Below, one piece after another: positions 1 to 64,000 of a stretch of 64,000 nucleotides of DNA (within the stretch, counting starts at the first letter, position 1; every line of letters starts with the position of its first letter). The position numbers were made by a program, and so were the translations under genes. The notes below the pieces were generated by a model. That model was not told the origin of the DNA and ran no database searches. It worked only from the letters and a program-made list of their open reading frames with translations. Location: contig NC_013530.1 of assembly GCF_000024965.1 (NCBI RefSeq), forward strand, positions 682,001 through 746,000, given 5' to 3'. This DNA is from Xylanimonas cellulosilytica DSM 15894. Lineage in GTDB: Bacteria; Actinomycetota; Actinomycetes; Actinomycetales; Cellulomonadaceae.

Positions 1-1
1 G

Positions 2-1447
<1,446 letters not shown>

Positions 1448-1478
1448 GACGACCACCAGCTTTAGGAAGTAGGACACT

Positions 1479-5354
<3,876 letters not shown>

Positions 5355-5363
5355 GCCCTGCAG

Positions 5364-5391
5364 GCGGAAGTCAGGTAGACACGACTTCCGC
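5364..5391 (+). other. Small inverted repeat after rpoC
   Basis: GCGGAAGTC at 5364-5372 is complementary to GACTTCCGC at 5383-5391, and equally to the same nine bases at 5343-5351 inside the last rpoC codons. Two mutually exclusive hairpins are therefore possible just upstream of the terminator. Confidence 0.5.
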
Positions 5392-5417
5392 TAGTCCTTG
5401 CAAGGTCTGCTGACGTG

Positions 5418-5449
5418 AGGCGGGGCGGTCGTTTTTGACCGCCCCGCCT
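5418..5449 (+). terminator. Intrinsic terminator of rpoBC
   Basis: A perfect 13-bp stem (AGGCGGGGCGGTC at 5418-5430 with its complement at 5437-5449) with loop GTTTTT. No long U-tract follows, which is common in high-GC actinobacteria. The right arm overlaps the -35 box of the next promoter. Confidence 0.85.
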
Positions 5450-5463
5450 TCGTCATGTAGGCT
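5435..5463 (+). promoter_or_regulatory. Promoter of rpsL-rpsG-fusA
   Basis: TTGACC at 5435-5440, a 17-nt spacer, and TAGGCT at 5458-5463 make a near-consensus housekeeping promoter. The -35 box lies in the loop and right arm of the rpoC terminator. It implies a leader of about 185 nt before rpsL (5470-5656), in which I see no ORF or known riboswitch. Confidence 0.75.
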
Positions 5464-5656
5464 CGCTCGCTGTGCCTGGCGTGTCTTCAGACGCCCAGGT
5501 CCCGGTGCCGTGAGGCCCGGGCCATCGAGCCGGTGGTACGTGGCTGCGGTCCCCTTGTGAGGGCTGCGCGCCGTGTGCTGTCCGGCGCGCACAGCCTTGA
5601 ATCCACCCGCGGGGGCCGGCCGGTCTCCGTGAGCTCGAGAAGACGACGGAGACGTA

Positions 5657-6031
5657 GTGCCTACGATCCAGCAGCTCGTCCGCAAGGGCCGGACCACGAA
5701 GCCGGGGAAGTCGAAGACTCCCGCGCTCAAGGGTTCGCCTCAGCGGCGCGGCGTGTGCACCCGTGTGTACACCACCACCCCCAAGAAGCCGAACTCCGCC
5801 CTCCGCAAGGTCGCGCGTGTGAAGCTCTCCTCCGGCATCGAGGTCACGGCCTACATCCCGGGCGTCGGCCACAACCTTCAGGAGCACTCGATCGTGCTCG
5901 TCCGCGGCGGCCGTGTGAAGGACCTCCCGGGTGTCCGTTACAAGATCGTCCGCGGCGCCCTGGACACGCAGGGTGTCAAGAACCGCAAGCAGGCTCGCAG
6001 CCGCTACGGCGCCAAGAAGGAGAAGGCCTGA
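5657..6031 (+). CDS. rpsL: 30S ribosomal protein S12
   Basis: Decoding-centre protein of the 30S subunit, 124 aa, full length. The GTG start at 5657 gives [12 protein letters not shown], the invariant family N-terminus. The [14 protein letters not shown] and [11 protein letters not shown] segments carry the lysines (KKPNSA and the later GGRVKDLPG loop) where streptomycin-resistance changes arise in other bacteria; here both loops read as wild type. The stop codon overlaps the rpsG start by one base (TGATG), indicating translational coupling. Confidence 0.98.
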
Positions 6032-6501
6032 TGCCTCGTAAGGGTCCGGCCCCCAAGCGGCCGCTCATCGCTGACCCCGTCTACGGGTCCCCCGTCGTCA
6101 CCCAGCTGATCAACAAGGTCCTGCTGGACGGCAAGAAGTCCACCGCCGAGGCGATCGTCTACGGCGCCCTCGAGGGTGTCCGCACCAAGACGGACCAGGA
6201 CCCGGTCGTCGTGCTCAAGCGCGCGCTGGAGAACGTCCGCCCGGCCCTCGAGGTCCGCAGCCGCCGCGTCGGTGGCGCGACCTACCAGGTCCCGGTCGAG
6301 GTGCGCCCCGTGCGGTCGACGACGCTGGCGCTGCGCTGGCTGACCGACTTCTCGCGCGCCCGCCGCGAGAAGACGATGACCGAGCGCCTCATGAACGAGA
6401 TCCTCGACGCCTCGAACGGCCTCGGTGCCGCGGTCAAGCGCCGCGAGGACATGCACAAGATGGCTGAGTCGAACCGCGCGTTCGCCCACTACCGCTGGTA
6501 A
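6031..6501 (+). CDS. rpsG: 30S ribosomal protein S7
   Basis: 156 aa, the usual length. It nucleates assembly of the 30S head and contacts tRNA at the E site. It begins [12 protein letters not shown] and ends RAFAHYRW, both typical of actinobacterial S7. The ATG at 6031 shares its A with the rpsL stop, so the two are coupled. A 75-nt gap separates it from fusA in the str operon. Confidence 0.98.
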
Positions 6502-6576
6502 TCGTCGTCGGCCCTGGGGGTGATCCACCCCCGGGGCCGCAGGCGTACCACCCTCTCCACCGACAAGGGGTACACC

Positions 6577-8694
6577 GTGGCACTTGACGTGCTGACGGAC
6601 CTGAACAAGGTCCGGAACATCGGCATCATGGCGCACATCGATGCCGGCAAGACGACGACGACCGAGCGCATCCTGTACTACACCGGCGTCAACTACAAGA
6701 TCGGCGAGACGCACGACGGTGCCTCGACGACGGACTGGATGGAGCAGGAGCAGGAGCGTGGCATCACGATCACGTCCGCTGCTGTGACCGCCTTCTGGAA
6801 CAAGGGCAAGCCGAACGAGACGCAGATCAACGTCATCGACACGCCCGGTCACGTGGACTTCACGGTCGAGGTCGAGCGCTCGCTGCGCGTCCTCGACGGC
6901 GCGGTCGCCGTCTTCGACGGCAAGGAGGGCGTCGAGCCCCAGTCCGAGACGGTGTGGCGCCAGGCGGACAAGTACGAGGTCCCCCGCATCTGCTTCGTCA
7001 ACAAGATGGACAAGCTGGGCGCGGACTTCTACTTCACGGTCGACACGATCGTGAACCGCCTGAAGGCCAAGCCGCTGGTCATCCAGCTCCCGATCGGTGC
7101 CGAGAACGACTTCGTCGGCGTCGTCGACCTGGTCGAGATGCGCGCGCTCGTGTGGCGTGGCGAGACGGAGATGGGCGCGAAGTACGAGGTCGAGGAGATC
7201 CCGGCCGACCTCCAGGAGAAGGCGGAGCAGTACCGCGCCGAGCTCCTCGAGGCCGTCGCCGAGACCGACGACGACCTGCTCGAGAAGTTCCTCGGTGGCG
7301 AGGACCTGACGCTGGCCGAGATCAAGGCGGGTATCCGCAAGCTGACGATCACCGGCGAGGCCTTCCCGGTCCTGTGCGGCTCGGCGTTCAAGAACAAGGG
7401 CGTCCAGCCCATGCTCGACGCCGTCGTCGACTACCTGCCGTCGCCCCTCGACGTCCCGGCCATCCAGGGCCACGACGTCAAGGACGCCGAGCTCGTCGTC
7501 GAGCGCCACCCGGACGCCACGGAGCCGTTCGCGGCCCTCGCGTTCAAGATCGCCGCGCACCCGTTCTTCGGCAAGCTCACCTTCATCCGCGTCTACTCCG
7601 GCCGGGTGTCGCAGGGCGCTCAGGTCGTGAACTCGACCAAGGGCAAGAAGGAGCGCATCGGCAAGATCTTCCAGATGCACGCCAACAAGGAGAACCCTGT
7701 TGACGAGGCGACGGCGGGTCACATCTACGCGTTCATCGGCCTCAAGGACGTCACCACCGGTGACACCCTGTGCGACTCGAGCGCGCAGGTCATCCTCGAG
7801 TCGATGACCTTCCCCGAGCCGGTCATCGACGTGGCCATCGAGCCCAAGACGAAGGCTGACCAGGAGAAGCTCTCGACGGCGATCCAGAAGCTCGCCGAGG
7901 AGGACCCGACCTTCCGCGTCAAGCTGGACGAGGAGACCGGCCAGACCGTCATCGGCGGCATGGGCGAGCTCCACCTCGACATCCTCGTCGACCGCATGCG
8001 TCGCGAGTTCAAGGTCGAGGCCAACGTCGGCAAGCCGCAGGTCGCGTACCGCGAGACGATCCGCCGTGCGGTGGACAAGATCGACTACACGCACAAGAAG
8101 CAGACCGGTGGGTCGGGCCAGTTCGCCAAGGTCCAGATGGCTTTCGAGCCGCTGGACACTACCGAGGGCGAGCTCTACGAGTTCAACAACGCCGTCACGG
8201 GTGGCCGCGTCCCGCGCGAGTACATCCCGTCGGTCGACGCCGGCATCCAGTCGGCGATGCAGCAGGGCGTGCTGGCGGGCTTCCCGCTCGTCGGCATCAA
8301 GGCCACGCTGCTCGACGGCGCCTACCACGAGGTCGACTCCTCGGAGATGGCGTTCAAGATCGCCGGCTCGATGATCCTCAAGGAGGGCGTCAGGCGGGCG
8401 GACCCGGTTCTGCTCGAGCCGGTCATGGCCGTCGAGGTCCGTACGCCCGAGGAGTACATGGGCGACGTCATCGGCGACATCAACTCCCGCCGTGGCATGA
8501 TCCAGTCCATGGAGGACGCGACCGGCGTCAAGGTCGTTCGCGCCCAGGTGCCGCTGAGCGAGATGTTCGGGTACATCGGTGACCTGCGGTCGAAGACCCA
8601 GGGCCGCGCGGTGTACTCGATGCAGTTCGACAGCTACGCCGAGGTTCCTCGCAACGTCGCTGAAGAGATCATCAAGAAGACCCGGGGCGAGTGA
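6577..8694 (+). CDS. fusA: Elongation factor G
   Basis: Translocation GTPase, 705 aa from the GTG at 6577, whose product [26 protein letters not shown] matches the family (read in pieces). An in-frame start at 6520 exists, but its extra residues are not family-like. G1 is AHIDAGKT (19-26), G2 RGITI (61-65), G3 DTPGHVDF (88-95), G4 NKMD (142-145). Domains IV and V are complete to ...[10 protein letters not shown]. Third gene of the str operon; tuf follows after 126 nt with its own probable promoter. Confidence 0.98.
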
Positions 8695-8758
8695 GTCCCC
8701 ACAGGTCGACCAGCACCACCATCAACCTGTAGGAAACCCCCCGTCGCCCCGCGGGATG

Positions 8759-8764
8759 TAGGCT
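8759..8764 (+). promoter_or_regulatory. Probable -10 box of tuf
   Basis: TAGGCT lies 56 nt before the tuf start, the same hexamer as in the rpsL and infA promoters. No convincing -35 box is seen upstream, so this rests mainly on the -10 and on the position between fusA and a highly expressed gene. Confidence 0.5.
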
Positions 8765-8820
8765 AGTCAGCCGAGTCTCGCAACGTTCGGGAACATCTAC
8801 CCAGTCCCAGGAGGACCCCA

Positions 8821-10026
<1,206 letters not shown>

Positions 10027-10058
10027 TCTTGCGCTGATGGCTCGCTGATCTGATCAGC

Positions 10059-10101
10059 CACGAAGGCCCCGGTCCCCGCCCAGGGAACCGGGGCCTTCGT
10101 G
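10059..10101 (+). terminator. Terminator after tuf
   Basis: A perfect 15-bp GC-rich stem: CACGAAGGCCCCGGT at 10059-10073 pairs with 10087-10101. The loop is 13 nt and there is no U-tract. Confidence 0.8.
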
Positions 10102-10579
10102 CATGCCCTCCCGTCGTCGCCGCCGGCGGCGCTGGCGCGGAAGGGCGGTCGGTGTGTCCTGGGAGCGGCGTCACAGCAGGCTGGCTTGGGATCCGCCAGG
10201 TCGTATGGCACACTTGTCAGGTTGCCTGTCACGGGCGCGTTCTTTCTTGTGTCGAACAGTGTGTTGCACCGCAGCCGCGCGGAACCCCGAGTCTGATCTC
10301 GGTGGTCCGCCGAGCCGGCTGGAGCGAGTCCCCCTCATCGCAGGGGTTCGCGGGGCGCCGTCTGTTCAGAAGTCAGAGCGCTCCGCACGACCAGAGCTCC
10401 CGGTGGGACACACGTCCTCCATGGAGAGGGTTCGACAGGCCCGAAACACGTCGTGGTCGCTCCGCTCCGGAGGGATCACAATCCAACGGCCTCAGTGGCT
10501 TCGAGCGGGTCGCGCATGCGACACGCCCGAGCGCGGGGGTCGGACAGTAGCGGTTCGAGAGAGAGAGTCAGACGACGCC
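10102..10579 (+). promoter_or_regulatory. Long spacer/leader ahead of the S10 operon
   Basis: 478 nt without a supported gene. A possible promoter is TTGGGA at 10186-10191, a 17-nt spacer, and CACACT at 10209-10214; the -10 is weak. That would leave a leader of about 360 nt before rpsJ. The frames open here have no recognisable protein and no plausible Shine-Dalgarno. S10-operon leaders bind ribosomal protein L4 in some bacteria, but I could not fold this one confidently. Confidence 0.4.
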
Positions 10580-10888
10580 ATGGCGGGACAGAAGATCCGC
10601 ATCCGGCTCAAGTCCTATGACCACGAGGTCATCGACAGCTCCGCGCGCAAGATCGTCGACACGGTCACTCGCGCGGGTGCGACTGTTGTGGGCCCGGTGC
10701 CGCTCCCGACGGAGAAGAACGTCTTCGTCGTGATCCGGTCGCCTCACAAGTACAAGGACAGCCGCGAGCACTTCGAGATGCGTACGCACAAGCGGCTCAT
10801 CGACATCATCGACCCCACGCCGAAGGCCGTCGACTCGCTCATGCGTATCGACCTGCCTGCCGACGTGAACATCGAGATCAAGCTCTGA
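10580..10888 (+). CDS. rpsJ: 30S ribosomal protein S10
   Basis: 102 aa, usual length; head protein of the 30S subunit and the NusE transcription-elongation partner. ATG at 10580 gives [26 protein letters not shown] (in pieces), the family N-terminus; upstream in-frame starts add unrelated residues. Purine-rich GAGAGAGAG precedes it at 10559-10567. First gene of the S10 operon. Confidence 0.97.
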
Positions 10889-10902
10889 GGCAGGTGACTG
10901 AG

Positions 10903-11556
10903 ATGAGCAACCTGCAGAAGAACGTGACCGCAGTGCTGGGCAAGAAGCTCGGCATGACGCAGCTGTGGGACGAGGCCGGGCGCCTCGTGCCCGTCACGGT
11001 CGTCGCGGTGGACACCAACGTGGTGACCCAGGTCCGCACGACCGAGACCGACGGCTACTCCGCCGTCCAGCTCGCCGTCGGCCAGATCGACCCGCGCAAG
11101 GTCACCCAGCCGCTGAAGGGCCACTTCGAGAAGGCCGGCGTGACGCCGCGCCGTCACGTGGCCGAGATCCGTACCGCAGACGCGTCGACCTACACGGTCG
11201 GCCAGGAGATCACCGCCGCCGCCTTCGAGGCGGGCGCCGTGGTCGACGTCAGCGGTACCACCAAGGGCAAGGGCACGGCCGGTGTCATGAAGCGCCACGG
11301 CTTCGCCGGTGTGGGCGCCTCGCACGGTTCGCACCGCAACCACCGCAAGCCGGGCTCGATCGGTGGCGCTTCGACGCCGTCGCGCGTGTTCAAGGGCCTG
11401 CGCATGGCCGGCCGGATGGGCAACGCCCGTCAGACCACCCAGAACCTGACCGTCCACGCGGTCGACGCCGAGAAGGGTCTGCTGCTCGTCAAGGGCGCGG
11501 TTCCCGGCCCCAAGGGTGGCGTCGTCGTCGTCAAGACCGCAGCGAAGGGTGCGTGA
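10903..11556 (+). CDS. rplC: 50S ribosomal protein L3
   Basis: 217 aa, usual length; one of the first proteins to bind 23S rRNA. ATG at 10903 is preferred: AGGTG at 10892-10896 serves as its Shine-Dalgarno, and the in-frame GTG at 10894 is part of that site. The [20 protein letters not shown]-terminus and the [17 protein letters not shown]-type loop near the peptidyl-transferase centre are intact. Confidence 0.97.
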
Positions 11557-11561
11557 CACAC

Positions 11562-12260
11562 ATGACCTCCCTCACCGTTGACGTTCTCGACGCCCAGGGC
11601 AAGAAGGCCGGCCAGGCCGAGCTGCCCGCAGAGGTGTTCGACGTCGTCACCAACGTCCCGCTGATCCACCAGGTCGTCGTCGCGCAGCGTGCCGCTGCCC
11701 GCCAGGGCACGCACGCCACGAAGACTCGTGGCGAGGTCCGCGGCGGTGGCCGCAAGCCGTACAAGCAGAAGGGCACCGGCCGCGCCCGTCAGGGTTCGAC
11801 CCGCGCTCCGCAGTTCGCCGGCGGTGGCACCGTCCACGGCCCGCAGCCGCGCTCGTACGACCAGCGCACCCCGAAGAAGATGAAGGCCGCCGCCCTGCGT
11901 GGCGCCCTCTCCGACCGCGCTCGCGCCGGCCGCGTGCACGTCGTCACCGGCTTCGGCATCGACGGCACGCCGTCGACCAAGACCGCGCTGCAGACCCTGT
12001 CGGTACTGTCCGAGCGTCGCCACGTCCTCGTGGTGACCGAGCGTTCGGACGAGGCGACGATCCTGTCGCTGCGCAACGTCCCGACGGTCCACCTGCTCGT
12101 GGCCGACCAGCTGAACACGTACGACGTGCTCGTCTCGGACGACGTCGTCTTCACGCAGGGCGCGCTCGCCGCGTTCCTCGCGGGCCCCGCCAAGGGCGCG
12201 AAGGCGATCGCCACCGAGTCGGAGGCCACGTCGGAGGCCACCGAGGAGGCCACCAAGTGA
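11562..12260 (+). CDS. rplD: 50S ribosomal protein L4
   Basis: 232 aa. It lines the peptide exit tunnel; the loop [19 protein letters not shown] (in pieces, about residues 60-78) is conserved. ATG at 11562 lies 5 nt after the rplC stop. The last ~20 residues are an alternating Ala/Thr/Glu/Ser tail beyond the normal fold. Known in some bacteria as the autoregulator of the S10 operon. The stop overlaps the rplW start by 4 nt. Confidence 0.97.
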
Positions 12261-12559
12261 CCACCGTGCAGAAGGACCCGCGCGACATCCTGATCGCGCC
12301 GGTCGTCTCCGAGAAGAGCTACGGCCTCCTCGACGAGGGCAAGTACACCTTCGTCGTGGACCCGCGCGCCAACAAGACCGAGATCAAGATCGCCGTCGAG
12401 CAGGTCTTCGGCGTCAAGGTCGACTCGGTCAACACGATCAACCGCAAGGGCAAGACGCGTCGCACGCGCTTTGGCCTGGGCAAGCGCAAGGACACGAAGC
12501 GTGCGATCGTCACCCTCCGCGAGGGGTCGATCGACATCTTCGGCGGTCCGGTCGGCTGA
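12257..12559 (+). CDS. rplW: 50S ribosomal protein L23
   Basis: 100 aa, usual length; sits at the tunnel exit and docks signal recognition particle and trigger factor. The GTG start overlaps the rplD stop (GTGA). The protein reads [20 protein letters not shown] near its N-terminus and carries the [20 protein letters not shown] basic segment. Confidence 0.97.
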
Positions 12560-12592
12560 CCCGGTACTGAAGAAGATCGAGGACTGAATCCC

Positions 12593-13429
12593 ATGGGAAT
12601 TCGTAAGTACAAGCCGACTACGCCCGGCCGTCGTGGCTCGAGCGTCGCGGACTTCGTCGAGGTCACCCGTTCGCAGCCGGAGAAGTCGCTGGTCCGCCCC
12701 CTGTCGAAGACGGGTGGCCGCAACAACACCGGTCGCATCACGACCCGGCACAAGGGTGGTGGCCACAAGCGCCAGTACCGCGTGATCGACTTCCGTCGTC
12801 ACGACAAGGACGGCGTGCCGGCCAAGGTCGCTCACATCGAGTACGACCCCAACCGCACGGCGCGCATCGCCCTCCTGCACTACGCGGACGGCGAGAAGCG
12901 CTACATCATCGCGCCGAACAAGCTGTCGCAGGGCGACGTCGTCGAGGCCGGTGCCGGTGCCGACATCAAGCCCGGCAACAACCTGCCCCTGCGCAACATC
13001 CCGACCGGTACGGTCATCCACGCCATCGAGCTGCGGCCCGGTGGCGGCGCGAAGATCGCCCGCTCGGCCGGTGTCTCCGTCCAGCTCGTCGCGAAGGACG
13101 GCCCCTACGCCCAGCTGCGTATGCCGTCCGGTGAGATCCGCAACGTCGACCTGCGCTGCCGCGCCACGGTCGGCGAGGTGGGCAACGCCGAGCAGTCGAA
13201 CATCAACTGGGGCAAGGCCGGCCGCATGCGCTGGAAGGGCGTCCGCCCGACCGTGCGTGGTGTCGCCATGAACCCGATCGACCACCCGCACGGTGGTGGT
13301 GAGGGCAAGACGTCCGGTGGTCGTCACCCGGTGAGCCCGTGGGGCCAGCCGGAGGGTCGTACCCGCCGTCCCAACAAGTCGAGCGACAAGCTGATCGTCC
13401 GCCGCCGTCGCACCGGCAAGAAGCGCTGA
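12593..13429 (+). CDS. rplB: 50S ribosomal protein L2
   Basis: 278 aa, usual length. Needed for subunit association and peptidyl transfer. [21 protein letters not shown] opens the protein. The conserved [26 protein letters not shown] region near the C-terminus contains the His thought to be important at the active centre. Sits 33 nt after rplW in the S10 operon. Confidence 0.97.
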
Positions 13430-13444
13430 TAAGGAGCCTGGAAC

Positions 13445-13726
13445 ATGCCTCGCAGCCTGAAGAAGGGCCCCTTCGTCGACGGCCACCTGCAGAAGAAGGT
13501 GGACGTGCAGAACGAGAAGGGGACCAAGAACGTCATCAAGACCTGGTCCCGTCGGTCGGTCATCACGCCCGACTTCCTCGGTCACACCTTCGCCGTGCAC
13601 GACGGCCGCAAGCACACGCCGGTCTTCGTGACCGAGTCGATGGTCGGCCACAAGCTCGGTGAGTTTGCACCCACGCGGACATTCCGCGGCCACGTGAAGG
13701 ACGACAAGAAGGGTCGTCGTCGCTGA
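13445..13726 (+). CDS. rpsS: 30S ribosomal protein S19
   Basis: 93 aa, usual length; forms a head complex with S13 near the A site. [19 protein letters not shown] is the invariant start; AAGGAG lies at 13432-13437. The C-terminal [20 protein letters not shown]-type basic tail is present. Confidence 0.97.
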
Positions 13727-13796
13727 GCAGGGGTTCGCCCTCTGACTCAGTGATGACCGACCTGGACTGTCTTCGATACAGGAAAGCAGGACAGCA

Positions 13797-14165
13797 ATGG
13801 AAGCCAAGGCGCAGGCGCGGTTCGTCCGCGTGACGCCGATGAAGGCCCGGCGCGTCGTGGACCTCATCCGTGGCAAGCAGGCCGGCGAGGCCGTCGCGGT
13901 GCTGAAGTTCGCGCCGCAGGCCGCCGCCGAGCCGGTGCGCAAGGTCGTGGAGTCCGCGATCGCCAACGCCCGGGTGAAGGCCGACCGCGCGAGCGAGCGC
14001 TTCGACGAGCAGGAGCTCGTCGTCGCGGCCGCCTTCGTGGACGAGGGCCCGACCCTGAAGCGGTTCCGCCCGCGTGCCCAGGGCCGCGCGGCCCAGGTGC
14101 TCAAGCGGACCAGCCACATCACCGTGGTGGTCGCACCGCGCGAGAAGAAGGAAGGGGCCCGATAG
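13797..14165 (+). CDS. rplV: 50S ribosomal protein L22
   Basis: 122 aa, usual length; its beta-hairpin lines the exit tunnel. The fold signature [19 protein letters not shown] is near the N-terminus and [12 protein letters not shown] marks the hairpin loop, with no insertion of the kind linked to macrolide resistance. The TAG stop overlaps the rpsC GTG by one base. Confidence 0.97.
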
Positions 14166-15004
14166 TGGGGCAGAAGGTTCACCCGCACGGGTACCGCCTC
14201 GGCATCACCACCGACCACCGGTCGCGCTGGTTTGCCGACAGCACGAAGCCTGGTCAGCGGTACCGCGACTACGTCCGTGAGGACGTCGAGATCCGCAAGC
14301 TCATGGCCACCGGCCTTGAGCGTGCCGGAATTGCCAAGGTCGAGATCGAGCGCACCCGCGACCGCGTCCGCGTGGACATCCACACGGCGCGTCCGGGCAT
14401 CGTGATCGGCCGCCGTGGCGCCGAGGCCGACCGCATCCGCGGCGAGCTCGAGAAGCTCACGGGCAAGCAGGTCCAGCTGAACATCCTCGAGGTCAAGAAC
14501 GCCGAGATCGAGGCTCAGCTGGTGGCCCAGGGCATCGCCGAGCAGCTCGCCTCGCGCGTCTCCTTCCGCCGCGCCATGCGCAAGGGCATCCAGTCCGCGC
14601 AGCGCGCCGGTGCGAAGGGTATCCGCGTGCAGGTCGCGGGCCGCCTCGGCGGCGCCGAGATGAGCCGGTCGGAGTTCTACCGCGAGGGTCGTGTGCCGCT
14701 GCACACGCTGCGCGCGAACATCGACTACGGCTTCTACGAGGCCCGCACCACCTTCGGCCGTATCGGCGTGAAGGTGTGGATCTACAAGGGCGACATCACC
14801 GAGAAGGAGTTCGCCGCTCAGCAGGCTGCCTCCGCTCCGCGTCAGGGCCGTGGCCCGCGCGCCGAGCGTGGCGGCGAGCGCGGTGGCGAGCGCCGTGGCG
14901 GTCGCCGGAACGAGCGACCGGCCGCTGCGTCGGCAGAGGCTGCTGCGGCTCCCGCCGCCGCACCCGCCGAGGTGGCGCCGGCTGAGACCGGAACGGAGGC
15001 CTGA
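14165..15004 (+). CDS. rpsC: 30S ribosomal protein S3
   Basis: 279 aa; part of the mRNA entry channel helicase. GTG at 14165 gives [18 protein letters not shown]. The KH domain with [17 protein letters not shown] is at about residues 80-100. The last ~60 residues are a low-complexity tail, first Arg/Gly/Glu-rich and then Ala/Pro-rich, longer than in most bacteria. The tail is clean in frame and ends 2 nt before rplP. Confidence 0.97.
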
Positions 15005-15006
15005 GC

Positions 15007-15426
15007 ATGCTGATCCCCCGCAGGCTCAAGCACCGCAAGCAGCACCACCCCGGCCGCTCCGGCGCGTCGAAGGGTGGCAACACGATCTCGTTCGGTGAGT
15101 TCGGCATCCAGGCTCTCGAGCCCGCCTACGTCACCAACCGTCAGATCGAGGCTGCTCGTATCGCGATGACCCGCCACATCAAGCGTGGCGGCAAGGTCTG
15201 GATCAACATCTACCCGGACCGTCCGCTGACCAAGAAGCCCGCCGAGACCCGCATGGGTTCCGGTAAGGGCTCGCCCGAGTGGTGGGTCGCCAACGTCAAG
15301 CCCGGCCGCATTCTTTTTGAGCTGGCCGGCGTCCCGGAGCCCTTGGCTCGTGAGGCCATGCGCCGCGCGATCCACAAGCTCCCGATGAAGTGCCGTTTCG
15401 TGGTGCGCGAGGGTGGTGCGATCTGA
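15007..15426 (+). CDS. rplP: 50S ribosomal protein L16
   Basis: 139 aa, usual length; contacts A-site tRNA and is the contact site for avilamycin-type drugs. [19 protein letters not shown] at the start and [19 protein letters not shown] mid-protein are family hallmarks. Its stop shares one base with rpmC (TGATG). Confidence 0.97.
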
Positions 15427-15662
15427 TGGCTATCGGTTCCAAGGGCCTGGCCCCTGCCGAGCTGGACGGCTTCGACGACGACAAGCTCGTCGCCGAGCTG
15501 AAGAAGGCCAAGGAGGAGCTGTTCAACCTCCGTTTCCAGTCGGCCACCGGCCAGCTGGAGTCGCACGGCCGCATCAAGGCCGTCAAGCGCGACATCGCGC
15601 GGATCTACACGATCCTGCGTGAGCGCGAGCTCGGCATCCGTACGGCTCCGAGCGCTGAGTGA
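15426..15662 (+). CDS. rpmC: 50S ribosomal protein L29
   Basis: 78 aa; two-helix protein at the tunnel exit. The ATG at 15426 overlaps the rplP stop; an in-frame start at 15390 lies inside rplP and is rejected. Core motif [14 protein letters not shown] and [12 protein letters not shown] are present. Confidence 0.96.
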
Positions 15663-15670
15663 GGCAGACG

Positions 15671-15967
15671 ATGAGCATCGAGAACAACGCGGCGGCCACT
15701 GAGCCCGCCGCTGACGAGCGCGGCATCCGCAAGACCCGCCGCGGCTACGTGGTCAGCGACAAGATGGACAAGACCATCGTGGTCGAGGTCGAGGACCGGG
15801 TGAAGCACCCGCTCTACGGCAAGGTCATGCGTCGCACCACCAAGGTCAAGGCCCACGACGAGCAGAACTCCGCCGGTACCGGCGACCTCGTGGTGATCAT
15901 GGAGACCCGCCCGCTGTCCGCGACCAAGCGGTGGCGCCTGGTGGAGATCCTCGAGAAGGCCAAGTGA
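15671..15967 (+). CDS. rpsQ: 30S ribosomal protein S17
   Basis: 98 aa; primary 16S rRNA binder. ATG at 15671 has GAGG at 15661-15664 as its Shine-Dalgarno; the in-frame GTG at 15659 is less likely. A ~20-residue acidic/Ala-rich N-terminal extension precedes the core [19 protein letters not shown]. Last gene of the S10 operon, followed by a hairpin. Confidence 0.96.
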
Positions 15968-15988
15968 CACCCTGGAAGTGATCTTCGT

Positions 15989-16017
15989 CGCCCGGGCCTG
16001 CTGTGCGGGCCCGGGCG
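15989..16017 (+). terminator. Hairpin after rpsQ
   Basis: A perfect 10-bp GC-only stem, CGCCCGGGCC at 15989-15998 with 16008-16017, with a 9-nt loop. It lies between rpsQ and the probable rplN promoter. Confidence 0.65.
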
Positions 16018-16020
16018 GCG

Positions 16021-16026
16021 TAGACT
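16021..16026 (+). promoter_or_regulatory. Probable -10 box of the spc operon
   Basis: TAGACT follows the rpsQ hairpin by 3 nt. It would give a ~140-nt leader before rplN. No clear -35 box; the -35 position falls in the hairpin loop. Confidence 0.5.
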
Positions 16027-16170
16027 CTCCCATTGGTCTGCCCGCGGCGTGACACACGTATGCGTGCGGGGAGGCCACACCCCATCAATCCGTTCGGCCA
16101 GGCTCCGTGCCGGTCCGCGTGCGTGCACGTGGCCGGCCCAGAGAACCAGCTCGACGACAGGAGCATTTGA

Positions 16171-16539
16171 ATGATCCAGCAGGAGTCGCGACTCCGGGTC
16201 GCCGACAACACGGGTGCCAAGGAGATTCTCTGCATCCGCGTTCTCGGTGGCTCCGGCCGTCGCTACGCCGGTATCGGTGACGTCATCGTCGCCACCGTCA
16301 AGGACGCGATCCCGGGCGGCAACGTGAAGAAGGGCGACGTGGTCAAGGCCGTCATCGTCCGGACCGCCAAGGAGCGCCGTCGTCCCGACGGTTCCTACAT
16401 CAAGTTCGACGAGAACGCCGCCGTCATCCTCAAGAACGATGGCGAGCCGCGTGGCACCCGCATCTTCGGTCCGGTCGGTCGCGAGCTGCGCGACAAGAAG
16501 TTCATGAAGATCATCTCGCTCGCGCCGGAGGTGCTCTGA
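16171..16539 (+). CDS. rplN: 50S ribosomal protein L14
   Basis: 122 aa, the universal length; binds 23S rRNA and the silencing factor RsfS in other bacteria. [19 protein letters not shown] is the invariant N-terminus. First gene of the spc operon; rplX follows after 2 nt. Confidence 0.98.
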
Positions 16540-16541
16540 CC

Positions 16542-16883
16542 ATGGCCAACATCAAGAAGGGCGACCAGGTGATCGTCATCGCCGGTCGCGACAAGGGCAA
16601 GACCGGCCGGGTCCTGGAGGTCCTCAAGGACTCCGACCGCCTCGTCGTCGAGGGCATCCAGCGGGTGACCAAGCACGTCAAGGCGGGCCAGACCTCGCGC
16701 GGCACCCGCACGGGTGGCATCGAGACCGTCGAGGCCCCGATCCACGTCTCCAACGTCATGCTCGTCGACCCGGAGTCGAAGAAGGGCACCCGCGTCGGCG
16801 TCCGCCTCGAGCAGGTCGAGCGCGACGGCAAGACCAAGACGGTTCGCGTCCGCGTCGCGAAGCGCTCCGGGAAGGACATCTGA
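16542..16883 (+). CDS. rplX: 50S ribosomal protein L24
   Basis: 113 aa; assembly initiator of the 50S subunit. The KOW motif ([20 protein letters not shown]) is at residues 4-23. Its stop overlaps the rplE start by one base. Confidence 0.97.
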
Positions 16884-17458
16884 TGACCGAGACCGCTCTC
16901 GAGGCTCCGGCCACGCCGCGCCTCAAGCAGAAGTACCGCGAGGAGATCCTGGTCGCGCTCCGCGAGGAGTTCGGCTACCCGAACGTCACCCTGGTTCCCG
17001 GTCTGACGAAGATCGTCGTGAACATGGGTGTCGGTGACGCTGCCAAGGACTCGAAGCTCATCGAGGGCGCGATCCGCGACCTGACCGCGATCACCGGTCA
17101 GAAGCCGCAGGTCACCAAGGCCCGCAAGTCGATCGCCCAGTTCAAGCTGCGCGAGGGTATGCCGATCGGCGCCCACGTGACGCTGCGCGGCGACCGCATG
17201 TGGGAGTTCCTCGACCGCCTGCTGTCGATCGCCCTGCCCCGAATCCGTGACTTCCGCGGCCTGTCGCCCAAGCAGTTCGACGGCCACGGCAACTACACGT
17301 TCGGCCTCACGGAGCAGTCGATGTTCCACGAGATCGACCAGGACAAGATCGACCGCGTCCGCGGTATGGACATCACGGTCGTGACCACGGCGAACACCGA
17401 CGACGAGGGCCGTTCGCTGCTCCGCCGTCTCGGCTTCCCCTTCAAGGAGGAGAACTGA
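16883..17458 (+). CDS. rplE: 50S ribosomal protein L5
   Basis: 191 aa; binds 5S rRNA and contacts P-site tRNA. Motifs include [11 protein letters not shown] near the N-terminus, [21 protein letters not shown] mid-protein and [19 protein letters not shown] at the end. The N-terminal ~12 residues are a variable extension. Confidence 0.97.
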
Positions 17459-17459
17459 C

Positions 17460-17645
17460 ATGGCGAAGAAGGCCCTGATCAACAAGGCCGCCGCGAAGCC
17501 CAAGTTCGCGGTCCGCGCCTACACCCGGTGCCAGCGCTGCGGCCGACCGCACTCGGTCTACCGTAAGTTCGGCCTGTGCCGTATCTGCGTCCGGGAGATG
17601 GCCCACCGCGGCGAGCTCCCCGGCGTGACCAAGAGCTCCTGGTGA
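17460..17645 (+). CDS. rpsN: 30S ribosomal protein S14, zinc-binding (type Z)
   Basis: 61 aa, the short zinc form. C24, C27, C40 and C43 form the zinc ribbon. Actinobacteria often carry a second, zinc-free S14 induced on zinc starvation; it is not in this window. Starts 1 nt after rplE; a 108-nt gap with a small 6-bp hairpin (17679-17696) separates it from rpsH. Confidence 0.97.
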
Positions 17646-17753
17646 ACTCGAGCAGCTGGTAACACCTACGACGTCGCAGGTCCTTTCCGGGACCTCAGGA
17701 CACGTTCCTGATGAGCCGGACGGAAACCACGGCGAGGAAGGGCAAGAGCCCAG

Positions 17754-18152
17754 ATGACGATGACTGACCCGATCGCAGACATGCTGACGCGTCTGCGGAA
17801 CGCCAACTCGGCGCACCACGACACCGTGACGATGCCGTCCTCCAAGCTGAAGCTCCACATCGCGGAGATCCTTCAGAAGGAGGGCTACATCACCGGTTTC
17901 GTCGTCGAGGACGCGAAGGTGGGCAAGAACCTCACCATCACCCTGAAGTACGGCCAGAACCGCGAGCGCGCCCTGTCGGGCATCCGCCGCGTCTCGAAGC
18001 CGGGTCTTCGCAAGTACGCGAAGTCGACGGAGCTCCCCAAGGTCCTCGGTGGCCTCGGTGTTGCGATCCTGTCGACCTCCTCCGGCCTCCTCACCGACCG
18101 CCAGGCTCAGGCCAAGGGCGTCGGTGGCGAGGTCCTCGCCTACGTCTGGTAA
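17754..18152 (+). CDS. rpsH: 30S ribosomal protein S8
   Basis: 132 aa; central 16S rRNA binder and, in enterobacteria, the spc-operon repressor. ATG at 17754 gives [20 protein letters not shown], the usual actinobacterial start; the ATG at 17760 is an alternative. The C-terminal [20 protein letters not shown] is complete. Confidence 0.97.
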
Positions 18153-18170
18153 TCGGAAAGGAGATAAGCC

Positions 18171-18707
18171 ATGTCTCGAATCGGCAAGATCCCCGTTCCG
18201 GTTCCCGCCGGCGTGGACGTCACCATCTCGGGTGCGCTCGTCACGGTCAAGGGGCCCAAGGGCACCCTCGAGCACGCGGTGCCCGCCCCCATCACGGTCG
18301 CTCAGGAGGACGCCACGCTCGTGGTGTCGCGCCCGAACGACGAGCGTGAGTCCCGTGCGCTGCACGGACTGACCCGCACGCTGCTCGCCAACATCGTCAC
18401 CGGTGTCACGCAGGGCTACGAGAAGAAGCTCGAGATCGTCGGCACGGGTTACCGCGTCACGGCCAAGGGCTCGGACCTCGAGTTCGCGCTCGGCTTCAGC
18501 CACCCGGTGATCGTGTCCGCCCCCGAGGGCATCACGTTCTCGGTCGAGGGCCCCACCAAGTTCACGGTGGCCGGCATCTCGAAGCAGCAGGTCGGCGAGG
18601 TCGCGGCGAACATCCGCAAGATCCGCAAGCCCGAGCCGTACAAGGGCAAGGGCGTGCGATACGCCGGCGAGGTCGTCCGCCGCAAGGTCGGAAAGGCTGG
18701 TAAGTGA
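18171..18707 (+). CDS. rplF: 50S ribosomal protein L6
   Basis: 178 aa, usual length; located near the factor-binding site. [19 protein letters not shown] opens the protein and [19 protein letters not shown] is the conserved C-terminal rRNA-binding segment. Shine-Dalgarno GGAAAGGAGA lies at 18156-18165. Stop overlaps rplR start. Confidence 0.98.
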
Positions 18708-19078
18708 TGGCTATCAAGATCCTGGGCAAGGGCAAGGCCGTCGCCAAGCAGCGTCGTCACCTTCGTCTGCGCAAGAAGATCAGCGGCACCGCCGCTCGTC
18801 CGCGCCTCGTCGTGACGCGCTCGAACCGCCACATGGTGGCGCAGGTCGTCGACGACACGGTCGGCAAGACCGTCGCGTCGGCGTCGACCCTCGAGGCCGA
18901 CCTGCGTGCCTTCGACGGCGACAAGGTGGCCAAGGCCCGCAAGGTCGGCGAGCTCGTCGCCGCGCGCGCCAAGTCTGCCGGCGTCGAGTCCGTCGTCTTC
19001 GACCGCGGCGGCAACAAGTACCACGGCCGTGTCGCTGCCGTCGCTGACGGCGCGCGTGACGCTGGGTTGGCCCTCTGA
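18707..19078 (+). CDS. rplR: 50S ribosomal protein L18
   Basis: 123 aa; 5S rRNA-binding protein. ATG at 18707 overlaps the rplF stop; the in-frame GTG at 18704 adds one residue and is inside the rplF stop region. [20 protein letters not shown] and [12 protein letters not shown] are family motifs. Confidence 0.97.
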
Positions 19079-19122
19079 TGGCCGCCGCCGAGAAGACCGA
19101 CCGGAAGATGGAGAACCTCTGA
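19078..19122 (+). CDS. Possible 14-codon ORF between rplR and rpsE
   Basis: ATG at 19078 overlaps the rplR stop and TGA at 19120-19122 overlaps the rpsE ATG, so a 14-residue frame ([14 protein letters not shown]) fills the whole gap with a TGATG junction at each end. It has no recognisable domain and may simply be the rpsE ribosome-binding region (GGAGA at 19110-19114). Confidence 0.25.
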
Positions 19123-19778
19123 TGGCTGCAGGGCAGCGCACCGGCGCCCCCCAGGGCGCCAACGAGAGCAGCAACGACGGACGTCGCAGCAACCGCCGCG
19201 ACGACCGCCGCAACGACCGCCGCGAGGCGGAGAAGTCCGCGTTCGTCGAGCGCGTCGTCACGATCAACCGCGTGTCGAAGGTCGTCAAGGGCGGCCGCCG
19301 CTTCAGCTTCACCGCGCTCGTCGTGGTGGGCGACGGTGACGGCACCGTGGGCGTCGGCTACGGCAAGGCCAAGGAGGTGCCCGCGGCGATCGCCAAGGGT
19401 GTCGAGGAGGCGAAGAAGAACTTCTTCCGCGTCCCCCGCATCCAGGGCACCATCCCGCACCCCACCCAGGGTGAGGCTGCCGCCGGCGTCGTGTTCCTGC
19501 GTCCGGCCTCGCCGGGTACCGGTGTGATCGCCGGTGGCCCGGTGCGCGCCGTGCTGGAGTGCGCGGGCATCCACGACGTCCTGAGCAAGTCGCTCGGCTC
19601 GTCGAACTCGATCAACATCGTCCACGCGACGGTGCAGGCGCTCAAGCAGCTCGAGGAGCCGGCCGCCGTGGCCGCGCGTCGCGGGCTGGCGCTCGAGGAC
19701 GTGGCCCCGGCCGCGCTCCTGCGTGCGCAGGCCGCCGGCATCGCCGCGAAGAAGGACGCTGAGAAGGTGGGTGCCTGA
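19122..19778 (+). CDS. rpsE: 30S ribosomal protein S5
   Basis: 218 aa; mRNA entry-channel protein and accuracy factor. ATG at 19122 with GGAGA upstream is preferred over starts inside rplR. A ~45-residue Arg/Asn/Asp-rich N-terminal extension precedes the core [21 protein letters not shown]; the [14 protein letters not shown] segment is intact. Stop overlaps rpmD start. Confidence 0.97.
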
Positions 19779-19960
19779 TGGCTCGTCTCAAGGTGACCCA
19801 GACCAAGTCCGCCATCGGCGGCAAGAAGAACCAGCGCGAGACGCTGCGGACCCTGGGCCTCAAGCGGATCGGTGACACCGCCGTGAAGGAGGACCGTCCC
19901 GAGATCCGCGGCATGGTCAACACGGTCTCGCACCTGGTGACCGTCGAGGAGGTCGACTGA
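19778..19960 (+). CDS. rpmD: 50S ribosomal protein L30
   Basis: 60 aa, usual length. [30 protein letters not shown] (in pieces) matches the family. It overlaps the rpsE stop by one base and is followed 2 nt later by rplO. Confidence 0.97.
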
Positions 19961-19962
19961 CC

Positions 19963-20454
19963 ATGGCTGAGGCCAAGAAGAAGGTGGCTGAGGAGGCCGT
20001 GGCCGAGAAGGTCAACCCCCTCAAGGTCCACCACCTGCGTCCGGCCCCCGGTGCCAAGACCGCCAAGACCCGCGTGGGTCGCGGTGAGGGCTCGAAGGGT
20101 AAGACGGCCGGCCGCGGTACCAAGGGTACGAAGGCTCGCTACCAGGTCCCGCAGCGCTTCGAGGGTGGGCAGATGCCTCTGCACATGCGCCTCCCGAAGC
20201 TCCGTGGCTTCAAGAACCCGTTCCGCGTCGAGTTCCAGGTCGTGAACCTGGACAAGCTCGCCGCGCTGTACCCCGAGGGTGGCTCCGTCACCGTCGAGGA
20301 CCTCGTCGCCAAGGGCGCGGTCCGCAAGGGCCAGCCGGTGAAGGTGCTCGGCACGGGTGAGATCACCGTCAAGCTGGACGTCGCGGTCGACGCGCTGTCC
20401 GGCTCCGCCAAGGACAAGATCCTTGGCGCCGGCGGCTCGGTCTCGGAGGACTGA
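19963..20454 (+). CDS. rplO: 50S ribosomal protein L15
   Basis: 163 aa; late assembly protein. A Lys/Ala/Glu-rich N-terminal extension of ~18 residues precedes the core [36 protein letters not shown] (in pieces). Last gene of the spc operon; a terminator follows. Confidence 0.97.
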
Positions 20455-20462
20455 CAGCACCG

Positions 20463-20500
20463 CACAGGGCCGGTGGCGCGATGGCGCCCCCGGCCCTGTG
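20463..20500 (+). terminator. Terminator after rplO
   Basis: CACAGGGCCGG at 20463-20473 pairs perfectly with 20490-20500; an inner GGCGC/GCGCC extends the stem. No U-tract. Confidence 0.75.
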
Positions 20501-20547
20501 TGCTGTCGCCGAGAGCCGGGGGTGGCGTACCTACCCCGACTTCCACA

Positions 20548-20553
20548 TAGAAT
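20548..20553 (+). promoter_or_regulatory. Probable -10 box of secY-adk-map
   Basis: TAGAAT between the rplO terminator and secY, giving a leader of about 175 nt. No clear -35. It suggests secY-adk-map is a separate transcript from the spc operon. Confidence 0.45.
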
Positions 20554-20731
20554 CCACTGCGGTCCTGCCTGTGCCTCGCGGCACGGTACAGCGGTCCGGG
20601 TCACCGACCCGGTCCGGACCGCGTCCATCCGGCGCCGACGGCGGCGGGCGCAAGCCTCGCCGACGACGACGCCACACCTCGCCGGGGGGCCCGGCGACAC
20701 GACCACCCGCCTCGGCGGGCCAGGAGGATAG

Positions 20732-22030
20732 GTGCTCAGCGCATTCGCCCGGGCTTTCCGGACGCCCGACCTGCGGCGCAAGCTGCTGTTCACGATCGCG
20801 ATCATGGCGATCTTCCGCGTCGGCTCGTTCATCCCGACGCCGGGCGTGAACTACACGAACGTCCGCCAGTGCATCGACCAGACCGCGGGCGGCACGTCGC
20901 TCCTCGGGCTCGTCAACACCTTCAGCGGTGGTGCGCTGCTGCAGCTCTCGGTCTTCGCGCTCGGCATCATGCCGTACATCACCGCGAGCATCATCATCCA
21001 GCTCCTGCGCGTCGTGATCCCTCGTTTCGAGGTCCTCCACAAGGAGGGCCAGGCCGGCCAGGCCAAGCTCACGCAGTACACCCGGTACCTGTCGATCGCG
21101 CTCGCGATCCTGCAGTCCACGACCGTCATCACGACGGCGCGCCAGGGCCTGCTGTTCCCGGGCTGCACCCTCGACGTCATCGCCGACCGCTCCGTGGTGA
21201 CGATGCTGCTCATGGTCATCACCATGACCGCGGGTACCGGCCTGATCATGTGGCTGGGCGAGCTCATCACCGAGCGCGGCGTCGGCAACGGCATGTCGCT
21301 GCTCATCTTCACCTCGATCGCCGCCAGCTTCCCGGCCGGCCTGTGGTCGGTCATGGGCGGCAGCAACGGCATCCGCAACATCATCATCGTGGTCGCGGTC
21401 GTCGTCGTCGTCATCGGCCTCGTCGTCTACGTCGAGCAGTCCCAGCGCCGCGTGCCCGTCCAGTACGCGAAGCGCATGGTGGGCCGCCGCATGTACGGCG
21501 GGACGAGCACCTACATCCCGATCAAGATCAACATGGCCGGTGTGATCCCGGTGATCTTCGCGTCGTCGATCCTGTCGATCCCGACGCTCATCGCGCAGTT
21601 CGGCAACCAGGAGGCCGGCTGGGTCCAGTGGGTCGGCGACCACCTCGCCGCGCAGGACGCGCCCCTCTACATCGCGATGTACTCGTTGCTGATCCTGTTC
21701 TTCTGCTTCTTCTACACGTCGATCACGTTCAACCCGGACGAGGTCGCGGACAACATGAAGAAGTACGGCGGCTTCATCCCCGGCATCCGGGCGGGCCGAC
21801 CGACCGCGGAGTACCTGGACTTCGTGAGCAACCGCATCACGTCGGCCGGCTCGCTGTACCTCGTGGTCATCGCACTCATCCCGACGCTCATGGTCGTGTT
21901 CCTCGGAATCTCCCAGAACCTTCCGTTCGGCGGTGCGTCGATCCTGATCATCGTCGGCGTCGGCCTCGAGACGGTGAAGCAGATCGACTCGCAGCTGCAG
22001 CAGCGTCACTACGAAGGGTTCCTCCGTTGA
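20732..22030 (+). CDS. secY: Preprotein translocase subunit SecY
   Basis: 432 aa, ten membrane-spanning segments; the protein-conducting channel of the Sec system. GTG at 20732 after CAGGAGGA (20721-20728). Features seen are LRRKLLFTIAIMAIFRVGSFIP (TM1), the plug-region LVNTFSGGALLQLSVFALGIMPYI, and the cytoplasmic loop HKEGQAGQAKLTQYTRYL. The stop overlaps the adk start, so the two are coupled. Confidence 0.98.
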   Translation: MLSAFARAFRTPDLRRKLLFTIAIMAIFRVGSFIPTPGVNYTNVRQCIDQTAGGTSLLGLVNTFSGGALLQLSVFALGIMPYITASIIIQLLRVVIPRFEVLHKEGQAGQAKLTQYTRYLSIALAILQSTTVITTARQGLLFPGCTLDVIADRSVVTMLLMVITMTAGTGLIMWLGELITERGVGNGMSLLIFTSIAASFPAGLWSVMGGSNGIRNIIIVVAVVVVVIGLVVYVEQSQRRVPVQYAKRMVGRRMYGGTSTYIPIKINMAGVIPVIFASSILSIPTLIAQFGNQEAGWVQWVGDHLAAQDAPLYIAMYSLLILFFCFFYTSITFNPDEVADNMKKYGGFIPGIRAGRPTAEYLDFVSNRITSAGSLYLVVIALIPTLMVVFLGISQNLPFGGASILIIVGVGLETVKQIDSQLQQRHYEGFLR

Positions 22031-22662
22031 CAGAGAACGTCCCCTCGCGCCACGACCTGCACCCCGCCTCCGGCCCTGAGGGCCGCGCGACGCGCCTGCT
22101 GATCATGGGCCCCCAGGGCTCCGGCAAGGGCACGCAGGCGGCACGCCTGGCCGAGGTCTTCGAGATCCCCGCGATCTCCACCGGTGACATCTTCCGCGCC
22201 AACATCAAGGGCAACACCGAGCTGGGCCGGCTGGCGCAGGAGTACACGAACAAGGGCGAGCTCGTCCCCGACGAGGTCACCGACTCGATGGTCCGCGACC
22301 GGCTCGGCCAGGAGGACGCTCGCGAGGGCTTCATCCTCGACGGCTACCCGCGCAACGCGCACCAGGTCGAGGCGCTCGACGCCGTCCTGACGGACCTGGG
22401 TTGGTCGCTCGACGGCGTCATCGAGCTCACCGCGGACCGTGACGAGCTGCTGAGCCGCATCGCCAAGCGCGCCGAGCTCGAGGGCCGCGCGGACGACACC
22501 GAGGAGGCCATCGCCCGCCGCCTCGACATCTACGCGGAGCAGACCGCTCCGCTGACCGCCGCCTACGGTGAGCGCGGCCTGCTGGTGCAGGTCGACGGCA
22601 TCGGCGAGGTGGCGGAGGTGACCGACCGGATCGTGGCCGGTCTCCAGGCGCAGTTCGGCTGA
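22027..22662 (+). CDS. adk: Adenylate kinase
   Basis: 211 aa; interconverts AMP+ATP and 2 ADP. The best start is a TTG at 22027 overlapping the secY TGA, with GAAGGG at 22014-22019; the only nearby ATG (22105) would begin inside the first beta strand. This gives a ~22-residue N-terminal extension. The P-loop is GPQGSGKGT (28-36), with Pro-Gln where GAPGAGKGT is usual. AMP-binding STGDIFR and the GYPRN segment are present. The LID is the short zinc-free type. Confidence 0.95.
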   Translation: MTENVPSRHDLHPASGPEGRATRLLIMGPQGSGKGTQAARLAEVFEIPAISTGDIFRANIKGNTELGRLAQEYTNKGELVPDEVTDSMVRDRLGQEDAREGFILDGYPRNAHQVEALDAVLTDLGWSLDGVIELTADRDELLSRIAKRAELEGRADDTEEAIARRLDIYAEQTAPLTAAYGERGLLVQVDGIGEVAEVTDRIVAGLQAQFG

Positions 22663-22751
22663 ACCCGAAGGTGCAGCGGAGGGTGGAGGCCGAGGAACGA
22701 GGCATCCGCCCGGAGCGGAACCGCAGGGTTCAGACGAGAGAGGAACTGCTG

Positions 22752-23618
22752 ATGGTTCTCGGTCGTGAGCGCGTCGAGCTCAAGACGCTCGAGCAGGTGC
22801 GCGTCATGCGGCGCGCCGGCCTCGTCGTCGCCGACGTGCTCGCGGCCGTCAGCGCCGCCGCCCGGCCGGGGGTGACCACGGCCGACCTCGACGACGTCGC
22901 CCGCGGCGTCATCGCGGCGGGCGGGGCGACGTCCAGCTTCCTGGGGTACCACGGGTTCCCCGCGACGATCTGCACCTCCGTCAACGACGAGGTCATCCAC
23001 GGCATCCCCGGCCCGCGCGTCCTGCAGGCCGGGGACGTCGTGTCGGTGGACGCCGGCGCCGTCGTCGACGGCTGGCACGGCGACTCCGCGACGACGTTCG
23101 TCCTGGGTGCCGACGGCGCCCTGCCGCCCGGGTCGCCCGAAGCCGACGCCGATGACGACGCGCTGGTGCGCGCGACGGAGGCCGCCATGTGGGCGGGCAT
23201 CGCCGCGCTCGCCCCGAAGGGCCGGCTGAACGACGTCGGCCGCGCCGTCGAGACCGCCGTCGAGATCGCCTCCGCGGCGTCGGGCGTGCCGTTCGGGATC
23301 GTCGAGGAGTACGTGGGCCACGGGATCGGCTCGGCGATGCACCAGCCGCCGGACGTCCTCAACTACGCGACCTCCGGGCGCGGCCAGGCGCTCAAGACGG
23401 GCATGTGCCTGGCGGTCGAGCCGATGGTGACGCGGGGGAGCGGGGCGACCCGCGAGCTCGCCGACGGCTGGACGGTCGTGACCACGGACGGGTCCCGCTC
23501 GGCGCACTGGGAGCACTCGGTGGCGATCCTCGCGGACGGCATCACCGTGCTGACCGCTCCGGACGGCGGGGCCGAACGGCTCGCGGCGCTCGGCGTCGAC
23601 GTGATCCGCCTGGACTGA
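22752..23618 (+). CDS. map: Methionine aminopeptidase, type I
   Basis: 288 aa; removes the initiator Met in the cytosol. ATG at 22752 with GAGAGGAA upstream; the longer in-frame start at 22671 is unsupported. The metal ligands are D100, D111, the His in GHGIG, the Glu in AVEPMV and the Glu in HWEHSV; His83 (substrate-binding) is also present. It follows adk by 89 nt in the secY-adk-map unit. Confidence 0.97.
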   Translation: MVLGRERVELKTLEQVRVMRRAGLVVADVLAAVSAAARPGVTTADLDDVARGVIAAGGATSSFLGYHGFPATICTSVNDEVIHGIPGPRVLQAGDVVSVDAGAVVDGWHGDSATTFVLGADGALPPGSPEADADDDALVRATEAAMWAGIAALAPKGRLNDVGRAVETAVEIASAASGVPFGIVEEYVGHGIGSAMHQPPDVLNYATSGRGQALKTGMCLAVEPMVTRGSGATRELADGWTVVTTDGSRSAHWEHSVAILADGITVLTAPDGGAERLAALGVDVIRLD

Positions 23619-23682
23619 GCTCCCGCGGCGGGGCGTGAGCCAGCGCACGGCGTTCCGGTTTCCACCTCGTGACGGCGTCGGG

Positions 23683-23688
23683 TAGGCT
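23683..23688 (+). promoter_or_regulatory. Probable -10 box of infA operon
   Basis: TAGGCT at 23683-23688, with TTTCCA at 23659-23664 (18-nt spacer) or TTCCAC one base later (17) as a weak -35. It gives a ~187-nt leader before infA in the 263-nt map-infA gap, where I see no other gene. Confidence 0.55.
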
Positions 23689-23881
23689 GTCCCGCTGGGT
23701 GTAGTCCGCTCGCGCCCTCCTCCGGGTCGCACTGCGAAGTGCGGTTCCGTGGTGGCCGAGCGGCAGCACGCGACATCCCACGTCCCACCACGGTGTCTCG
23801 CCGGCGGCCCCATGCCGCGCGGCGCGACCGGGTTCGCCCGGGGACCGAAGGAAGCAGTCAGGACGAGAGTTAGCGGAGGAC

Positions 23882-24103
23882 ATGGCAAAAAAGGACGGTG
23901 TCATCGAGATCGAGGGCAGCGTGATCGAGGCTCTGCCGAACGCGATGTTCCGCGTGGAGCTGGCCAACGGTCACAAGGTTCTCGCTCACATCTCGGGCAA
24001 GATGCGTCAGCACTACATCCGCATCCTCCCCGAGGACCGGGTCGTGGTGGAGCTGAGCCCGTACGACCTGTCCCGTGGCCGGATCGTCTACCGCTACAAG
24101 TAG
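23882..24103 (+). CDS. infA: Translation initiation factor IF-1
   Basis: 73 aa, the family length; S1-like OB fold that blocks the A site during initiation. [27 protein letters not shown] and the [19 protein letters not shown] segment match the family (in pieces). Shine-Dalgarno GCGGAGGA lies just upstream. Opens the alpha operon. Confidence 0.98.
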
Positions 24104-24234
24104 TCACCCGTCACGTCCGTCCGGGTCTCCGGGCGGATCCACCCCTCAACCACGCCGACTCCCGCGGCAGCAGCAGCGGGGTCCTCGCACAGCGGTGACG
24201 GCAGTGCGAGGCCGAGGCGGCGAAGGAAAGAACC

Positions 24235-24348
24235 ATGAAGGTCAAGCCCAGCGTCAAGAAGATCTGCGACAAGTGCAAGGTGATCCGCCGGCACGGTCGC
24301 GTCATGGTGATCTGCGAGAACCTGCGCCACAAGCAGCGTCAGGGCTGA
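24235..24348 (+). CDS. rpmJ: 50S ribosomal protein L36 (zinc form)
   Basis: 37 aa, full length. ATG at 24235 after GAAGGAAAG. Product begins [20 protein letters not shown]11, C14, C27 and H32 form the zinc site, so this is the zinc-bound (C+) type. Lies between infA and rpsM as in most bacteria. Confidence 0.97.
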
Positions 24349-24365
24349 GCAGCATCATGAACACC

Positions 24366-24413
24366 GGTGGTTGAGCCTGTCGAAACCCTTGGGTTGAGCC
24401 AGTCGAAACCACC
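24366..24413. repeat. Palindromic repeat locus 1 (between rpmJ and rpsM)
   Basis: Two direct copies of GGTTGAGCC(T/A)GTCGAAACC in tandem, flanked by GGT on the left and ACC on the right, so the block starts GGTGGTT and ends AACCACC like the family at the other four loci. It occupies part of the 198-nt gap inside the ribosomal alpha operon. Confidence 0.85.
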
Positions 24414-24546
24414 ACCCAGCGCATCGCCACAAAGCCGCTCCTGACCCAGGAGGCGGTGGAACCCTCGGCCCGGAGGCCGGGGCCCGCAAGCCCGCGGGAC
24501 GACGATGCGGAAGACCTCCGGTGAAGTCACAGGAGCCGTCAGGCAC

Positions 24547-24921
24547 ATGGCACGTCTTATCGGCGTCGACCTCCCCCGCGAGAAGCGGGTCGAGATCGCG
24601 CTCACCTACATCTACGGCGTCGGCCGTACCCGCGCGTCGCAGACGCTCGAGGCGACGGGCATCAGCCCGGACGTCCGCGTCAAGGACCTCGACGACGCGC
24701 AGCTCGTCGCTCTCCGCGACTACCTCGAGGGCAGCTTCAAGCTCGAGGGTGACCTCCGCCGCGAGGTTGCCGCCGACATCCGCCGCAAGGTGGAGATCGG
24801 CACCTACCAGGGTCTGCGCCACCGTCGCGGGCTGCCGGTGCGCGGTCAGCGCACGAAGACCAACGCGCGTACCCGCAAGGGTCCGAAGCGCACCGTCGCG
24901 GGCAAGAAGAAGGCCCGCTGA
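24547..24921 (+). CDS. rpsM: 30S ribosomal protein S13
   Basis: 124 aa, usual length; head protein touching P-site tRNA. ATG at 24547 gives [21 protein letters not shown]; the in-frame start at 24505 adds residues that are not family-like. The helix-two-turn-helix GIGxxRA-type [18 protein letters not shown] and basic tail [17 protein letters not shown] are present. A CAGGAG lies 12 nt upstream, a loose spacing. Confidence 0.96.
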
Positions 24922-24962
24922 CGCGCCGTCAGCGACCCAGGATTTAGGAGAGAACGAAGCAC

Positions 24963-25370
24963 ATGCCTCCCAAGACTCGTGCCGCCGCCGGCACGCGCAA
25001 GCCGCGCCGCAAGGACAAGAAGAACGTCCCGCTCGGCCAGGCGCACATCAAGAGCACGTTCAACAACACGATCGTCTCGATCACCGACCCGACCGGTGCC
25101 GTGATCGCGTGGGCCTCTGCCGGCCACGTCGGCTTCAAGGGTTCGCGCAAGTCGACGCCGTTCGCCGCGCAGCTCGCCGCCGAGTCGGCCGCCCGCCGCG
25201 CCCAGGAGCACGGTGTCAAGAAGGTCGACGTCTTCGTCAAGGGCCCGGGTTCCGGTCGTGAGACCGCCATCCGCTCCCTGCAGGCGACCGGCCTCGAGGT
25301 CGGCTCGATCCAGGACGTGACGCCCCAGGCGCACAACGGCGTTCGCCCGCCGAAGCGCCGCCGCGTCTGA
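24963..25370 (+). CDS. rpsK: 30S ribosomal protein S11
   Basis: 135 aa, usual length; platform protein near the mRNA exit. The [20 protein letters not shown] segment and C-terminal [18 protein letters not shown] are hallmarks. rpsD, which follows rpsK in many bacteria including mycobacteria, is absent; rpoA is next after a 151-nt gap with two hairpins. Confidence 0.97.
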
Positions 25371-25380
25371 CCTTCCCGAC

Positions 25381-25410
25381 CGGCTCGGGCACCCTGCGGT
25401 GCCCGAGCCG
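25381..25410 (+). terminator. Hairpin 1 between rpsK and rpoA
   Basis: A perfect 13-bp stem, CGGCTCGGGCACC at 25381-25393 with 25398-25410, and a CTGC tetraloop. It is terminator-like without a U-tract. Confidence 0.65.
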
Positions 25411-25419
25411 ATCGACCCT

Positions 25420-25451
25420 GGCCGGGCGGACGAGGCTCGTCCGTCCCGGCC
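25420..25451 (+). other. Hairpin 2 between rpsK and rpoA
   Basis: GGCCGGG (25420-25426) plus CGGACGA pairs with TCGTCCG and CCCGGCC (to 25451) with one bulged T. It follows hairpin 1 by 9 nt. Confidence 0.55.
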
Positions 25452-25521
25452 GCTGCGAGTCGATGTCCCGCGCAACCTGTGATGCGTCAAATAGCGGACG
25501 CACACCGAAAGGACAAGCACA

Positions 25522-26526
25522 GTGCTGATCGCACAGCGCCCCACCCTGACCGAAGAGGTCATCTCGGAGAACCGCACCCGGTTTGCCATCGAGCCGCTGG
25601 AGCCGGGCTTCGGCTACACGCTCGGCAACTCGCTGCGCCGGACCCTGCTGTCGTCCATCCCGGGCGCGGCCGTCACCTCCATCCGCATCGACGGTGTGCT
25701 CCACGAGTTCACCACCGTGCCGGGGGTGAAGGAGGACGTCACCGAGATCATCCTCAACATCAAGAACCTCGTGGTCTCCTCGGAGAACGACGAGCCGGTC
25801 GTCATGTACCTGCGCAAGCAGGGTGCCGGGGCTGTCACCGCCGCGGACATCGTCCCGCCGGCGGGCGTCGAGGTGCACAACCCCGACCTGCACATCGCCA
25901 CGCTGAACGACAAGGGCAAGCTCGAGATCGAGCTGACCGTCGAGCGTGGCCGTGGCTACGTCTCCGCCGCCCAGAACAAGTCGCTGGACGCCGAGATCGG
26001 CCGCATCCCGGTCGACTCGATCTACTCGCCGGTCCTCAAGGTCACGTACAAGGTCGAGGCCACCCGTGTGGAGCAGCGCACGGACTTCGACAAGCTGATC
26101 GTCGACGTCGAGACGAAGCCGGCCATCACGCCGCGCGACGCGCTCGCCTCCGCCGGCAAGACGCTCGTCGAGCTGTTCGGCCTCGCCCGCGAGCTGAACG
26201 TCGAGGCCGAGGGCATCGAGATCGGCCCGTCGCCGACGGACTCCGCGCTGGCCGCGGACCTGGCGCTGCCGATCGAGGAGCTCAACCTCACGATCCGCTC
26301 GTACAACTGCCTCAAGCGCGAGGGCATCCACCAGGTCGGTGAGCTCGTCGCGCGCAGCGAGGCGGACCTGCTCGACATCCGTAACTTCGGTGCGAAGTCG
26401 ATCAACGAGGTCAAGGAGAAGCTGGCCGAGCTCGGCCTGGCGCTCAAGGACTCGCCGCTCGACTTCGACCCGTCCGCCTCGTTCTACGACGGCGGCGACG
26501 ACACGGCGTACGACGAGCAGTACTGA
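25522..26526 (+). CDS. rpoA: RNA polymerase alpha subunit
   Basis: 334 aa. GTG at 25522 after GAAAGGA. The N-terminal dimerisation domain carries [28 protein letters not shown] (in pieces). The C-terminal domain begins near residue 250, with [20 protein letters not shown] and [20 protein letters not shown] contacting UP elements and activators. The tail is acidic. Confidence 0.98.
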
Positions 26527-26544
26527 CATTCCCTGCTTCGGCAG

Positions 26545-26578
26545 CCCCGCCGGCGCGGCCTAGCGCCGCGCGGCGGGG
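26545..26578 (+). other. Hairpin between rpoA and rplQ
   Basis: A near-perfect GC-rich stem, CCCCGCCG... at 26545-26559 with ...CGGCGGGG ending 26578, one bulged base, and a CTAG-centred loop. It may reduce read-through into rplQ or stabilise the rpoA 3' end. Confidence 0.55.
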
Positions 26579-26602
26579 AACCCCCTCAAGGAGAACCCGA
26601 TA

Positions 26603-27139
26603 ATGCCTACCCCCACCAAGGGTCCGCGGCTCGGCGGTGGCCCGGCTCACGAGCGTCTGATCCTCGCGAACCTCGCCACGGCGCTCTTCGAGCACGGCCG
26701 CATCACCACCACCGTCACCAAGGCGAAGCGCGTCCAGCCGCTGGCCGAGCGTCTCATCACGTTCGCGAAGCGCGGCGACCTGCACGCCCGCCGTCGCGTC
26801 CTGACCGTCGTCCGTGACAAGGGCGTCGTGCACACGCTGTTCACCGAGATCGCCCCGGCCGTGGCCGAGCGCAACGGTGGCTACACGCGCGTCACCAAGG
26901 TCGGCAACCGCAAGGGCGACAACGCCCCCATGGCCGTCATCGAGCTCGTGACCGAGCCCGTGAGCCCGAAGCAGGCCGTCGTCAAGGAGGCCGAGAAGGC
27001 CGCCAAGAAGGCTGCGCCGAAGAAGGCCGCCAAGGTCGAGGAGCCCACGGTCGAGGAGACCGTCGAGACCCCGGCCGAGGCCGAGGTCGTCGAGGCTGCC
27101 GCCGAGGAGACCAAGACCGAGGAGACCAAGGAGGCCTGA
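26603..27139 (+). CDS. rplQ: 50S ribosomal protein L17
   Basis: 178 aa; tunnel-exit protein. Core of ~120 residues, [34 protein letters not shown] (in pieces) onward, then a ~60-residue tail of alternating Lys/Ala and then Glu/Val/Thr residues, as often seen in actinobacteria. AAGGAG lies at 26588-26593. Last gene of the alpha operon. Confidence 0.97.
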
Positions 27140-27160
27140 GCCTCCTCTCGTCCCCGCCCC

Positions 27161-27193
27161 GAGGGCCCCGCACCGACACGGTGCGGGGCCCTC
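27161..27193 (+). terminator. Terminator after rplQ
   Basis: A perfect 14-bp stem, GAGGGCCCCGCACC at 27161-27174 with 27180-27193, and loop GACAC. Confidence 0.85.
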
Positions 27194-27250
27194 GCTGCTG
27201 TGCAGCCTCGCTCCCTGCTGCGCGCGCCGCGCGCCCGCCCGGGGCAGAGT

Positions 27251-27292
27251 TGTCAGATGCACACGAGCCCTCGGGCTGGCGTGCATCTGACA
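27251..27292. repeat. 42-bp palindrome A (left of the hydrolase gene)
   Basis: Begins TGTCAGA and ends TCTGACA; with flanking bases the perfect outer stem is 14 bp (27249-27262 with 27281-27294) and an inner AGCCC/GGGCT stem closes it. It aligns at 30 of 42 positions with the palindrome at 28059-28100. Confidence 0.8.
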
Positions 27293-27309
27293 ACCACGGG
27301 GGGCAGCGA

Positions 27310-28056
27310 GTGAGCGGGGACGGGGTTCGGGTGCCGGTCGTGTTCGTGCACGGGGCGCGTACCTCCCGCACCATGTGGCGCGCCCAGCTCGCAGCGCTCG
27401 ACGCCGCGGGGGTCGACGCGGCCGCCGTCGACCTGCCCGCGCACGGGGAGCGGCGTGGCGAGCGGTTCACCGTCGACGGCGCTGTCGCCGTCGTGCACGA
27501 TGCCGTCGACGCGCTGGGGGGCCGCGCTCTCGTCGTCGGGCTGTCGCTCGGCGGGTACGTCGCCATCGAGCACCGGGCGCGGTACCCGGAGCAGTCGGCC
27601 GGTCTGGTCGCGTCGGGGTGCTGCACGCCGCCGCAGTCGCGCCTGCGCGACGCGTGGACGGGTGCGTCGAGGCTGCTCGAGCGCAGCCCTGGCCAGGGGG
27701 CGTGGCTCAACGACCGGCTCGTCGGCCTCATGCTCGACGACGACGCCGCGCGCGACGTCGCAGCCGGCGGCTATGCCCTGGACGCCATGACGGACGTGCT
27801 GCGGGAGGTCGGCGGGATCGACTCCCTCGCGGCGCTGCGGCGGGGGACCAGCCCGGTGTGGATCGTCAACGGCCGCTGGGACCACTTCCGCGGCGGCGAG
27901 CGTCGCGCGGTGGCGGCGGCCCGGGCGAGCGGGGCGCCGACGCGCCTGGTCATCGTGCCGCACGCCCGCCACACGGTGAGCCTGGACGCCCCGGTGGCGT
28001 TCGCCCGCGTGATCCTTGAGGCCGCGGCGCGCTGCTCTCAGCCCACGCGCGCCTGA
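27310..28056 (+). CDS. Alpha/beta-fold hydrolase
   Basis: 248 aa from the GTG at 27310, chosen because the fold starts at once with VRVPVVFVHGARTSRTMW (HG oxyanion motif); the 5' extension to 27181 would run through palindrome A. The nucleophile elbow GLSLGG gives the catalytic Ser. The acid is probably the Asp in NGRWDHF, and the His is in PHARHTVSLD. The substrate is unknown; haloperoxidase/esterase-like members look similar. It sits between rplQ and truA, which are adjacent in many actinobacteria, and is bracketed by two 42-bp palindromes, which suggests insertion. Confidence 0.88.
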   Translation: MSGDGVRVPVVFVHGARTSRTMWRAQLAALDAAGVDAAAVDLPAHGERRGERFTVDGAVAVVHDAVDALGGRALVVGLSLGGYVAIEHRARYPEQSAGLVASGCCTPPQSRLRDAWTGASRLLERSPGQGAWLNDRLVGLMLDDDAARDVAAGGYALDAMTDVLREVGGIDSLAALRRGTSPVWIVNGRWDHFRGGERRAVAAARASGAPTRLVIVPHARHTVSLDAPVAFARVILEAAARCSQPTRA

Positions 28057-28058
28057 GC

Positions 28059-28100
28059 TGTCAGACCCACGCCAGGGTCAGGGCTCGCGTGGCTCTGACA
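28059..28100. repeat. 42-bp palindrome B (right of the hydrolase gene)
   Basis: Begins TGTCAGA and ends TCTGACA, the same 7-bp ends and same 42-bp length as palindrome A. The outer 14-bp stem (28059-28072 with 28087-28100) has one mismatch. It starts 2 nt after the hydrolase stop and may also act as terminator between the convergent hydrolase and ROK genes. Confidence 0.8.
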
Positions 28101-28111
28101 CGTCGGGTTGG

Positions 28112-28879
28112 TCAGCCCCACGTCTCGCGCGGGAGCTCCCACGCCCGCGCCCCACCCACCAGCGCGGCGGAGTTCGGCACGATGACGACGTCGTCGCCGA
28201 GGCGGGCCAGCGCTGTCGGGGTGATGCGACGCGAGTTGCCGCCGCCGAGGTAGAGGCGGTCCCACCAGAACACGGGGCGCAGCCCTTCCACCAGCGCCAC
28301 GACCCGCCGCGACCACAGGCCGTCGCCGAGGCGGCGGCGCTCCGGCTCGCCGATGTACTCGTCGTAGGTCGCGAAGCGGCGGAACGGTGCGTGCGACAGC
28401 TCGAGGTGCGGGGCGAGGCTGCCGCCGTCGAACAGTGCCGACCCCAGCCCCGTGCCGAGCGTGAGGACGAGCTCGAACCCGGAGCCGGCGATCACCCCGG
28501 CCCCGTGCACCTCGGCGTCGTTGAGCACCAGCGCGGGCACGCCGAGCCGCTCCGCGACGGCGGCCCGGACGTCGAAGCTCGCCCACGCCTCCCGCAGCTC
28601 GGGCTCCACGCGGGAACGTGGGCCCGATCGGGTGATGTAGTGCGGCGTGTGCACGACGACGCCGTGGCGGATCATCCCCGGCATCCCGACGGTGACGCGG
28701 TGCGCGTGCGGCAGGCCGCCGGCGATCTCGGCGATCGTGTCGACGAGCCGGGTCGGGGGCAGGGGGTACGGCGTCGGCACGCGGACCGGCGCGGCGTGGG
28801 CGGTGCCGGCCTCGTCGAGCACGGCAGCCTTGATGCCGCCGCCGCCGCAGTCGACCGCGAGGGTGAGCGTCTCGGACAC
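28112..28879 (-). CDS. ROK-family kinase, polyphosphate-glucokinase-like
   Basis: 255 aa from GTG at 28879, the first start before the N-terminal phosphate motif LAVDCGGGGIKAAVLDEAG. A second glycine-rich motif LTLGTGLGSALFDGG and LNDAEVHGAG (candidate catalytic Asp) follow, then LYLGGGNSRR. This arrangement, without a long zinc-motif region, resembles actinobacterial polyphosphate/ATP glucokinases (PpgK), but sugar and phosphate donor are inferred only. Divergent from truA, and part of the two-gene interruption between rplQ and truA. Confidence 0.85.
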   Translation of the reverse strand: MSETLTLAVDCGGGGIKAAVLDEAGTAHAAPVRVPTPYPLPPTRLVDTIAEIAGGLPHAHRVTVGMPGMIRHGVVVHTPHYITRSGPRSRVEPELREAWASFDVRAAVAERLGVPALVLNDAEVHGAGVIAGSGFELVLTLGTGLGSALFDGGSLAPHLELSHAPFRRFATYDEYIGEPERRRLGDGLWSRRVVALVEGLRPVFWWDRLYLGGGNSRRITPTALARLGDDVVIVPNSAALVGGARAWELPRETWG

Positions 28880-29043
28880 CCGCCCATCATCGCCGAGCAG
28901 CGCCGACGACGCCGGGCCGCTGCGTCGAGACCATCGCGTCGAGAGCATCGCGTCGTGGGGCATTGCGGCGTCGGGGCGCGGCGGCGTCGCGTCACGCCGC
29001 CCACCGGACGAGGGGCGCGCCGTCGTCGGGCGAGAATGTTCCG

Positions 29044-29940
29044 GTGAGCGACGGGGAGATGGTGCGCGTCCGGCTGGACCTCGCCTATGACGGCACACAG
29101 TTCGCGGGCTGGGCGCGGCAGCCCGCGCTGCGCACCGTGCAGGGCGTGCTGGAGGACGGGCTGGAGCAGATCGTACGGACCGCGCCGCGAGGGCTGCCCG
29201 CGCCGCGCCTGACGGTGGCGGGCCGTACGGACGCCGGGGTGCACGCCAGGGGCCAGGTCGCCCACGTCGACCTGCCCGTCGAGCGGTGGGTGGCCCTGCC
29301 CGGGCGCTCCGACCGGGAGCCGGGCGAGTCGCTGGTCACGCGCCTCACCGGCGTGCTGCCCCCCGACGTCGTCGTCCACCGGGCCGCGCTCGCCCCCGCG
29401 GGCTTCGACGCGCGCTTCAGCGCGCTCTACCGCCGCTACGCGTTCCGGATCGCCGACGACGCAGCGGCGCGCGACCCGCTGCACCGCGCCCACGTGCTGT
29501 GGCACCGGCGCCCGCTCGACGTCGCCGCGATGCACGACGCCGTCCAGCCGCTGCGCGGGGTGCGCGACTTCGCGGCCTACTGCAAGCCGCGCCCGGGGGC
29601 GACGACGATCCGCGAGCTCAAGGAGCTGTCGTGGACCCGGCCGGCGGACGGGCCGGACGCAGGGCTGGTCGTCGCGCGCGTGGTCGCGGACGCGTTCTGC
29701 CACAACATGGTGCGTGCCCTCGTGGGGGCGTCGATCGCCGTGGGGGAGGGCCGCAAGCCTGTCTCCTGGCCCGCGGAGGTGCTCGCGTCGAAGCAGCGTG
29801 AGCGGGCCGCCGCGGTGGTGCCGCCCCGGGGACTCACCCTGGAGGAGGTCGTCTACCCGCCGGACGCGGACCTGGCGGGCCGCGCCGACCGCATCCGTGC
29901 CCTTCGGACTGACGAGGACGTCACGCCGTTCGGTGGTTGA
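29044..29940 (+). CDS. truA: tRNA pseudouridine(38-40) synthase
   Basis: 298 aa. Isomerises U38-U40 in the anticodon arm. GTG at 29044 puts the core RLDLAYDGTQFAGWARQ at residue 10; longer starts add unrelated residues. The catalytic Asp is D63 in AGRTDAGVHA. The second half has FCHNMVRALVGASIAVGEGRK. GAGAAT lies 6 nt before the start and could be a leaderless -10. A repeat cluster begins 23 nt after the stop. Confidence 0.96.
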   Translation: MSDGEMVRVRLDLAYDGTQFAGWARQPALRTVQGVLEDGLEQIVRTAPRGLPAPRLTVAGRTDAGVHARGQVAHVDLPVERWVALPGRSDREPGESLVTRLTGVLPPDVVVHRAALAPAGFDARFSALYRRYAFRIADDAAARDPLHRAHVLWHRRPLDVAAMHDAVQPLRGVRDFAAYCKPRPGATTIRELKELSWTRPADGPDAGLVVARVVADAFCHNMVRALVGASIAVGEGRKPVSWPAEVLASKQRERAAAVVPPRGLTLEEVVYPPDADLAGRADRIRALRTDEDVTPFGG

Positions 29941-29962
29941 GGTCCCGCCTGCGGCCCGCCTC

Positions 29963-30223
29963 GGTGGTTGAGCCTGTCGAAACCACCCCAGACCCGTGGT
30001 TTCGACAGGCTCAACCACCGAGGGGCGGGCGGGGTGGTTTCGACGGGCTCAACCACCGGGTGGGGCGTGTGTGGACTGGGTGGTTTCGACAGGCTCAACC
30101 ACCGAGGGGCGGGCGGGGTGGTTTCGACGGGCTCAACCACCGGGTGGGGCGTGTGTGGACTGGGTGGTTTCGACAGGCTCAACCACCGAGGGGCGTGGGG
30201 TGGTTTCGGCGGGCTCGACCACC
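29963..30223. repeat. Palindromic repeat locus 2 (seven copies)
   Basis: Copies start at 29963 (inverted), then 29996, 30033, 30079, 30117, 30163 and 30199. Each is about 25 bp: ends GGTGGTT and AACCACC around an 11-bp core TCGACAGGCTC. Copies at 30033 and 30117 have CGACGGGCTC, and the last one is more diverged (TCGGCGGGCTCG). Bases 30020-30103 and 30104-30187 are an exact 84-bp tandem duplication. The block fills the truA-DUF5709 gap of 291 nt; no gene is seen in it. Confidence 0.95.
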
Positions 30224-30231
30224 GGGGTGGG

Positions 30232-30648
30232 TCAGGGTTGTTCGGTCCAGTGCATCGCGGCCTCCTCGGCGGTGGCGGCGGCGCCGTCGATGCCGGCGTC
30301 CTGGCCGTAGACGTCGTTCGTGCGCGGGGCTCCGTCGCCGTCCGGGTCGGCGTCAGCGTCCGCGACCAGGCGGCCCGCGCGGGAGTCGTCGCGCGGGCGC
30401 TGGCGGTCCGTCTCCCACCAGTCCGGTTCCTCGGCCGCGAGGCGGGCGTCCAGCGGCTCGTCGTGCGCCTGCTCCCAGGGCGTCTCGCCCCAGTGGTTCG
30501 CCCGTGCCCGCTCGGGCGGGGAGAAGCCCTCGTCCAGCGGGTCGTCGACCCCGCGGTCGAACAGGGTGTCGTCGGCGGACAGCTGGTCGCTGTCGCCCTC
30601 GGCCCCGGTCTCGGGATCCGGGGCGGTGCCAGGGGTCTGCACGCTCAT
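30232..30648 (-). CDS. DUF5709 family protein
   Basis: 138 aa from ATG at 30648. Very acidic and rich in Asp, Glu and Ala, without a membrane segment or signal peptide. The segment DTLFDRGVDDPLDEGFSPPERARANHWGETPWEQ (in pieces), then LDARLAAEEPDWW, matches the actinobacterial DUF5709 family, whose function is unknown to me. It ends 8 nt from the last repeat copy of locus 2 and is divergent from the DUF937 gene. Confidence 0.8.
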   Translation of the reverse strand: MSVQTPGTAPDPETGAEGDSDQLSADDTLFDRGVDDPLDEGFSPPERARANHWGETPWEQAHDEPLDARLAAEEPDWWETDRQRPRDDSRAGRLVADADADPDGDGAPRTNDVYGQDAGIDGAAATAEEAAMHWTEQP

Positions 30649-30787
30649 GCCCCCACGATCCTCCCGCCCGCGCCGGAGCGCAGCACGAGGCACCCCGCGG
30701 GGCACCCCGCGCGGCGGTGTGCCGCCGCGGTTAACGTCGTTCTGATCGGGCACGTCCGGTGCGTGCCCACCGACTCTGGAGCCCACC

Positions 30788-31393
30788 ATGGCTGGATTGG
30801 ACGACCTGCTCGAGGCGCTGCCGCTGGACCAGCTCGCCGGGAAGCTCGGCATCGACGCCGGCACCGCGCAGTCGGCGGTGAGCGGCCTGCTCCCCGCGAT
30901 CATCGGCGGCCTCAAGGCCAACGCCGACGACCCGGCGGGAGCCGCCTCGCTCCAGGCGGCGCTCGCACAGCACGACCCCGCGCTCGTCGAGGGCGGCATC
31001 AACCTCGACGACGTCGACGTCGACGACGGCGACAAGATCGCCGGGCACATCTTCGGCGGGAACAAGGACGCGGTCGTGGCGAAGGTCGCGGAGTCGACCG
31101 GCGCCCCCGCGGGCATCCTCGGCCAGCTGCTGCCGGCGCTCGCCCCGATCGCCCTGTCGTTCATCTCCAAGCAGCTCGCCGGCAAGTCGCCCGCGCAGCC
31201 GCAGGGCAACGCGCAGCCGCAGGGCAACGTGCAGGCTCAGGCCGCCGCGGCGCCCGAGCAGGAGCAGGAGGGCGGCATCGGCGGCCTGCTGGGCGGACTC
31301 CTCGGCGGGGGCGGCGCCGGCGGTGGCGGGGGCCTCGACATCGGCGGTCTCCTGGGCGGCCTCGGGGGCCTGCTGGGCGGCGGCCGCCGCTGA
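30788..31393 (+). CDS. DUF937 domain protein
   Basis: 201 aa, ATG at 30788 with GGAG 6 nt upstream. The N-terminal ~120 residues (LDDLLEALPLDQLAGKLG...SAVSGLLPAIIGGLKANA...HIFGGNKDAVV) are DUF937-like. A Gln/Ala-rich linker follows and the last ~45 residues are a Gly/Leu repeat region (GGLLGGLLGGGGAGG). Function unknown. TAACGT at 30732-30737 could be its -10. Confidence 0.82.
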   Translation: MAGLDDLLEALPLDQLAGKLGIDAGTAQSAVSGLLPAIIGGLKANADDPAGAASLQAALAQHDPALVEGGINLDDVDVDDGDKIAGHIFGGNKDAVVAKVAESTGAPAGILGQLLPALAPIALSFISKQLAGKSPAQPQGNAQPQGNVQAQAAAAPEQEQEGGIGGLLGGLLGGGGAGGGGGLDIGGLLGGLGGLLGGGRR

Positions 31394-31427
31394 CGGGGCG
31401 CTCGCGGCCAGCGTGACCGACCTCGCT

Positions 31428-31457
31428 TTGGTGATCGCTTCGTCCACCGGCTAGGAT
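31428..31457 (+). promoter_or_regulatory. Probable promoter of rplM-rpsI
   Basis: TTGGTG at 31428-31433, an 18-nt spacer, and TAGGAT at 31452-31457, followed by a ~160-nt leader to rplM. Confidence 0.55.
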
Positions 31458-31624
31458 GGGCAGTCGTTGTGCCTTAGTTCCGACGTCCCGCGATCGCAGC
31501 GCGCCCACTCGCACCGGCGGTCGCATGGCCCGGATGTCATCACATGGAGCGTCCCGCGCACAACGCTGACTCTTCGGGCACCGCTTCTTGCCCGACGACA
31601 CCGAACACGAAAAGGTTACGAACC

Positions 31625-32074
31625 GTGCGTACGTACACCCCGAAGCCCGGCGACGTCCAGCGCGACTGGTACGTCATCGACGCGACCGACGTCGTCCTGG
31701 GCCGTCTGGCGACCCATGTCGCGACCCTTCTGCGCGGGAAGCACAAGCCGACCTTCGCCCCGCACGTCGACGGCGGTGACTTCGTCATCGTCATCAACGC
31801 CGACAAGGTTGCCCTTTCCGGCAACAAGCGGGCCACGAAGCTGGCCTACCGCCACTCCGGCTACCCCGGCGGTCTGCGTTCCGTCGCCTACGGCGAGCTG
31901 CTCGAGAAGAACCCCGAGCGCGCCGTCGAGAAGGCCGTCCGCGGGATGATCCCGAAGACGTCCCTCGGCCGTCAGCAGCTCGGCAAGCTGAAGGTCTACC
32001 GCGGCGGCGAGCACCCGCACGCGGCCCAGCAGCCCCAGCCGTTCGAGATCACCCAGGTTTCGCAGCAGGCCTGA
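31625..32074 (+). CDS. rplM: 50S ribosomal protein L13
   Basis: 149 aa from GTG at 31625; [20 protein letters not shown] is the usual actinobacterial start, and the in-frame ATG at 31544 adds unrelated residues. Early 50S assembly protein. [20 protein letters not shown] and [21 protein letters not shown] are conserved. Pairs with rpsI in a two-gene operon. Confidence 0.96.
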
Positions 32075-32108
32075 GCCGCTGCCGAAGACGACGCGAAGGA
32101 ACAGACAC

Positions 32109-32606
32109 GTGGCAGAGACCGCTGTCGACAACACGATCGACACCGAGCTGGACGAGACCCCCAGCACCTACACGACTGAGAGCGAGGCGCCTGTCGCCAA
32201 CCGCGGTCAGTCCATCACCGCCCCCGGCCAGGCACTGGGCCGCCGCAAGGAGGCCGTGGCGCGCGTGCGCCTGGTCCCCGGCACCGGCCAGTGGAAGGTC
32301 AACGGCCGCACCCTCGAGGAGTACTTCCCGAACAAGGTGCACCAGCAGCTGGTGAACTCGCCGCTGAAGCTGGTCGAGGTCGAGGGCCGCTTCGACGTCG
32401 TCGCCCGCATTACGGGTGGCGGCGCCTCCGGCCAGGCCGGCGCCCTGCGCCTGGGCATCGCCCGCGCGCTCAACGAGATCGACCGTGAGGCCAACCGCCC
32501 CGCGCTGAAGAAGGCCGGCTTCCTGACCCGCGACGCCCGCGTCGTCGAGCGCAAGAAGGCCGGTCTCAAGAAGGCCCGCAAGGCCCCGCAGTACTCCAAG
32601 CGCTGA
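32109..32606 (+). CDS. rpsI: 30S ribosomal protein S9
   Basis: 165 aa. Its C-terminal Lys-Arg tail (QYSKR) reaches P-site tRNA. GTG at 32109 after CGAAGGAA. A ~38-residue acidic N-terminal extension precedes the core [24 protein letters not shown]. The core is intact, including [21 protein letters not shown]. Confidence 0.97.
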
Positions 32607-32629
32607 TCGTCTCGATCACCGCTGCACGC

Positions 32630-32662
32630 ACGGCCCCGTCGGACATCGTCCGGCGGGGCCGT
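32630..32662 (+). terminator. Terminator after rpsI
   Basis: ACGGCCCCG at 32630-32638 pairs with CGGGGCCGT at 32654-32662; the inner TCGGA/TCCGG region extends the stem. Confidence 0.75.
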
Positions 32663-32706
32663 CGCCGTCTCAGGGCCGTCGCCGTCTCAGGGGCACCGCC
32701 GTCTCA
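32656..32706. repeat. Three 17-bp tandem units
   Basis: GGGCCGTCGCCGTCTCA at 32656-32672 and 32673-32689, with a diverged third unit (GGGGCACCGCCGTCTCA) at 32690-32706. The first unit overlaps the right arm of the rpsI terminator. Confidence 0.8.
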
Positions 32707-32793
32707 CGGGCCAAGGCGTGCGCGCCTGGCGGCGGCCGCCCCCCTGCCCGCGCGGCTACCATGCCAAGGGCGTCATTTCGAGGAGGACCACTG

Positions 32794-34158
32794 ATGGCAC
32801 GACTGTTCGGCACCGACGGGGTGCGAGGGCTCGCGAACCGCGACGTGACCGCGGAGCTGGCCCTGGCGCTCGGCAGCGCGGCCGCGCACGAGCTCGCCGC
32901 AGCCCCGAAGGCCCCCGGCCACCGCTCGCGGGCGGTGCTCGGCCGCGACCCGCGCGCGTCGGGAGAGTTCCTCGGCGCCGGGGTGACGGCGGGGCTCGCG
33001 AGCGCGGGTGTCGACGTCGTCGACCTGGGCGTCCTGCCGACACCGGCCCTGGCGTACCTGGTCAGCGAGCTCGACTGCGACCTCGGCGTCATGATCTCCG
33101 CCTCGCACAACCCGATGCCGGACAACGGCATCAAGTTCTTCCAGCGCGGCGGCCTCAAGCTCGACGACGCCGTCGAGGACCGCATCGAGTCGTGGATCAC
33201 CGAGACGTGGGAGCTGCCCACGGGGTCCGCCGTCGGGCGGGTGCGCGCCGACAACGGCAGCGCCGTGGACCGGTACGTCGCGCACCTCGTCTCCAGCATC
33301 GGCACGACGGCGGACCACCGGCCGCTGGAGGGCCTGCGCATCGCGGTCGACGCCGCCAACGGTGCCGCCAGCGTCGTCGGGCCGGAGGCGCTGCGCCAGG
33401 CCGGTGCCGACGTCGTCGTCATGAACGCGAGCCCTGACGGGCGCAACATCAACGAGAAGGCCGGGTCCACCCACCCCGAGCAGCTCCAGGCCGTCGTCGT
33501 GGCCGCCGAGGCCGACTTCGGTGTCGCGTTCGACGGCGACGCCGACCGCTGCCTCGCCGTCGACCACGGCGGCGTGCTCGTGGACGGCGACCAGATCCTC
33601 GGCATCCTTGCCCGCGCCATGAAGGCCGAGCAGCGCCTGCCCCACGACACCCTCGTGGTGACGGTGATGAGCAACCTGGGCCTGCTGATCGCGATGAAGG
33701 AGTCGGGCATCACCACCGTCCAGACGGGCGTCGGCGACCGCTACGTGCTCGAGGAGATGCGCGCGCACGGCTACGGGCTGGGCGGCGAGCAGTCGGGCCA
33801 CATCATCCTCGCGGACCACGCGACCACCGGGGACGGCGTGCTGACCGCGCTGCACCTGGCGGCCGAGGTGAAGCGGTCCGGCCAGCGGCTCGCGGAGCTC
33901 GCGGCGCAGATCCCGCGCCTGCCGCAGACGCTCGTCAACGTCAAGGGCGTCGACAAGGCCCGGGCGGCCACCGACGAGGGCGTGCTGACCGCGGTCGAGG
34001 CGGCCGAGAGGCTGCTGGGGGAGACGGGCCGCGTCCTGCTGCGCTCCTCGGGCACGGAGCCGCTCGTGCGCGTCATGGTCGAGGCTGCCACGCAGCAGCA
34101 GGCCGACGGCGTCGCGGACTCGCTGGCCGCCGTCGTCCGCGAACGGCTGACGCTGTGA
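32794..34158 (+). CDS. glmM: Phosphoglucosamine mutase
   Basis: 454 aa; converts glucosamine-6-P to glucosamine-1-P for peptidoglycan precursors. ATG at 32794 after AGGAGGA at 32781-32787; the in-frame ATG at 32761 is rejected. Phosphorylated Ser is S104 in ISASHNP. The metal loop is FDGDADR and the sugar-binding GGEQSGH motif follows; the C-terminal SSGTEPLVRVMVE binds phosphate. Its partner glmS lies 2.7 kb downstream. Stop overlaps def by 4 nt. Confidence 0.97.
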   Translation: MARLFGTDGVRGLANRDVTAELALALGSAAAHELAAAPKAPGHRSRAVLGRDPRASGEFLGAGVTAGLASAGVDVVDLGVLPTPALAYLVSELDCDLGVMISASHNPMPDNGIKFFQRGGLKLDDAVEDRIESWITETWELPTGSAVGRVRADNGSAVDRYVAHLVSSIGTTADHRPLEGLRIAVDAANGAASVVGPEALRQAGADVVVMNASPDGRNINEKAGSTHPEQLQAVVVAAEADFGVAFDGDADRCLAVDHGGVLVDGDQILGILARAMKAEQRLPHDTLVVTVMSNLGLLIAMKESGITTVQTGVGDRYVLEEMRAHGYGLGGEQSGHIILADHATTGDGVLTALHLAAEVKRSGQRLAELAAQIPRLPQTLVNVKGVDKARAATDEGVLTAVEAAERLLGETGRVLLRSSGTEPLVRVMVEAATQQQADGVADSLAAVVRERLTL

Positions 34159-34826
34159 GCGCCGGCTTCGCAGGGCCCGTCGACCCGGAGCTCTACGAGG
34201 CCGTCGCAGCCCGGTTGCGGACGGCCGGATCGGCCGGCGTGCTGCCGATCGTCCAGTCCGGCGACCCCGTGCTCCGCACCCCGGCCGCGCCCTACACCGG
34301 CCAGCTCGGGGACCTGCTGCCGCGCCTCGCGGAGGTCATGCGCCGCACCATGCACGCCGCCCCCGGCGTCGGGCTCGCCGCCCCGCAGGTGGGCATCGGG
34401 CTCGCCCTGGCCGTCGTCGAGGACCGCGGGAACGAGTCCGACCCGCGGGAGCGCACCCCGCTGCCGTTCCGGCTGCTCGCCAACCCGGCGTACGAACCGG
34501 TCGCGGAGGAGGGCCCTTCCGGCACCCTCCGGCGGGTGCCCTTCTTCGAGGGCTGCCTGTCGATCGACGGCTGGCACGCCCTGGTCGCCCGGCACCACCG
34601 GGTGCGCCTCACCGGTCAGGACGCCGACGGCGCGCCGATCGACGAGGTGCTCACCGGCTGGCCCGCCCGCATCATCCAGCACGAGACCGACCACCTGCGC
34701 GGCGAGCTCTACCTCGACCACGCCGTGCCGCGCTCGTTCGTCAGCAACGCCAACCTCGTCTCGATCTGGGCCGGCGCCCCCGACCCGGCCCCCGTCGCCG
34801 CGGCGCTCGGGTTCGAGCTGCCGTGA
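34155..34826 (+). CDS. def: Peptide deformylase
   Basis: 223 aa; removes the N-formyl group from nascent proteins using a metal. GTG start overlaps the glmM stop (GTGA). Motif 1 GVGLAAPQVG, motif 2 EGCLS with metal ligand C134, motif 3 HETDH with H176, E177 and H180. The ~40-residue N-terminal extension and C-terminal tail resemble the longer actinobacterial forms. Confidence 0.95.
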   Translation: MSAGFAGPVDPELYEAVAARLRTAGSAGVLPIVQSGDPVLRTPAAPYTGQLGDLLPRLAEVMRRTMHAAPGVGLAAPQVGIGLALAVVEDRGNESDPRERTPLPFRLLANPAYEPVAEEGPSGTLRRVPFFEGCLSIDGWHALVARHHRVRLTGQDADGAPIDEVLTGWPARIIQHETDHLRGELYLDHAVPRSFVSNANLVSIWAGAPDPAPVAAALGFELP

Positions 34827-34919
34827 CGGTCCGCCGCACGGCGTGAAGTCAGGGTGAAGGTTCGCGGAACCAGGGGTGCGCCAGGGGCTTCCCCGGCATC
34901 CGGCCCCCGCGCCCGCACC

Positions 34920-34925
34920 TAGGCT
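34920..34925 (+). promoter_or_regulatory. Probable -10 box of the DedA gene
   Basis: TAGGCT 54 nt before the start; no clear -35 box. Confidence 0.45.
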
Positions 34926-34979
34926 TGTTTCCAGGCGCCGCTCGGTGCCCACCCAGCACCGGCACGAGGAGAACCGCGC

Positions 34980-35681
34980 GTGGACCTAGGGATGATCCTG
35001 GGAGAGATCGAGGCTTGGATCCTCGCGCTCTCCGGTGCCGCCTGGGTCTACCCGGCGATGGCCGTGCTCGCGTTCATCGACGGGTTCTTCCCGCCGCTGC
35101 CGAGCGAGTCCGTGATCATCACGCTGGCCGTCGCGGCCCAGACGACGGGGTCGCCGTGGCTGCCCGGCATCCTGGTCGCCGCGATCGTCGGGGCCTGGTG
35201 CGGCGACCAGGTCGCGTACCAGATCGGCCGGTCGGTCGGCACCGAGCGGGTGCGGATCCTGCGCACCGAGCGTGGTCACGCGACCGTGCGCTGGGCCCGC
35301 CGGGCGCTCGCCCGCCGCGGGGCGTCGTTCATCATCGCGGCCCGCTACGTCCCCGTCGGCCGCGTGGCGGTCAACATGACGGCCGGCGCGGTCGGCTACC
35401 CGCGCCGGCGGTTCATGGGCTACTCGGCGATCGCCACCGTCATCTGGGGCTTCTACGCCGTCGGCGTCGGGCTCACGGCGGGCGCGTGGCTGCACGAGTA
35501 CCCGCTGCTGGCGATGGTCGCCGGCATCGTCGGGGGCGTGCTCATCGGCCTGCTGATCGACCGGGCGCTGCACTACCTGCTGCTCCGTCGCGGCGAGCTG
35601 GCGGACGAGCCGGAGGACTGGGAGGCCGCGCACGCCGCCGCCCACGAGGCGGTCGCGTACGCCGACGAGGACGCCGCGTAG
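34980..35681 (+). CDS. DedA family membrane protein
   Basis: 233 aa; GTG at 34980 after GAGGAGA (34966-34972). Polytopic with about five hydrophobic stretches. SNARE-associated/DedA signature regions are FIDGFFPPLPSESVII, GAWCGDQVAYQIGRSVG and FIIAARYVPVGRVAVNMTAGAVGYPRRRF. The family is linked to lipid-carrier (undecaprenyl-phosphate or phospholipid) transport across membranes; the substrate here is unknown. The C-terminal 30 residues are acidic and probably cytoplasmic. Converges on coaA. Confidence 0.88.
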   Translation: MDLGMILGEIEAWILALSGAAWVYPAMAVLAFIDGFFPPLPSESVIITLAVAAQTTGSPWLPGILVAAIVGAWCGDQVAYQIGRSVGTERVRILRTERGHATVRWARRALARRGASFIIAARYVPVGRVAVNMTAGAVGYPRRRFMGYSAIATVIWGFYAVGVGLTAGAWLHEYPLLAMVAGIVGGVLIGLLIDRALHYLLLRRGELADEPEDWEAAHAAAHEAVAYADEDAA

Positions 35682-35712
35682 CCGCCCCGTCGCAGTTCGT
35701 CGCCGCAGGTCG

Positions 35713-36726
35713 TCAGAGCTTGCGCAGCCGCGCCCGCTGGACCGAGTGGTCCGCCCCCTTGGTGAGCACGAGCGTCGCGCGCCCGCGCGTCGGCAGGATG
35801 TTCTGCTCGAGGTTGGGGGCGTTGATGGCCTCCCAGATCGACAGCGCCCGGGCGGTCGCCTGCTCGTCCGTGAGGTCCGCGTACCGGTGGAAGTAGCTCT
35901 CGGGGCGGCTGAACGCCGTCTGCCGCAGGTGCAGGAACCGGTCCACGTACCACTGGCGGATGTTGCGCGTGCGGGCGTCGACGAAGATCGAGAAGTCGAA
36001 GAAGTCGCTGACGGCCACGGTCGAGTCCTCCGCCGCCCCCGGGCGTGCGGGCTGGAGCACGTTGAGCCCTTCGACGATGAGCACGTCGGGGCGCCGTACC
36101 ACGACCTCCTCGCCCGGCACGATGTCGTAGGTGACGTGCGAGTAGACGGGGGCGCGCACCTCCTCCTGCCCGGCCTTGACGCGCGAGACGAACCGCACCA
36201 GCGCCCGCCGGTCGTAGGACTCCGGGAACCCCTTGCGTTCCATGAGGCCGCGGCGCTGCAGCTCGGCGTTCGGGTAGAGGAAGCCGTCGGTGGTCACCAG
36301 CTCGACGTGCGGCGTCTCGGGCCAGCGGGCCATCATCTCGCGCAGGATGCGGGCCACGGTCGACTTGCCGACGGCGACCGAGCCGGCCACCCCGATGACG
36401 TAGGGCGTGCGGGGACCGCCCTCGCGCAGGAAGGTCGACGTCGCCTGGTGCAGCCCTGCCGTCGCGGTCACGTAGAGGTTGAGCAGCCGGGACAGCGGGC
36501 GGTAGATCGCGTCGACCTCCGCCAGGTCGATCGGGTCGCCGAGGCCGCGCAGGCGATGTACGTCCGCGTCGGTCAGGGGGAGCGGCGTCGACTCGGACAG
36601 GCGGCTCCACGCCGCCCGGTCCAGGTCCACGTAGGGGGACGACGACGCACGGCCGGCCAGGGGGAGCTCGGCGGGCCGCACAGGGCGGGCGGCATCGTCG
36701 GTGACGTGTTCGGGCAGGGCAACCAC
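35713..36726 (-). CDS. coaA: Pantothenate kinase, type I
   Basis: 337 aa; first step of coenzyme A synthesis. GTG at 36726 is preferred because CACAAT lies 6 nt before it, a leaderless arrangement; longer frames run into the glmS upstream region. The P-loop is GSVAVGKST (115-123). [39 protein letters not shown] and [12 protein letters not shown] are type I hallmarks, so inhibition by CoA is expected from the family. Confidence 0.96.
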
Positions 36727-36738
36727 GCCTCGATTGTG
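36727..36738 (-). promoter_or_regulatory. Leaderless -10 box of coaA
   Basis: On the minus strand CACAAT is followed by CGAGGC and then the GTG start, i.e. 6 nt from box to start codon. The MerR-type gene at 54687 has almost the same string (CACAAT CGAGCC ATG). Confidence 0.5.
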
Positions 36739-36847
36739 CCGCACGCCGCCTGCCTGGGCCGACAGCCCCGGCGGCGCGTGAGACCACGGCGCGCACGGAT
36801 GCCGTGCGGATGACGTGCGGCCGGACGGCACCGCCTCAGGGCGCCGA

Positions 36848-36853
36848 TAGACT
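36848..36853 (+). promoter_or_regulatory. Leaderless -10 box of glmS
   Basis: TAGACT ends 7 nt before the glmS ATG, which places the transcription start at or next to the start codon. Confidence 0.65.
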
Positions 36854-36860
36854 CGGGCGC

Positions 36861-38756
36861 ATGTGTGGAATCGTCGGGTACACCGGTCTGGGCCTGCTCG
36901 AGGGAGGGGCGGACGGGACTCCTGCCGCGACCCGTCATCCGCTGGAGGTGACGCTCGAGGGCCTGCGCCGTCTGGAGTACCGCGGGTACGACTCCGCAGG
37001 TGTCGCCCTCGCCGGGCCGGGGCAGGACCACATCGCGTTCGCGAAGAAGTCCGGCAAGCTGAGCAACCTCGTCGGTGAGCTCGAGGAGCACCCGCTGCCA
37101 GCGGCGACCGCGGCCATCGGGCACACCCGCTGGGCCACCCACGGCGGCCCCACGGACACCAACGCCCACCCGCACCTGGCCGCCGACGGCAAGCTCGCCG
37201 TCATCCACAACGGCATCATCGAGAACTTCGCCCAGCTCAAGGCCGAGCTGGTGGACGCGGGCGTGACGTTCCGGTCCGAGACGGACACCGAGGTCGCCGC
37301 GCAGCTCCTCGCGCAGCAGTACGCGCAGACCAAGAACCTCACCGAGGCCATGGCCGTCACCGCGCGTCGCCTCGAGGGCACCTTCACGCTCCTGGCCGTG
37401 CACGCCGACGACCCGCTGACCGTCGTCGGCGCCCGCCACGACTCGCCGCTCGTCGTCGGGCTCGGCGAGGGGGAGAACTTCCTCGGCTCCGACGTCGCCG
37501 CGTTCATCGCCTTCACGAAGGAGGCCCTGGAGCTCGGCCAGGACCAGATCGTGACCATCACCCCGACGTCGGTCGCCGTGAGCGACTTCCAGGGCAACCC
37601 GGCGGACGCGAAGCGGTTCACGGTCGACTGGGACGCCGCCGCCGCCGAGAAGTCCGGCTTCGACTCCTTCATGGACAAGGAGATCCACGACCAGCCGCAC
37701 GCCGTCGCGGACACCCTGCTGGGCCGCACGGACCTGGACGGGCGCCTGACGCTCGACGAGATCCACATCGACGAGGCCGTGCTGCGGGCCGTCGACAAGA
37801 TCATCGTCATCGCCTGCGGCACCGCCGCCTACGCGGGGCACGTGGCCAAGTACGCCATCGAGCACTGGTGCCGCATCCCCGTCGAGGTCGAGCTGTCGCA
37901 CGAGTTCCGCTACCGCGACCCCATCGTCAACGAGAAGACGCTCGTCGTCGCCGTCTCGCAGTCCGGCGAGACCATGGACACCCTCATGGCCGTGCGCCAC
38001 GCGCGCGAGCAGGGCGCCAAGGTGCTCTCCATCGTCAACACACGGGGCTCGACCATCCCGCGCGAGTCCGACGCCGTGCTGTACACGCACGCCGGGCCCG
38101 AGATCGCCGTCGCGTCGACCAAGGCGTTCCTCTCGCAGATCACCGCCGCCTACCTGCTGGGCCTGTACCTCGCCCAGCTGCGCGGCAACAAGTTCCCGGA
38201 CGAGATCGCGGCGCTGCTGAACGAGCTGCGCGACCTGCCCGCCAAGGTGCAGACCGTCATCGAGCGCGGCGAGTACGTGCGCGCCACGGCCCGGTCGATG
38301 AAGGACGCCACCTCGGTGCTGTTCCTGGGCCGCCACGTCGGCTACCCGGTGGCCCTCGAGGGCGCGCTCAAGCTCAAGGAGCTCGCGTACATCCACGCCG
38401 AGGGCTTCGCCGCCGGTGAGCTCAAGCACGGCCCCATCGCGCTCATCGACGAGGGCCAGCCCGTGTTCGTCGTCGTACCGTCGCCGCAGGCGCGGCACGG
38501 GCTGCACTCCAAGGTGGTCTCCAACATCCAGGAGATCCGGGCGCGCGGCGCCCGCACCCTGGTGATCGCGGAGGACGGCGACGACGAGGTGCGCAAGTAC
38601 GCCGACGAGATCTTCTGGATCCCGAAGGCGCCGTCGCTGCTGCAGCCGCTGCTCGCCGTCGTGCCGCTGCAGATCTTCGCCATGGCGCTCGCCACGGCGA
38701 AGGGTCTCGACGTCGACCAGCCGCGCAACCTGGCCAAGTCCGTCACGGTGGAGTGA
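36861..38756 (+). CDS. glmS: Glutamine-fructose-6-phosphate aminotransferase
   Basis: 631 aa; makes glucosamine-6-P, the entry to amino-sugar and cell-wall synthesis. The ATG at 36861 must be the start because the next residue, Cys2, is the N-terminal nucleophile after Met removal (MCGIVGYTG). An N-terminal Ntn glutaminase domain (~1-240) with [18 protein letters not shown] is followed by two SIS domains ([24 protein letters not shown]) and ends LAKSVTVE. No glmS ribozyme is possible with a leaderless start. acpS follows after 7 nt. Confidence 0.98.
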
Positions 38757-38763
38757 ACCGGCC

Positions 38764-39123
38764 GTGATCGTGGGCGTCGGCATCGACGTCGTCGACGTCG
38801 CACGCTTCGTCGCGACGCTGGAGCGGACGCCGGGGCTGCGCACGCGGCTGTTCACGGCCGAGGAGCGGGAGCTGCCCGACAACTCCCTGGCCGCACGGTT
38901 CGCGGCCAAGGAGGCGATCGCCAAGGCGCTGGGCGCGCCCGGCGACCTGCAGTGGCACGACTGCACCGTGCACCGCACGATCGGCGGCCCGCCGCAGGTC
39001 GAGCTGCGCGGCACGGTGCTGGCCCGCTCGCAGGCGCTGGGCATCACCCGGTGGCACCTGTCGATCAGCCACGACGCCGGGATCGCCTCAGCCATGGCGA
39101 TCGCGGAGTCCCCCGGAGGCTGA
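38764..39123 (+). CDS. acpS: Holo-[acyl-carrier-protein] synthase
   Basis: 119 aa; transfers 4'-phosphopantetheine from CoA to acyl carrier protein. GTG at 38764. Magnesium ligands D8 (VGIDVVD) and E50 ([12 protein letters not shown]) and the C-terminal WHLSISHD motif are present. Probably cotranscribed with glmS. A palindromic repeat locus starts 20 nt after the stop. Confidence 0.95.
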
Positions 39124-39143
39124 CCCTGCCGAACCGGACCCCC

Positions 39144-39295
39144 GGTGGTTGAGCCTGTCGAGACCCGACCCCCGGTGGTTGAGCCTGTCGAGACCCGACC
39201 CCCGGTGGTTGAGCCTGTCGAAACCACCCCGCGCTGGAAGTGGTTTCGACAGGCTCAACCACCGGAGTGGGGTGGTTTCGACAGGCTCAACCACC
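39144..39295. repeat. Palindromic repeat locus 3 (five copies)
   Basis: Three copies in the GGTTGAGCCTGTCGA orientation start at 39144, 39174 and 39204 with an exact 30-bp period; the first two end in GAGACC rather than GAAACC. Two copies in the opposite orientation follow at 39240-39263 and 39271-39295. The halves can pair with each other. Fills the acpS-LLM gap. Confidence 0.95.
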
Positions 39296-39309
39296 GGGGC
39301 TGGGGGGCG

Positions 39310-40338
39310 TCAGCGCAGTGCGGGGATGACCTCGCGTGCGTACGTCGCGATCTGGTCGTGGTCCTCGGCGGCGTTCGGGAAGTAGCTGATCTGGTAGCCC
39401 AGGCCGGCGGCCTTCCACTGCTGCAAGGTCTCGACGATCTGCTCGGGCGTGCCGCGCAGCGGGGCGTTGCGCCAGCCCGCGAGCTCGGCGTCGGCCTTCT
39501 CGGGGGTGTGCTTCGTGTACACCGCCTCCAGCCAGGCCAGCTTGTCGGCGATCTCCTTCTCGGTGCCGATCAGCACGTTGAAGTTGCCGCTGCGGGTGAT
39601 CTCGGCAAAGTCGCGGCCGACGTTCGCGCAGTGCTCCCGGAGCACGGTCGACTTGTGCGTGAACGTCTCCAGGTCGCCCGCGAAGTTCGTGTACTGGGCG
39701 TACTTGGCCGCCGTCAGGAGCGTCTTGCGCTCGCCGCCGCCCGCGATCCACAGGGGGATGGACGAGACGGGCTTGCCGTCGACGGCGACGGTCTGCAGCG
39801 GCTGCGGGTAGCACAGGGCGCCATCGACCTGGTAGCGCTTGCCCTCGAACGTGCCCGAGGAGCCGGTGCGCCACATGTTCGCCATGATCTGCACGCCCTC
39901 GTCCAGTGCCAGCAGACGCTCGCCCGCGCGCGGGAAGCCGTAGCCGTACGCGCGCCACTCGTGCTCGTACCAGCCGGCGCCGATACCCATCTCGGTGCGG
40001 CCGCCCGAGATCGCGTCGACGGTGGCCGCGACCTTCGCCAGATAGGTGGGCTCGCGGTAGGCCATGCAGGTGCACATCTGGCCGAGGCGCACCCGCTCCG
40101 ACGCCGCCGCGAAGGCCGCCATGAGCGACCATGCCTCGTGCGTGGCCTGGTCGGTGGGAGCGGGCACCGTGTGGAAGTGGTCATAGACCCAGCAGCTTGA
40201 CCACGCGAAGTCGCCGTCCGGCGTCGTCGCCGTGTCCGCCAGCCGGACGAGGGACCGCATGACGTCCCAGTGGGCCTTCGGCTCCACCTCGGTGAGATCG
40301 TGCCGCCAGCCCTGGGGAATGAAGAAGCCGAATCGCAT
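39310..40338 (-). CDS. LLM-class (F420-type) oxidoreductase
   Basis: 342 aa from ATG at 40338; MRFGFFIPQGWRHDL is the first beta strand, so longer frames are rejected. Luciferase-like TIM-barrel protein: RVRLGQMCTCMAYREPTYLAKVAATVDAISGGRTEMGIGAGWYEHEW (in pieces) is the cofactor-binding core. The closest subgroup I recognise is the F420-dependent TIGR03560 type, but FMN cannot be excluded. The substrate is unknown. TACGTT 7 nt before the ATG suggests leaderless transcription. Confidence 0.87.
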   Translation of the reverse strand: MRFGFFIPQGWRHDLTEVEPKAHWDVMRSLVRLADTATTPDGDFAWSSCWVYDHFHTVPAPTDQATHEAWSLMAAFAAASERVRLGQMCTCMAYREPTYLAKVAATVDAISGGRTEMGIGAGWYEHEWRAYGYGFPRAGERLLALDEGVQIMANMWRTGSSGTFEGKRYQVDGALCYPQPLQTVAVDGKPVSSIPLWIAGGGERKTLLTAAKYAQYTNFAGDLETFTHKSTVLREHCANVGRDFAEITRSGNFNVLIGTEKEIADKLAWLEAVYTKHTPEKADAELAGWRNAPLRGTPEQIVETLQQWKAAGLGYQISYFPNAAEDHDQIATYAREVIPALR

Positions 40339-40345
40339 GAGCGCC

Positions 40346-40351
40346 AACGTA
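40346..40351 (-). promoter_or_regulatory. Leaderless -10 box of the LLM oxidoreductase
   Basis: TACGTT on the minus strand ends 7 nt before the ATG at 40338. Confidence 0.5.
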
Positions 40352-40404
40352 CTCCGCCGGTCGAATCGATGTAGGCGCGAACCCGTGGCGATGCGCTCGA
40401 TGCG

Positions 40405-40440
40405 CCCTGGTGCACTCGTGTCCCCCCTGGTGCACTCGTG
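40405..40440. repeat. Two 16-bp direct repeats
   Basis: CCCTGGTGCACTCGTG at 40405-40420 and 40425-40440, period 20 bp. Each contains TGCACTCGTG, close to the half-site of the palindrome at 40456-40473. Confidence 0.8.
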
Positions 40441-40441
40441 C

Positions 40442-40488
40442 GGCGTGATGGCGCTATGCACTCATGAGTGCATGGCTGCCATCACGCC
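40442..40488. promoter_or_regulatory. Nested palindrome, operator-like
   Basis: An exact 18-bp palindrome (ATGCACTC/ATGAGTGCAT, 40456-40473) sits inside an 11-bp inverted repeat (GGCGTGATGGC at 40442-40452 with 40478-40488). It lies between the divergent LLM oxidoreductase and NAD(P)HX repair genes. It could be a TetR/GntR-type operator or a structural palindrome; no regulator gene is adjacent. Confidence 0.6.
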
Positions 40489-40620
40489 CCACCGACACAC
40501 CTGGGGGACACCTGTGGTGCCGGCGGCCGTCGACCTCCGGTGCCGGGGTCCGGTGCCCGGGGTTCGGTGCCGGGGTTCGGTGCGACGGGCCGTCCGCGTC
40601 GTTGCGGCGATGATGGGCAC

Positions 40621-42297
40621 ATGATCGAGGCCTGGTCCGCTGCCCGCGTCGGTGCCGCCGAGGAGCCGTTGCTGGCCGCCGGTGTGCCGCTCATGGAGCG
40701 GGCCGCGTTCGCGCTCGTCGGCATCGTGCGGCGTGACCTGGCCCGACGCCGGGGGGCCGTGCGCGGGGCGCGGGTCGCGCTGCTGGTGGGGCCTGGCAAC
40801 AACGGCGGTGACGCGCTGTTCGCGGGGGCGTACCTGGCCCGGCGGGGAGTCGGCGTGACGGCGTACCTGGCGGCCGACCGGGTGCACGAGCCCGGCCTCG
40901 CCGCTCTCCGCGCGGCCGGTGGACGCGTGGTCACCCTCGGCACGGAGCCAGACGACGACGCCGCGGGCACGACCACGCCGACCTGCGCAGACGCGGCCGC
41001 GGCCGTCGCGCGCTGCGACGTCGTCGTCGACGGGCTGCTCGGCATCGGCGCGACCGGCGCGCTGCGTGGCACCGCGGCCCGGCTGGTCGAGGCTCTGAAC
41101 GAGGCGCTCGGCGAGGTGCTGGACGACGCGCCGGTGGGGCCGCTGCCCGGCCGTGACCGGGTACGGCCGTGGGTGGTGGCCGTCGACGCCCCGTCCGGGA
41201 TCGGCGTCGACGACGGCACGCTGCCCGGCCCGGTCCTGCCCGCCGACCGCACGGTGACCTTCGGGGTGGCCAAACCGGGACTCCTGCTGCCCCCGGCGGC
41301 GCACGTCGCGGGCGCCCTGACCGTCGTCGACCTCGGGCTGGAGCCAGCCGGGCCCCCCGCCGTCGCACGCCTGGAGGACGACGACGTCGCCGCCCGGTGG
41401 GTGGTCCCCGGGCCGCGGGACCACAAGTACACGCGCGGCGTCGTCGGCGTCGTCGCCGGGACCGCGACGTATCCCGGGGCGGCGGTGCTGGCCGCGAGCG
41501 CCGCCGTGCAGGCTGGCGCGGGCATGGTCCGCTATCAGGGGCCGGACGTCGTCGGGCGGAGCGTGCTGGCGGCGCGGCCGGAGGTCGTGACGGCGGGCGG
41601 GCGCGTGCAGGCGTGGGTGCTGGGGCCGGGGCTGCCCGCGACGGGGGGCGACGACGGTCAGCGTGAGCGGGCGCGGGCGGCGCTCGCGGCGGCGTCGGGG
41701 TGGCCGGCGGAGGCGCAGCGGGTGCTACCTGCGGGGTCGGAGAGCGCGGTGCCCGCGGTGGTGGACGCGGGGGCGCTCGCGCTGCTGGACCAGCCGTGCC
41801 CGGGGTGGGTGGTGCTCACCCCGCACGCGGGCGAGCTGGCGACGCTGCTCGCCGCGCGCGGTGAGGGGGTCGAGCGCGCGGACGTCGAGGCGGAGCCGTT
41901 GCGCTGGGCGCGCCGCGCGCACGAGCTGACGGGGGCGACGGTGCTGCTCAAGGGGGCCGCGACCGTCGTCGTCGGTCCGGGGGCGACGGTGTTCGTGCAG
42001 GCGGAAGCCCTGGCGTGGGCGGCGACGGCGGGCTCGGGTGACGTGCTGGCGGGCCTGCTGGGCGCGATGCTCGCGGCCCGCTCCGTCGAGCTGGTGGCGC
42101 GCCCGGACCGGGCGGCGGAGGTGGCCGCGGCGGCGGCCCTCGTCCACGGCCGAGCCGCGCACCGCGCCACGCCGGGTGGCCCGGCGCCGGCCCTGGCGAT
42201 CGCGGGCGCCCTCCCGGCGACGATCGCCGCCCTCCTCGCCTCGCCGCCCACGGGGGCGCCGGTCAGGCGGGGAGGTGCGACTCGATCTCGTCGATGA
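40621..42297 (+). CDS. nnr: Bifunctional NAD(P)HX epimerase/dehydratase
   Basis: 558 aa; repairs hydrated NADH and NADPH. ATG at 40621; upstream frame extensions run through the palindrome region. The N-terminal epimerase (YjeF_N, ~1-230) has LVGPGNNGGDALFAGAYLARRG and VDAPSGIGVDDG. The C-terminal ADP-dependent dehydratase has HKYTRGVVGVVAGTATYPGAAVLAA, LTPHAGELATLL and the catalytic TAGSGDVLAGLLGAML. The last 35 nt overlap the convergent glutathione peroxidase gene. Confidence 0.94.
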   Translation: MIEAWSAARVGAAEEPLLAAGVPLMERAAFALVGIVRRDLARRRGAVRGARVALLVGPGNNGGDALFAGAYLARRGVGVTAYLAADRVHEPGLAALRAAGGRVVTLGTEPDDDAAGTTTPTCADAAAAVARCDVVVDGLLGIGATGALRGTAARLVEALNEALGEVLDDAPVGPLPGRDRVRPWVVAVDAPSGIGVDDGTLPGPVLPADRTVTFGVAKPGLLLPPAAHVAGALTVVDLGLEPAGPPAVARLEDDDVAARWVVPGPRDHKYTRGVVGVVAGTATYPGAAVLAASAAVQAGAGMVRYQGPDVVGRSVLAARPEVVTAGGRVQAWVLGPGLPATGGDDGQRERARAALAAASGWPAEAQRVLPAGSESAVPAVVDAGALALLDQPCPGWVVLTPHAGELATLLAARGEGVERADVEAEPLRWARRAHELTGATVLLKGAATVVVGPGATVFVQAEALAWAATAGSGDVLAGLLGAMLAARSVELVARPDRAAEVAAAAALVHGRAAHRATPGGPAPALAIAGALPATIAALLASPPTGAPVRRGGATRSRR

Positions 42298-42757
42298 TCT
42301 CGGGGGCGTCCGGGAGGGTGCGCGGGTCGTAGCGGTGGACGGTGCCGCCGGGGAGGACGAGGAACTTCTCGAAGTTCCAGCGGATGCGGCCGTCGTGGCC
42401 GCCGGCGTCGGCGGTCTTCTTGAGGGCCTCGTACAGCGGGGCGGTGCGGTGGCCGTTGACCCGGATGCGGTCCATGACGGGGAACGTCACGCCGTACGTC
42501 GTGGAGCAGAACTCGGCGATCGCCTCGTTGGAGCCGAGCTCCTGCAGGAACTGGTTCGAGGGGAAGCCGACGACGGTGAGTCCGCGGTCGCCGTACTTCT
42601 CCTGGAGCGTCTCGAGCTGCTCGTACTGCGGGGTCAGCCCGCACCGGGACGCCACGTTGACCACCAGGACGACGCGGTCGTCCCCGGCGAGCTGTGCCAG
42701 CGTCGTCGTCGTCCCGTCCATGCGCCGGAACGGGATGTCGTAGATCTCCTTGCCCAT
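42263..42757 (-). CDS. Glutathione peroxidase family protein (Cys type)
   Basis: 164 aa from ATG at 42757 (AGGATGGGG upstream); an in-frame ATG at 42766 adds three residues. The peroxidatic residue is C39 in NVASRCGLTPQY, with Gln in FPSNQF, and Trp and Asn in RWNFEKFLV completing the tetrad. As it lacks selenocysteine and the organism group lacks glutathione, it probably uses thioredoxin (family knowledge). Convergent with and overlapping nnr by 35 nt. Confidence 0.93.
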   Translation of the reverse strand: MGKEIYDIPFRRMDGTTTTLAQLAGDDRVVLVVNVASRCGLTPQYEQLETLQEKYGDRGLTVVGFPSNQFLQELGSNEAIAEFCSTTYGVTFPVMDRIRVNGHRTAPLYEALKKTADAGGHDGRIRWNFEKFLVLPGGTVHRYDPRTLPDAPEIIDEIESHLPA

Positions 42758-42794
42758 ATGCCCCATCCTGCACCCGTGATGGGACCATGAGGTG

Positions 42795-43724
42795 ATGCCC
42801 CGCCATCCTCTTCCTGTGCGAGACGGTCTGAACCCGACGCGGCTCGTGCTCCCGCACGACGTCGAGTCCGTGGTCCGGTGGCGCACGGCGGTCGAGTACC
42901 TGGAGGGACGGTTCCCCGACGACGTCGTACGGCTGCGGGAGAAGGTCGCGGCGGGGGAGGTGGTGACCGGGCGCGGGGTCCGCGTCGACGTCGACACCCC
43001 GTACGAGCCGCGCGGCTTCCTGTACCTGTACCGCGACCCGCCGTCCGACGAGCCGCGCGCCCTGTCCCTCGCGGAGATCGAGGTGCTGCACCGGGACGAG
43101 AACCTGCTGGTGGTGGACAAGCCGCACCTGGTGGCGACGATGCCGCGCGGGCGGTGGGTCACCCAGACGGTGCTCGTCCACCTGCGCCGCACGCTGGACC
43201 TGCCGGAGCTCGCACCGGCCCACCGCTTGGACCGCCCGACGGCGGGCGTGCTGGTGCTGACCGTGCGGGCCTCCGTGCGCGGCGCCTACCAGGACCTGTT
43301 CCAGGAGCGCCGGGTGCGCAAGGTATACGAGGCCGTCGCCCCGCTGCCCGGCGACGGCGTGGAGCTCCCGACGACGGTGCGCTCCCGCATCGTCAAGCAC
43401 CGCGGAGTCGCGCCCGCCCAGGAGGAGCCGGGGGAGCCCAACGCCGAGTCCCGCATCGACCTGATCGGTCGGGACGAAGGGCGCGGGCTCGGCCTGTACC
43501 GCCTCGAACCGCACACCGGCAAGACGCACCAGCTCCGCCTGCACCTGGCGAGCCTGGGGATGCCGATCCTGCACGACCCGTTCTGGCCCGTGCTGCGCCC
43601 CGACTCCGACGGCGACCCCGCGACCCCGCTGCAGCTCCTGGCCCGCTCGCTGACCTTCGCCGACCCGTTCACCGGCGAGCAGCGCACCTTCGCGTCGCGC
43701 CGCCGGCTCGCCGAATGGCGGTGA
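42795..43724 (+). CDS. RluA-type pseudouridine synthase
   Basis: 309 aa; start ATG 42795 or the GTG 3 nt earlier, neither with a clear Shine-Dalgarno. The catalytic Asp is D146 in AHRLDRPTAGVLVL; RRVRKVYEAVA and EPHTGKTHQLRLHLASLGMPILHDPFWP are family motifs. A ~75-residue N-terminal region (RWRTAVEYLEGRFPD...VRVDVDTPYEPRGFLYLYRDP) replaces a full S4 domain. RNA target not determinable; alr follows closely. Confidence 0.92.
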   Translation: MPRHPLPVRDGLNPTRLVLPHDVESVVRWRTAVEYLEGRFPDDVVRLREKVAAGEVVTGRGVRVDVDTPYEPRGFLYLYRDPPSDEPRALSLAEIEVLHRDENLLVVDKPHLVATMPRGRWVTQTVLVHLRRTLDLPELAPAHRLDRPTAGVLVLTVRASVRGAYQDLFQERRVRKVYEAVAPLPGDGVELPTTVRSRIVKHRGVAPAQEEPGEPNAESRIDLIGRDEGRGLGLYRLEPHTGKTHQLRLHLASLGMPILHDPFWPVLRPDSDGDPATPLQLLARSLTFADPFTGEQRTFASRRRLAEWR

Positions 43725-43737
43725 GAGGATGACGGGC

Positions 43738-45054
43738 GTGACGCCGTTCCCCATCGACTTCCCGGCCCGTGCCGTCGTCGACCTCGAGGCCGTGCGCGAC
43801 AATGTGCGTGCCCTGCGCGCGCACGCGCCGTCGTCGGCGCTCATGGCCGTGGTCAAGGCCGATGCCTACGGGCACGGGCTCGTGCCGACGGCGTGGGCGG
43901 CGCTCGCCGGCGGGGCCACCTGGCTGGGCGTCGCCCAGGCTGCCGAGGCGGTCGCTCTGCGCGCGGCGGGCATCGGGCCCGGCGACGCCCGCATCCTCAC
44001 CTGGCTGCACTCCCCGGGGGTGGACTTCGACCCGCTCGTCGCCGCCGACGTCGACGTGTCGGTCGCGGCGCCGTGGGCGCTCGACGGCGTCGCCGCGGCC
44101 GCCCGCGCGACCGGCCGCGTCGCGCGCGTGCACCTCAAGGTCGACACGGGGCTCGGCCGCAACGGCATCACGCCCGCCGACCTGCCGGCCGCCGCGGCAC
44201 GTGCCGCCGCGCTCGTCGCCGAGGGTGCGATCCACGTCGTGGGCGTGTGGACGCACCTCGCGTACGCCGACGAGCCCGGCCACCCCACCATCGCCGCGCA
44301 GCGCGTGGTGCTCGACGACGCCGTCCGCACCGTCGAGGCCGCCGGCATCGAGGTGGAGCTGCGGCACGCCGCCAACTCGGCCGCCACCCTCACCGCACCC
44401 GCGCTGCACTACGACCTCGTGCGGCCCGGCATCTCCGTGTACGGGTTCTCCCCGGTACCGGGCGTGGCGACGGCGTCGTCCTTCGGGCTGCGGCCCGCGA
44501 TGACGCTGCAGGCGCGGCTCGCCACCGTCAAGAACGTCGAGGCCGGGCAGGGCGTCTCCTACGCCCACCGGTACGTGACCACCCAGGCGACGCAGCTCGG
44601 CGTCGTCCCGCTCGGGTACGCCGACGGGATCCCGCGGCATGCGTCGGGCGGGGACGACGGGCCCGGCGGACCGGTGTACGTCGGCGGACCTGCGGGCGCC
44701 GGGATCGGGCCCGCTGGCGACGGCGACGGCGGCCGCGTCGTGCGCGTCGCCGGACGGGTGTGCATGGACCAGGTGGTGCTCGACCTCGGTCCCTACGCCA
44801 CCGAGCAGCCCGGCGACGTCGTCACCCTCTTCGGCTCCACCGACGGGCTCGCGCACTCCGCGTCCGTGCCGAGCGCGGAGGACTGGGCGGCCGCCGCCGG
44901 CACGATCTCCTACGAGATCGTCACGCGGATCGCGCCGCGCATCCCGCGCGTCTACGTCGGCACGGAGGTGCTGGGCGAGCGGGGCACAGCGGTCGGCCGA
45001 GGGCGCACGACGCCGATCGGCGACGCGCTCGCGGAGCAGGTCGGATGGTCGTGA
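43738..45054 (+). CDS. alr: Alanine racemase
   Basis: 438 aa; PLP enzyme making D-Ala for peptidoglycan. GTG at 43738 has GAGAGG 9 nt upstream; the in-frame ATG at 43729 abuts that site and is less likely. PLP Lys is K40 in AVVKADAYGHG; the catalytic Tyr is in GVSYAHRY. A Gly/Asp-rich insert of about 30 residues (GGDDGPGGPVYVGG...GDGDGG) in the C-terminal barrel precedes VRVAGRVCMDQ and makes the protein longer than usual. Its stop overlaps tsaE. Confidence 0.95.
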   Translation: MTPFPIDFPARAVVDLEAVRDNVRALRAHAPSSALMAVVKADAYGHGLVPTAWAALAGGATWLGVAQAAEAVALRAAGIGPGDARILTWLHSPGVDFDPLVAADVDVSVAAPWALDGVAAAARATGRVARVHLKVDTGLGRNGITPADLPAAAARAAALVAEGAIHVVGVWTHLAYADEPGHPTIAAQRVVLDDAVRTVEAAGIEVELRHAANSAATLTAPALHYDLVRPGISVYGFSPVPGVATASSFGLRPAMTLQARLATVKNVEAGQGVSYAHRYVTTQATQLGVVPLGYADGIPRHASGGDDGPGGPVYVGGPAGAGIGPAGDGDGGRVVRVAGRVCMDQVVLDLGPYATEQPGDVVTLFGSTDGLAHSASVPSAEDWAAAAGTISYEIVTRIAPRIPRVYVGTEVLGERGTAVGRGRTTPIGDALAEQVGWS

Positions 45055-45566
45055 CGGTCGACCTGCCCTCCGCCGACGCGACGCGGGCGCTCGGGGCAGC
45101 GCTCGCAGACATCCTGCGCGCGGGCGACCTGGTGATCCTCACCGGGGACCTCGGCGCCGGGAAGACGACGTTCACCCAGGGCCTCGGCGCGGCGCTCGGC
45201 GTGCGCGGGCACGTCTCGTCGCCCACGTTCATCGTCGCGCGCGAGCACGCCGCGGGCCTGCGCCCCGACGGCACGCGCGGCCCGGGCCTGGTGCACGTCG
45301 ACGCCTACCGGCTGGGCGGCCTCGACGAGCTCGACGCCCTCGACCTGGACTCCTCGCTCGAGGACTCCGTGACCGTCGTCGAATGGGGCGCCGGGCTGGC
45401 CGAGGCGCTCACCGAGGACCGGCTCGAGATCGAGCTCGTGCGACCGCGCGGCGGGCTCCTCGACCTGGAGAACCCCGAGGCAGGGGTACGGCACGCGACG
45501 CTCCGCGGCGTCGGCCCCCGCTGGGCCGACATCGACCTGAAGACGCTCGCGAACCCCGCCGACTGA
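45045..45566 (+). CDS. tsaE: tRNA t6A synthesis ATPase TsaE
   Basis: 173 aa; ATPase that resets the TsaB-TsaD complex in threonylcarbamoyl-adenosine (t6A37) formation. ATG at 45045 overlaps the alr stop region. Walker A GDLGAGKTT is at 34-42, with SSPTFIVAREH and HVDAYRLGGLDEL after it and VEWGAGL near the end. tsaB would normally follow at once; here a repeat locus intervenes. Confidence 0.95.
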   Translation: MVVTVDLPSADATRALGAALADILRAGDLVILTGDLGAGKTTFTQGLGAALGVRGHVSSPTFIVAREHAAGLRPDGTRGPGLVHVDAYRLGGLDELDALDLDSSLEDSVTVVEWGAGLAEALTEDRLEIELVRPRGGLLDLENPEAGVRHATLRGVGPRWADIDLKTLANPAD

Positions 45567-45580
45567 CGCGCCCCCGCCCC

Positions 45581-45694
45581 GGTGGTTGAGCCTGTCGAAA
45601 CCACCCCACAGCGCTGGGTGGTTTCGACAGGCTCAACCACCGGGGTGGCGCTGGGTGGTTTCGACAGGCTCAACCACCGGAGGGCTCAACCACC
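45581..45694. repeat. Palindromic repeat locus 4 (three copies plus a partial)
   Basis: Copies at 45581-45605 (GGTTGAGCC orientation), 45617-45641 and 45654-45678 (opposite orientation), then a partial GGCTCAACCACC at 45683-45694. It occupies almost all of the tsaE-tsaB gap. Confidence 0.95.
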
Positions 45695-45707
45695 GGGGCT
45701 TGAAACG

Positions 45708-45713
45708 TACGCT
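45708..45713 (+). promoter_or_regulatory. Leaderless -10 box of tsaB
   Basis: TACGCT ends 6 nt before the tsaB GTG and begins 13 nt after the last partial repeat. Confidence 0.5.
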
Positions 45714-45719
45714 TGACCC

Positions 45720-46445
45720 GTGGCCGTGCTTGCGATCGATACCTCCGCCGCCGTGGCCGTCGCGCTCGTGTCCGACGACGGCAGGCGCCTGGCCGCCCGC
45801 TCCGTCGACGAGCGCAGGCGGCACGCCGAGCAGCTCGCCCCGATGATCGCCGAGGTGCTCGCCGACGCCGGGTGCACGCGCGCCGACCTCACCGCCGTCG
45901 TCGCCGGCACGGGCCCCGCACCGTTCACCGGCCTGCGCGTCGGGCTGGTCACCGCCCGCACCCTCGCCCTCGCGCTCGGCGTGCCCGTGCTGGGTGTCGC
46001 GTCGCTCGACGCCGTCGCCGTGCAGGCCGTCGCCGACCTGGGCCTCACCCCCGACGACGAGGTGCTCGTGGCCACCGACGCCCGCCGCCGCGAGGTGTAC
46101 TGGGCGCGGTACCGGGTCATCGCCCACGAGGGTCCGCACGGCGTCCCCGTCGTCGAGACCGTCGCCGGGCCCGACGTCGGCAAGGCGGCCGCCGTCGCCG
46201 CAGTGCACGGCACACCTCCCGTGGGTGGGCGGCTCGCCGTCGTCGGCGAGGGTGCGGCGCTCTACCCGGACGCGCTGACCGCCGACGAGGACGCCCCCAC
46301 GCTGCCCGACGCCGCCGTGCTCGCACGTGTCGCGCTCCAGCGGCGCGACGCCGGGCTGGAGCTGCCGACCGAACCGCTGTACCTGCGCCGCCCCGACGTG
46401 CACGAGCCCACCCGGGCAGTGCCCGCGACCGCCGGAGGTGCGTGA
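45720..46445 (+). CDS. tsaB: tRNA t6A synthesis protein TsaB
   Basis: 241 aa; ASKHA-fold partner of TsaD. GTG at 45720 gives MAVLAIDTSAAVAVALVSDDG. EQLAPMIAEVLADAG and VAGTGPAPFTGLRVGLVTARTLALALG are diagnostic. The C-terminus ends PLYLRRPDVHEP before the rimI overlap, the usual family ending. Confidence 0.95.
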   Translation: MAVLAIDTSAAVAVALVSDDGRRLAARSVDERRRHAEQLAPMIAEVLADAGCTRADLTAVVAGTGPAPFTGLRVGLVTARTLALALGVPVLGVASLDAVAVQAVADLGLTPDDEVLVATDARRREVYWARYRVIAHEGPHGVPVVETVAGPDVGKAAAVAAVHGTPPVGGRLAVVGEGAALYPDALTADEDAPTLPDAAVLARVALQRRDAGLELPTEPLYLRRPDVHEPTRAVPATAGGA

Positions 46446-47032
46446 TGGTCGACGACGCCACCCTGACCCCGGCCGGTCCCGCGACGTCGGGGGCGCCCGT
46501 CCGGCTGCGCGCCCTGCGACGCGACGACTTCGACCGCATCCTCGAGCTCGAGCGCGAGCTCTTCGGCCTCGGCGCCTGGACCTACGGCATGCTCGCCGAG
46601 GAGCTCGCCGGGTGGGGGCGCTGGTACATCGTCGCGGAGGAGGTCGTCCCCGACGTCCTCGGGCGGGCGGGGGCGGGCCGCGCCCGCGGCACCACCGTCG
46701 GCCAGGTCGCGGCCGCCCGCGTCGTCGGGTACGCGGGCCTGTGGTTCGACGGCGACGTCACCCAGGTCATGACCCTCGGCGTCGACCCGGACTGGCAGCG
46801 GCGCGGCGTCGGGCGCACGCTCATGGACGCGCTGATCGCCCGGTCGCGCGAGCTGCGGGCCAGCGCCGTCCTGCTCGAGGTGCGTGTCGACAACGAGCCG
46901 GCGCTGGACCTCTACGCCGACCTCGGCTTCGAGCGGATCGGCCTGCGCAAGCGGTACTACCAGCCCGAGAACATGGACGCCTACACGATGCGGCTGGACC
47001 TCGCAGCCCGCACCCAGGAGGACGCCTCGTGA
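46445..47032 (+). CDS. rimI: Ribosomal-protein-alanine N-acetyltransferase-like GNAT protein
   Basis: 195 aa; GNAT fold. ATG at 46445 overlaps the tsaB stop with GGAGG upstream. [23 protein letters not shown] opens the fold; acetyl-CoA-binding [19 protein letters not shown], then [31 protein letters not shown] follow. Assigned RimI on sequence and on its place after tsaB; substrate protein is inferred. Stop overlaps the rhodanese start. Confidence 0.9.
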
Positions 47033-47928
47033 CCGACCCGACCGACCCGCGCGCGCGGGTGCTCGTCACCGTCGCGGAGCTGGCCGCGGACCTCGGCCTC
47101 GACGGCGTCGACCCCACGCCGGGGCCGCCCGTGCTGCTCGACGTGCGGTGGGCGCTCGCCGCCGCAGGCCACACCTTCGACGGGCTCGCCCACTACCGCG
47201 CCGGGCACCTGCCGGGTGCCGTCTTCGCCGACCTGGAGACCGAGCTCGCGGCCGCACCCTCGGCCGCCCAGGGGCGGCACCCGCTGCCCAGCACGGCCCA
47301 GTTCCAGGCGGCGGCCCGCCGCTGGGGCCTGCGCAACGACTCGCGCGTCGTCGTCTACGACGCCACCGGCGGCATGTCGGCAGCCCGCGCGTGGTGGCTG
47401 CTGCGGTACTTCGGCCTGCGCGACGTGCGCATCCTCGACGGTGGGCTGCCCGCCTGGCAGCGGGCCGGGCACCCGCTCGAGGTGCACGACGTCGTCGCAC
47501 CTCCCGGCGACGTCGTGCTGAGCCCCGGCCACCTGCGCACGCTCGACGCGTCCGGCGCGGCGGCGCTCGCGGCATCGGAGGACGGCGTGCTGCTCGACGC
47601 CCGCGCGGGCGAGCGGTACCGCGGCGAGACCGAGCCGGTCGATCCCCGCGCCGGGCACATCCCCGGTGCCGTCTCGGCGCCGACGTCGGAGAACCTTACG
47701 GACGAGGGATCGTTCCTGCCGACGGCCGCGCTGCGCGACCGGTTCGCGGCCCTGGGGGCGACGGCGGGCACGCGCGTGGGCGTGTACTGCGGCAGCGGCG
47801 TGACGGCCGCGCACGAGGCGGCAGCCCTCGCCGCGGCGGGCGTCGAGGCGATCCTCTACCCGGGCTCGTGGAGCCAGTGGTCGAACGACGCGTCGCGGCC
47901 GGTCGCCACCGGAGCGACGCCGGTCTGA
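47029..47928 (+). CDS. Thiosulfate sulfurtransferase (tandem rhodanese)
   Basis: 299 aa with two rhodanese domains. The N-terminal, inactive one has Asp in place of the nucleophile ([15 protein letters not shown]). The C-terminal, active one has C254 in [30 protein letters not shown] and [14 protein letters not shown] are domain signatures. It is joined to rimI by a 4-nt overlap, GTGA, so it was added to the tsaB-rimI transcript. tsaD usually comes next. Confidence 0.93.
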
Positions 47929-47931
47929 CGG

Positions 47932-48019
47932 GGTGGTTTCGACAGGCTCAACCACCGATCCGGAGGTTGAGCCCTCCGGTGGTCGCGCCGCTCCGGTGGT
48001 TGAGCCTGTCGAAACCACC
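47932..48019. repeat. Palindromic repeat locus 5 (two copies plus degenerate core)
   Basis: Copy at 47932-47956, opposite-orientation copy at 47995-48019, and between them a degenerate piece (GGAGGTTGAGCC...CCGGTGGTCG). Lies between the convergent rhodanese and nitroreductase genes. Confidence 0.9.
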
Positions 48020-48032
48020 CCGTGCTGGGACC

Positions 48033-48653
48033 TCAGAGGCTGATCGAGACCTCGTCGAGGTCGAAGCGCGGCAGGCGCGGGTACGTGGTGCCCTCGCCGT
48101 CGGCGTGGCCGACGTTGACGACCAGGAACGACTTGAACCCGGTGCCGGCGAAGAACGCGGCGTCGACGCCCGCGTAGTCGGCGGCGTGCATGGGGCCGGC
48201 GGCCAGGCCGGCAGCGCGCAGGCCCACCAGCAGGTAGCCCGCCTGGAGGTGGGCGTTCAGCGAGCCCATCCCGTGGCGCATCTCCTCGGCGGGGGCGAAC
48301 TGGTCCTTGATGCCGGGGGCGTGCGGGAACAGCGTGTCCATGTGCTCGTGGAAGTCGTGGTCGTAGGCGAGCACGAGGGTCACGGGGGCGGACTCGACGC
48401 GCGACTTGTTGCCGTCGGGCATGAGCTCCACGAGCCGGGCCCGCTCCTCGGCCGAGCGCACCACGGCGAAGCGCAGCGGGAGCGAGTTCATCGCCGTCGG
48501 GCCGAACTTGGCGAGGTCCCAGGCGGCGGCGAGCTCGTCGTCGGTGACCGGGGCGTCGGTCCACTGGCTGGTGGTGCGGGCGGTGCGGAAGAGGAGGTCG
48601 GCGGCGGTCTCGTCGATGGCGAGGTCAGCAGTGGTGCTCAGGGCAACGGTCAT
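48033..48653 (-). CDS. Nitroreductase family protein, RutE/HadB-like
   Basis: 206 aa from ATG at 48653. FMN-binding nitroreductase fold. [41 protein letters not shown] (in pieces) and [26 protein letters not shown] match the malonic-semialdehyde reductase (RutE)-like subgroup. No other pyrimidine-degradation gene is nearby, so the substrate is open. An 8-bp inverted repeat (CGGTTGAA at 48657-48664, TTCAACCG at 48693-48700) lies just upstream. Confidence 0.88.
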
Positions 48654-48767
48654 GTCCGGTTGAACGCGGGCCGCCGATCCTGTCATCCAGGATTCAACCG
48701 TGACGTCTTTCACAAGCGCGTGTCACGACGCCGAGGCGCGCGTGGACGGGATGGGAAGATGGGCGCC

Positions 48768-49817
48768 ATGGCTGCCGGCGACCCCCTCGTGCTCGGGATC
48801 GAGACCTCCTGTGACGAGACGGGCGTCGCCCTCGTCCGCGGCGACGACCTGCTGGTCGACACCACCGCGAGCTCCATGGACGAGCACGCCCGGTTCGGCG
48901 GCATCATCCCCGAGGTCGCCAGCCGCGCCCACCTCGAGGCGATGATCCCCACCATCCAGCAGGCGATCGGCGAGGCCGACGTCGACCTGTCCGAGGTCGA
49001 CGCGATCGCCGTCACCGCCGGGCCCGGGCTGGTCGGCCCGCTCACCATCGGCGCCTCCGCCGCCAAGGCGCTCGCGATCGGCCTCGGCAAGCCGCTCTAC
49101 GGCGTCAACCACGTCATCGGCCACGCCTGCGTCGACCAGCTCGTCCACGGCGCCTTCCCCGACCGCGTCATGGCCCTCGTGGTCTCGGGCGGGCACTCGT
49201 CGCTGCTGCTGGTCGACGACGTCGCCACCGACGTCACGGAGCTCGGGTCGACGCTCGACGACGCCGCGGGCGAGGCGTTCGACAAGGTCGGCCGCCTGCT
49301 CGGCCTGCCCTACCCGGGAGGCCCGCACATCGACCGGCTCGCCCGCGAGGGCGACCCCACCGCCATCCGCTTCCCGCGCGGGCTCACCGCCGCGAAGGAC
49401 CAGGCCAAGCACGCCGCCGACTTCTCCTTCTCGGGGCTCAAGACGGCGGTCGCCCGCTGGGTCGAGAACGAGCAGGACGCCGGCCGCCCCATCCCGGTCG
49501 CCGACATCGCGGCGTCGTTCGCCGAGGCCGTCGTCGACGTGCTGACCGCCAAGACGATCGCCGCCTGCCGCCGGCACGACGTCGGGACGCTCGTCATCGG
49601 CGGCGGGTTCTCCGCCAACAGCCAGCTGCGGGCCAAGGCCGCCGAACGCTGCGCCGAGGCCGGGATCGACCTGCGCATCCCGCCGATCCGCTACTGCACC
49701 GACAACGGCGCGATGATCGCCGCGCTGGGCTCCGCCGTCGTCCGCGCGGGCGTGGCGCCGTCGGCCCTCGACATCGGCGTCGACTCGTCGATGCCGCTGA
49801 CGACCGTGTCGGTCTGA
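48768..49817 (+). CDS. tsaD: tRNA t6A threonylcarbamoyltransferase TsaD
   Basis: 349 aa; transfers the threonylcarbamoyl group to A37 of ANN-decoding tRNAs. ATG 48768 with GGAAG 9 nt upstream; the ATG at 48759 is an alternative. [15 protein letters not shown], metal-binding [12 protein letters not shown] (H...H), [11 protein letters not shown] and [12 protein letters not shown] are diagnostic. Separated from tsaB-rimI by two genes and a repeat locus, unlike the compact order in mycobacteria. Confidence 0.97.
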
Positions 49818-49829
49818 CGCGACCTCGCG

Positions 49830-50321
49830 CTATCCCGCCGACGCCGCGGCCTGCTCCTGCCGCTTGACGTAGTCGATCGCCAGGACGACGCCGAGCACGA
49901 CGAGCTCGTCGTCGGGGTTGTCGACCTCGACGGCGTACCGGTCCCGCACCGTCATCCACTTCTTGTCGACGCGCCCGATGGGCGACGCGCCGCGGTGCAG
50001 CTCGAAGCTCATGTTCCAGAAGTCGCCGGTGACGGACAGGCCGGGACCCTCGATCGAGTACCGCGGCCGCAGGAACGAGAGCTCCTTGCGGATCGTGGCG
50101 ACCTGGACGCCCTCGACCTCGACGAAGAACCGTGCCAGCCAGCTCATGGGCTGCTTCCACACCCGCGCACGCTCGCGGCCCGCGACGTCACGGATCGTGA
50201 ACTGCTTCGGGATCTGGAACAGGCTGCCCTCGACCTGGTAGACGGGCCGGCCGGACTCGTCGTTCACGGTGAAGCGTTCGCGCACGGACCACAGCTTCTG
50301 GTCGATGAACAGGCGGTGCAT
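49830..50321 (-). CDS. LURP-one-related family protein
   Basis: 163 aa; ATG at 50321 with AAGGAG upstream. No signal peptide or membrane segment. MHRLFIDQKLWSVRERFTVNDESGRPVYQVEG, IPKQFTIRDVAGRERARVWKQ and RYAVEVDNPDDELVVLGVVLAIDYV (in pieces) match the LURP-one/YxjI Tubby-like beta-barrel family. Function unclear; plant members are pathogen-induced. Convergent with tsaD, 12 nt apart. Confidence 0.83.
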   Translation of the reverse strand: MHRLFIDQKLWSVRERFTVNDESGRPVYQVEGSLFQIPKQFTIRDVAGRERARVWKQPMSWLARFFVEVEGVQVATIRKELSFLRPRYSIEGPGLSVTGDFWNMSFELHRGASPIGRVDKKWMTVRDRYAVEVDNPDDELVVLGVVLAIDYVKRQEQAAASAG

Positions 50322-50348
50322 CGCGCTCCTTCGCAGCGTGGGACGGGA

Positions 50349-51503
50349 TCAGTCCGTGGGGAGCGGGTGCCCGGCCCGCAGCTCGGCGACGAGGTGCGCG
50401 ACGACGGCCTCCAGGCCGTCCTGCCCGCCCCCGTGCGCGCGTGCGACGGCGAGCTGGCGCTGGTAGGAGGCCCCGTGGTCGAGGATGCCGAGCACCCCGG
50501 CCAGCTCGGCCGCGCACCCGAGCCGGGCGGCCACGGGTTCGAGCTCCGCGACCAGCTGTCGCGTGGCGTCCGTGACCAGCTCCTCGTTGCCGGCGTCGTC
50601 GAGGATGATGATCGCGTCCATGCCGTAGCGGGCGGCCCGCCACTTGTTCTCCTGGACGAACCACTGCGGCATCGTCGGCAGCGGCTTCCCCTCGTCGATC
50701 AGCGTCGACAGGTGCTCCACGAGGCAGTGCGTGAGGGCTGCGAGGGCGAGGAGCTCGTCGATGTTCGAGGTGCCGTCGCTCACGCGCACCTCGATGGTGC
50801 CGAACCGCGGTGAGGGTCGCACGTCCCAGCGCACGTCGTTGAAGCCGTCGATGACTCCGGTGTGCAGCATGTCGTCGACGTACGCCTCGAGCTGGTCCCA
50901 GGTCTCGAACTGGTAGGGGAGCCCTGCGGTGGGCAGCTGCTGGAAGAGCAGCGCGCGCATGGAGGCGTACCCGGTGTCACGCCCGTCGAAGAACGGCGAC
51001 GACGCCGACAACGCCAGCAGGTGCGGGTAGTAGACGAGCAGCGACCGGATGATCGGCAGCACCTTGGCCCGGTCCTCGATGCCCACGTGCACGTGGACGC
51101 CGTAGATGAGCATCTGCCGGCCCCACATCTGCGCCCGGTCGACGACGGTGTGGTACCGCTCCTTGTCCGTGACCTTCTGGGTGCCCCAGTGGGAGAACGG
51201 GTGGGTGCCCGCGCTGACGAGCTCGACCCGCATCGGGTCGGTGACGGTGCGGACCGCCTCGAGCGTGTCCACCAGGTCGGCCCCGGCGACCGCCACGTTC
51301 TGCGCCACCCCCGAGACGATCTCCACGGTGTTGCGCAGGAACTCGGGATGCACGTTCGGGTGCCCGCCGCCGTCGTCGGAGGACAGCGCCTGGACGACGG
51401 CCGGGCCCGCCTGACGCATGTCGCCGGAGTCGGCGTCGACGAGGGCGAGCTCCCACTCGAGCCCCACGGTCGACCGCTGCGAGACGGCGAACTCCAGCAC
51501 CAT
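50349..51503 (-). CDS. YbdK-type carboxylate-amine ligase
   Basis: 384 aa; ATG at 51503 with GGAAG 9 nt upstream, the GTG 6 nt earlier being an alternative. Glutamate-cysteine-ligase family 2: [16 protein letters not shown] (metal/substrate acidic cluster), [37 protein letters not shown] and [21 protein letters not shown]. YbdK has weak glutamate-cysteine ligase activity in other bacteria; actinobacteria use mycothiol, so the true substrate is open. 27 nt separate its end from the LURP-one gene, a likely operon. Confidence 0.88.
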
Positions 51504-51521
51504 GGGCACATGCTTCCACGC

Positions 51522-52778
51522 TCAGCGCGGAAGCGGCTCCACCACGAGCACGCGTTGGGCGCCCGCGACCCGGGTGAGGACGAGCGTCGCCTCGGCCGGC
51601 CCCTTGAGGGAGAGCTGCGCGCGCAGCGCCTCCGGGGTCACGGCCGTGCCGCGCTTCTTGATCGTCACGCGGCCCACGTCCCGCTCGCGCAGGTACGCCT
51701 TGAGGCGCTTGACGCCGAACGGCATCACGTCCAGCACCCGGTAGCCGGTGGCGATCGGCGCCGCGGTCGTGTCGTGGCCCACGGCCGACGACGGGGCGGG
51801 GGCGTCCGTGGTCACGTACGCGATCGTCGGGTCGAGCAGGCGCCCGCCCAGCTCGGTGACCGCCTTGCCCACCAGCCCCGCCCGGATCACCGCGCCGTCG
51901 GGCTCGTACAGGTAGGCGCCGGGCTCCCCGACGGGCGGTGCCTCGTCGTACGCCGGACCGGCCGCGTGCGCCCCGACCGGGACCGCGCTGCGCAGCGTGC
52001 GCATACGGGTCGTGCCACCGGTGGTGTGCAGCACCAGCGCGCTGCGGCCCGGCCCGTCCGGCGCCAACGGCCCGAACCACAGCCCGGCCTCGACGACGTC
52101 GCCGTCGACCGAGACCCACTGCGTCTCGGCGTCGGCGGGCAGGCCCTGGTGGGGGATGCCGGGACCGACCTTGATGCCGACGGCGGGAACCTGCTCGCGC
52201 AACGCCCAGACGGCGTCGAGGGGCGGGGCGTACGCGGAGGGGTCGAAGATGCGCTGCCCGCCGCGGGTGCGCCGGGCCGGGTCGGCGTAGACGCCGTCGA
52301 CGCCCTCGGCGCGCAGGTCGAGGCCCAGCCCGTCGGCGCAGCGCACCTCGGCCTCGGGGAACGCGCGCAGGTTGGTGGCGGCGATCGCCGCGGTGACCTC
52401 GTCGACGTCGGTGGCGAGCACCTGCAGCCCGACGCCGGCGAACGCCAGCGAGTCGGCGCCGATCCCGCTGGTCAGGTCGGCCACCTTGGTGACGCCCGCG
52501 GACAGGTAGCGCCGGGCGTGCAGCGCGGCGACGAGCAACCGGGTGGCCTGCTCCACGCCGTCGGGAGTGAAGAGCATGCCGTCGGCGAAGTCGCCCAGCT
52601 TGCCCCGGGCCTTGGCACGCAGCCGGGACTGCGTCATCGCTGCGGCGGCCAGCTCCGGATCGATCCCGTCGTCGCGCAGGCGCATCGCCAGCGCCATCGC
52701 GCGCTTCTCGTCGTACGGCGGGAGCGCGGCCAGCAACGCGTCGCCCTCCGGGCTCAACAGCTTGACCAGCGTCGACAT
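51522..52778 (-). CDS. Class I SAM methyltransferase with THUMP-like domain
   Basis: 418 aa from ATG at 52778 (GTGGAG 10 nt upstream). The Rossmann core has [33 protein letters not shown], with the acidic residue binding the SAM ribose and [15 protein letters not shown] in the motif IV position. The C-terminal ~75 residues ([42 protein letters not shown]) match the THUMP-like domain. RNA methylation is inferred. Ends 18 nt before the YbdK-type start. Confidence 0.87.
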
Positions 52779-52823
52779 GCTCAGGCGCTCCACGGGGCTA
52801 TCGTCCCATCGCCGGTCGAGCCC

Positions 52824-52890
52824 CGCTTTGAACGTCCGCCTCGCTGTCGTTCTGGGCGCCAGAACGACAGTGAGGCGGACGCTCAAAGCG
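52824..52890. repeat. Very long hairpin (32-bp stem)
   Basis: Arms 52824-52855 and 52859-52890 pair over 32 positions with one A-C mismatch and one G-T wobble, and a 3-nt GCG loop. The arms begin CGCTTTG and end CAAAGCG. It lies between two same-strand minus genes and stops 2 nt from the stop codon of the upstream one. It may terminate transcription or be a mobile palindrome. Confidence 0.85.
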
Positions 52891-52892
52891 AG

Positions 52893-53579
52893 TCAGGCCT
52901 GGAGGACGGCGAGCAGACCCTCTGCCGAGCGGGACTCGGTCGAGAAGACGGCCAGGTGCGTCGGCTGCTTCGCGGCGAGGGCGGTACGCAGCGCCGCGAC
53001 GTCGTCGGCGGCCACCCCGCTGCCCACGCCGGTGGGCGCCGCGACCAGCTCCGCCGTACCGAGCTTGCGCCAGATCGCGGCGAGCCCGACGTGCGGGGCC
53101 AGGGCGTCAGCGGGGGTGATGCCCTCCGGGGCTGCCTCGGGCTCGAGGGCCTTGAGCGTGGCCACGATGCCCTCGCCGTCGCCCCACTCCACGTACTCGG
53201 TGAGGAACTCGACCGCGTCCTGGGCGTCCGCCTTGGCAGCCGGCGTCGCGACCATGCGGCGGGCGCCCGCGACGGCGTCGACGTCGGCGAGCGCCTCGGG
53301 AACCGCCTCGGCGAGCTGCTCGATCGCCGCGTCGACCTCGGCCGTGACGGGCGCCATCGTCACCGCGTGCGAGACGGCGGTCAGCGCCGGCACGTCGGCC
53401 GGGCCGAGCGGGAGCACGCGCCACGCGACCTCGCCGCCGACCCGCACCGGCACCAGCGCCGCCTTGAGCTGCTCCAGGGCGCGCTCGGCCTCCAGGCGCA
53501 CCAGGGTGCGCTGCGCCTGCACCTGCGCGTGGTAGTCCGCCCAGAGCCGGGCCTTGTCGAGGATCTGCTGCGTGTTCAT
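52893..53579 (-). CDS. Uncharacterised protein
   Basis: 228 aa from ATG at 53579 ([23 protein letters not shown]); not recognised. Mostly alpha-helical and Ala/Glu/Val-rich, no Cys cluster, signal peptide or membrane segment. The N-terminal helix is heptad-like. Codon use matches its neighbours and the minus-strand frame is the only one with gene-like composition. It ends at the 32-bp hairpin and is divergent from groES. No Shine-Dalgarno is evident. Confidence 0.7.
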
Positions 53580-53674
53580 CGGGGGCCATGCTGCCGTGTG
53601 CGCTGCCATCGGCGCCAGCGGGTGTCCCGACGGCGGCGGCGCGGACGGCGTGCGGGGGGTGTCGGTGACAGACT

Positions 53675-53701
53675 TTGGCACTCGACTTGTCAGAGTGCTA
53701 A
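53675..53701 (+). promoter_or_regulatory. CIRCE operator (HrcA site) of groES
   Basis: TTGGCACTC at 53675-53683, a 9-nt spacer, and GAGTGCTAA at 53693-53701. It differs from the CIRCE consensus by one base in the left arm. HrcA would repress groES here and release it on heat shock. Confidence 0.92.
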
Positions 53702-53716
53702 CTGCGCTCCTAGATT
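53687..53716 (+). promoter_or_regulatory. groES promoter
   Basis: TTGTCA at 53687-53692 lies in the CIRCE spacer; after 18 nt comes TAGATT at 53711-53716. HrcA binding would therefore cover the -35 box. Confidence 0.7.
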
Positions 53717-53816
53717 GTCCACAGCGCTCGCGCGCTGTGCCGGCACCCGCGACGACGGCCAGCTCTGCGACGCCACCCAGTCCAGCACGCACCACATGCG
53801 AAAGAGGAGGTCCGAC

Positions 53817-54113
53817 GTGTCGGTCCCCATCAAGCCGCTCGAGGACCGGATCGTCGTCAAGGCCATCGAGGCCGAGACCACGACCGCTTCCGGCCTGGTC
53901 ATCCCGGACACCGCCAAGGAGAAGCCCCAGGAGGGCGAGGTCCTGGCCGTGGGCGAGGGTCGTTTCGACGACAACGGCAACCGCGTCCCGGTCGACGTCA
54001 AGGTCGGCGACAAGGTCATCTACAGCAAGTACGGCGGCACCGAGGTGAAGTACGCGGGCGAGGAGTACCTGGTGCTCTCCGCGCGCGACATCCTCGCCGT
54101 CGTCGTCGGCTGA
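53817..54113 (+). CDS. groES: Co-chaperonin GroES (Cpn10)
   Basis: 98 aa, usual length; lid of the chaperonin cage. GTG at 53817 after [30 protein letters not shown], the mobile loop [21 protein letters not shown] and C-terminal [13 protein letters not shown] are typical. No groEL follows; a strong terminator and the oppositely oriented whiB gene come next, so groES is monocistronic here. Confidence 0.97.
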
Positions 54114-54171
54114 CGACGACGCTGACGGCTGACGCCGTCGCCGTCGGCTGATCTTCAGCCGGTCGGCCTGA

Positions 54172-54209
54172 ACGAAGCCCCTGCACCGTCGTTGGTGCAG
54201 GGGCTTCGT
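54172..54209 (+). terminator. Terminator between groES and whiB
   Basis: A perfect 16-bp stem, ACGAAGCCCCTGCACC at 54172-54187 with 54194-54209, and loop GTCGTT. As it ends 5 nt from the whiB stop, it can serve both converging genes. Confidence 0.88.
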
Positions 54210-54214
54210 GCGTG

Positions 54215-54496
54215 TCAGCCGGTCTTCTTCGCGAGGATGGCTGCGCGCTCGTCCTCGGAGAGCCCGCCCCAGACGCCGTAGGGCTCGCGCACGCGCAGCG
54301 ACTGCTCGCGGCACTGCAGCATCACGGGGCAGGTGTTGCAGATGGCCTTCGCGGCCTCTGCGCGTCGACGCCGGGTGGAACCCCGCTCGCCCTCGGGGTG
54401 GAAGAACAGGGTGTCGTCGGCGTCGCGGCACGCTCCCTGGTACTGCCACTCCCACAGCTCCATCACCGGTCCGGGCAGCCTCGAGATCTCCGTCAT
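54215..54496 (-). CDS. whiB3: WhiB-family iron-sulfur regulator, WhiD/WhiB3-like
   Basis: 93 aa from ATG at 54496. Four cysteines C23, C53, C56, C62 (C-X29-C-X2-C-X5-C) bind a [4Fe-4S] cluster, and GVWGGLSEDER is the family turn. LPGPVMELWEWQYQGACR and FFHPEGERG match the Streptomyces WhiD/mycobacterial WhiB3 branch; WhiB proteins act by binding the primary sigma factor. Position next to groES also matches mycobacterial whiB3. Longer in-frame starts would cross the promoter. It is leaderless by its promoter position. Confidence 0.93.
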   Translation of the reverse strand: MTEISRLPGPVMELWEWQYQGACRDADDTLFFHPEGERGSTRRRRAEAAKAICNTCPVMLQCREQSLRVREPYGVWGGLSEDERAAILAKKTG

Positions 54497-54503
54497 GGCC
54501 GCC

Positions 54504-54532
54504 AACCTACAAGTTGTGCAGAAGTTGTTCAA
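54504..54532 (-). promoter_or_regulatory. whiB promoter, leaderless
   Basis: Minus strand: TTGAAC (54532-54527), 17-nt spacer, TAGGTT (54509-54504), then 7 nt to the ATG at 54496. The direct repeat AAGTTGT, spaced 11 bp, lies within it on the + strand. Confidence 0.8.
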
Positions 54533-54674
54533 GAGTGTGTTGTCCCAGGAAGAAGGCAGGCGGGAAGCGCTCGCCCGTTGGCGCGGGCCGTTCGGTATCC
54601 GGTCGCATACTTGTTCGGACGCGCCAAATCGCGCCACGGGTGGTGGCGCGGTGGCAACGGGTGGAACACATCGG

Positions 54675-54680
54675 CACAAT
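54675..54680 (+). promoter_or_regulatory. Leaderless -10 box of the MerR-type gene
   Basis: CACAAT ends 6 nt before the ATG at 54687; the same box and near-identical spacer precede coaA. Confidence 0.5.
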
Positions 54681-54686
54681 CGAGCC

Positions 54687-55778
54687 ATGACGCCCACCCG
54701 GCCCGCCTCGTCAGGCAGGCCCAGCCCGCCGAGTCCCGGGCTCGCCGTGGCCGCGGTGGCACGCCGGCTCGGGGTCGCGCCCGCCACGCTGCGCACGTGG
54801 GACCGCCGCTACGGCCTCGGCCCGTCGGGACGCACCGCCGGCTCGCACCGCCGCTACACCCCCGACGACGTCGCCCGCCTGATGGTCATGCGCCGGCTCA
54901 CGGTCGAGGGCGTCGCCCCCGTCGACGCCGCACGCGTCGCGCTGGAGACCGACGCCGACCAGCTCGACAGCACGACGACGATGCCCGCACGCGGCGCCGC
55001 GCCGTCCACGGCCCCAGCGCCCGAGCCCGAGTCGCAGCGCCGCCCTCACCTGCGCGCCCTGCCTGGCGGCGGCGAGGGCAACCGGGGGGCGAACGCGACC
55101 TCGCTCCCGGGCGCGGCCCCGTCGACGATCTCCGCCCGCGTCGCCTCCGTCATCGATGCCGCCCTCGCCTACGACCAGGCCGCCTGCGACTCGCTGCTGC
55201 GACTCGGCGTGCAGGGGGACCCGGCCGCCTGGTGGACGCAGCTCGTCGAGCCCGCGTGGCTGCGCATCGCCCAGCGGACCGTCCTCGGCACCCCGGGCGA
55301 GGTGCCGGAGCTCGTCCTCGCGACCGCGGCGCTGCGCGTGCTGCGCGAGTTCACCGAGGCGTTCGAGCAGGCGATGGTCAACGCCGGCAACCCCCCGGCC
55401 AACCACCCGAGCCGGATGCGCAAGATCGTGCTGATCTTCGCCGCCCCGGACGAGGTGGTGCCGCTCGCCGCGCACGCGCTCGCGGCGGCGCTCGTGACGC
55501 ACGGTGCCACCGCCCGCATCGTCACCGGCCCGGCGAGCACGCACCGCGCGGTCGAGCTCGTGACGATGGTGCGGCCCGCCGCCCTGGTGCTCGCGACTAC
55601 GCTGGTGCGCCCGGACCTCGACGTCGTGCACTCGGTGCACGAGGCCTTCGCGAGCCTGCCGATCTTCGTCGGCCTGCGCCGCGAGGACTCCGCCGAGTCG
55701 CTGCCGCTGGCCCCCACGGTGCAGCGCGTCCGCTCGTTCCCCGGGCTCCTGCACGAGGTGCTCGCCGTCGTCGGGTGA
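54687..55778 (+). CDS. MerR-family regulator with B12-binding-like C-terminal domain
   Basis: 363 aa from ATG at 54687; the frame extends further upstream but through the whiB promoter. The winged-helix MerR domain is at about 19-75 (VAAVARRLGVAPATLRTWDRRYGLGPSGRTAGSHRRYTPDDVARL in pieces). A Pro/Ala linker, a helical bundle and a C-terminal Rossmann-like domain (RKIVLIFAAPDEVVPLAAHALAAALVTHGATARIV) follow, in the order of CarH/LitR photoreceptors. The DxHxxG cobalamin motif is absent, so B12 sensing is doubtful. Divergent from whiB across 190 nt. Confidence 0.85.
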   Translation: MTPTRPASSGRPSPPSPGLAVAAVARRLGVAPATLRTWDRRYGLGPSGRTAGSHRRYTPDDVARLMVMRRLTVEGVAPVDAARVALETDADQLDSTTTMPARGAAPSTAPAPEPESQRRPHLRALPGGGEGNRGANATSLPGAAPSTISARVASVIDAALAYDQAACDSLLRLGVQGDPAAWWTQLVEPAWLRIAQRTVLGTPGEVPELVLATAALRVLREFTEAFEQAMVNAGNPPANHPSRMRKIVLIFAAPDEVVPLAAHALAAALVTHGATARIVTGPASTHRAVELVTMVRPAALVLATTLVRPDLDVVHSVHEAFASLPIFVGLRREDSAESLPLAPTVQRVRSFPGLLHEVLAVVG

Positions 55779-55848
55779 CCCCGCCGGCGCCGCAGAGGCC
55801 TGTGGTGCGGGTCTCCGTCCGACCGGTCCTGGCGCCGGACGGCGCCCG

Positions 55849-57366
<1,518 letters not shown>

Positions 57367-57384
57367 GCCGGCCCGGCCGCGACG

Positions 57385-58128
57385 TCAGCGCCGGGCGTGC
57401 TCGACGGGCCACGCCCGCGAGGCGCCCGGCCCGTCGAGCCCCTGGCGCGCACGCCACTCGTTGAAGCTGCGCGCCCAGGTGTCGTGCGCGCCGACCTGCG
57501 CGTGGTGCAGCTCCTCCAGGCCGAGCGCCCCGAGCTCGGGGAAGGTGCGCACCAGCGCGTCGAGCACGTCGAGGGTCGCGAGCACGTCGACGTCGGCCGC
57601 GTGCAGGTCCTCCGTCGTGAGCACGCCGTAGTGCGTCACCAGGTCGCCGAGCCGGCGCTTGCCACGGCGGTAACGGTCCTGCCAGCGGTCGAGCACCAGC
57701 GGGTCCAGCACCGGGGTCACGGCGCGGCCCAGCCGCTCGGGGAGCGTGGCGAGGCCGTGCCGGGCCAGCTCCGCGTCGAGCAGCGACAGGTCGAACGCGG
57801 CGTTGTACGCGACCACCGGCACGCCCTCGCGCAGATGGGCGGCCAGCTCCGCGGCGATCTCCTCCAGCGCGACGGCCGGCGCCACCCCGTGCGCCCGGGC
57901 GTGCTCCGTGGTGACACCGTGGATCGCGGCGGCCTCGGCCGGGATCTCCACCCCCGGATCGACGAGCCACGTACGCACGTCGGTGCTCACCCCCGGGATG
58001 CGCAGCACCACGGCAGCCGTCACGATCCGGTCGTTCGCGACGTCGACCCCGGTGGTCTCCGTGTCGAACCCCACCAGCGGGCCACGCGCCCAGCCGGCCG
58101 TGAAGGCGTCGTACTGCTGCTCGCTCAT
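57385..58128 (-). CDS. DEDDh 3'-5' exonuclease, DnaQ-like
   Basis: 247 aa from ATG at 58128 with AAGGAG upstream. Metal ligands D22 and E24 in LVGFDTETTGVD, the third acidic residue in VAYNAAFDLSLLDAEL, and H/D in LHAADVDVLATLDVL make the DEDDh set. No polymerase or BRCT domain. It could proofread for DNA polymerase III or act in repair; not assigned. Converges on guaB and is divergent from guaB3. Confidence 0.92.
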   Translation of the reverse strand: MSEQQYDAFTAGWARGPLVGFDTETTGVDVANDRIVTAAVVLRIPGVSTDVRTWLVDPGVEIPAEAAAIHGVTTEHARAHGVAPAVALEEIAAELAAHLREGVPVVAYNAAFDLSLLDAELARHGLATLPERLGRAVTPVLDPLVLDRWQDRYRRGKRRLGDLVTHYGVLTTEDLHAADVDVLATLDVLDALVRTFPELGALGLEELHHAQVGAHDTWARSFNEWRARQGLDGPGASRAWPVEHARR

Positions 58129-58221
58129 CGGGTGCTCCTTCTCGTCGTCGTCCCCCGTGACGCAGACCCTGCCACCCGCCACCGACACGACCGCAGAACG
58201 CCCGCGCCGGGCCCGCGCCGG

Positions 58222-58227
58222 TAGGCT
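58222..58227 (+). promoter_or_regulatory. Leaderless -10 box of guaB3
   Basis: TAGGCT ends 6 nt before the GTG at 58234. Confidence 0.65.
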
Positions 58228-58233
58228 GACCCG

Positions 58234-59358
58234 GTGAGCAACGAGATCGAGATCGGGCGCGGCAAGCGCGGACGCCGGGCGTACTCCTTCGACGACATCG
58301 CCGTCGTCCCCTCCCGTCGCACCCGCGACCCGAAGGACGTCTCCGTCGGCTGGCAGATCGACGCCTACCACTTCGAGCTGCCGATCATGGCCGCGCCGAT
58401 GGACTCGGTGATGAGCCCGGACACGGCCATCGCGTTCGGCCGCCACGGCGGCCTGGGCGTCCTCGACCTCGAGGGCCTGTGGACGCGGTACGAGTCGCCC
58501 GAGCCGCTGCTCGCGGAGATCGCGCAGCTCTCGGCCGACGACGCGACGCGGCGCATGCAGGAGATCTACTCCGAGCCCATCAAGGCCGAGCTCATCACCC
58601 AGCGCCTCAAGGAGATCCGCGCCGCAGGGGTGACGGTCGCCGGCGCGCTCAGCCCGCAGAACACGCAGGAGCACCACAAGGCCGTCGTCGACGCCGGGGT
58701 GGACCTGTTCGTCATCCGCGGCACCACGGTCTCGGCCGAGCACGTGAGCGGCAACGCCGAGCCGCTCAACCTCAAGCGCTTCATCTACGAGCTCGACGTC
58801 CCCGTCGTCGTCGGGGGGGCGTCCACGTACACCGCCGCGCTGCACCTCATGCGCACCGGCGCCGCGGGCGTCCTGGTCGGCTTCGGCGGCGGGGCGGCGC
58901 ACACCACGCGCGTGTCGCTCGGCATCCACGCGCCCATGGCGACGGCGGTCTCCGACGTCGCAGCCGCGCGCCGTGACTACCTGGACGAGTCGGGCGGACG
59001 CTACGTGCACGTCATCGCCGACGGCGGTGTCGGTCGTTCCGGCGACATCGTCAAGGCCGTCGCGTGCGGTGCGGACGCCGTGATGCTGGGCGCCGCGCTC
59101 GCGCGGGCCTCGGAGGCGCCGGGCCGCGGCTGGCACTGGGGGCCGGAGGCGCACCACGCGCAGCTCCCGCGCGGCGAGCGGGTCGAGGTCGGCACCGCAG
59201 GCACGCTCGAGGAGATCCTCTTCGGGCCGGGCCGCCAGGCGGACGGGACCCTGAACCTTGTGGGCGCGCTGCGCCGCGCGATGGCCACGACCGGGTACTC
59301 CGACCTCAAGGAGTTCCAGCGGGTCGAGGTCGTCGTCTCTCCGTACCAGCCGCACTGA
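58234..59358 (+). CDS. guaB3: GuaB3 family IMP dehydrogenase-related protein
   Basis: 374 aa, without CBS domains. GTG at 58234. YSFDDIAVVPSRRTRDPKDVSVGWQIDAYHFELPIMAAPMDSVM (in pieces) and VIADGGVGRSGDIVKAVACGADAVMLGAALA show the IMPDH barrel. In the catalytic loop GFGGGAAHTTRVSLG, His223 takes the place of the IMPDH catalytic Cys, so ordinary IMP dehydrogenase activity is unlikely. True role unknown. Confidence 0.93.
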   Translation: MSNEIEIGRGKRGRRAYSFDDIAVVPSRRTRDPKDVSVGWQIDAYHFELPIMAAPMDSVMSPDTAIAFGRHGGLGVLDLEGLWTRYESPEPLLAEIAQLSADDATRRMQEIYSEPIKAELITQRLKEIRAAGVTVAGALSPQNTQEHHKAVVDAGVDLFVIRGTTVSAEHVSGNAEPLNLKRFIYELDVPVVVGGASTYTAALHLMRTGAAGVLVGFGGGAAHTTRVSLGIHAPMATAVSDVAAARRDYLDESGGRYVHVIADGGVGRSGDIVKAVACGADAVMLGAALARASEAPGRGWHWGPEAHHAQLPRGERVEVGTAGTLEEILFGPGRQADGTLNLVGALRRAMATTGYSDLKEFQRVEVVVSPYQPH

Positions 59359-59405
59359 TCCCCCGGCGGCCCGGTCACGCCCTGGGCGCTGTCGGCGGCC
59401 GTGAG

Positions 59406-59411
59406 TAGGGT
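59406..59411 (+). promoter_or_regulatory. Leaderless -10 box of the aldehyde dehydrogenase
   Basis: TAGGGT ends 7 nt before the ATG at 59419; it also overlaps the alternative in-frame GTG at 59401, which argues against that start. Confidence 0.5.
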
Positions 59412-59418
59412 GGCGGCC

Positions 59419-61023
59419 ATGGACACCGGAGACGCACTTCCTGGCCTGTCCGGGCTCGTCGACCCCGAGCTCCCGGCCAGCACCTACGCGCTGGAGCCCG
59501 ACGTCGTCGCGCCGTTGCTGGCGCGGCTCGTCACGACGCAGAGCGCGGGGGAGCACCGGGCGCTGGCACCGTTCACGGGGGCGCCGCTGGTCTCGGTCCC
59601 GCTCTCGTCGGCCGACGACGTCGCAGCGGCGGTCAGACGGGCACGGGAAGCCCAGACCGCCTGGGCCGACGTCCCGGTGCGCGAACGGACCCGCGTGCTC
59701 CTGCGCTTCGCCCGGGCCGTGCTGGACCGGCAGTCCGACGTGCTCGACCTGCTCCAGCTCGAGGGTGGGAAGGCCCGGACCCACGCGTTCGAGGAGGTCG
59801 CCTACGCGTCCCAGCTCGCCCGGCACTACGCGGTCGCAGGGCCGGGCTACCTGGCGCCGCGCCGCGTGCGCGGCATGATCCCCGTGCTCACCGGGGCATC
59901 GGTCCACCTCCGGCCGGTCGGCGTCGTCGGGGTCATCGCGCCGTGGAACTACCCGCTCGCGATGGTGGTCTCCGAGGCGCTGCCCGCGCTGGTCGCCGGC
60001 AACGCCGTCGTCATCAAGCCGGACCCGCAGACGACGCTGACCGCGCTGTGGACCGCCGAGCTGCTCGAGGCGTGCGGGCTGCCCGCGGACCTGCTCCTCG
60101 TGGTCGCCGGCGGCGCAGAGACCGGGACGGCGCTCGTCGACGTCGTCGACCACGTCGCGTTCACCGGCTCCACCGCGACCGGACGGGCCGTCGCCGCGCG
60201 GGCCGGGCAGCGTCTGATCGGCGCGACGCTGGAGCTCGGCGGCAAGAACGCCATGTACGTCGCGGCTGACGCCGACGTCGACGCCGCGGCGGCGGGTGCG
60301 CTGCGGGCCTGCTTCGCGAACGCGGGGCAGCTGTGCGTCTCGATCGAACGGCTCGTGGTGCACGAGGCGGTCGCCGACGCGTTCGTCGAGCGGTTCGTCG
60401 ACGGGGCGCGCGCCCTGCGCCTCGGGGGAGCGCTCGACTACACGGTCGACGTCGGCTCGCTGATCTCCGCCGACCAGCTCGCCCGGGTCTCCGCCCACGT
60501 CGACGACGCCCTGGCCCGCGGTGCACGGGCACTCTCCGGTGCGGTGCACCGCGCGGACGTCGGGCCGTTCTTCTACGCGCCCACCGTCCTCGACGACGTG
60601 CCCGACGGCGCCCGGTGCGTGCGGGAGGAGACGTTCGGGCCGGTGGTCGCGATCCGCAGGGTCAGGTCCGACGACGAGGCCGTGGCGCTGATGAACGACT
60701 CGGAGTACGGGCTGAGCGCCTCGGTGTGGTCGCGCGACGCGCGCCGTGCCCGGGCGATCGCGGGCCGGCTGCGGGCCGGGACGGTCAACGTCAACGACGG
60801 GTACATGGCCGCCTTCGGTTCGGTCGCCGCACCGATGGGCGGGTTCGGTGCGTCCGGGCTGGGCCGGCGGCACGGGCGCGAGATCGTCGAGGCGCTCAGC
60901 GAGCCGCAGACGATCGTGACGCAACGCCTCTCGCTCGACCGCCTGCACGCACGCGGCGGGGAGACGACCGCCGCCGCGCTGACGGCGGGCATGAGAGCGC
61001 TGCGGGCGCTGCGCCTGCCGTAG
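59419..61023 (+). CDS. Succinate-semialdehyde dehydrogenase-like aldehyde dehydrogenase
   Basis: 534 aa; NAD(P)-dependent oxidation of an aldehyde to an acid. ATG at 59419. VGVIAPWNYPLAM carries the conserved Asn, FTGSTATGR the cofactor loop, LELGGKNAM the general base E272 and FANAGQLCVSIERL the nucleophile C306. The N-terminal ~35 residues are an extension found in the actinobacterial SSADH type. Substrate inferred from family only; no GABA genes are near. Confidence 0.9.
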   Translation: MDTGDALPGLSGLVDPELPASTYALEPDVVAPLLARLVTTQSAGEHRALAPFTGAPLVSVPLSSADDVAAAVRRAREAQTAWADVPVRERTRVLLRFARAVLDRQSDVLDLLQLEGGKARTHAFEEVAYASQLARHYAVAGPGYLAPRRVRGMIPVLTGASVHLRPVGVVGVIAPWNYPLAMVVSEALPALVAGNAVVIKPDPQTTLTALWTAELLEACGLPADLLLVVAGGAETGTALVDVVDHVAFTGSTATGRAVAARAGQRLIGATLELGGKNAMYVAADADVDAAAAGALRACFANAGQLCVSIERLVVHEAVADAFVERFVDGARALRLGGALDYTVDVGSLISADQLARVSAHVDDALARGARALSGAVHRADVGPFFYAPTVLDDVPDGARCVREETFGPVVAIRRVRSDDEAVALMNDSEYGLSASVWSRDARRARAIAGRLRAGTVNVNDGYMAAFGSVAAPMGGFGASGLGRRHGREIVEALSEPQTIVTQRLSLDRLHARGGETTAAALTAGMRALRALRLP

Positions 61024-61101
61024 CGACGGCACAGCGGGCCGCGAGCGCCGCGGAATGTCGGTCAACGATGCTCGGAAGCCGACGTCGCGGGACGTTCGTG
61101 G

Positions 61102-62043
61102 TCAGCGCGTGAGCCTCGACAGCTCCGACGCCAGGTTCGCGGCGGCCGGAGCGGCCCAGCGTGCACGGGCCGTCGGTGTGCGGAACAGCGTCGGCAGAGC
61201 GAGGAGCGCTTCGAGGACGGCGCCACGGCCGGTGCGGAAGGCGTCGTCGGGGACGTGACCGTACTCGGCGCGCACCTGGTGCACGTACCGCGCGTACCGG
61301 GCGGGGGAGTCGCCCAGGACGGCGAGGTCGGCGTCGCTGACCAGGGCGCCGAGCACGTCGCCGGGCGCGGGGTCATGGGTGGCCGTCAGCAGCACCAGAC
61401 GCTCGACCTCGGCGACGTCATCGCAGGTCAGCCGGGCCGCCGTCGTGCCGGATGCCGTCGCCCCGGGCGCGGTCAGCGGGGTGAGCAGCTCGCGCGCCAG
61501 GGCCGCGGAGCGTTCCTCGTCGCGGCCCGCCTCGCCGTCGTGCACGGCGTCGTGGAACCACAGCGCGAGCCGCGCGACCCGCGCGGAGGAAGGCGCGTCG
61601 GTTCTCTCGGCGAGCAGCGCGTCCAGCGCATCGAGGGAGGCCGCGAGGTGGAGCCGCCCGTGGTAGACGCGATGCGGCTCGGACCACCGCTCGACGAGCT
61701 CCGCCCCGATGTGCCCCCACGCCGCGTCAGCGGGCGCGCGGAGAGTCGCCCAGCGGGCCGTGAGGGCCGCCCGGGTGGCGCCCCGGCGCTCGCGGCCAGG
61801 GACGCGCAGGCCCGACGACGCGAGGCGGCGCGCCAGGGTGCCGCCGTCCACTGGTGTGGCGCCGGCCGCCACGAGATCCTCGTGGCGGCCGGCGGGCACG
61901 TCGTAGTGGTCGAGGTCGAGACCGCGATCCGGGAGCCCCGCCGCCCGTGCGAAGGTGCGCAGCTCGTGCAGCGACGTGTCGGAGACGAGGTGCGACCACA
62001 GCGTGCCGTGCGCGGGCCAGGCGGGCGGGTCGATGAGGATCAG
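61102..62043 (-). CDS. DUF4031 domain + HD-type protein, probable CTG start
   Basis: 313 aa if translation begins at the CTG at 62043. The frame is open from there and encodes [21 protein letters not shown], the expected beginning of a DUF4031 domain, but has no ATG, GTG or TTG until 61899, which would cut off 48 conserved residues. GGAGG lies exactly 7 nt before the CTG, inside the last ackA codons, and the CTG overlaps the ackA stop (CTGA). The C-terminal part is HD-like: HRVYHGRLHLAASLDALDALL and ARLALWFHDAVHDG supply His and His-Asp metal ligands, suggesting a phosphohydrolase. Confidence 0.82.
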   Translation of the reverse strand: MILIDPPAWPAHGTLWSHLVSDTSLHELRTFARAAGLPDRGLDLDHYDVPAGRHEDLVAAGATPVDGGTLARRLASSGLRVPGRERRGATRAALTARWATLRAPADAAWGHIGAELVERWSEPHRVYHGRLHLAASLDALDALLAERTDAPSSARVARLALWFHDAVHDGEAGRDEERSAALARELLTPLTAPGATASGTTAARLTCDDVAEVERLVLLTATHDPAPGDVLGALVSDADLAVLGDSPARYARYVHQVRAEYGHVPDDAFRTGRGAVLEALLALPTLFRTPTARARWAAPAAANLASELSRLTR

Positions 62044-63236
62044 GCGAGGGCCTCCACGGACTGGCGTGCGATCGCCAGCTCCTCGTTGGTGGGCACCACC
62101 ATGACCAGCGGGCCCTCGTGGCCGTCGGGGCTGATGATGCGCGGCTCCTTGGAGCGCACGGCGTTCTTCGCCGGGTCGACGGCCAGGCCGAGGAACCCGA
62201 GCGCGTCCGCGACCTCCTGGCGGATCGGGAACGAGTTCTCGCCCACGCCCGCCGTGAAGGTCAGCACGTCGATGCCGCCCAGGACGGCCGCGTAGGCGCC
62301 CACGTACTTGATCAGGCGGTGGCGGTACACGTCGAGGGCGGCCACCGCGGCCGGCTCACCGGCGTCGGCGGCGTTGCGCAGGTCGCGCATGTCGGACCGG
62401 CCGGCGAGGCCCAGCAGGCCGGACTTCTTGTTGAGCAGGTTGTCGATGTCGTCGACGTTCATGCCGGCGACGCGGCCCAGGTGGAACACGATCGCGGGGT
62501 CGAGGTCGCCCGAGCGGGTGCCCATGACGAGGCCCTCGAGCGGGGTCAGGCCCATGGACGTGTCCACGGCGACGCCGGAGTCCACGGCCGACGCCGATGC
62601 CCCGTTGCCCAGGTGGAGGACGACCTGCTTGAGGTCGTCGCGTCCCAGCACCTCGGCGACCTTCGCGGACACGTACTGGTGCGAGGTGCCGTGGAAGCCG
62701 TAGCGGCGCACCTGGTGCTCCGCCGCGACGTCGGCGTCGATCGCATACGTGTACGCGGCGGCCGGGAGGGTCGAGAAGAACGCGGTGTCGAAGATGGCGA
62801 CGTGCGGCACGTCGAACAGCTCGCGCGCGGCCTCGATGCCGGTGAGGTTGGCCGGGTTGTGCAGCGGCGCCAGGGGGATGAGCGCGCGGATGCCCTCGAC
62901 GACGTCGTCGTCGATGACGGTGGGCTGCGAGTACAGGGTGCCGCCGTGGACCACACGGTGACCGACCGCGACGATGCCGGCCTCGTCGAGCGACGGGCCG
63001 ACCTCCTTGAACAGGTCCAGGACGAGGTGCAGCGCGACGCCGTGGTCCTTGATCGGGGCCTCGCGCTCCGTCTCGGTCTCACCCACCTCGTGGACGATCC
63101 GCCCCGACTCGAGGCCGATGCGCTCCACGAGCCCGACGGCGAGGACCTCGCCCGAGGACGGGTTCAGGAGCTGGTACTTCAGCGACGACGAACCGGAGTT
63201 GAGCACCAGAACAGTGCTCACTTGCATCTCGCTCAC
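62040..63236 (-). CDS. ackA: Acetate kinase
   Basis: 398 aa; acetyl-phosphate + ADP to acetate + ATP. The GTG at 63236 overlaps the pta stop by 4 nt (GTGA); the ATG at 63227 is an alternative. [16 protein letters not shown] (nucleotide and Mg site), [14 protein letters not shown] (active-site Arg), [39 protein letters not shown] and FTAGVGENS are all present. Pair with pta; the DUF4031 gene is coupled to its 3' end. Confidence 0.97.
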
Positions 63237-64000
63237 TCTGTGGCCCCCTGTGCCTGGATCGCCGTGATGGCGACGGTGTTGATGATGTCCTGGACGAGCG
63301 CGCCGCGGGACAGGTCGTTGACGGGCTTGTTGAGACCCTGGAGCACCGGGCCGACGGCCACGGCACCCGCCGAGCGCTGCACGGCCTTGTAGGTGTTGTT
63401 GCCGGTGTTGAGGTCCGGGAACACGAACACGGTCGCCCGGCCGGCGACATCGGATCCCGGCAGCTTCGAGGCGGCCACGGCGGCGTCGACGGCGGCATCG
63501 TACTGGATGGGCCCTTCGACGGAGAGGTCGGGGCGGCGTTCCTTGACGATCGCGGTGGCCGCGCGCACCTTGTCGACGTCGGCGCCCGAGCCGGACTCGC
63601 CGGTCGAGTACGACAGCATGGCGATGCGCGGCTCGACGCCGAACTGCGCCGCGGTGGCCGCGGACGCGATGGCGACGTCGGCGAGCTGCTCCGTCGTCGG
63701 GTCGGGGATGACGGCGCAGTCGCCGTACACCAGCACCCGGTCCTCGAGGCACATGAGGAACACGCCCGACACCGAGGAGATGCCGGGGGCGGTCTTGATG
63801 ATCTCGAAGGACGGGCGGATGGTGTGCGCCGTCGTGTGGGCGGCACCCGAGACCATGCCGTGGGCGTCGCCCACGTGGACCATCATCGTGCCGAAGTAGG
63901 ACACGTCGGTGACGATCTCCCGGGCCCGTTCGACCGTCATGCCCTTGTGGGCGCGCAGGCGCGTGTACTCGGCGGCGTACTTCTCGACGTGCACCGGGTC
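63233..64000 (-). CDS. pta: Phosphate acetyltransferase, C-terminal part (window-truncated)
   Basis: Coding continues past the right edge; the codons at the edge read Asp-Pro-Val-His-Val-Glu. Acetyl-CoA + Pi to acetyl-phosphate + CoA. The visible ~255 residues are the PTA_PTB catalytic domain: [93 protein letters not shown] (in pieces). Whether the long N-terminal DRTGG domains exist cannot be seen. Coupled to ackA. Confidence 0.96.

Follow-up and report, generated by a model that had tools for sequence, protein, structure and literature searches.

Repeat copies in the 64-kb window

The window analysed is a 64-kb stretch of the genome of Xylanimonas cellulosilytica DSM 15894 (hereafter G000), in which a short hairpin-forming element recurs at five sites. 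Coordinates are given with the strand that reads tag-stem-GAG-CYTGT-CGA-stem. Upstream of rpsM (S13 domain), and preceded by a 37-codon open reading frame (ORF) that is probably rpmJ, lies a full element (24366..24390, +) with a degenerate tandem copy (24389..24413, +). The stop codon of truA (29044-29940) is the TGA of a 5′ half element, GGTGGTTGAG (29932..29941, +). Next, the full element at 29963..29987 (+) and the element at 29995..30019 (−) form the left and right arms of an inverted pair whose tags point outward, and then come a copy with the loop CCCGT (30033..30057, −), a full element (30079..30103, −) and another CCCGT-loop copy (30117..30141, −), the last two within an 84-bp tandem repeat, a further full element (30163..30187, −) and a degenerate copy (30199..30223, −). 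At the third site, two copies in 30-bp tandem units (39144..39168 and 39174..39198, both +) precede a full element (39204..39228, +), which is the left arm of an inverted pair with the element at 39239..39263 (−); the 16 nt between the two 19-mers, ACC and GT ends included, form the pair spacer (39226..39241), and a full element (39271..39295, −) closes the array. Between tsaE and tsaB, an inverted pair of full elements (left arm 45581..45605, +; right arm 45617..45641, −) is followed by a full element (45654..45678, −) and by a 5′ half element (45684..45694, −) situated 5′ of that copy on the same strand. The fifth site consists of a full element (47932..47956, −), the tags-inward neighbour of the next copy, a degenerate 5′ half (about 47960..47973, +) and a full element (47995..48019, +).

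Scanning the window with the 11-mer TCGACAGGCTC (at most one mismatch) gave 26 matches, against a mean of 3.14 and a maximum of 9 in 100 shuffles. The 19-mer GGTTGAGCCTGTCGAAACC (at most four mismatches) recovered 19 copies, distributed over five sites and all outside script-called genes, in agreement with the roughly 19 copies and the coordinates of the initial annotation.

Genome-wide abundance and placement

Throughout G000, the 25-mer (at most three mismatches) occurs in 589 copies (299 + 290), against 0 for the reversed pattern, and the suspected excess over chance is thus borne out. Chance, a compositional repeat or an assembly artefact is a negligible explanation: a G+C content of 71% favours such strings, but the controls refute it, with 0 in this genome and 0–2 control copies per genome in 50 other genomes, and the stems covary (see below).

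In an 864-kb sample of G000, 97 of 139 copies lie in gaps between genes, 40 in called genes and 2 at edges, so that the initial claim of copies nowhere in coding sequence stands for the window and not beyond it. Density per kb is 2.79 in convergent gaps, 0.40 in codirectional gaps, 0.09 in divergent gaps and 0.055 in coding sequence, and no clear replichore strand bias was seen. The element therefore has the traits by which REPs are generally recognized: it is short, palindromic, highly repeated and mostly extragenic. Arrays within genes occur in conserved genes, and some copies fall in protein linkers. The array in a class-V aminotransferase gene is missing in all 5 alignable congeners, and the ClpB-like linker differs in length between aligned species. 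A stop codon is supplied by the element in 2 of the 719 genes examined.

The element is missing from three of the window sites in 17 of 17 feasible congener comparisons (5, 5 and 7 gaps), where the best 19-mer match has 6–9 mismatches. Two outcomes had been named in advance as speaking against a dispersed family, a lack of empty orthologous sites and a lack of enrichment, and neither came true. Insertion boundaries could not be placed exactly, nor a target duplication recognized, by comparison with these congeners, whose flanks are about 70–90% identical and whose gaps and linkers vary as well.

Selection for transcription termination or for stabilization of mRNA 3′ ends would fit the strong convergent-gap bias, the sense orientation of the copy nearest the gene end in 39 of 56 cases (which are not independent) and the unrelated hairpins that fill one of the compared gaps in two congeners. 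We nevertheless consider such a function quite unlikely as the explanation of the family, given that no T-run, as expected of an intrinsic terminator, is present at the two sites read, that copies also lie between tsaE and tsaB, upstream of rpsM and within conserved genes, that sense and antisense copies are nearly balanced in codirectional gaps (17/13) and that the sites are not common to congeners.

Structure of the element

The element is composed of an unpaired 5′ tag (CCGGT in G000), a short stem and the invariant core GAG-CYTGT-CGA. Conservation is one-sided in the sequence logo of the 139 sampled copies (1.2–1.7 bits for 5′ CCGGT versus 0.6–1.2 bits for 3′ ACC), and the description of a symmetric 25-bp palindrome has to be abandoned. 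Among the rarer loops listed, CNNGY is the majority pattern. The Watson–Crick stem is mostly 4–5 bp with an 11-nt loop, which shrinks to 5 nt only if the G.A pairs proposed below are counted. ViennaRNA folds the GAG strand into a 7-bp stem with an 11-nt loop and the opposite strand about equally well.

To measure stem covariation, we took one copy from each of 119 cross-phylum loci; an exact 15-mer served to select them, which kept the core constant in this test. It reached 0.475 versus 0.159 in shuffled sets (sd 0.016); 0 of 500 shuffles attained this value, and slid versions gave at most 0.208. Outside G000 the tags read CCGTTCG or TGTCA, the latter being the majority in Bacteroidota, with CCTCA and CGTCA in single copies each. 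The two 5′-GA steps of the core may form tandem sheared G.A pairs in the folded single strand.

The string GTTGAGC of G000 fits the integron attC motif GTTRRRY, and recognition of a folded single strand would be an idea common to both. The resemblance to attC was rejected; the stems in other phyla do not fit GTTRRRY. The class CTGAG-CGNAG-NGAA, considered as a candidate close relative, was found at 4 places in 3 of the 119 loci.

Inverted pairs and lone half elements

Neighbouring copies at most 60 bp apart comprise 24 tags-outward, 7 tags-inward and 54 tandem arrangements. Comparison of the pair spacers, mostly 16–24 nt between 19-mers, gave 68 similar pairs versus a shuffled mean of 0.3 (maximum 1); unlinked loci share spacers, in clusters of 11, 9, 4, 3, 2 and 2. 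Spacers resembling 39226..39241 occur at 10 other G000 loci, and in the resulting 11-locus cluster 7 loci had been fetched by similarity to that stretch and 4 had not. The spacer loci included 20 from G000 and all 20 from a second genome, G002, chosen by similarity to a window stretch; in these partly selected loci the 52 spacers from G000 and the 18 from G002 have no cluster in common, which suggests expansion after that split.

From the shared spacers and the tags-outward excess, the inverted pair with its spacer looks like the copied unit, as in REPINs. Together with the copy number, these observations uphold the REP/REPIN-like character proposed in the initial annotation, and judged from sequence patterns, REPIN-like dispersal is very probable.

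Lone half elements are one-sided. Strict halves of the 5′ type number 34 in the G000 sample, 10 in the 20 G002 loci and 18 in the 119 cross-phylum loci, against no strict 3′ half in any of the three sets; among the 18, one array (L072) contributes six, and at least two (L095, L152) have the look of full copies. Element identity stops at the loop, 1–3 letters past GAG, in 47 of 47 half-like strings (at least one of these letters being forced by the pattern), and most halves lie upstream of a full copy (33/34 in G000, 10/10 in G002 and 15/18 across phyla). In 200 kb of Escherichia coli K-12, the REPs gave no lone 5′ halves and 32 within full REPs; the count of 3′ halves (53) cannot be used, as the probe and its own complement differ by two letters.

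The 5′ halves ending at the loop, their position upstream of full copies and the local growth of tandem arrays would also be produced if hairpins were cut or stalled replication and existing copies were then used in repair, through template switching or gene conversion, so that they multiplied and spread with no enzymatic transposition. This explanation seems rather unlikely; taken alone, it would account neither for the constancy of the core and the 5′ tag in different phyla nor for pairs at sites previously free of any copy.

Distribution and search for a mover

Similar strings had been thought common in related actinobacterial genomes, which is true only in part: the 25-mer is patchy, in 14 of the 59 genomes searched (G000 counted), and the core also occurs outside actinobacteria. 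By record title, genomes of at least eight phyla carry several copies of it; many of these records are metagenome bins and possibly contaminated. One query against plasmid and phage collections matched one Arthrobacter plasmid and no phage; in viral contigs, the exact 15-mer is present in at least 120 stretches, with 10 CCTGT hairpins with stems of at least 5 among the matches listed. Rfam gave four matches, all far under gathering scores. Among 31 of the 34 papers containing the core strings, none is concerned with a repeat family, as judged by title or start of abstract, and the encoded peptides had no literature match.

The initial annotation saw no transposase near the repeats, and for the Y1/RAYT type PF01797 has no match in 11 genomes of the genus, G000 included, four of the ten congeners being less than 80% complete. 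Among 248 Actinomycetota, it was also not found in the 4 genomes with at least seven cores, and of 21 cross-phylum genomes with at least 60 cores, 9 have no match either. Thirty Y1 loci (93 kb, one locus per genome, a minority of the Y1 places listed) contained one strict core, so the REPs flanking a RAYT that mark RAYT-associated GTAG REPs are not seen here. Clustering of ORFs at most 300 bp from cores in 149 loci revealed no autonomous partner; a single cluster recurred close to cores beyond two loci, a large family that is near them in 4 of its 13 loci.

REPINs and GTAG REPs mobilized by RAYT (TnpA-REP), as described in PMC3116915 and PMC8266576, share with our family the unpaired 5′ tag, the imperfect hairpin, inverted pairs with spacers as the unit, hundreds of copies and a bias towards gene ends. 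They differ in the GTAG tag, here CCGGT in G000 and CCGTTCG or TGTCA elsewhere, and in the core GAG-CYTGT-CGA; spacers mostly of 16–24 nt, lone 5′ halves and the absence of a PF01797 match in the genus further separate our family from REPINs with RAYT. The main rival to our reading is a classical RAYT-mobilized REPIN family of which the present copies are relics, the RAYT having been lost or being carried elsewhere in the genus. The tag, irregular hairpin, inverted pairs and spacers fit REPINs; E. coli genomes without RAYT still carry REPINs, according to PMC8049555; a PF01797 gene is present in 30 of 50 cross-phylum genomes and not found in 20 (completeness not given); and a RAYT could lie outside the assemblies or be too divergent for PF01797. 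Against this stand the 88 perfect copies among the 139 sampled in G000, the scarcity of cores at Y1 loci and the lack of any cluster shared by G000 and G002 spacers, which suggests expansion after the split, yet within a genus where PF01797 is absent from all 11 genomes (some incomplete). We regard loss of a RAYT as possible, though not as the favoured account.

With CGTC REPs, as described in PMC3733652, the family has in common the lack of a dedicated transposase gene beside the repeats, intragenic copies and a location in convergent and unidirectional gaps. Some tags here read TGTC-A, CGTC-A or CCTC-A, that of G000 being CCGGT, and the loop would be 5 nt if the proposed G.A pairs counted as stem. 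The text of that paper gives CGTC REPs loops of 4–5 nt, stems of 8–9 bp, CCA-like tails, rare clusters and a distribution over five phyla without Actinobacteria. Our family is set apart from CGTC REPs by this textual description, and overlap with some of those families is possible. Rickettsial RPE repeats, by their description in the same paper, likewise insert into coding sequences and add peptides, whereas the element described here also makes REPIN-like pairs.

Proposed mechanism and implications

We favour the view that the family is REPIN-type non-autonomous mobile DNA, probably moved in trans by an activity acting on single-strand hairpins. One DNA strand, when single-stranded, would fold through the G.A pairs of the core, and it is somewhat likely that the folded GAG strand is what is recognized. 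A trans-acting protein might then read the tag and core and copy or move the pair, much as TnpA-REP handles REPs with a GTAG tag; a mover other than a Y1 (PF01797) transposase is slightly less likely than not. More speculatively, processing could halt or cut at the loop and leave 5′ half copies behind. Tentatively, the elements could belong to a bacteria-wide superfamily, defined by an invariant GAG-CNNGY-CGA core with a 5′ tag, whose inverted pairs would be spread by a widely distributed non-Y1/RAYT activity, with the 5′ halves as the footprint of loop processing.

RAYT-type transposases are the usual explanation of REPIN dispersal, and a large REPIN-like population is found here in a genus without a detected RAYT. 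Together with the presence of its core across many phyla, this population renders testable a question raised in print for CGTC repeats: what moves REPs that lack a transposase. A search for the protein could start from two tangible features, the invariant core and the one-sided halves. Genome annotation is affected as well, because the elements put extra peptides into conserved proteins and in a few genes provide the stop codon.

Copy number and anatomy of the element

A window scan with the 19-mer GGTTGAGCCTGTCGAAACC (up to four mismatches) returned 19 copies at five sites, and the element was found where the initial annotation had reported a 25-bp palindromic repeat (24366, 29963–30223, 39144–39295, 45581–45694 and 47932–48019). 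Allowing at most one mismatch, the 11-letter core has 26 window matches, where shuffled sequence gave 3.14 on average and 9 at most. The genome-wide count of the 25-mer, proposed in that annotation as a check, allowed up to three mismatches and gave 299 copies on the forward and 290 on the reverse strand (3,831,380 bases, two contigs), and none for the pattern read backwards. In an 864-kb sample (the window plus 40 spaced stretches), 88 of the 139 copies are perfect and 25 have one mismatch; the reversed control had no match at three or fewer mismatches and three matches at four. Copy density is uneven in the sampled stretches of the chromosome: those at 0–0.95 Mb hold 76 copies in 344 kb, those at 1.87–2.8 Mb hold 10 in 180 kb. 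At window positions 30079–30187 there is a tandem duplication of an 84-bp unit that includes two copies.

The sequence logo of the 139 copies is one-sided, with 1.2–1.7 bits for CCGGT just 5' of the stem versus 0.6–1.2 for the 3' ACC. The element is therefore a hairpin (GGTT ... AACC) enclosing GAG-CCTGT-CGA, with a tag on its 5' side, and not the symmetric palindrome first described, an impression explained by the tag, part of which is able to pair as well. On the strand that reads GAG, 5'-GA-3' faces 5'-GA-3'; judging from these letters, the core could form tandem sheared G·A pairs, then a G–C pair and a five-letter loop. Energy models give this strand the stem and an 11-letter loop only, and fold the opposite strand about equally well. 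For a Bacteroidota-like oligonucleotide the predicted fold was no better than those of its own shuffles.

A tag plus an irregular hairpin, read on one strand by TnpA-REP, is described in the accessible text of PMC8266576. Two REP superfamilies, GTAG and CGTC, are distinguished in PMC3733652, in the accessible text of which a dedicated transposase is apparently missing for the CGTC repeats and the word Actinobacteria does not occur. According to a 2025 survey (PMC12306157, accessible text), motifs from different genomes resemble one another relatively little. Searches of the accessible literature with core strings gave no description of this repeat; they covered text outside figures and supplements, and a match in a published figure is possible.

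Genomic placement

With our gene caller, copies were densest in convergent gaps (2.79 per kb; 65 of the 139 sampled copies), followed by codirectional gaps (0.40; 30 copies), divergent gaps (0.09; 2 copies) and coding sequence (0.055; 40 copies); two lie at sequence edges. The claim that copies occur nowhere in coding sequence thus holds in the window, where none of the 19 lies in a called gene, and fails in the larger sample. Among 20 in-gene clusters examined, the same reading frame continues on both sides of a copy at nine places, at one of them (locus L315) weakly, and each place includes a copy with at most two mismatches. According to Pfam, the host genes encode a prolyl oligopeptidase, a class-V aminotransferase, a family 3 glycosidase, LigD (two places), an ABC transporter, an FAD-binding protein, a FolB-HPPK fusion and a ClpB-like protein. 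Some of the remaining in-gene places are at gene ends, and in-gene copies with three or four mismatches may be chance matches. The overall placement fits insertion followed by loss of harmful cases.

Translated from the GAG strand, the element gives peptides such as PVVEPVETT, and from the opposite strand VSTGSTT or GGFDRLNH; such peptides recur within conserved proteins or at their termini (loci L038, L045, L298, L041 and other in-gene sites), and a search of the accessible literature with strings of this kind gave no match.

Several observations speak against a role in transcription termination as the main explanation: the sites read have no T-run, copies lie ahead of rpsM and in the gap separating tsaE from tsaB, and orientation in codirectional gaps is balanced (17 sense, 13 antisense). 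Termination as a secondary role draws some support from the copy nearest a gene end, which is in sense in 39 of 56 cases, these not being independent.

Probable dispersal as a paired unit

Comparison of orthologous gaps, also suggested initially, found the element absent: at three window sites, with 5, 5 and 7 congeners compared, there was no match to the 19-mer under six mismatches. One of these congeners, G002, carries 145–190 copies elsewhere. Its gap orthologous to window 29941–30231 (L510) is filled by a different repeat, GCTCCGGCTCAGGGCACGGGGCCCGGTGGTCGCCCTGAGCC..., and congeners G009 and G001 (L491, L492) have unrelated long hairpins in the convergent gap orthologous to 39124–39309. The class-V aminotransferase, which we take to be probably a cysteine desulfurase, has an array of four copies in a linker. 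The element is absent there from five congeners and two other genera (8 of 30 fetched loci were alignable, the X. cellulosilytica locus included); G009 and G002 carry unrelated extra sequence in this linker. The ClpB-like linker is a weak sign of insertion because its length varies among the five other species aligned (6 of 30 loci).

Neighbours at most 60 bp apart are arranged with tags outward (24) or inward (7) or in tandem (54). Among 52 tags-outward pairs from X. cellulosilytica and 18 from G002, the spacers, measured between 19-mers, gave 68 similar pairs at separate loci, against a mean of 0.3 and a maximum of 1 for shuffles that kept the three end letters. The inverted, tags-outward pair thus behaves as the copied unit, the defining trait of REPINs (defined in PMC3116915, accessible text), and the REPIN-like character first proposed for the family is borne out. 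The spacer clusters have 11, 9, 4, 3, 2 and 2 members, and none joins the two species. As twenty X. cellulosilytica loci and all G002 loci had been chosen by similarity to a window stretch, we note that the two largest clusters retain 4 and 5 members without such loci. All members of the cluster of 3 fall inside a stretch of about 5 kb, and in the cluster of 9 two are separated by 634 bases.

Half copies

Counted strictly (other arm missing, a full copy no more than about 130 bases away), the X. cellulosilytica sample has 34 lone 5' halves, 33 of them upstream of the full copy, and 20 G002 loci have 10, all upstream. In 119 cross-phylum loci there are 18 in 11 loci (15 upstream), of which at least two look like damaged full copies and six come from one array. 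No 3' half was found in any of the three sets. Exact matching identified 28 lone 5' halves, but four of these are full copies whose loop has six letters. Among 47 half-like strings collected more loosely (15 without a neighbour, chance matches among these 15), identity to the element stops 1–3 letters past GAG; the pattern itself fixes the first of these letters. Across 200 kb of E. coli K-12 sequence, lone 5' halves numbered 0, against 32 within REPs. We read this pattern as a putative trace left where the folded strand is cut, or the template switched, at its loop. Locus L072 (a Dehalococcoidia bin, ~5225–5400) holds an array of 14-base 5'-half units, TGTCGTCCTGAGCT, whose tag resembles the loop, as if the loop were the next unit's tag.

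Distribution in relatives and across phyla

The 25-mer is present in 14 of the 59 genomes searched, X. cellulosilytica included, with 0 to 190 copies in ten congeners. The 13-letter core occurs 505 times in X. cellulosilytica and 151, 145, 51, 27, 12 and, in the other five, at most 6 times in these congeners, several of which are incomplete assemblies. At least seven cores occur in 4 of 248 Actinomycetota genomes, X. cellulosilytica included. By raw count, 127 of the 248 carry one or more TGAGCYTGTCGAA, in many cases one TTGT copy alone.

In a collection of species genomes, CTTCGACARGCTCAG matched at least 119 stretches, with titles among the matches listed from Chloroflexi, Bacteroidetes, alpha-, beta- and gammaproteobacteria, Cyanobacteria, Armatimonadetes, actinobacteria, Eremiobacterota, Neomarinimicrobiota, Myxococcales and candidate phyla. 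By our estimate about a thousand chance matches to this 15-mer are expected, and the flanks were therefore tested for pairing. The first three positions beyond the fixed letters pair in 92%, 85% and 53% of 166 copies, versus 57%, 21% and 27% when the partner was shifted by one position. With one copy per locus (119 rows), stem covariation scored 0.475 versus 0.159 (sd 0.016) for shuffles, none of 500 reaching it, and at most 0.208 for slid partners; both sides changed in 147 cells, the two innermost pairs being uninformative as the search pattern fixes them. Fifty of the 119 genomes, which we picked to cover a wide range, have between 2 and 536 copies of TGAGCYTGTCGAA each, versus 0 to 2 for the control.

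The tag is CCGTTCG in Alpha- and Beta/Gammaproteobacteria, CCGCTCG in Chloroflexota and, more weakly, TGTCA in Bacteroidota. Rarer loops in the same frame gave 13 hairpins (stem of at least 5) at the cross-phylum loci versus 0–2 for nine permuted cores, and 12 versus 0–5, a weaker contrast, in the X. cellulosilytica sample. The rarer loops listed for both sets are CNNGY; a viral set also has two that do not fit. At L159 (Sphingobium algorifonticola) elements lie beside another hairpin class, CTGAG-CGNAG-NGAAG, with the GAG frame in common.

The putative mobilizing protein

The initial annotation noted no transposase near the copies and proposed a test for a RAYT-type (Y1) enzyme. A search with PF01797, the Y1 profile that covers IS200/IS605 and RAYT enzymes, found no match in X. 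cellulosilytica or its ten congeners, four of them less than 80% complete. PF01797 is present in 2 of 59 genomes, in 72 of the 248 Actinomycetota, where it is absent from all four core-rich genomes, and in 30 of the 50 cross-phylum genomes (absent from 20). Of the 21 cross-phylum genomes with at least 60 cores, 12 have it and 9 do not; Plantibacter, with 536 cores, and an Eremiobacterota bin, with 159, are among the nine. Around Y1 genes (30 loci, one per genome), 93 kb hold one strict core, and loose cores occur in three loci. According to the accessible text of PMC6006769, Actinobacteridae have Y1 subclass 1.1 only. Loss of a RAYT is a serious rival to a mover of another kind, because REPINs persist in E. 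coli genomes without one (PMC8049555, accessible text). The absence of PF01797 from part of the core-rich genomes, together with Y1 loci that are nearly free of cores, suggests that the family is or was moved either by another protein or by a RAYT that has been lost or lies outside these assemblies.
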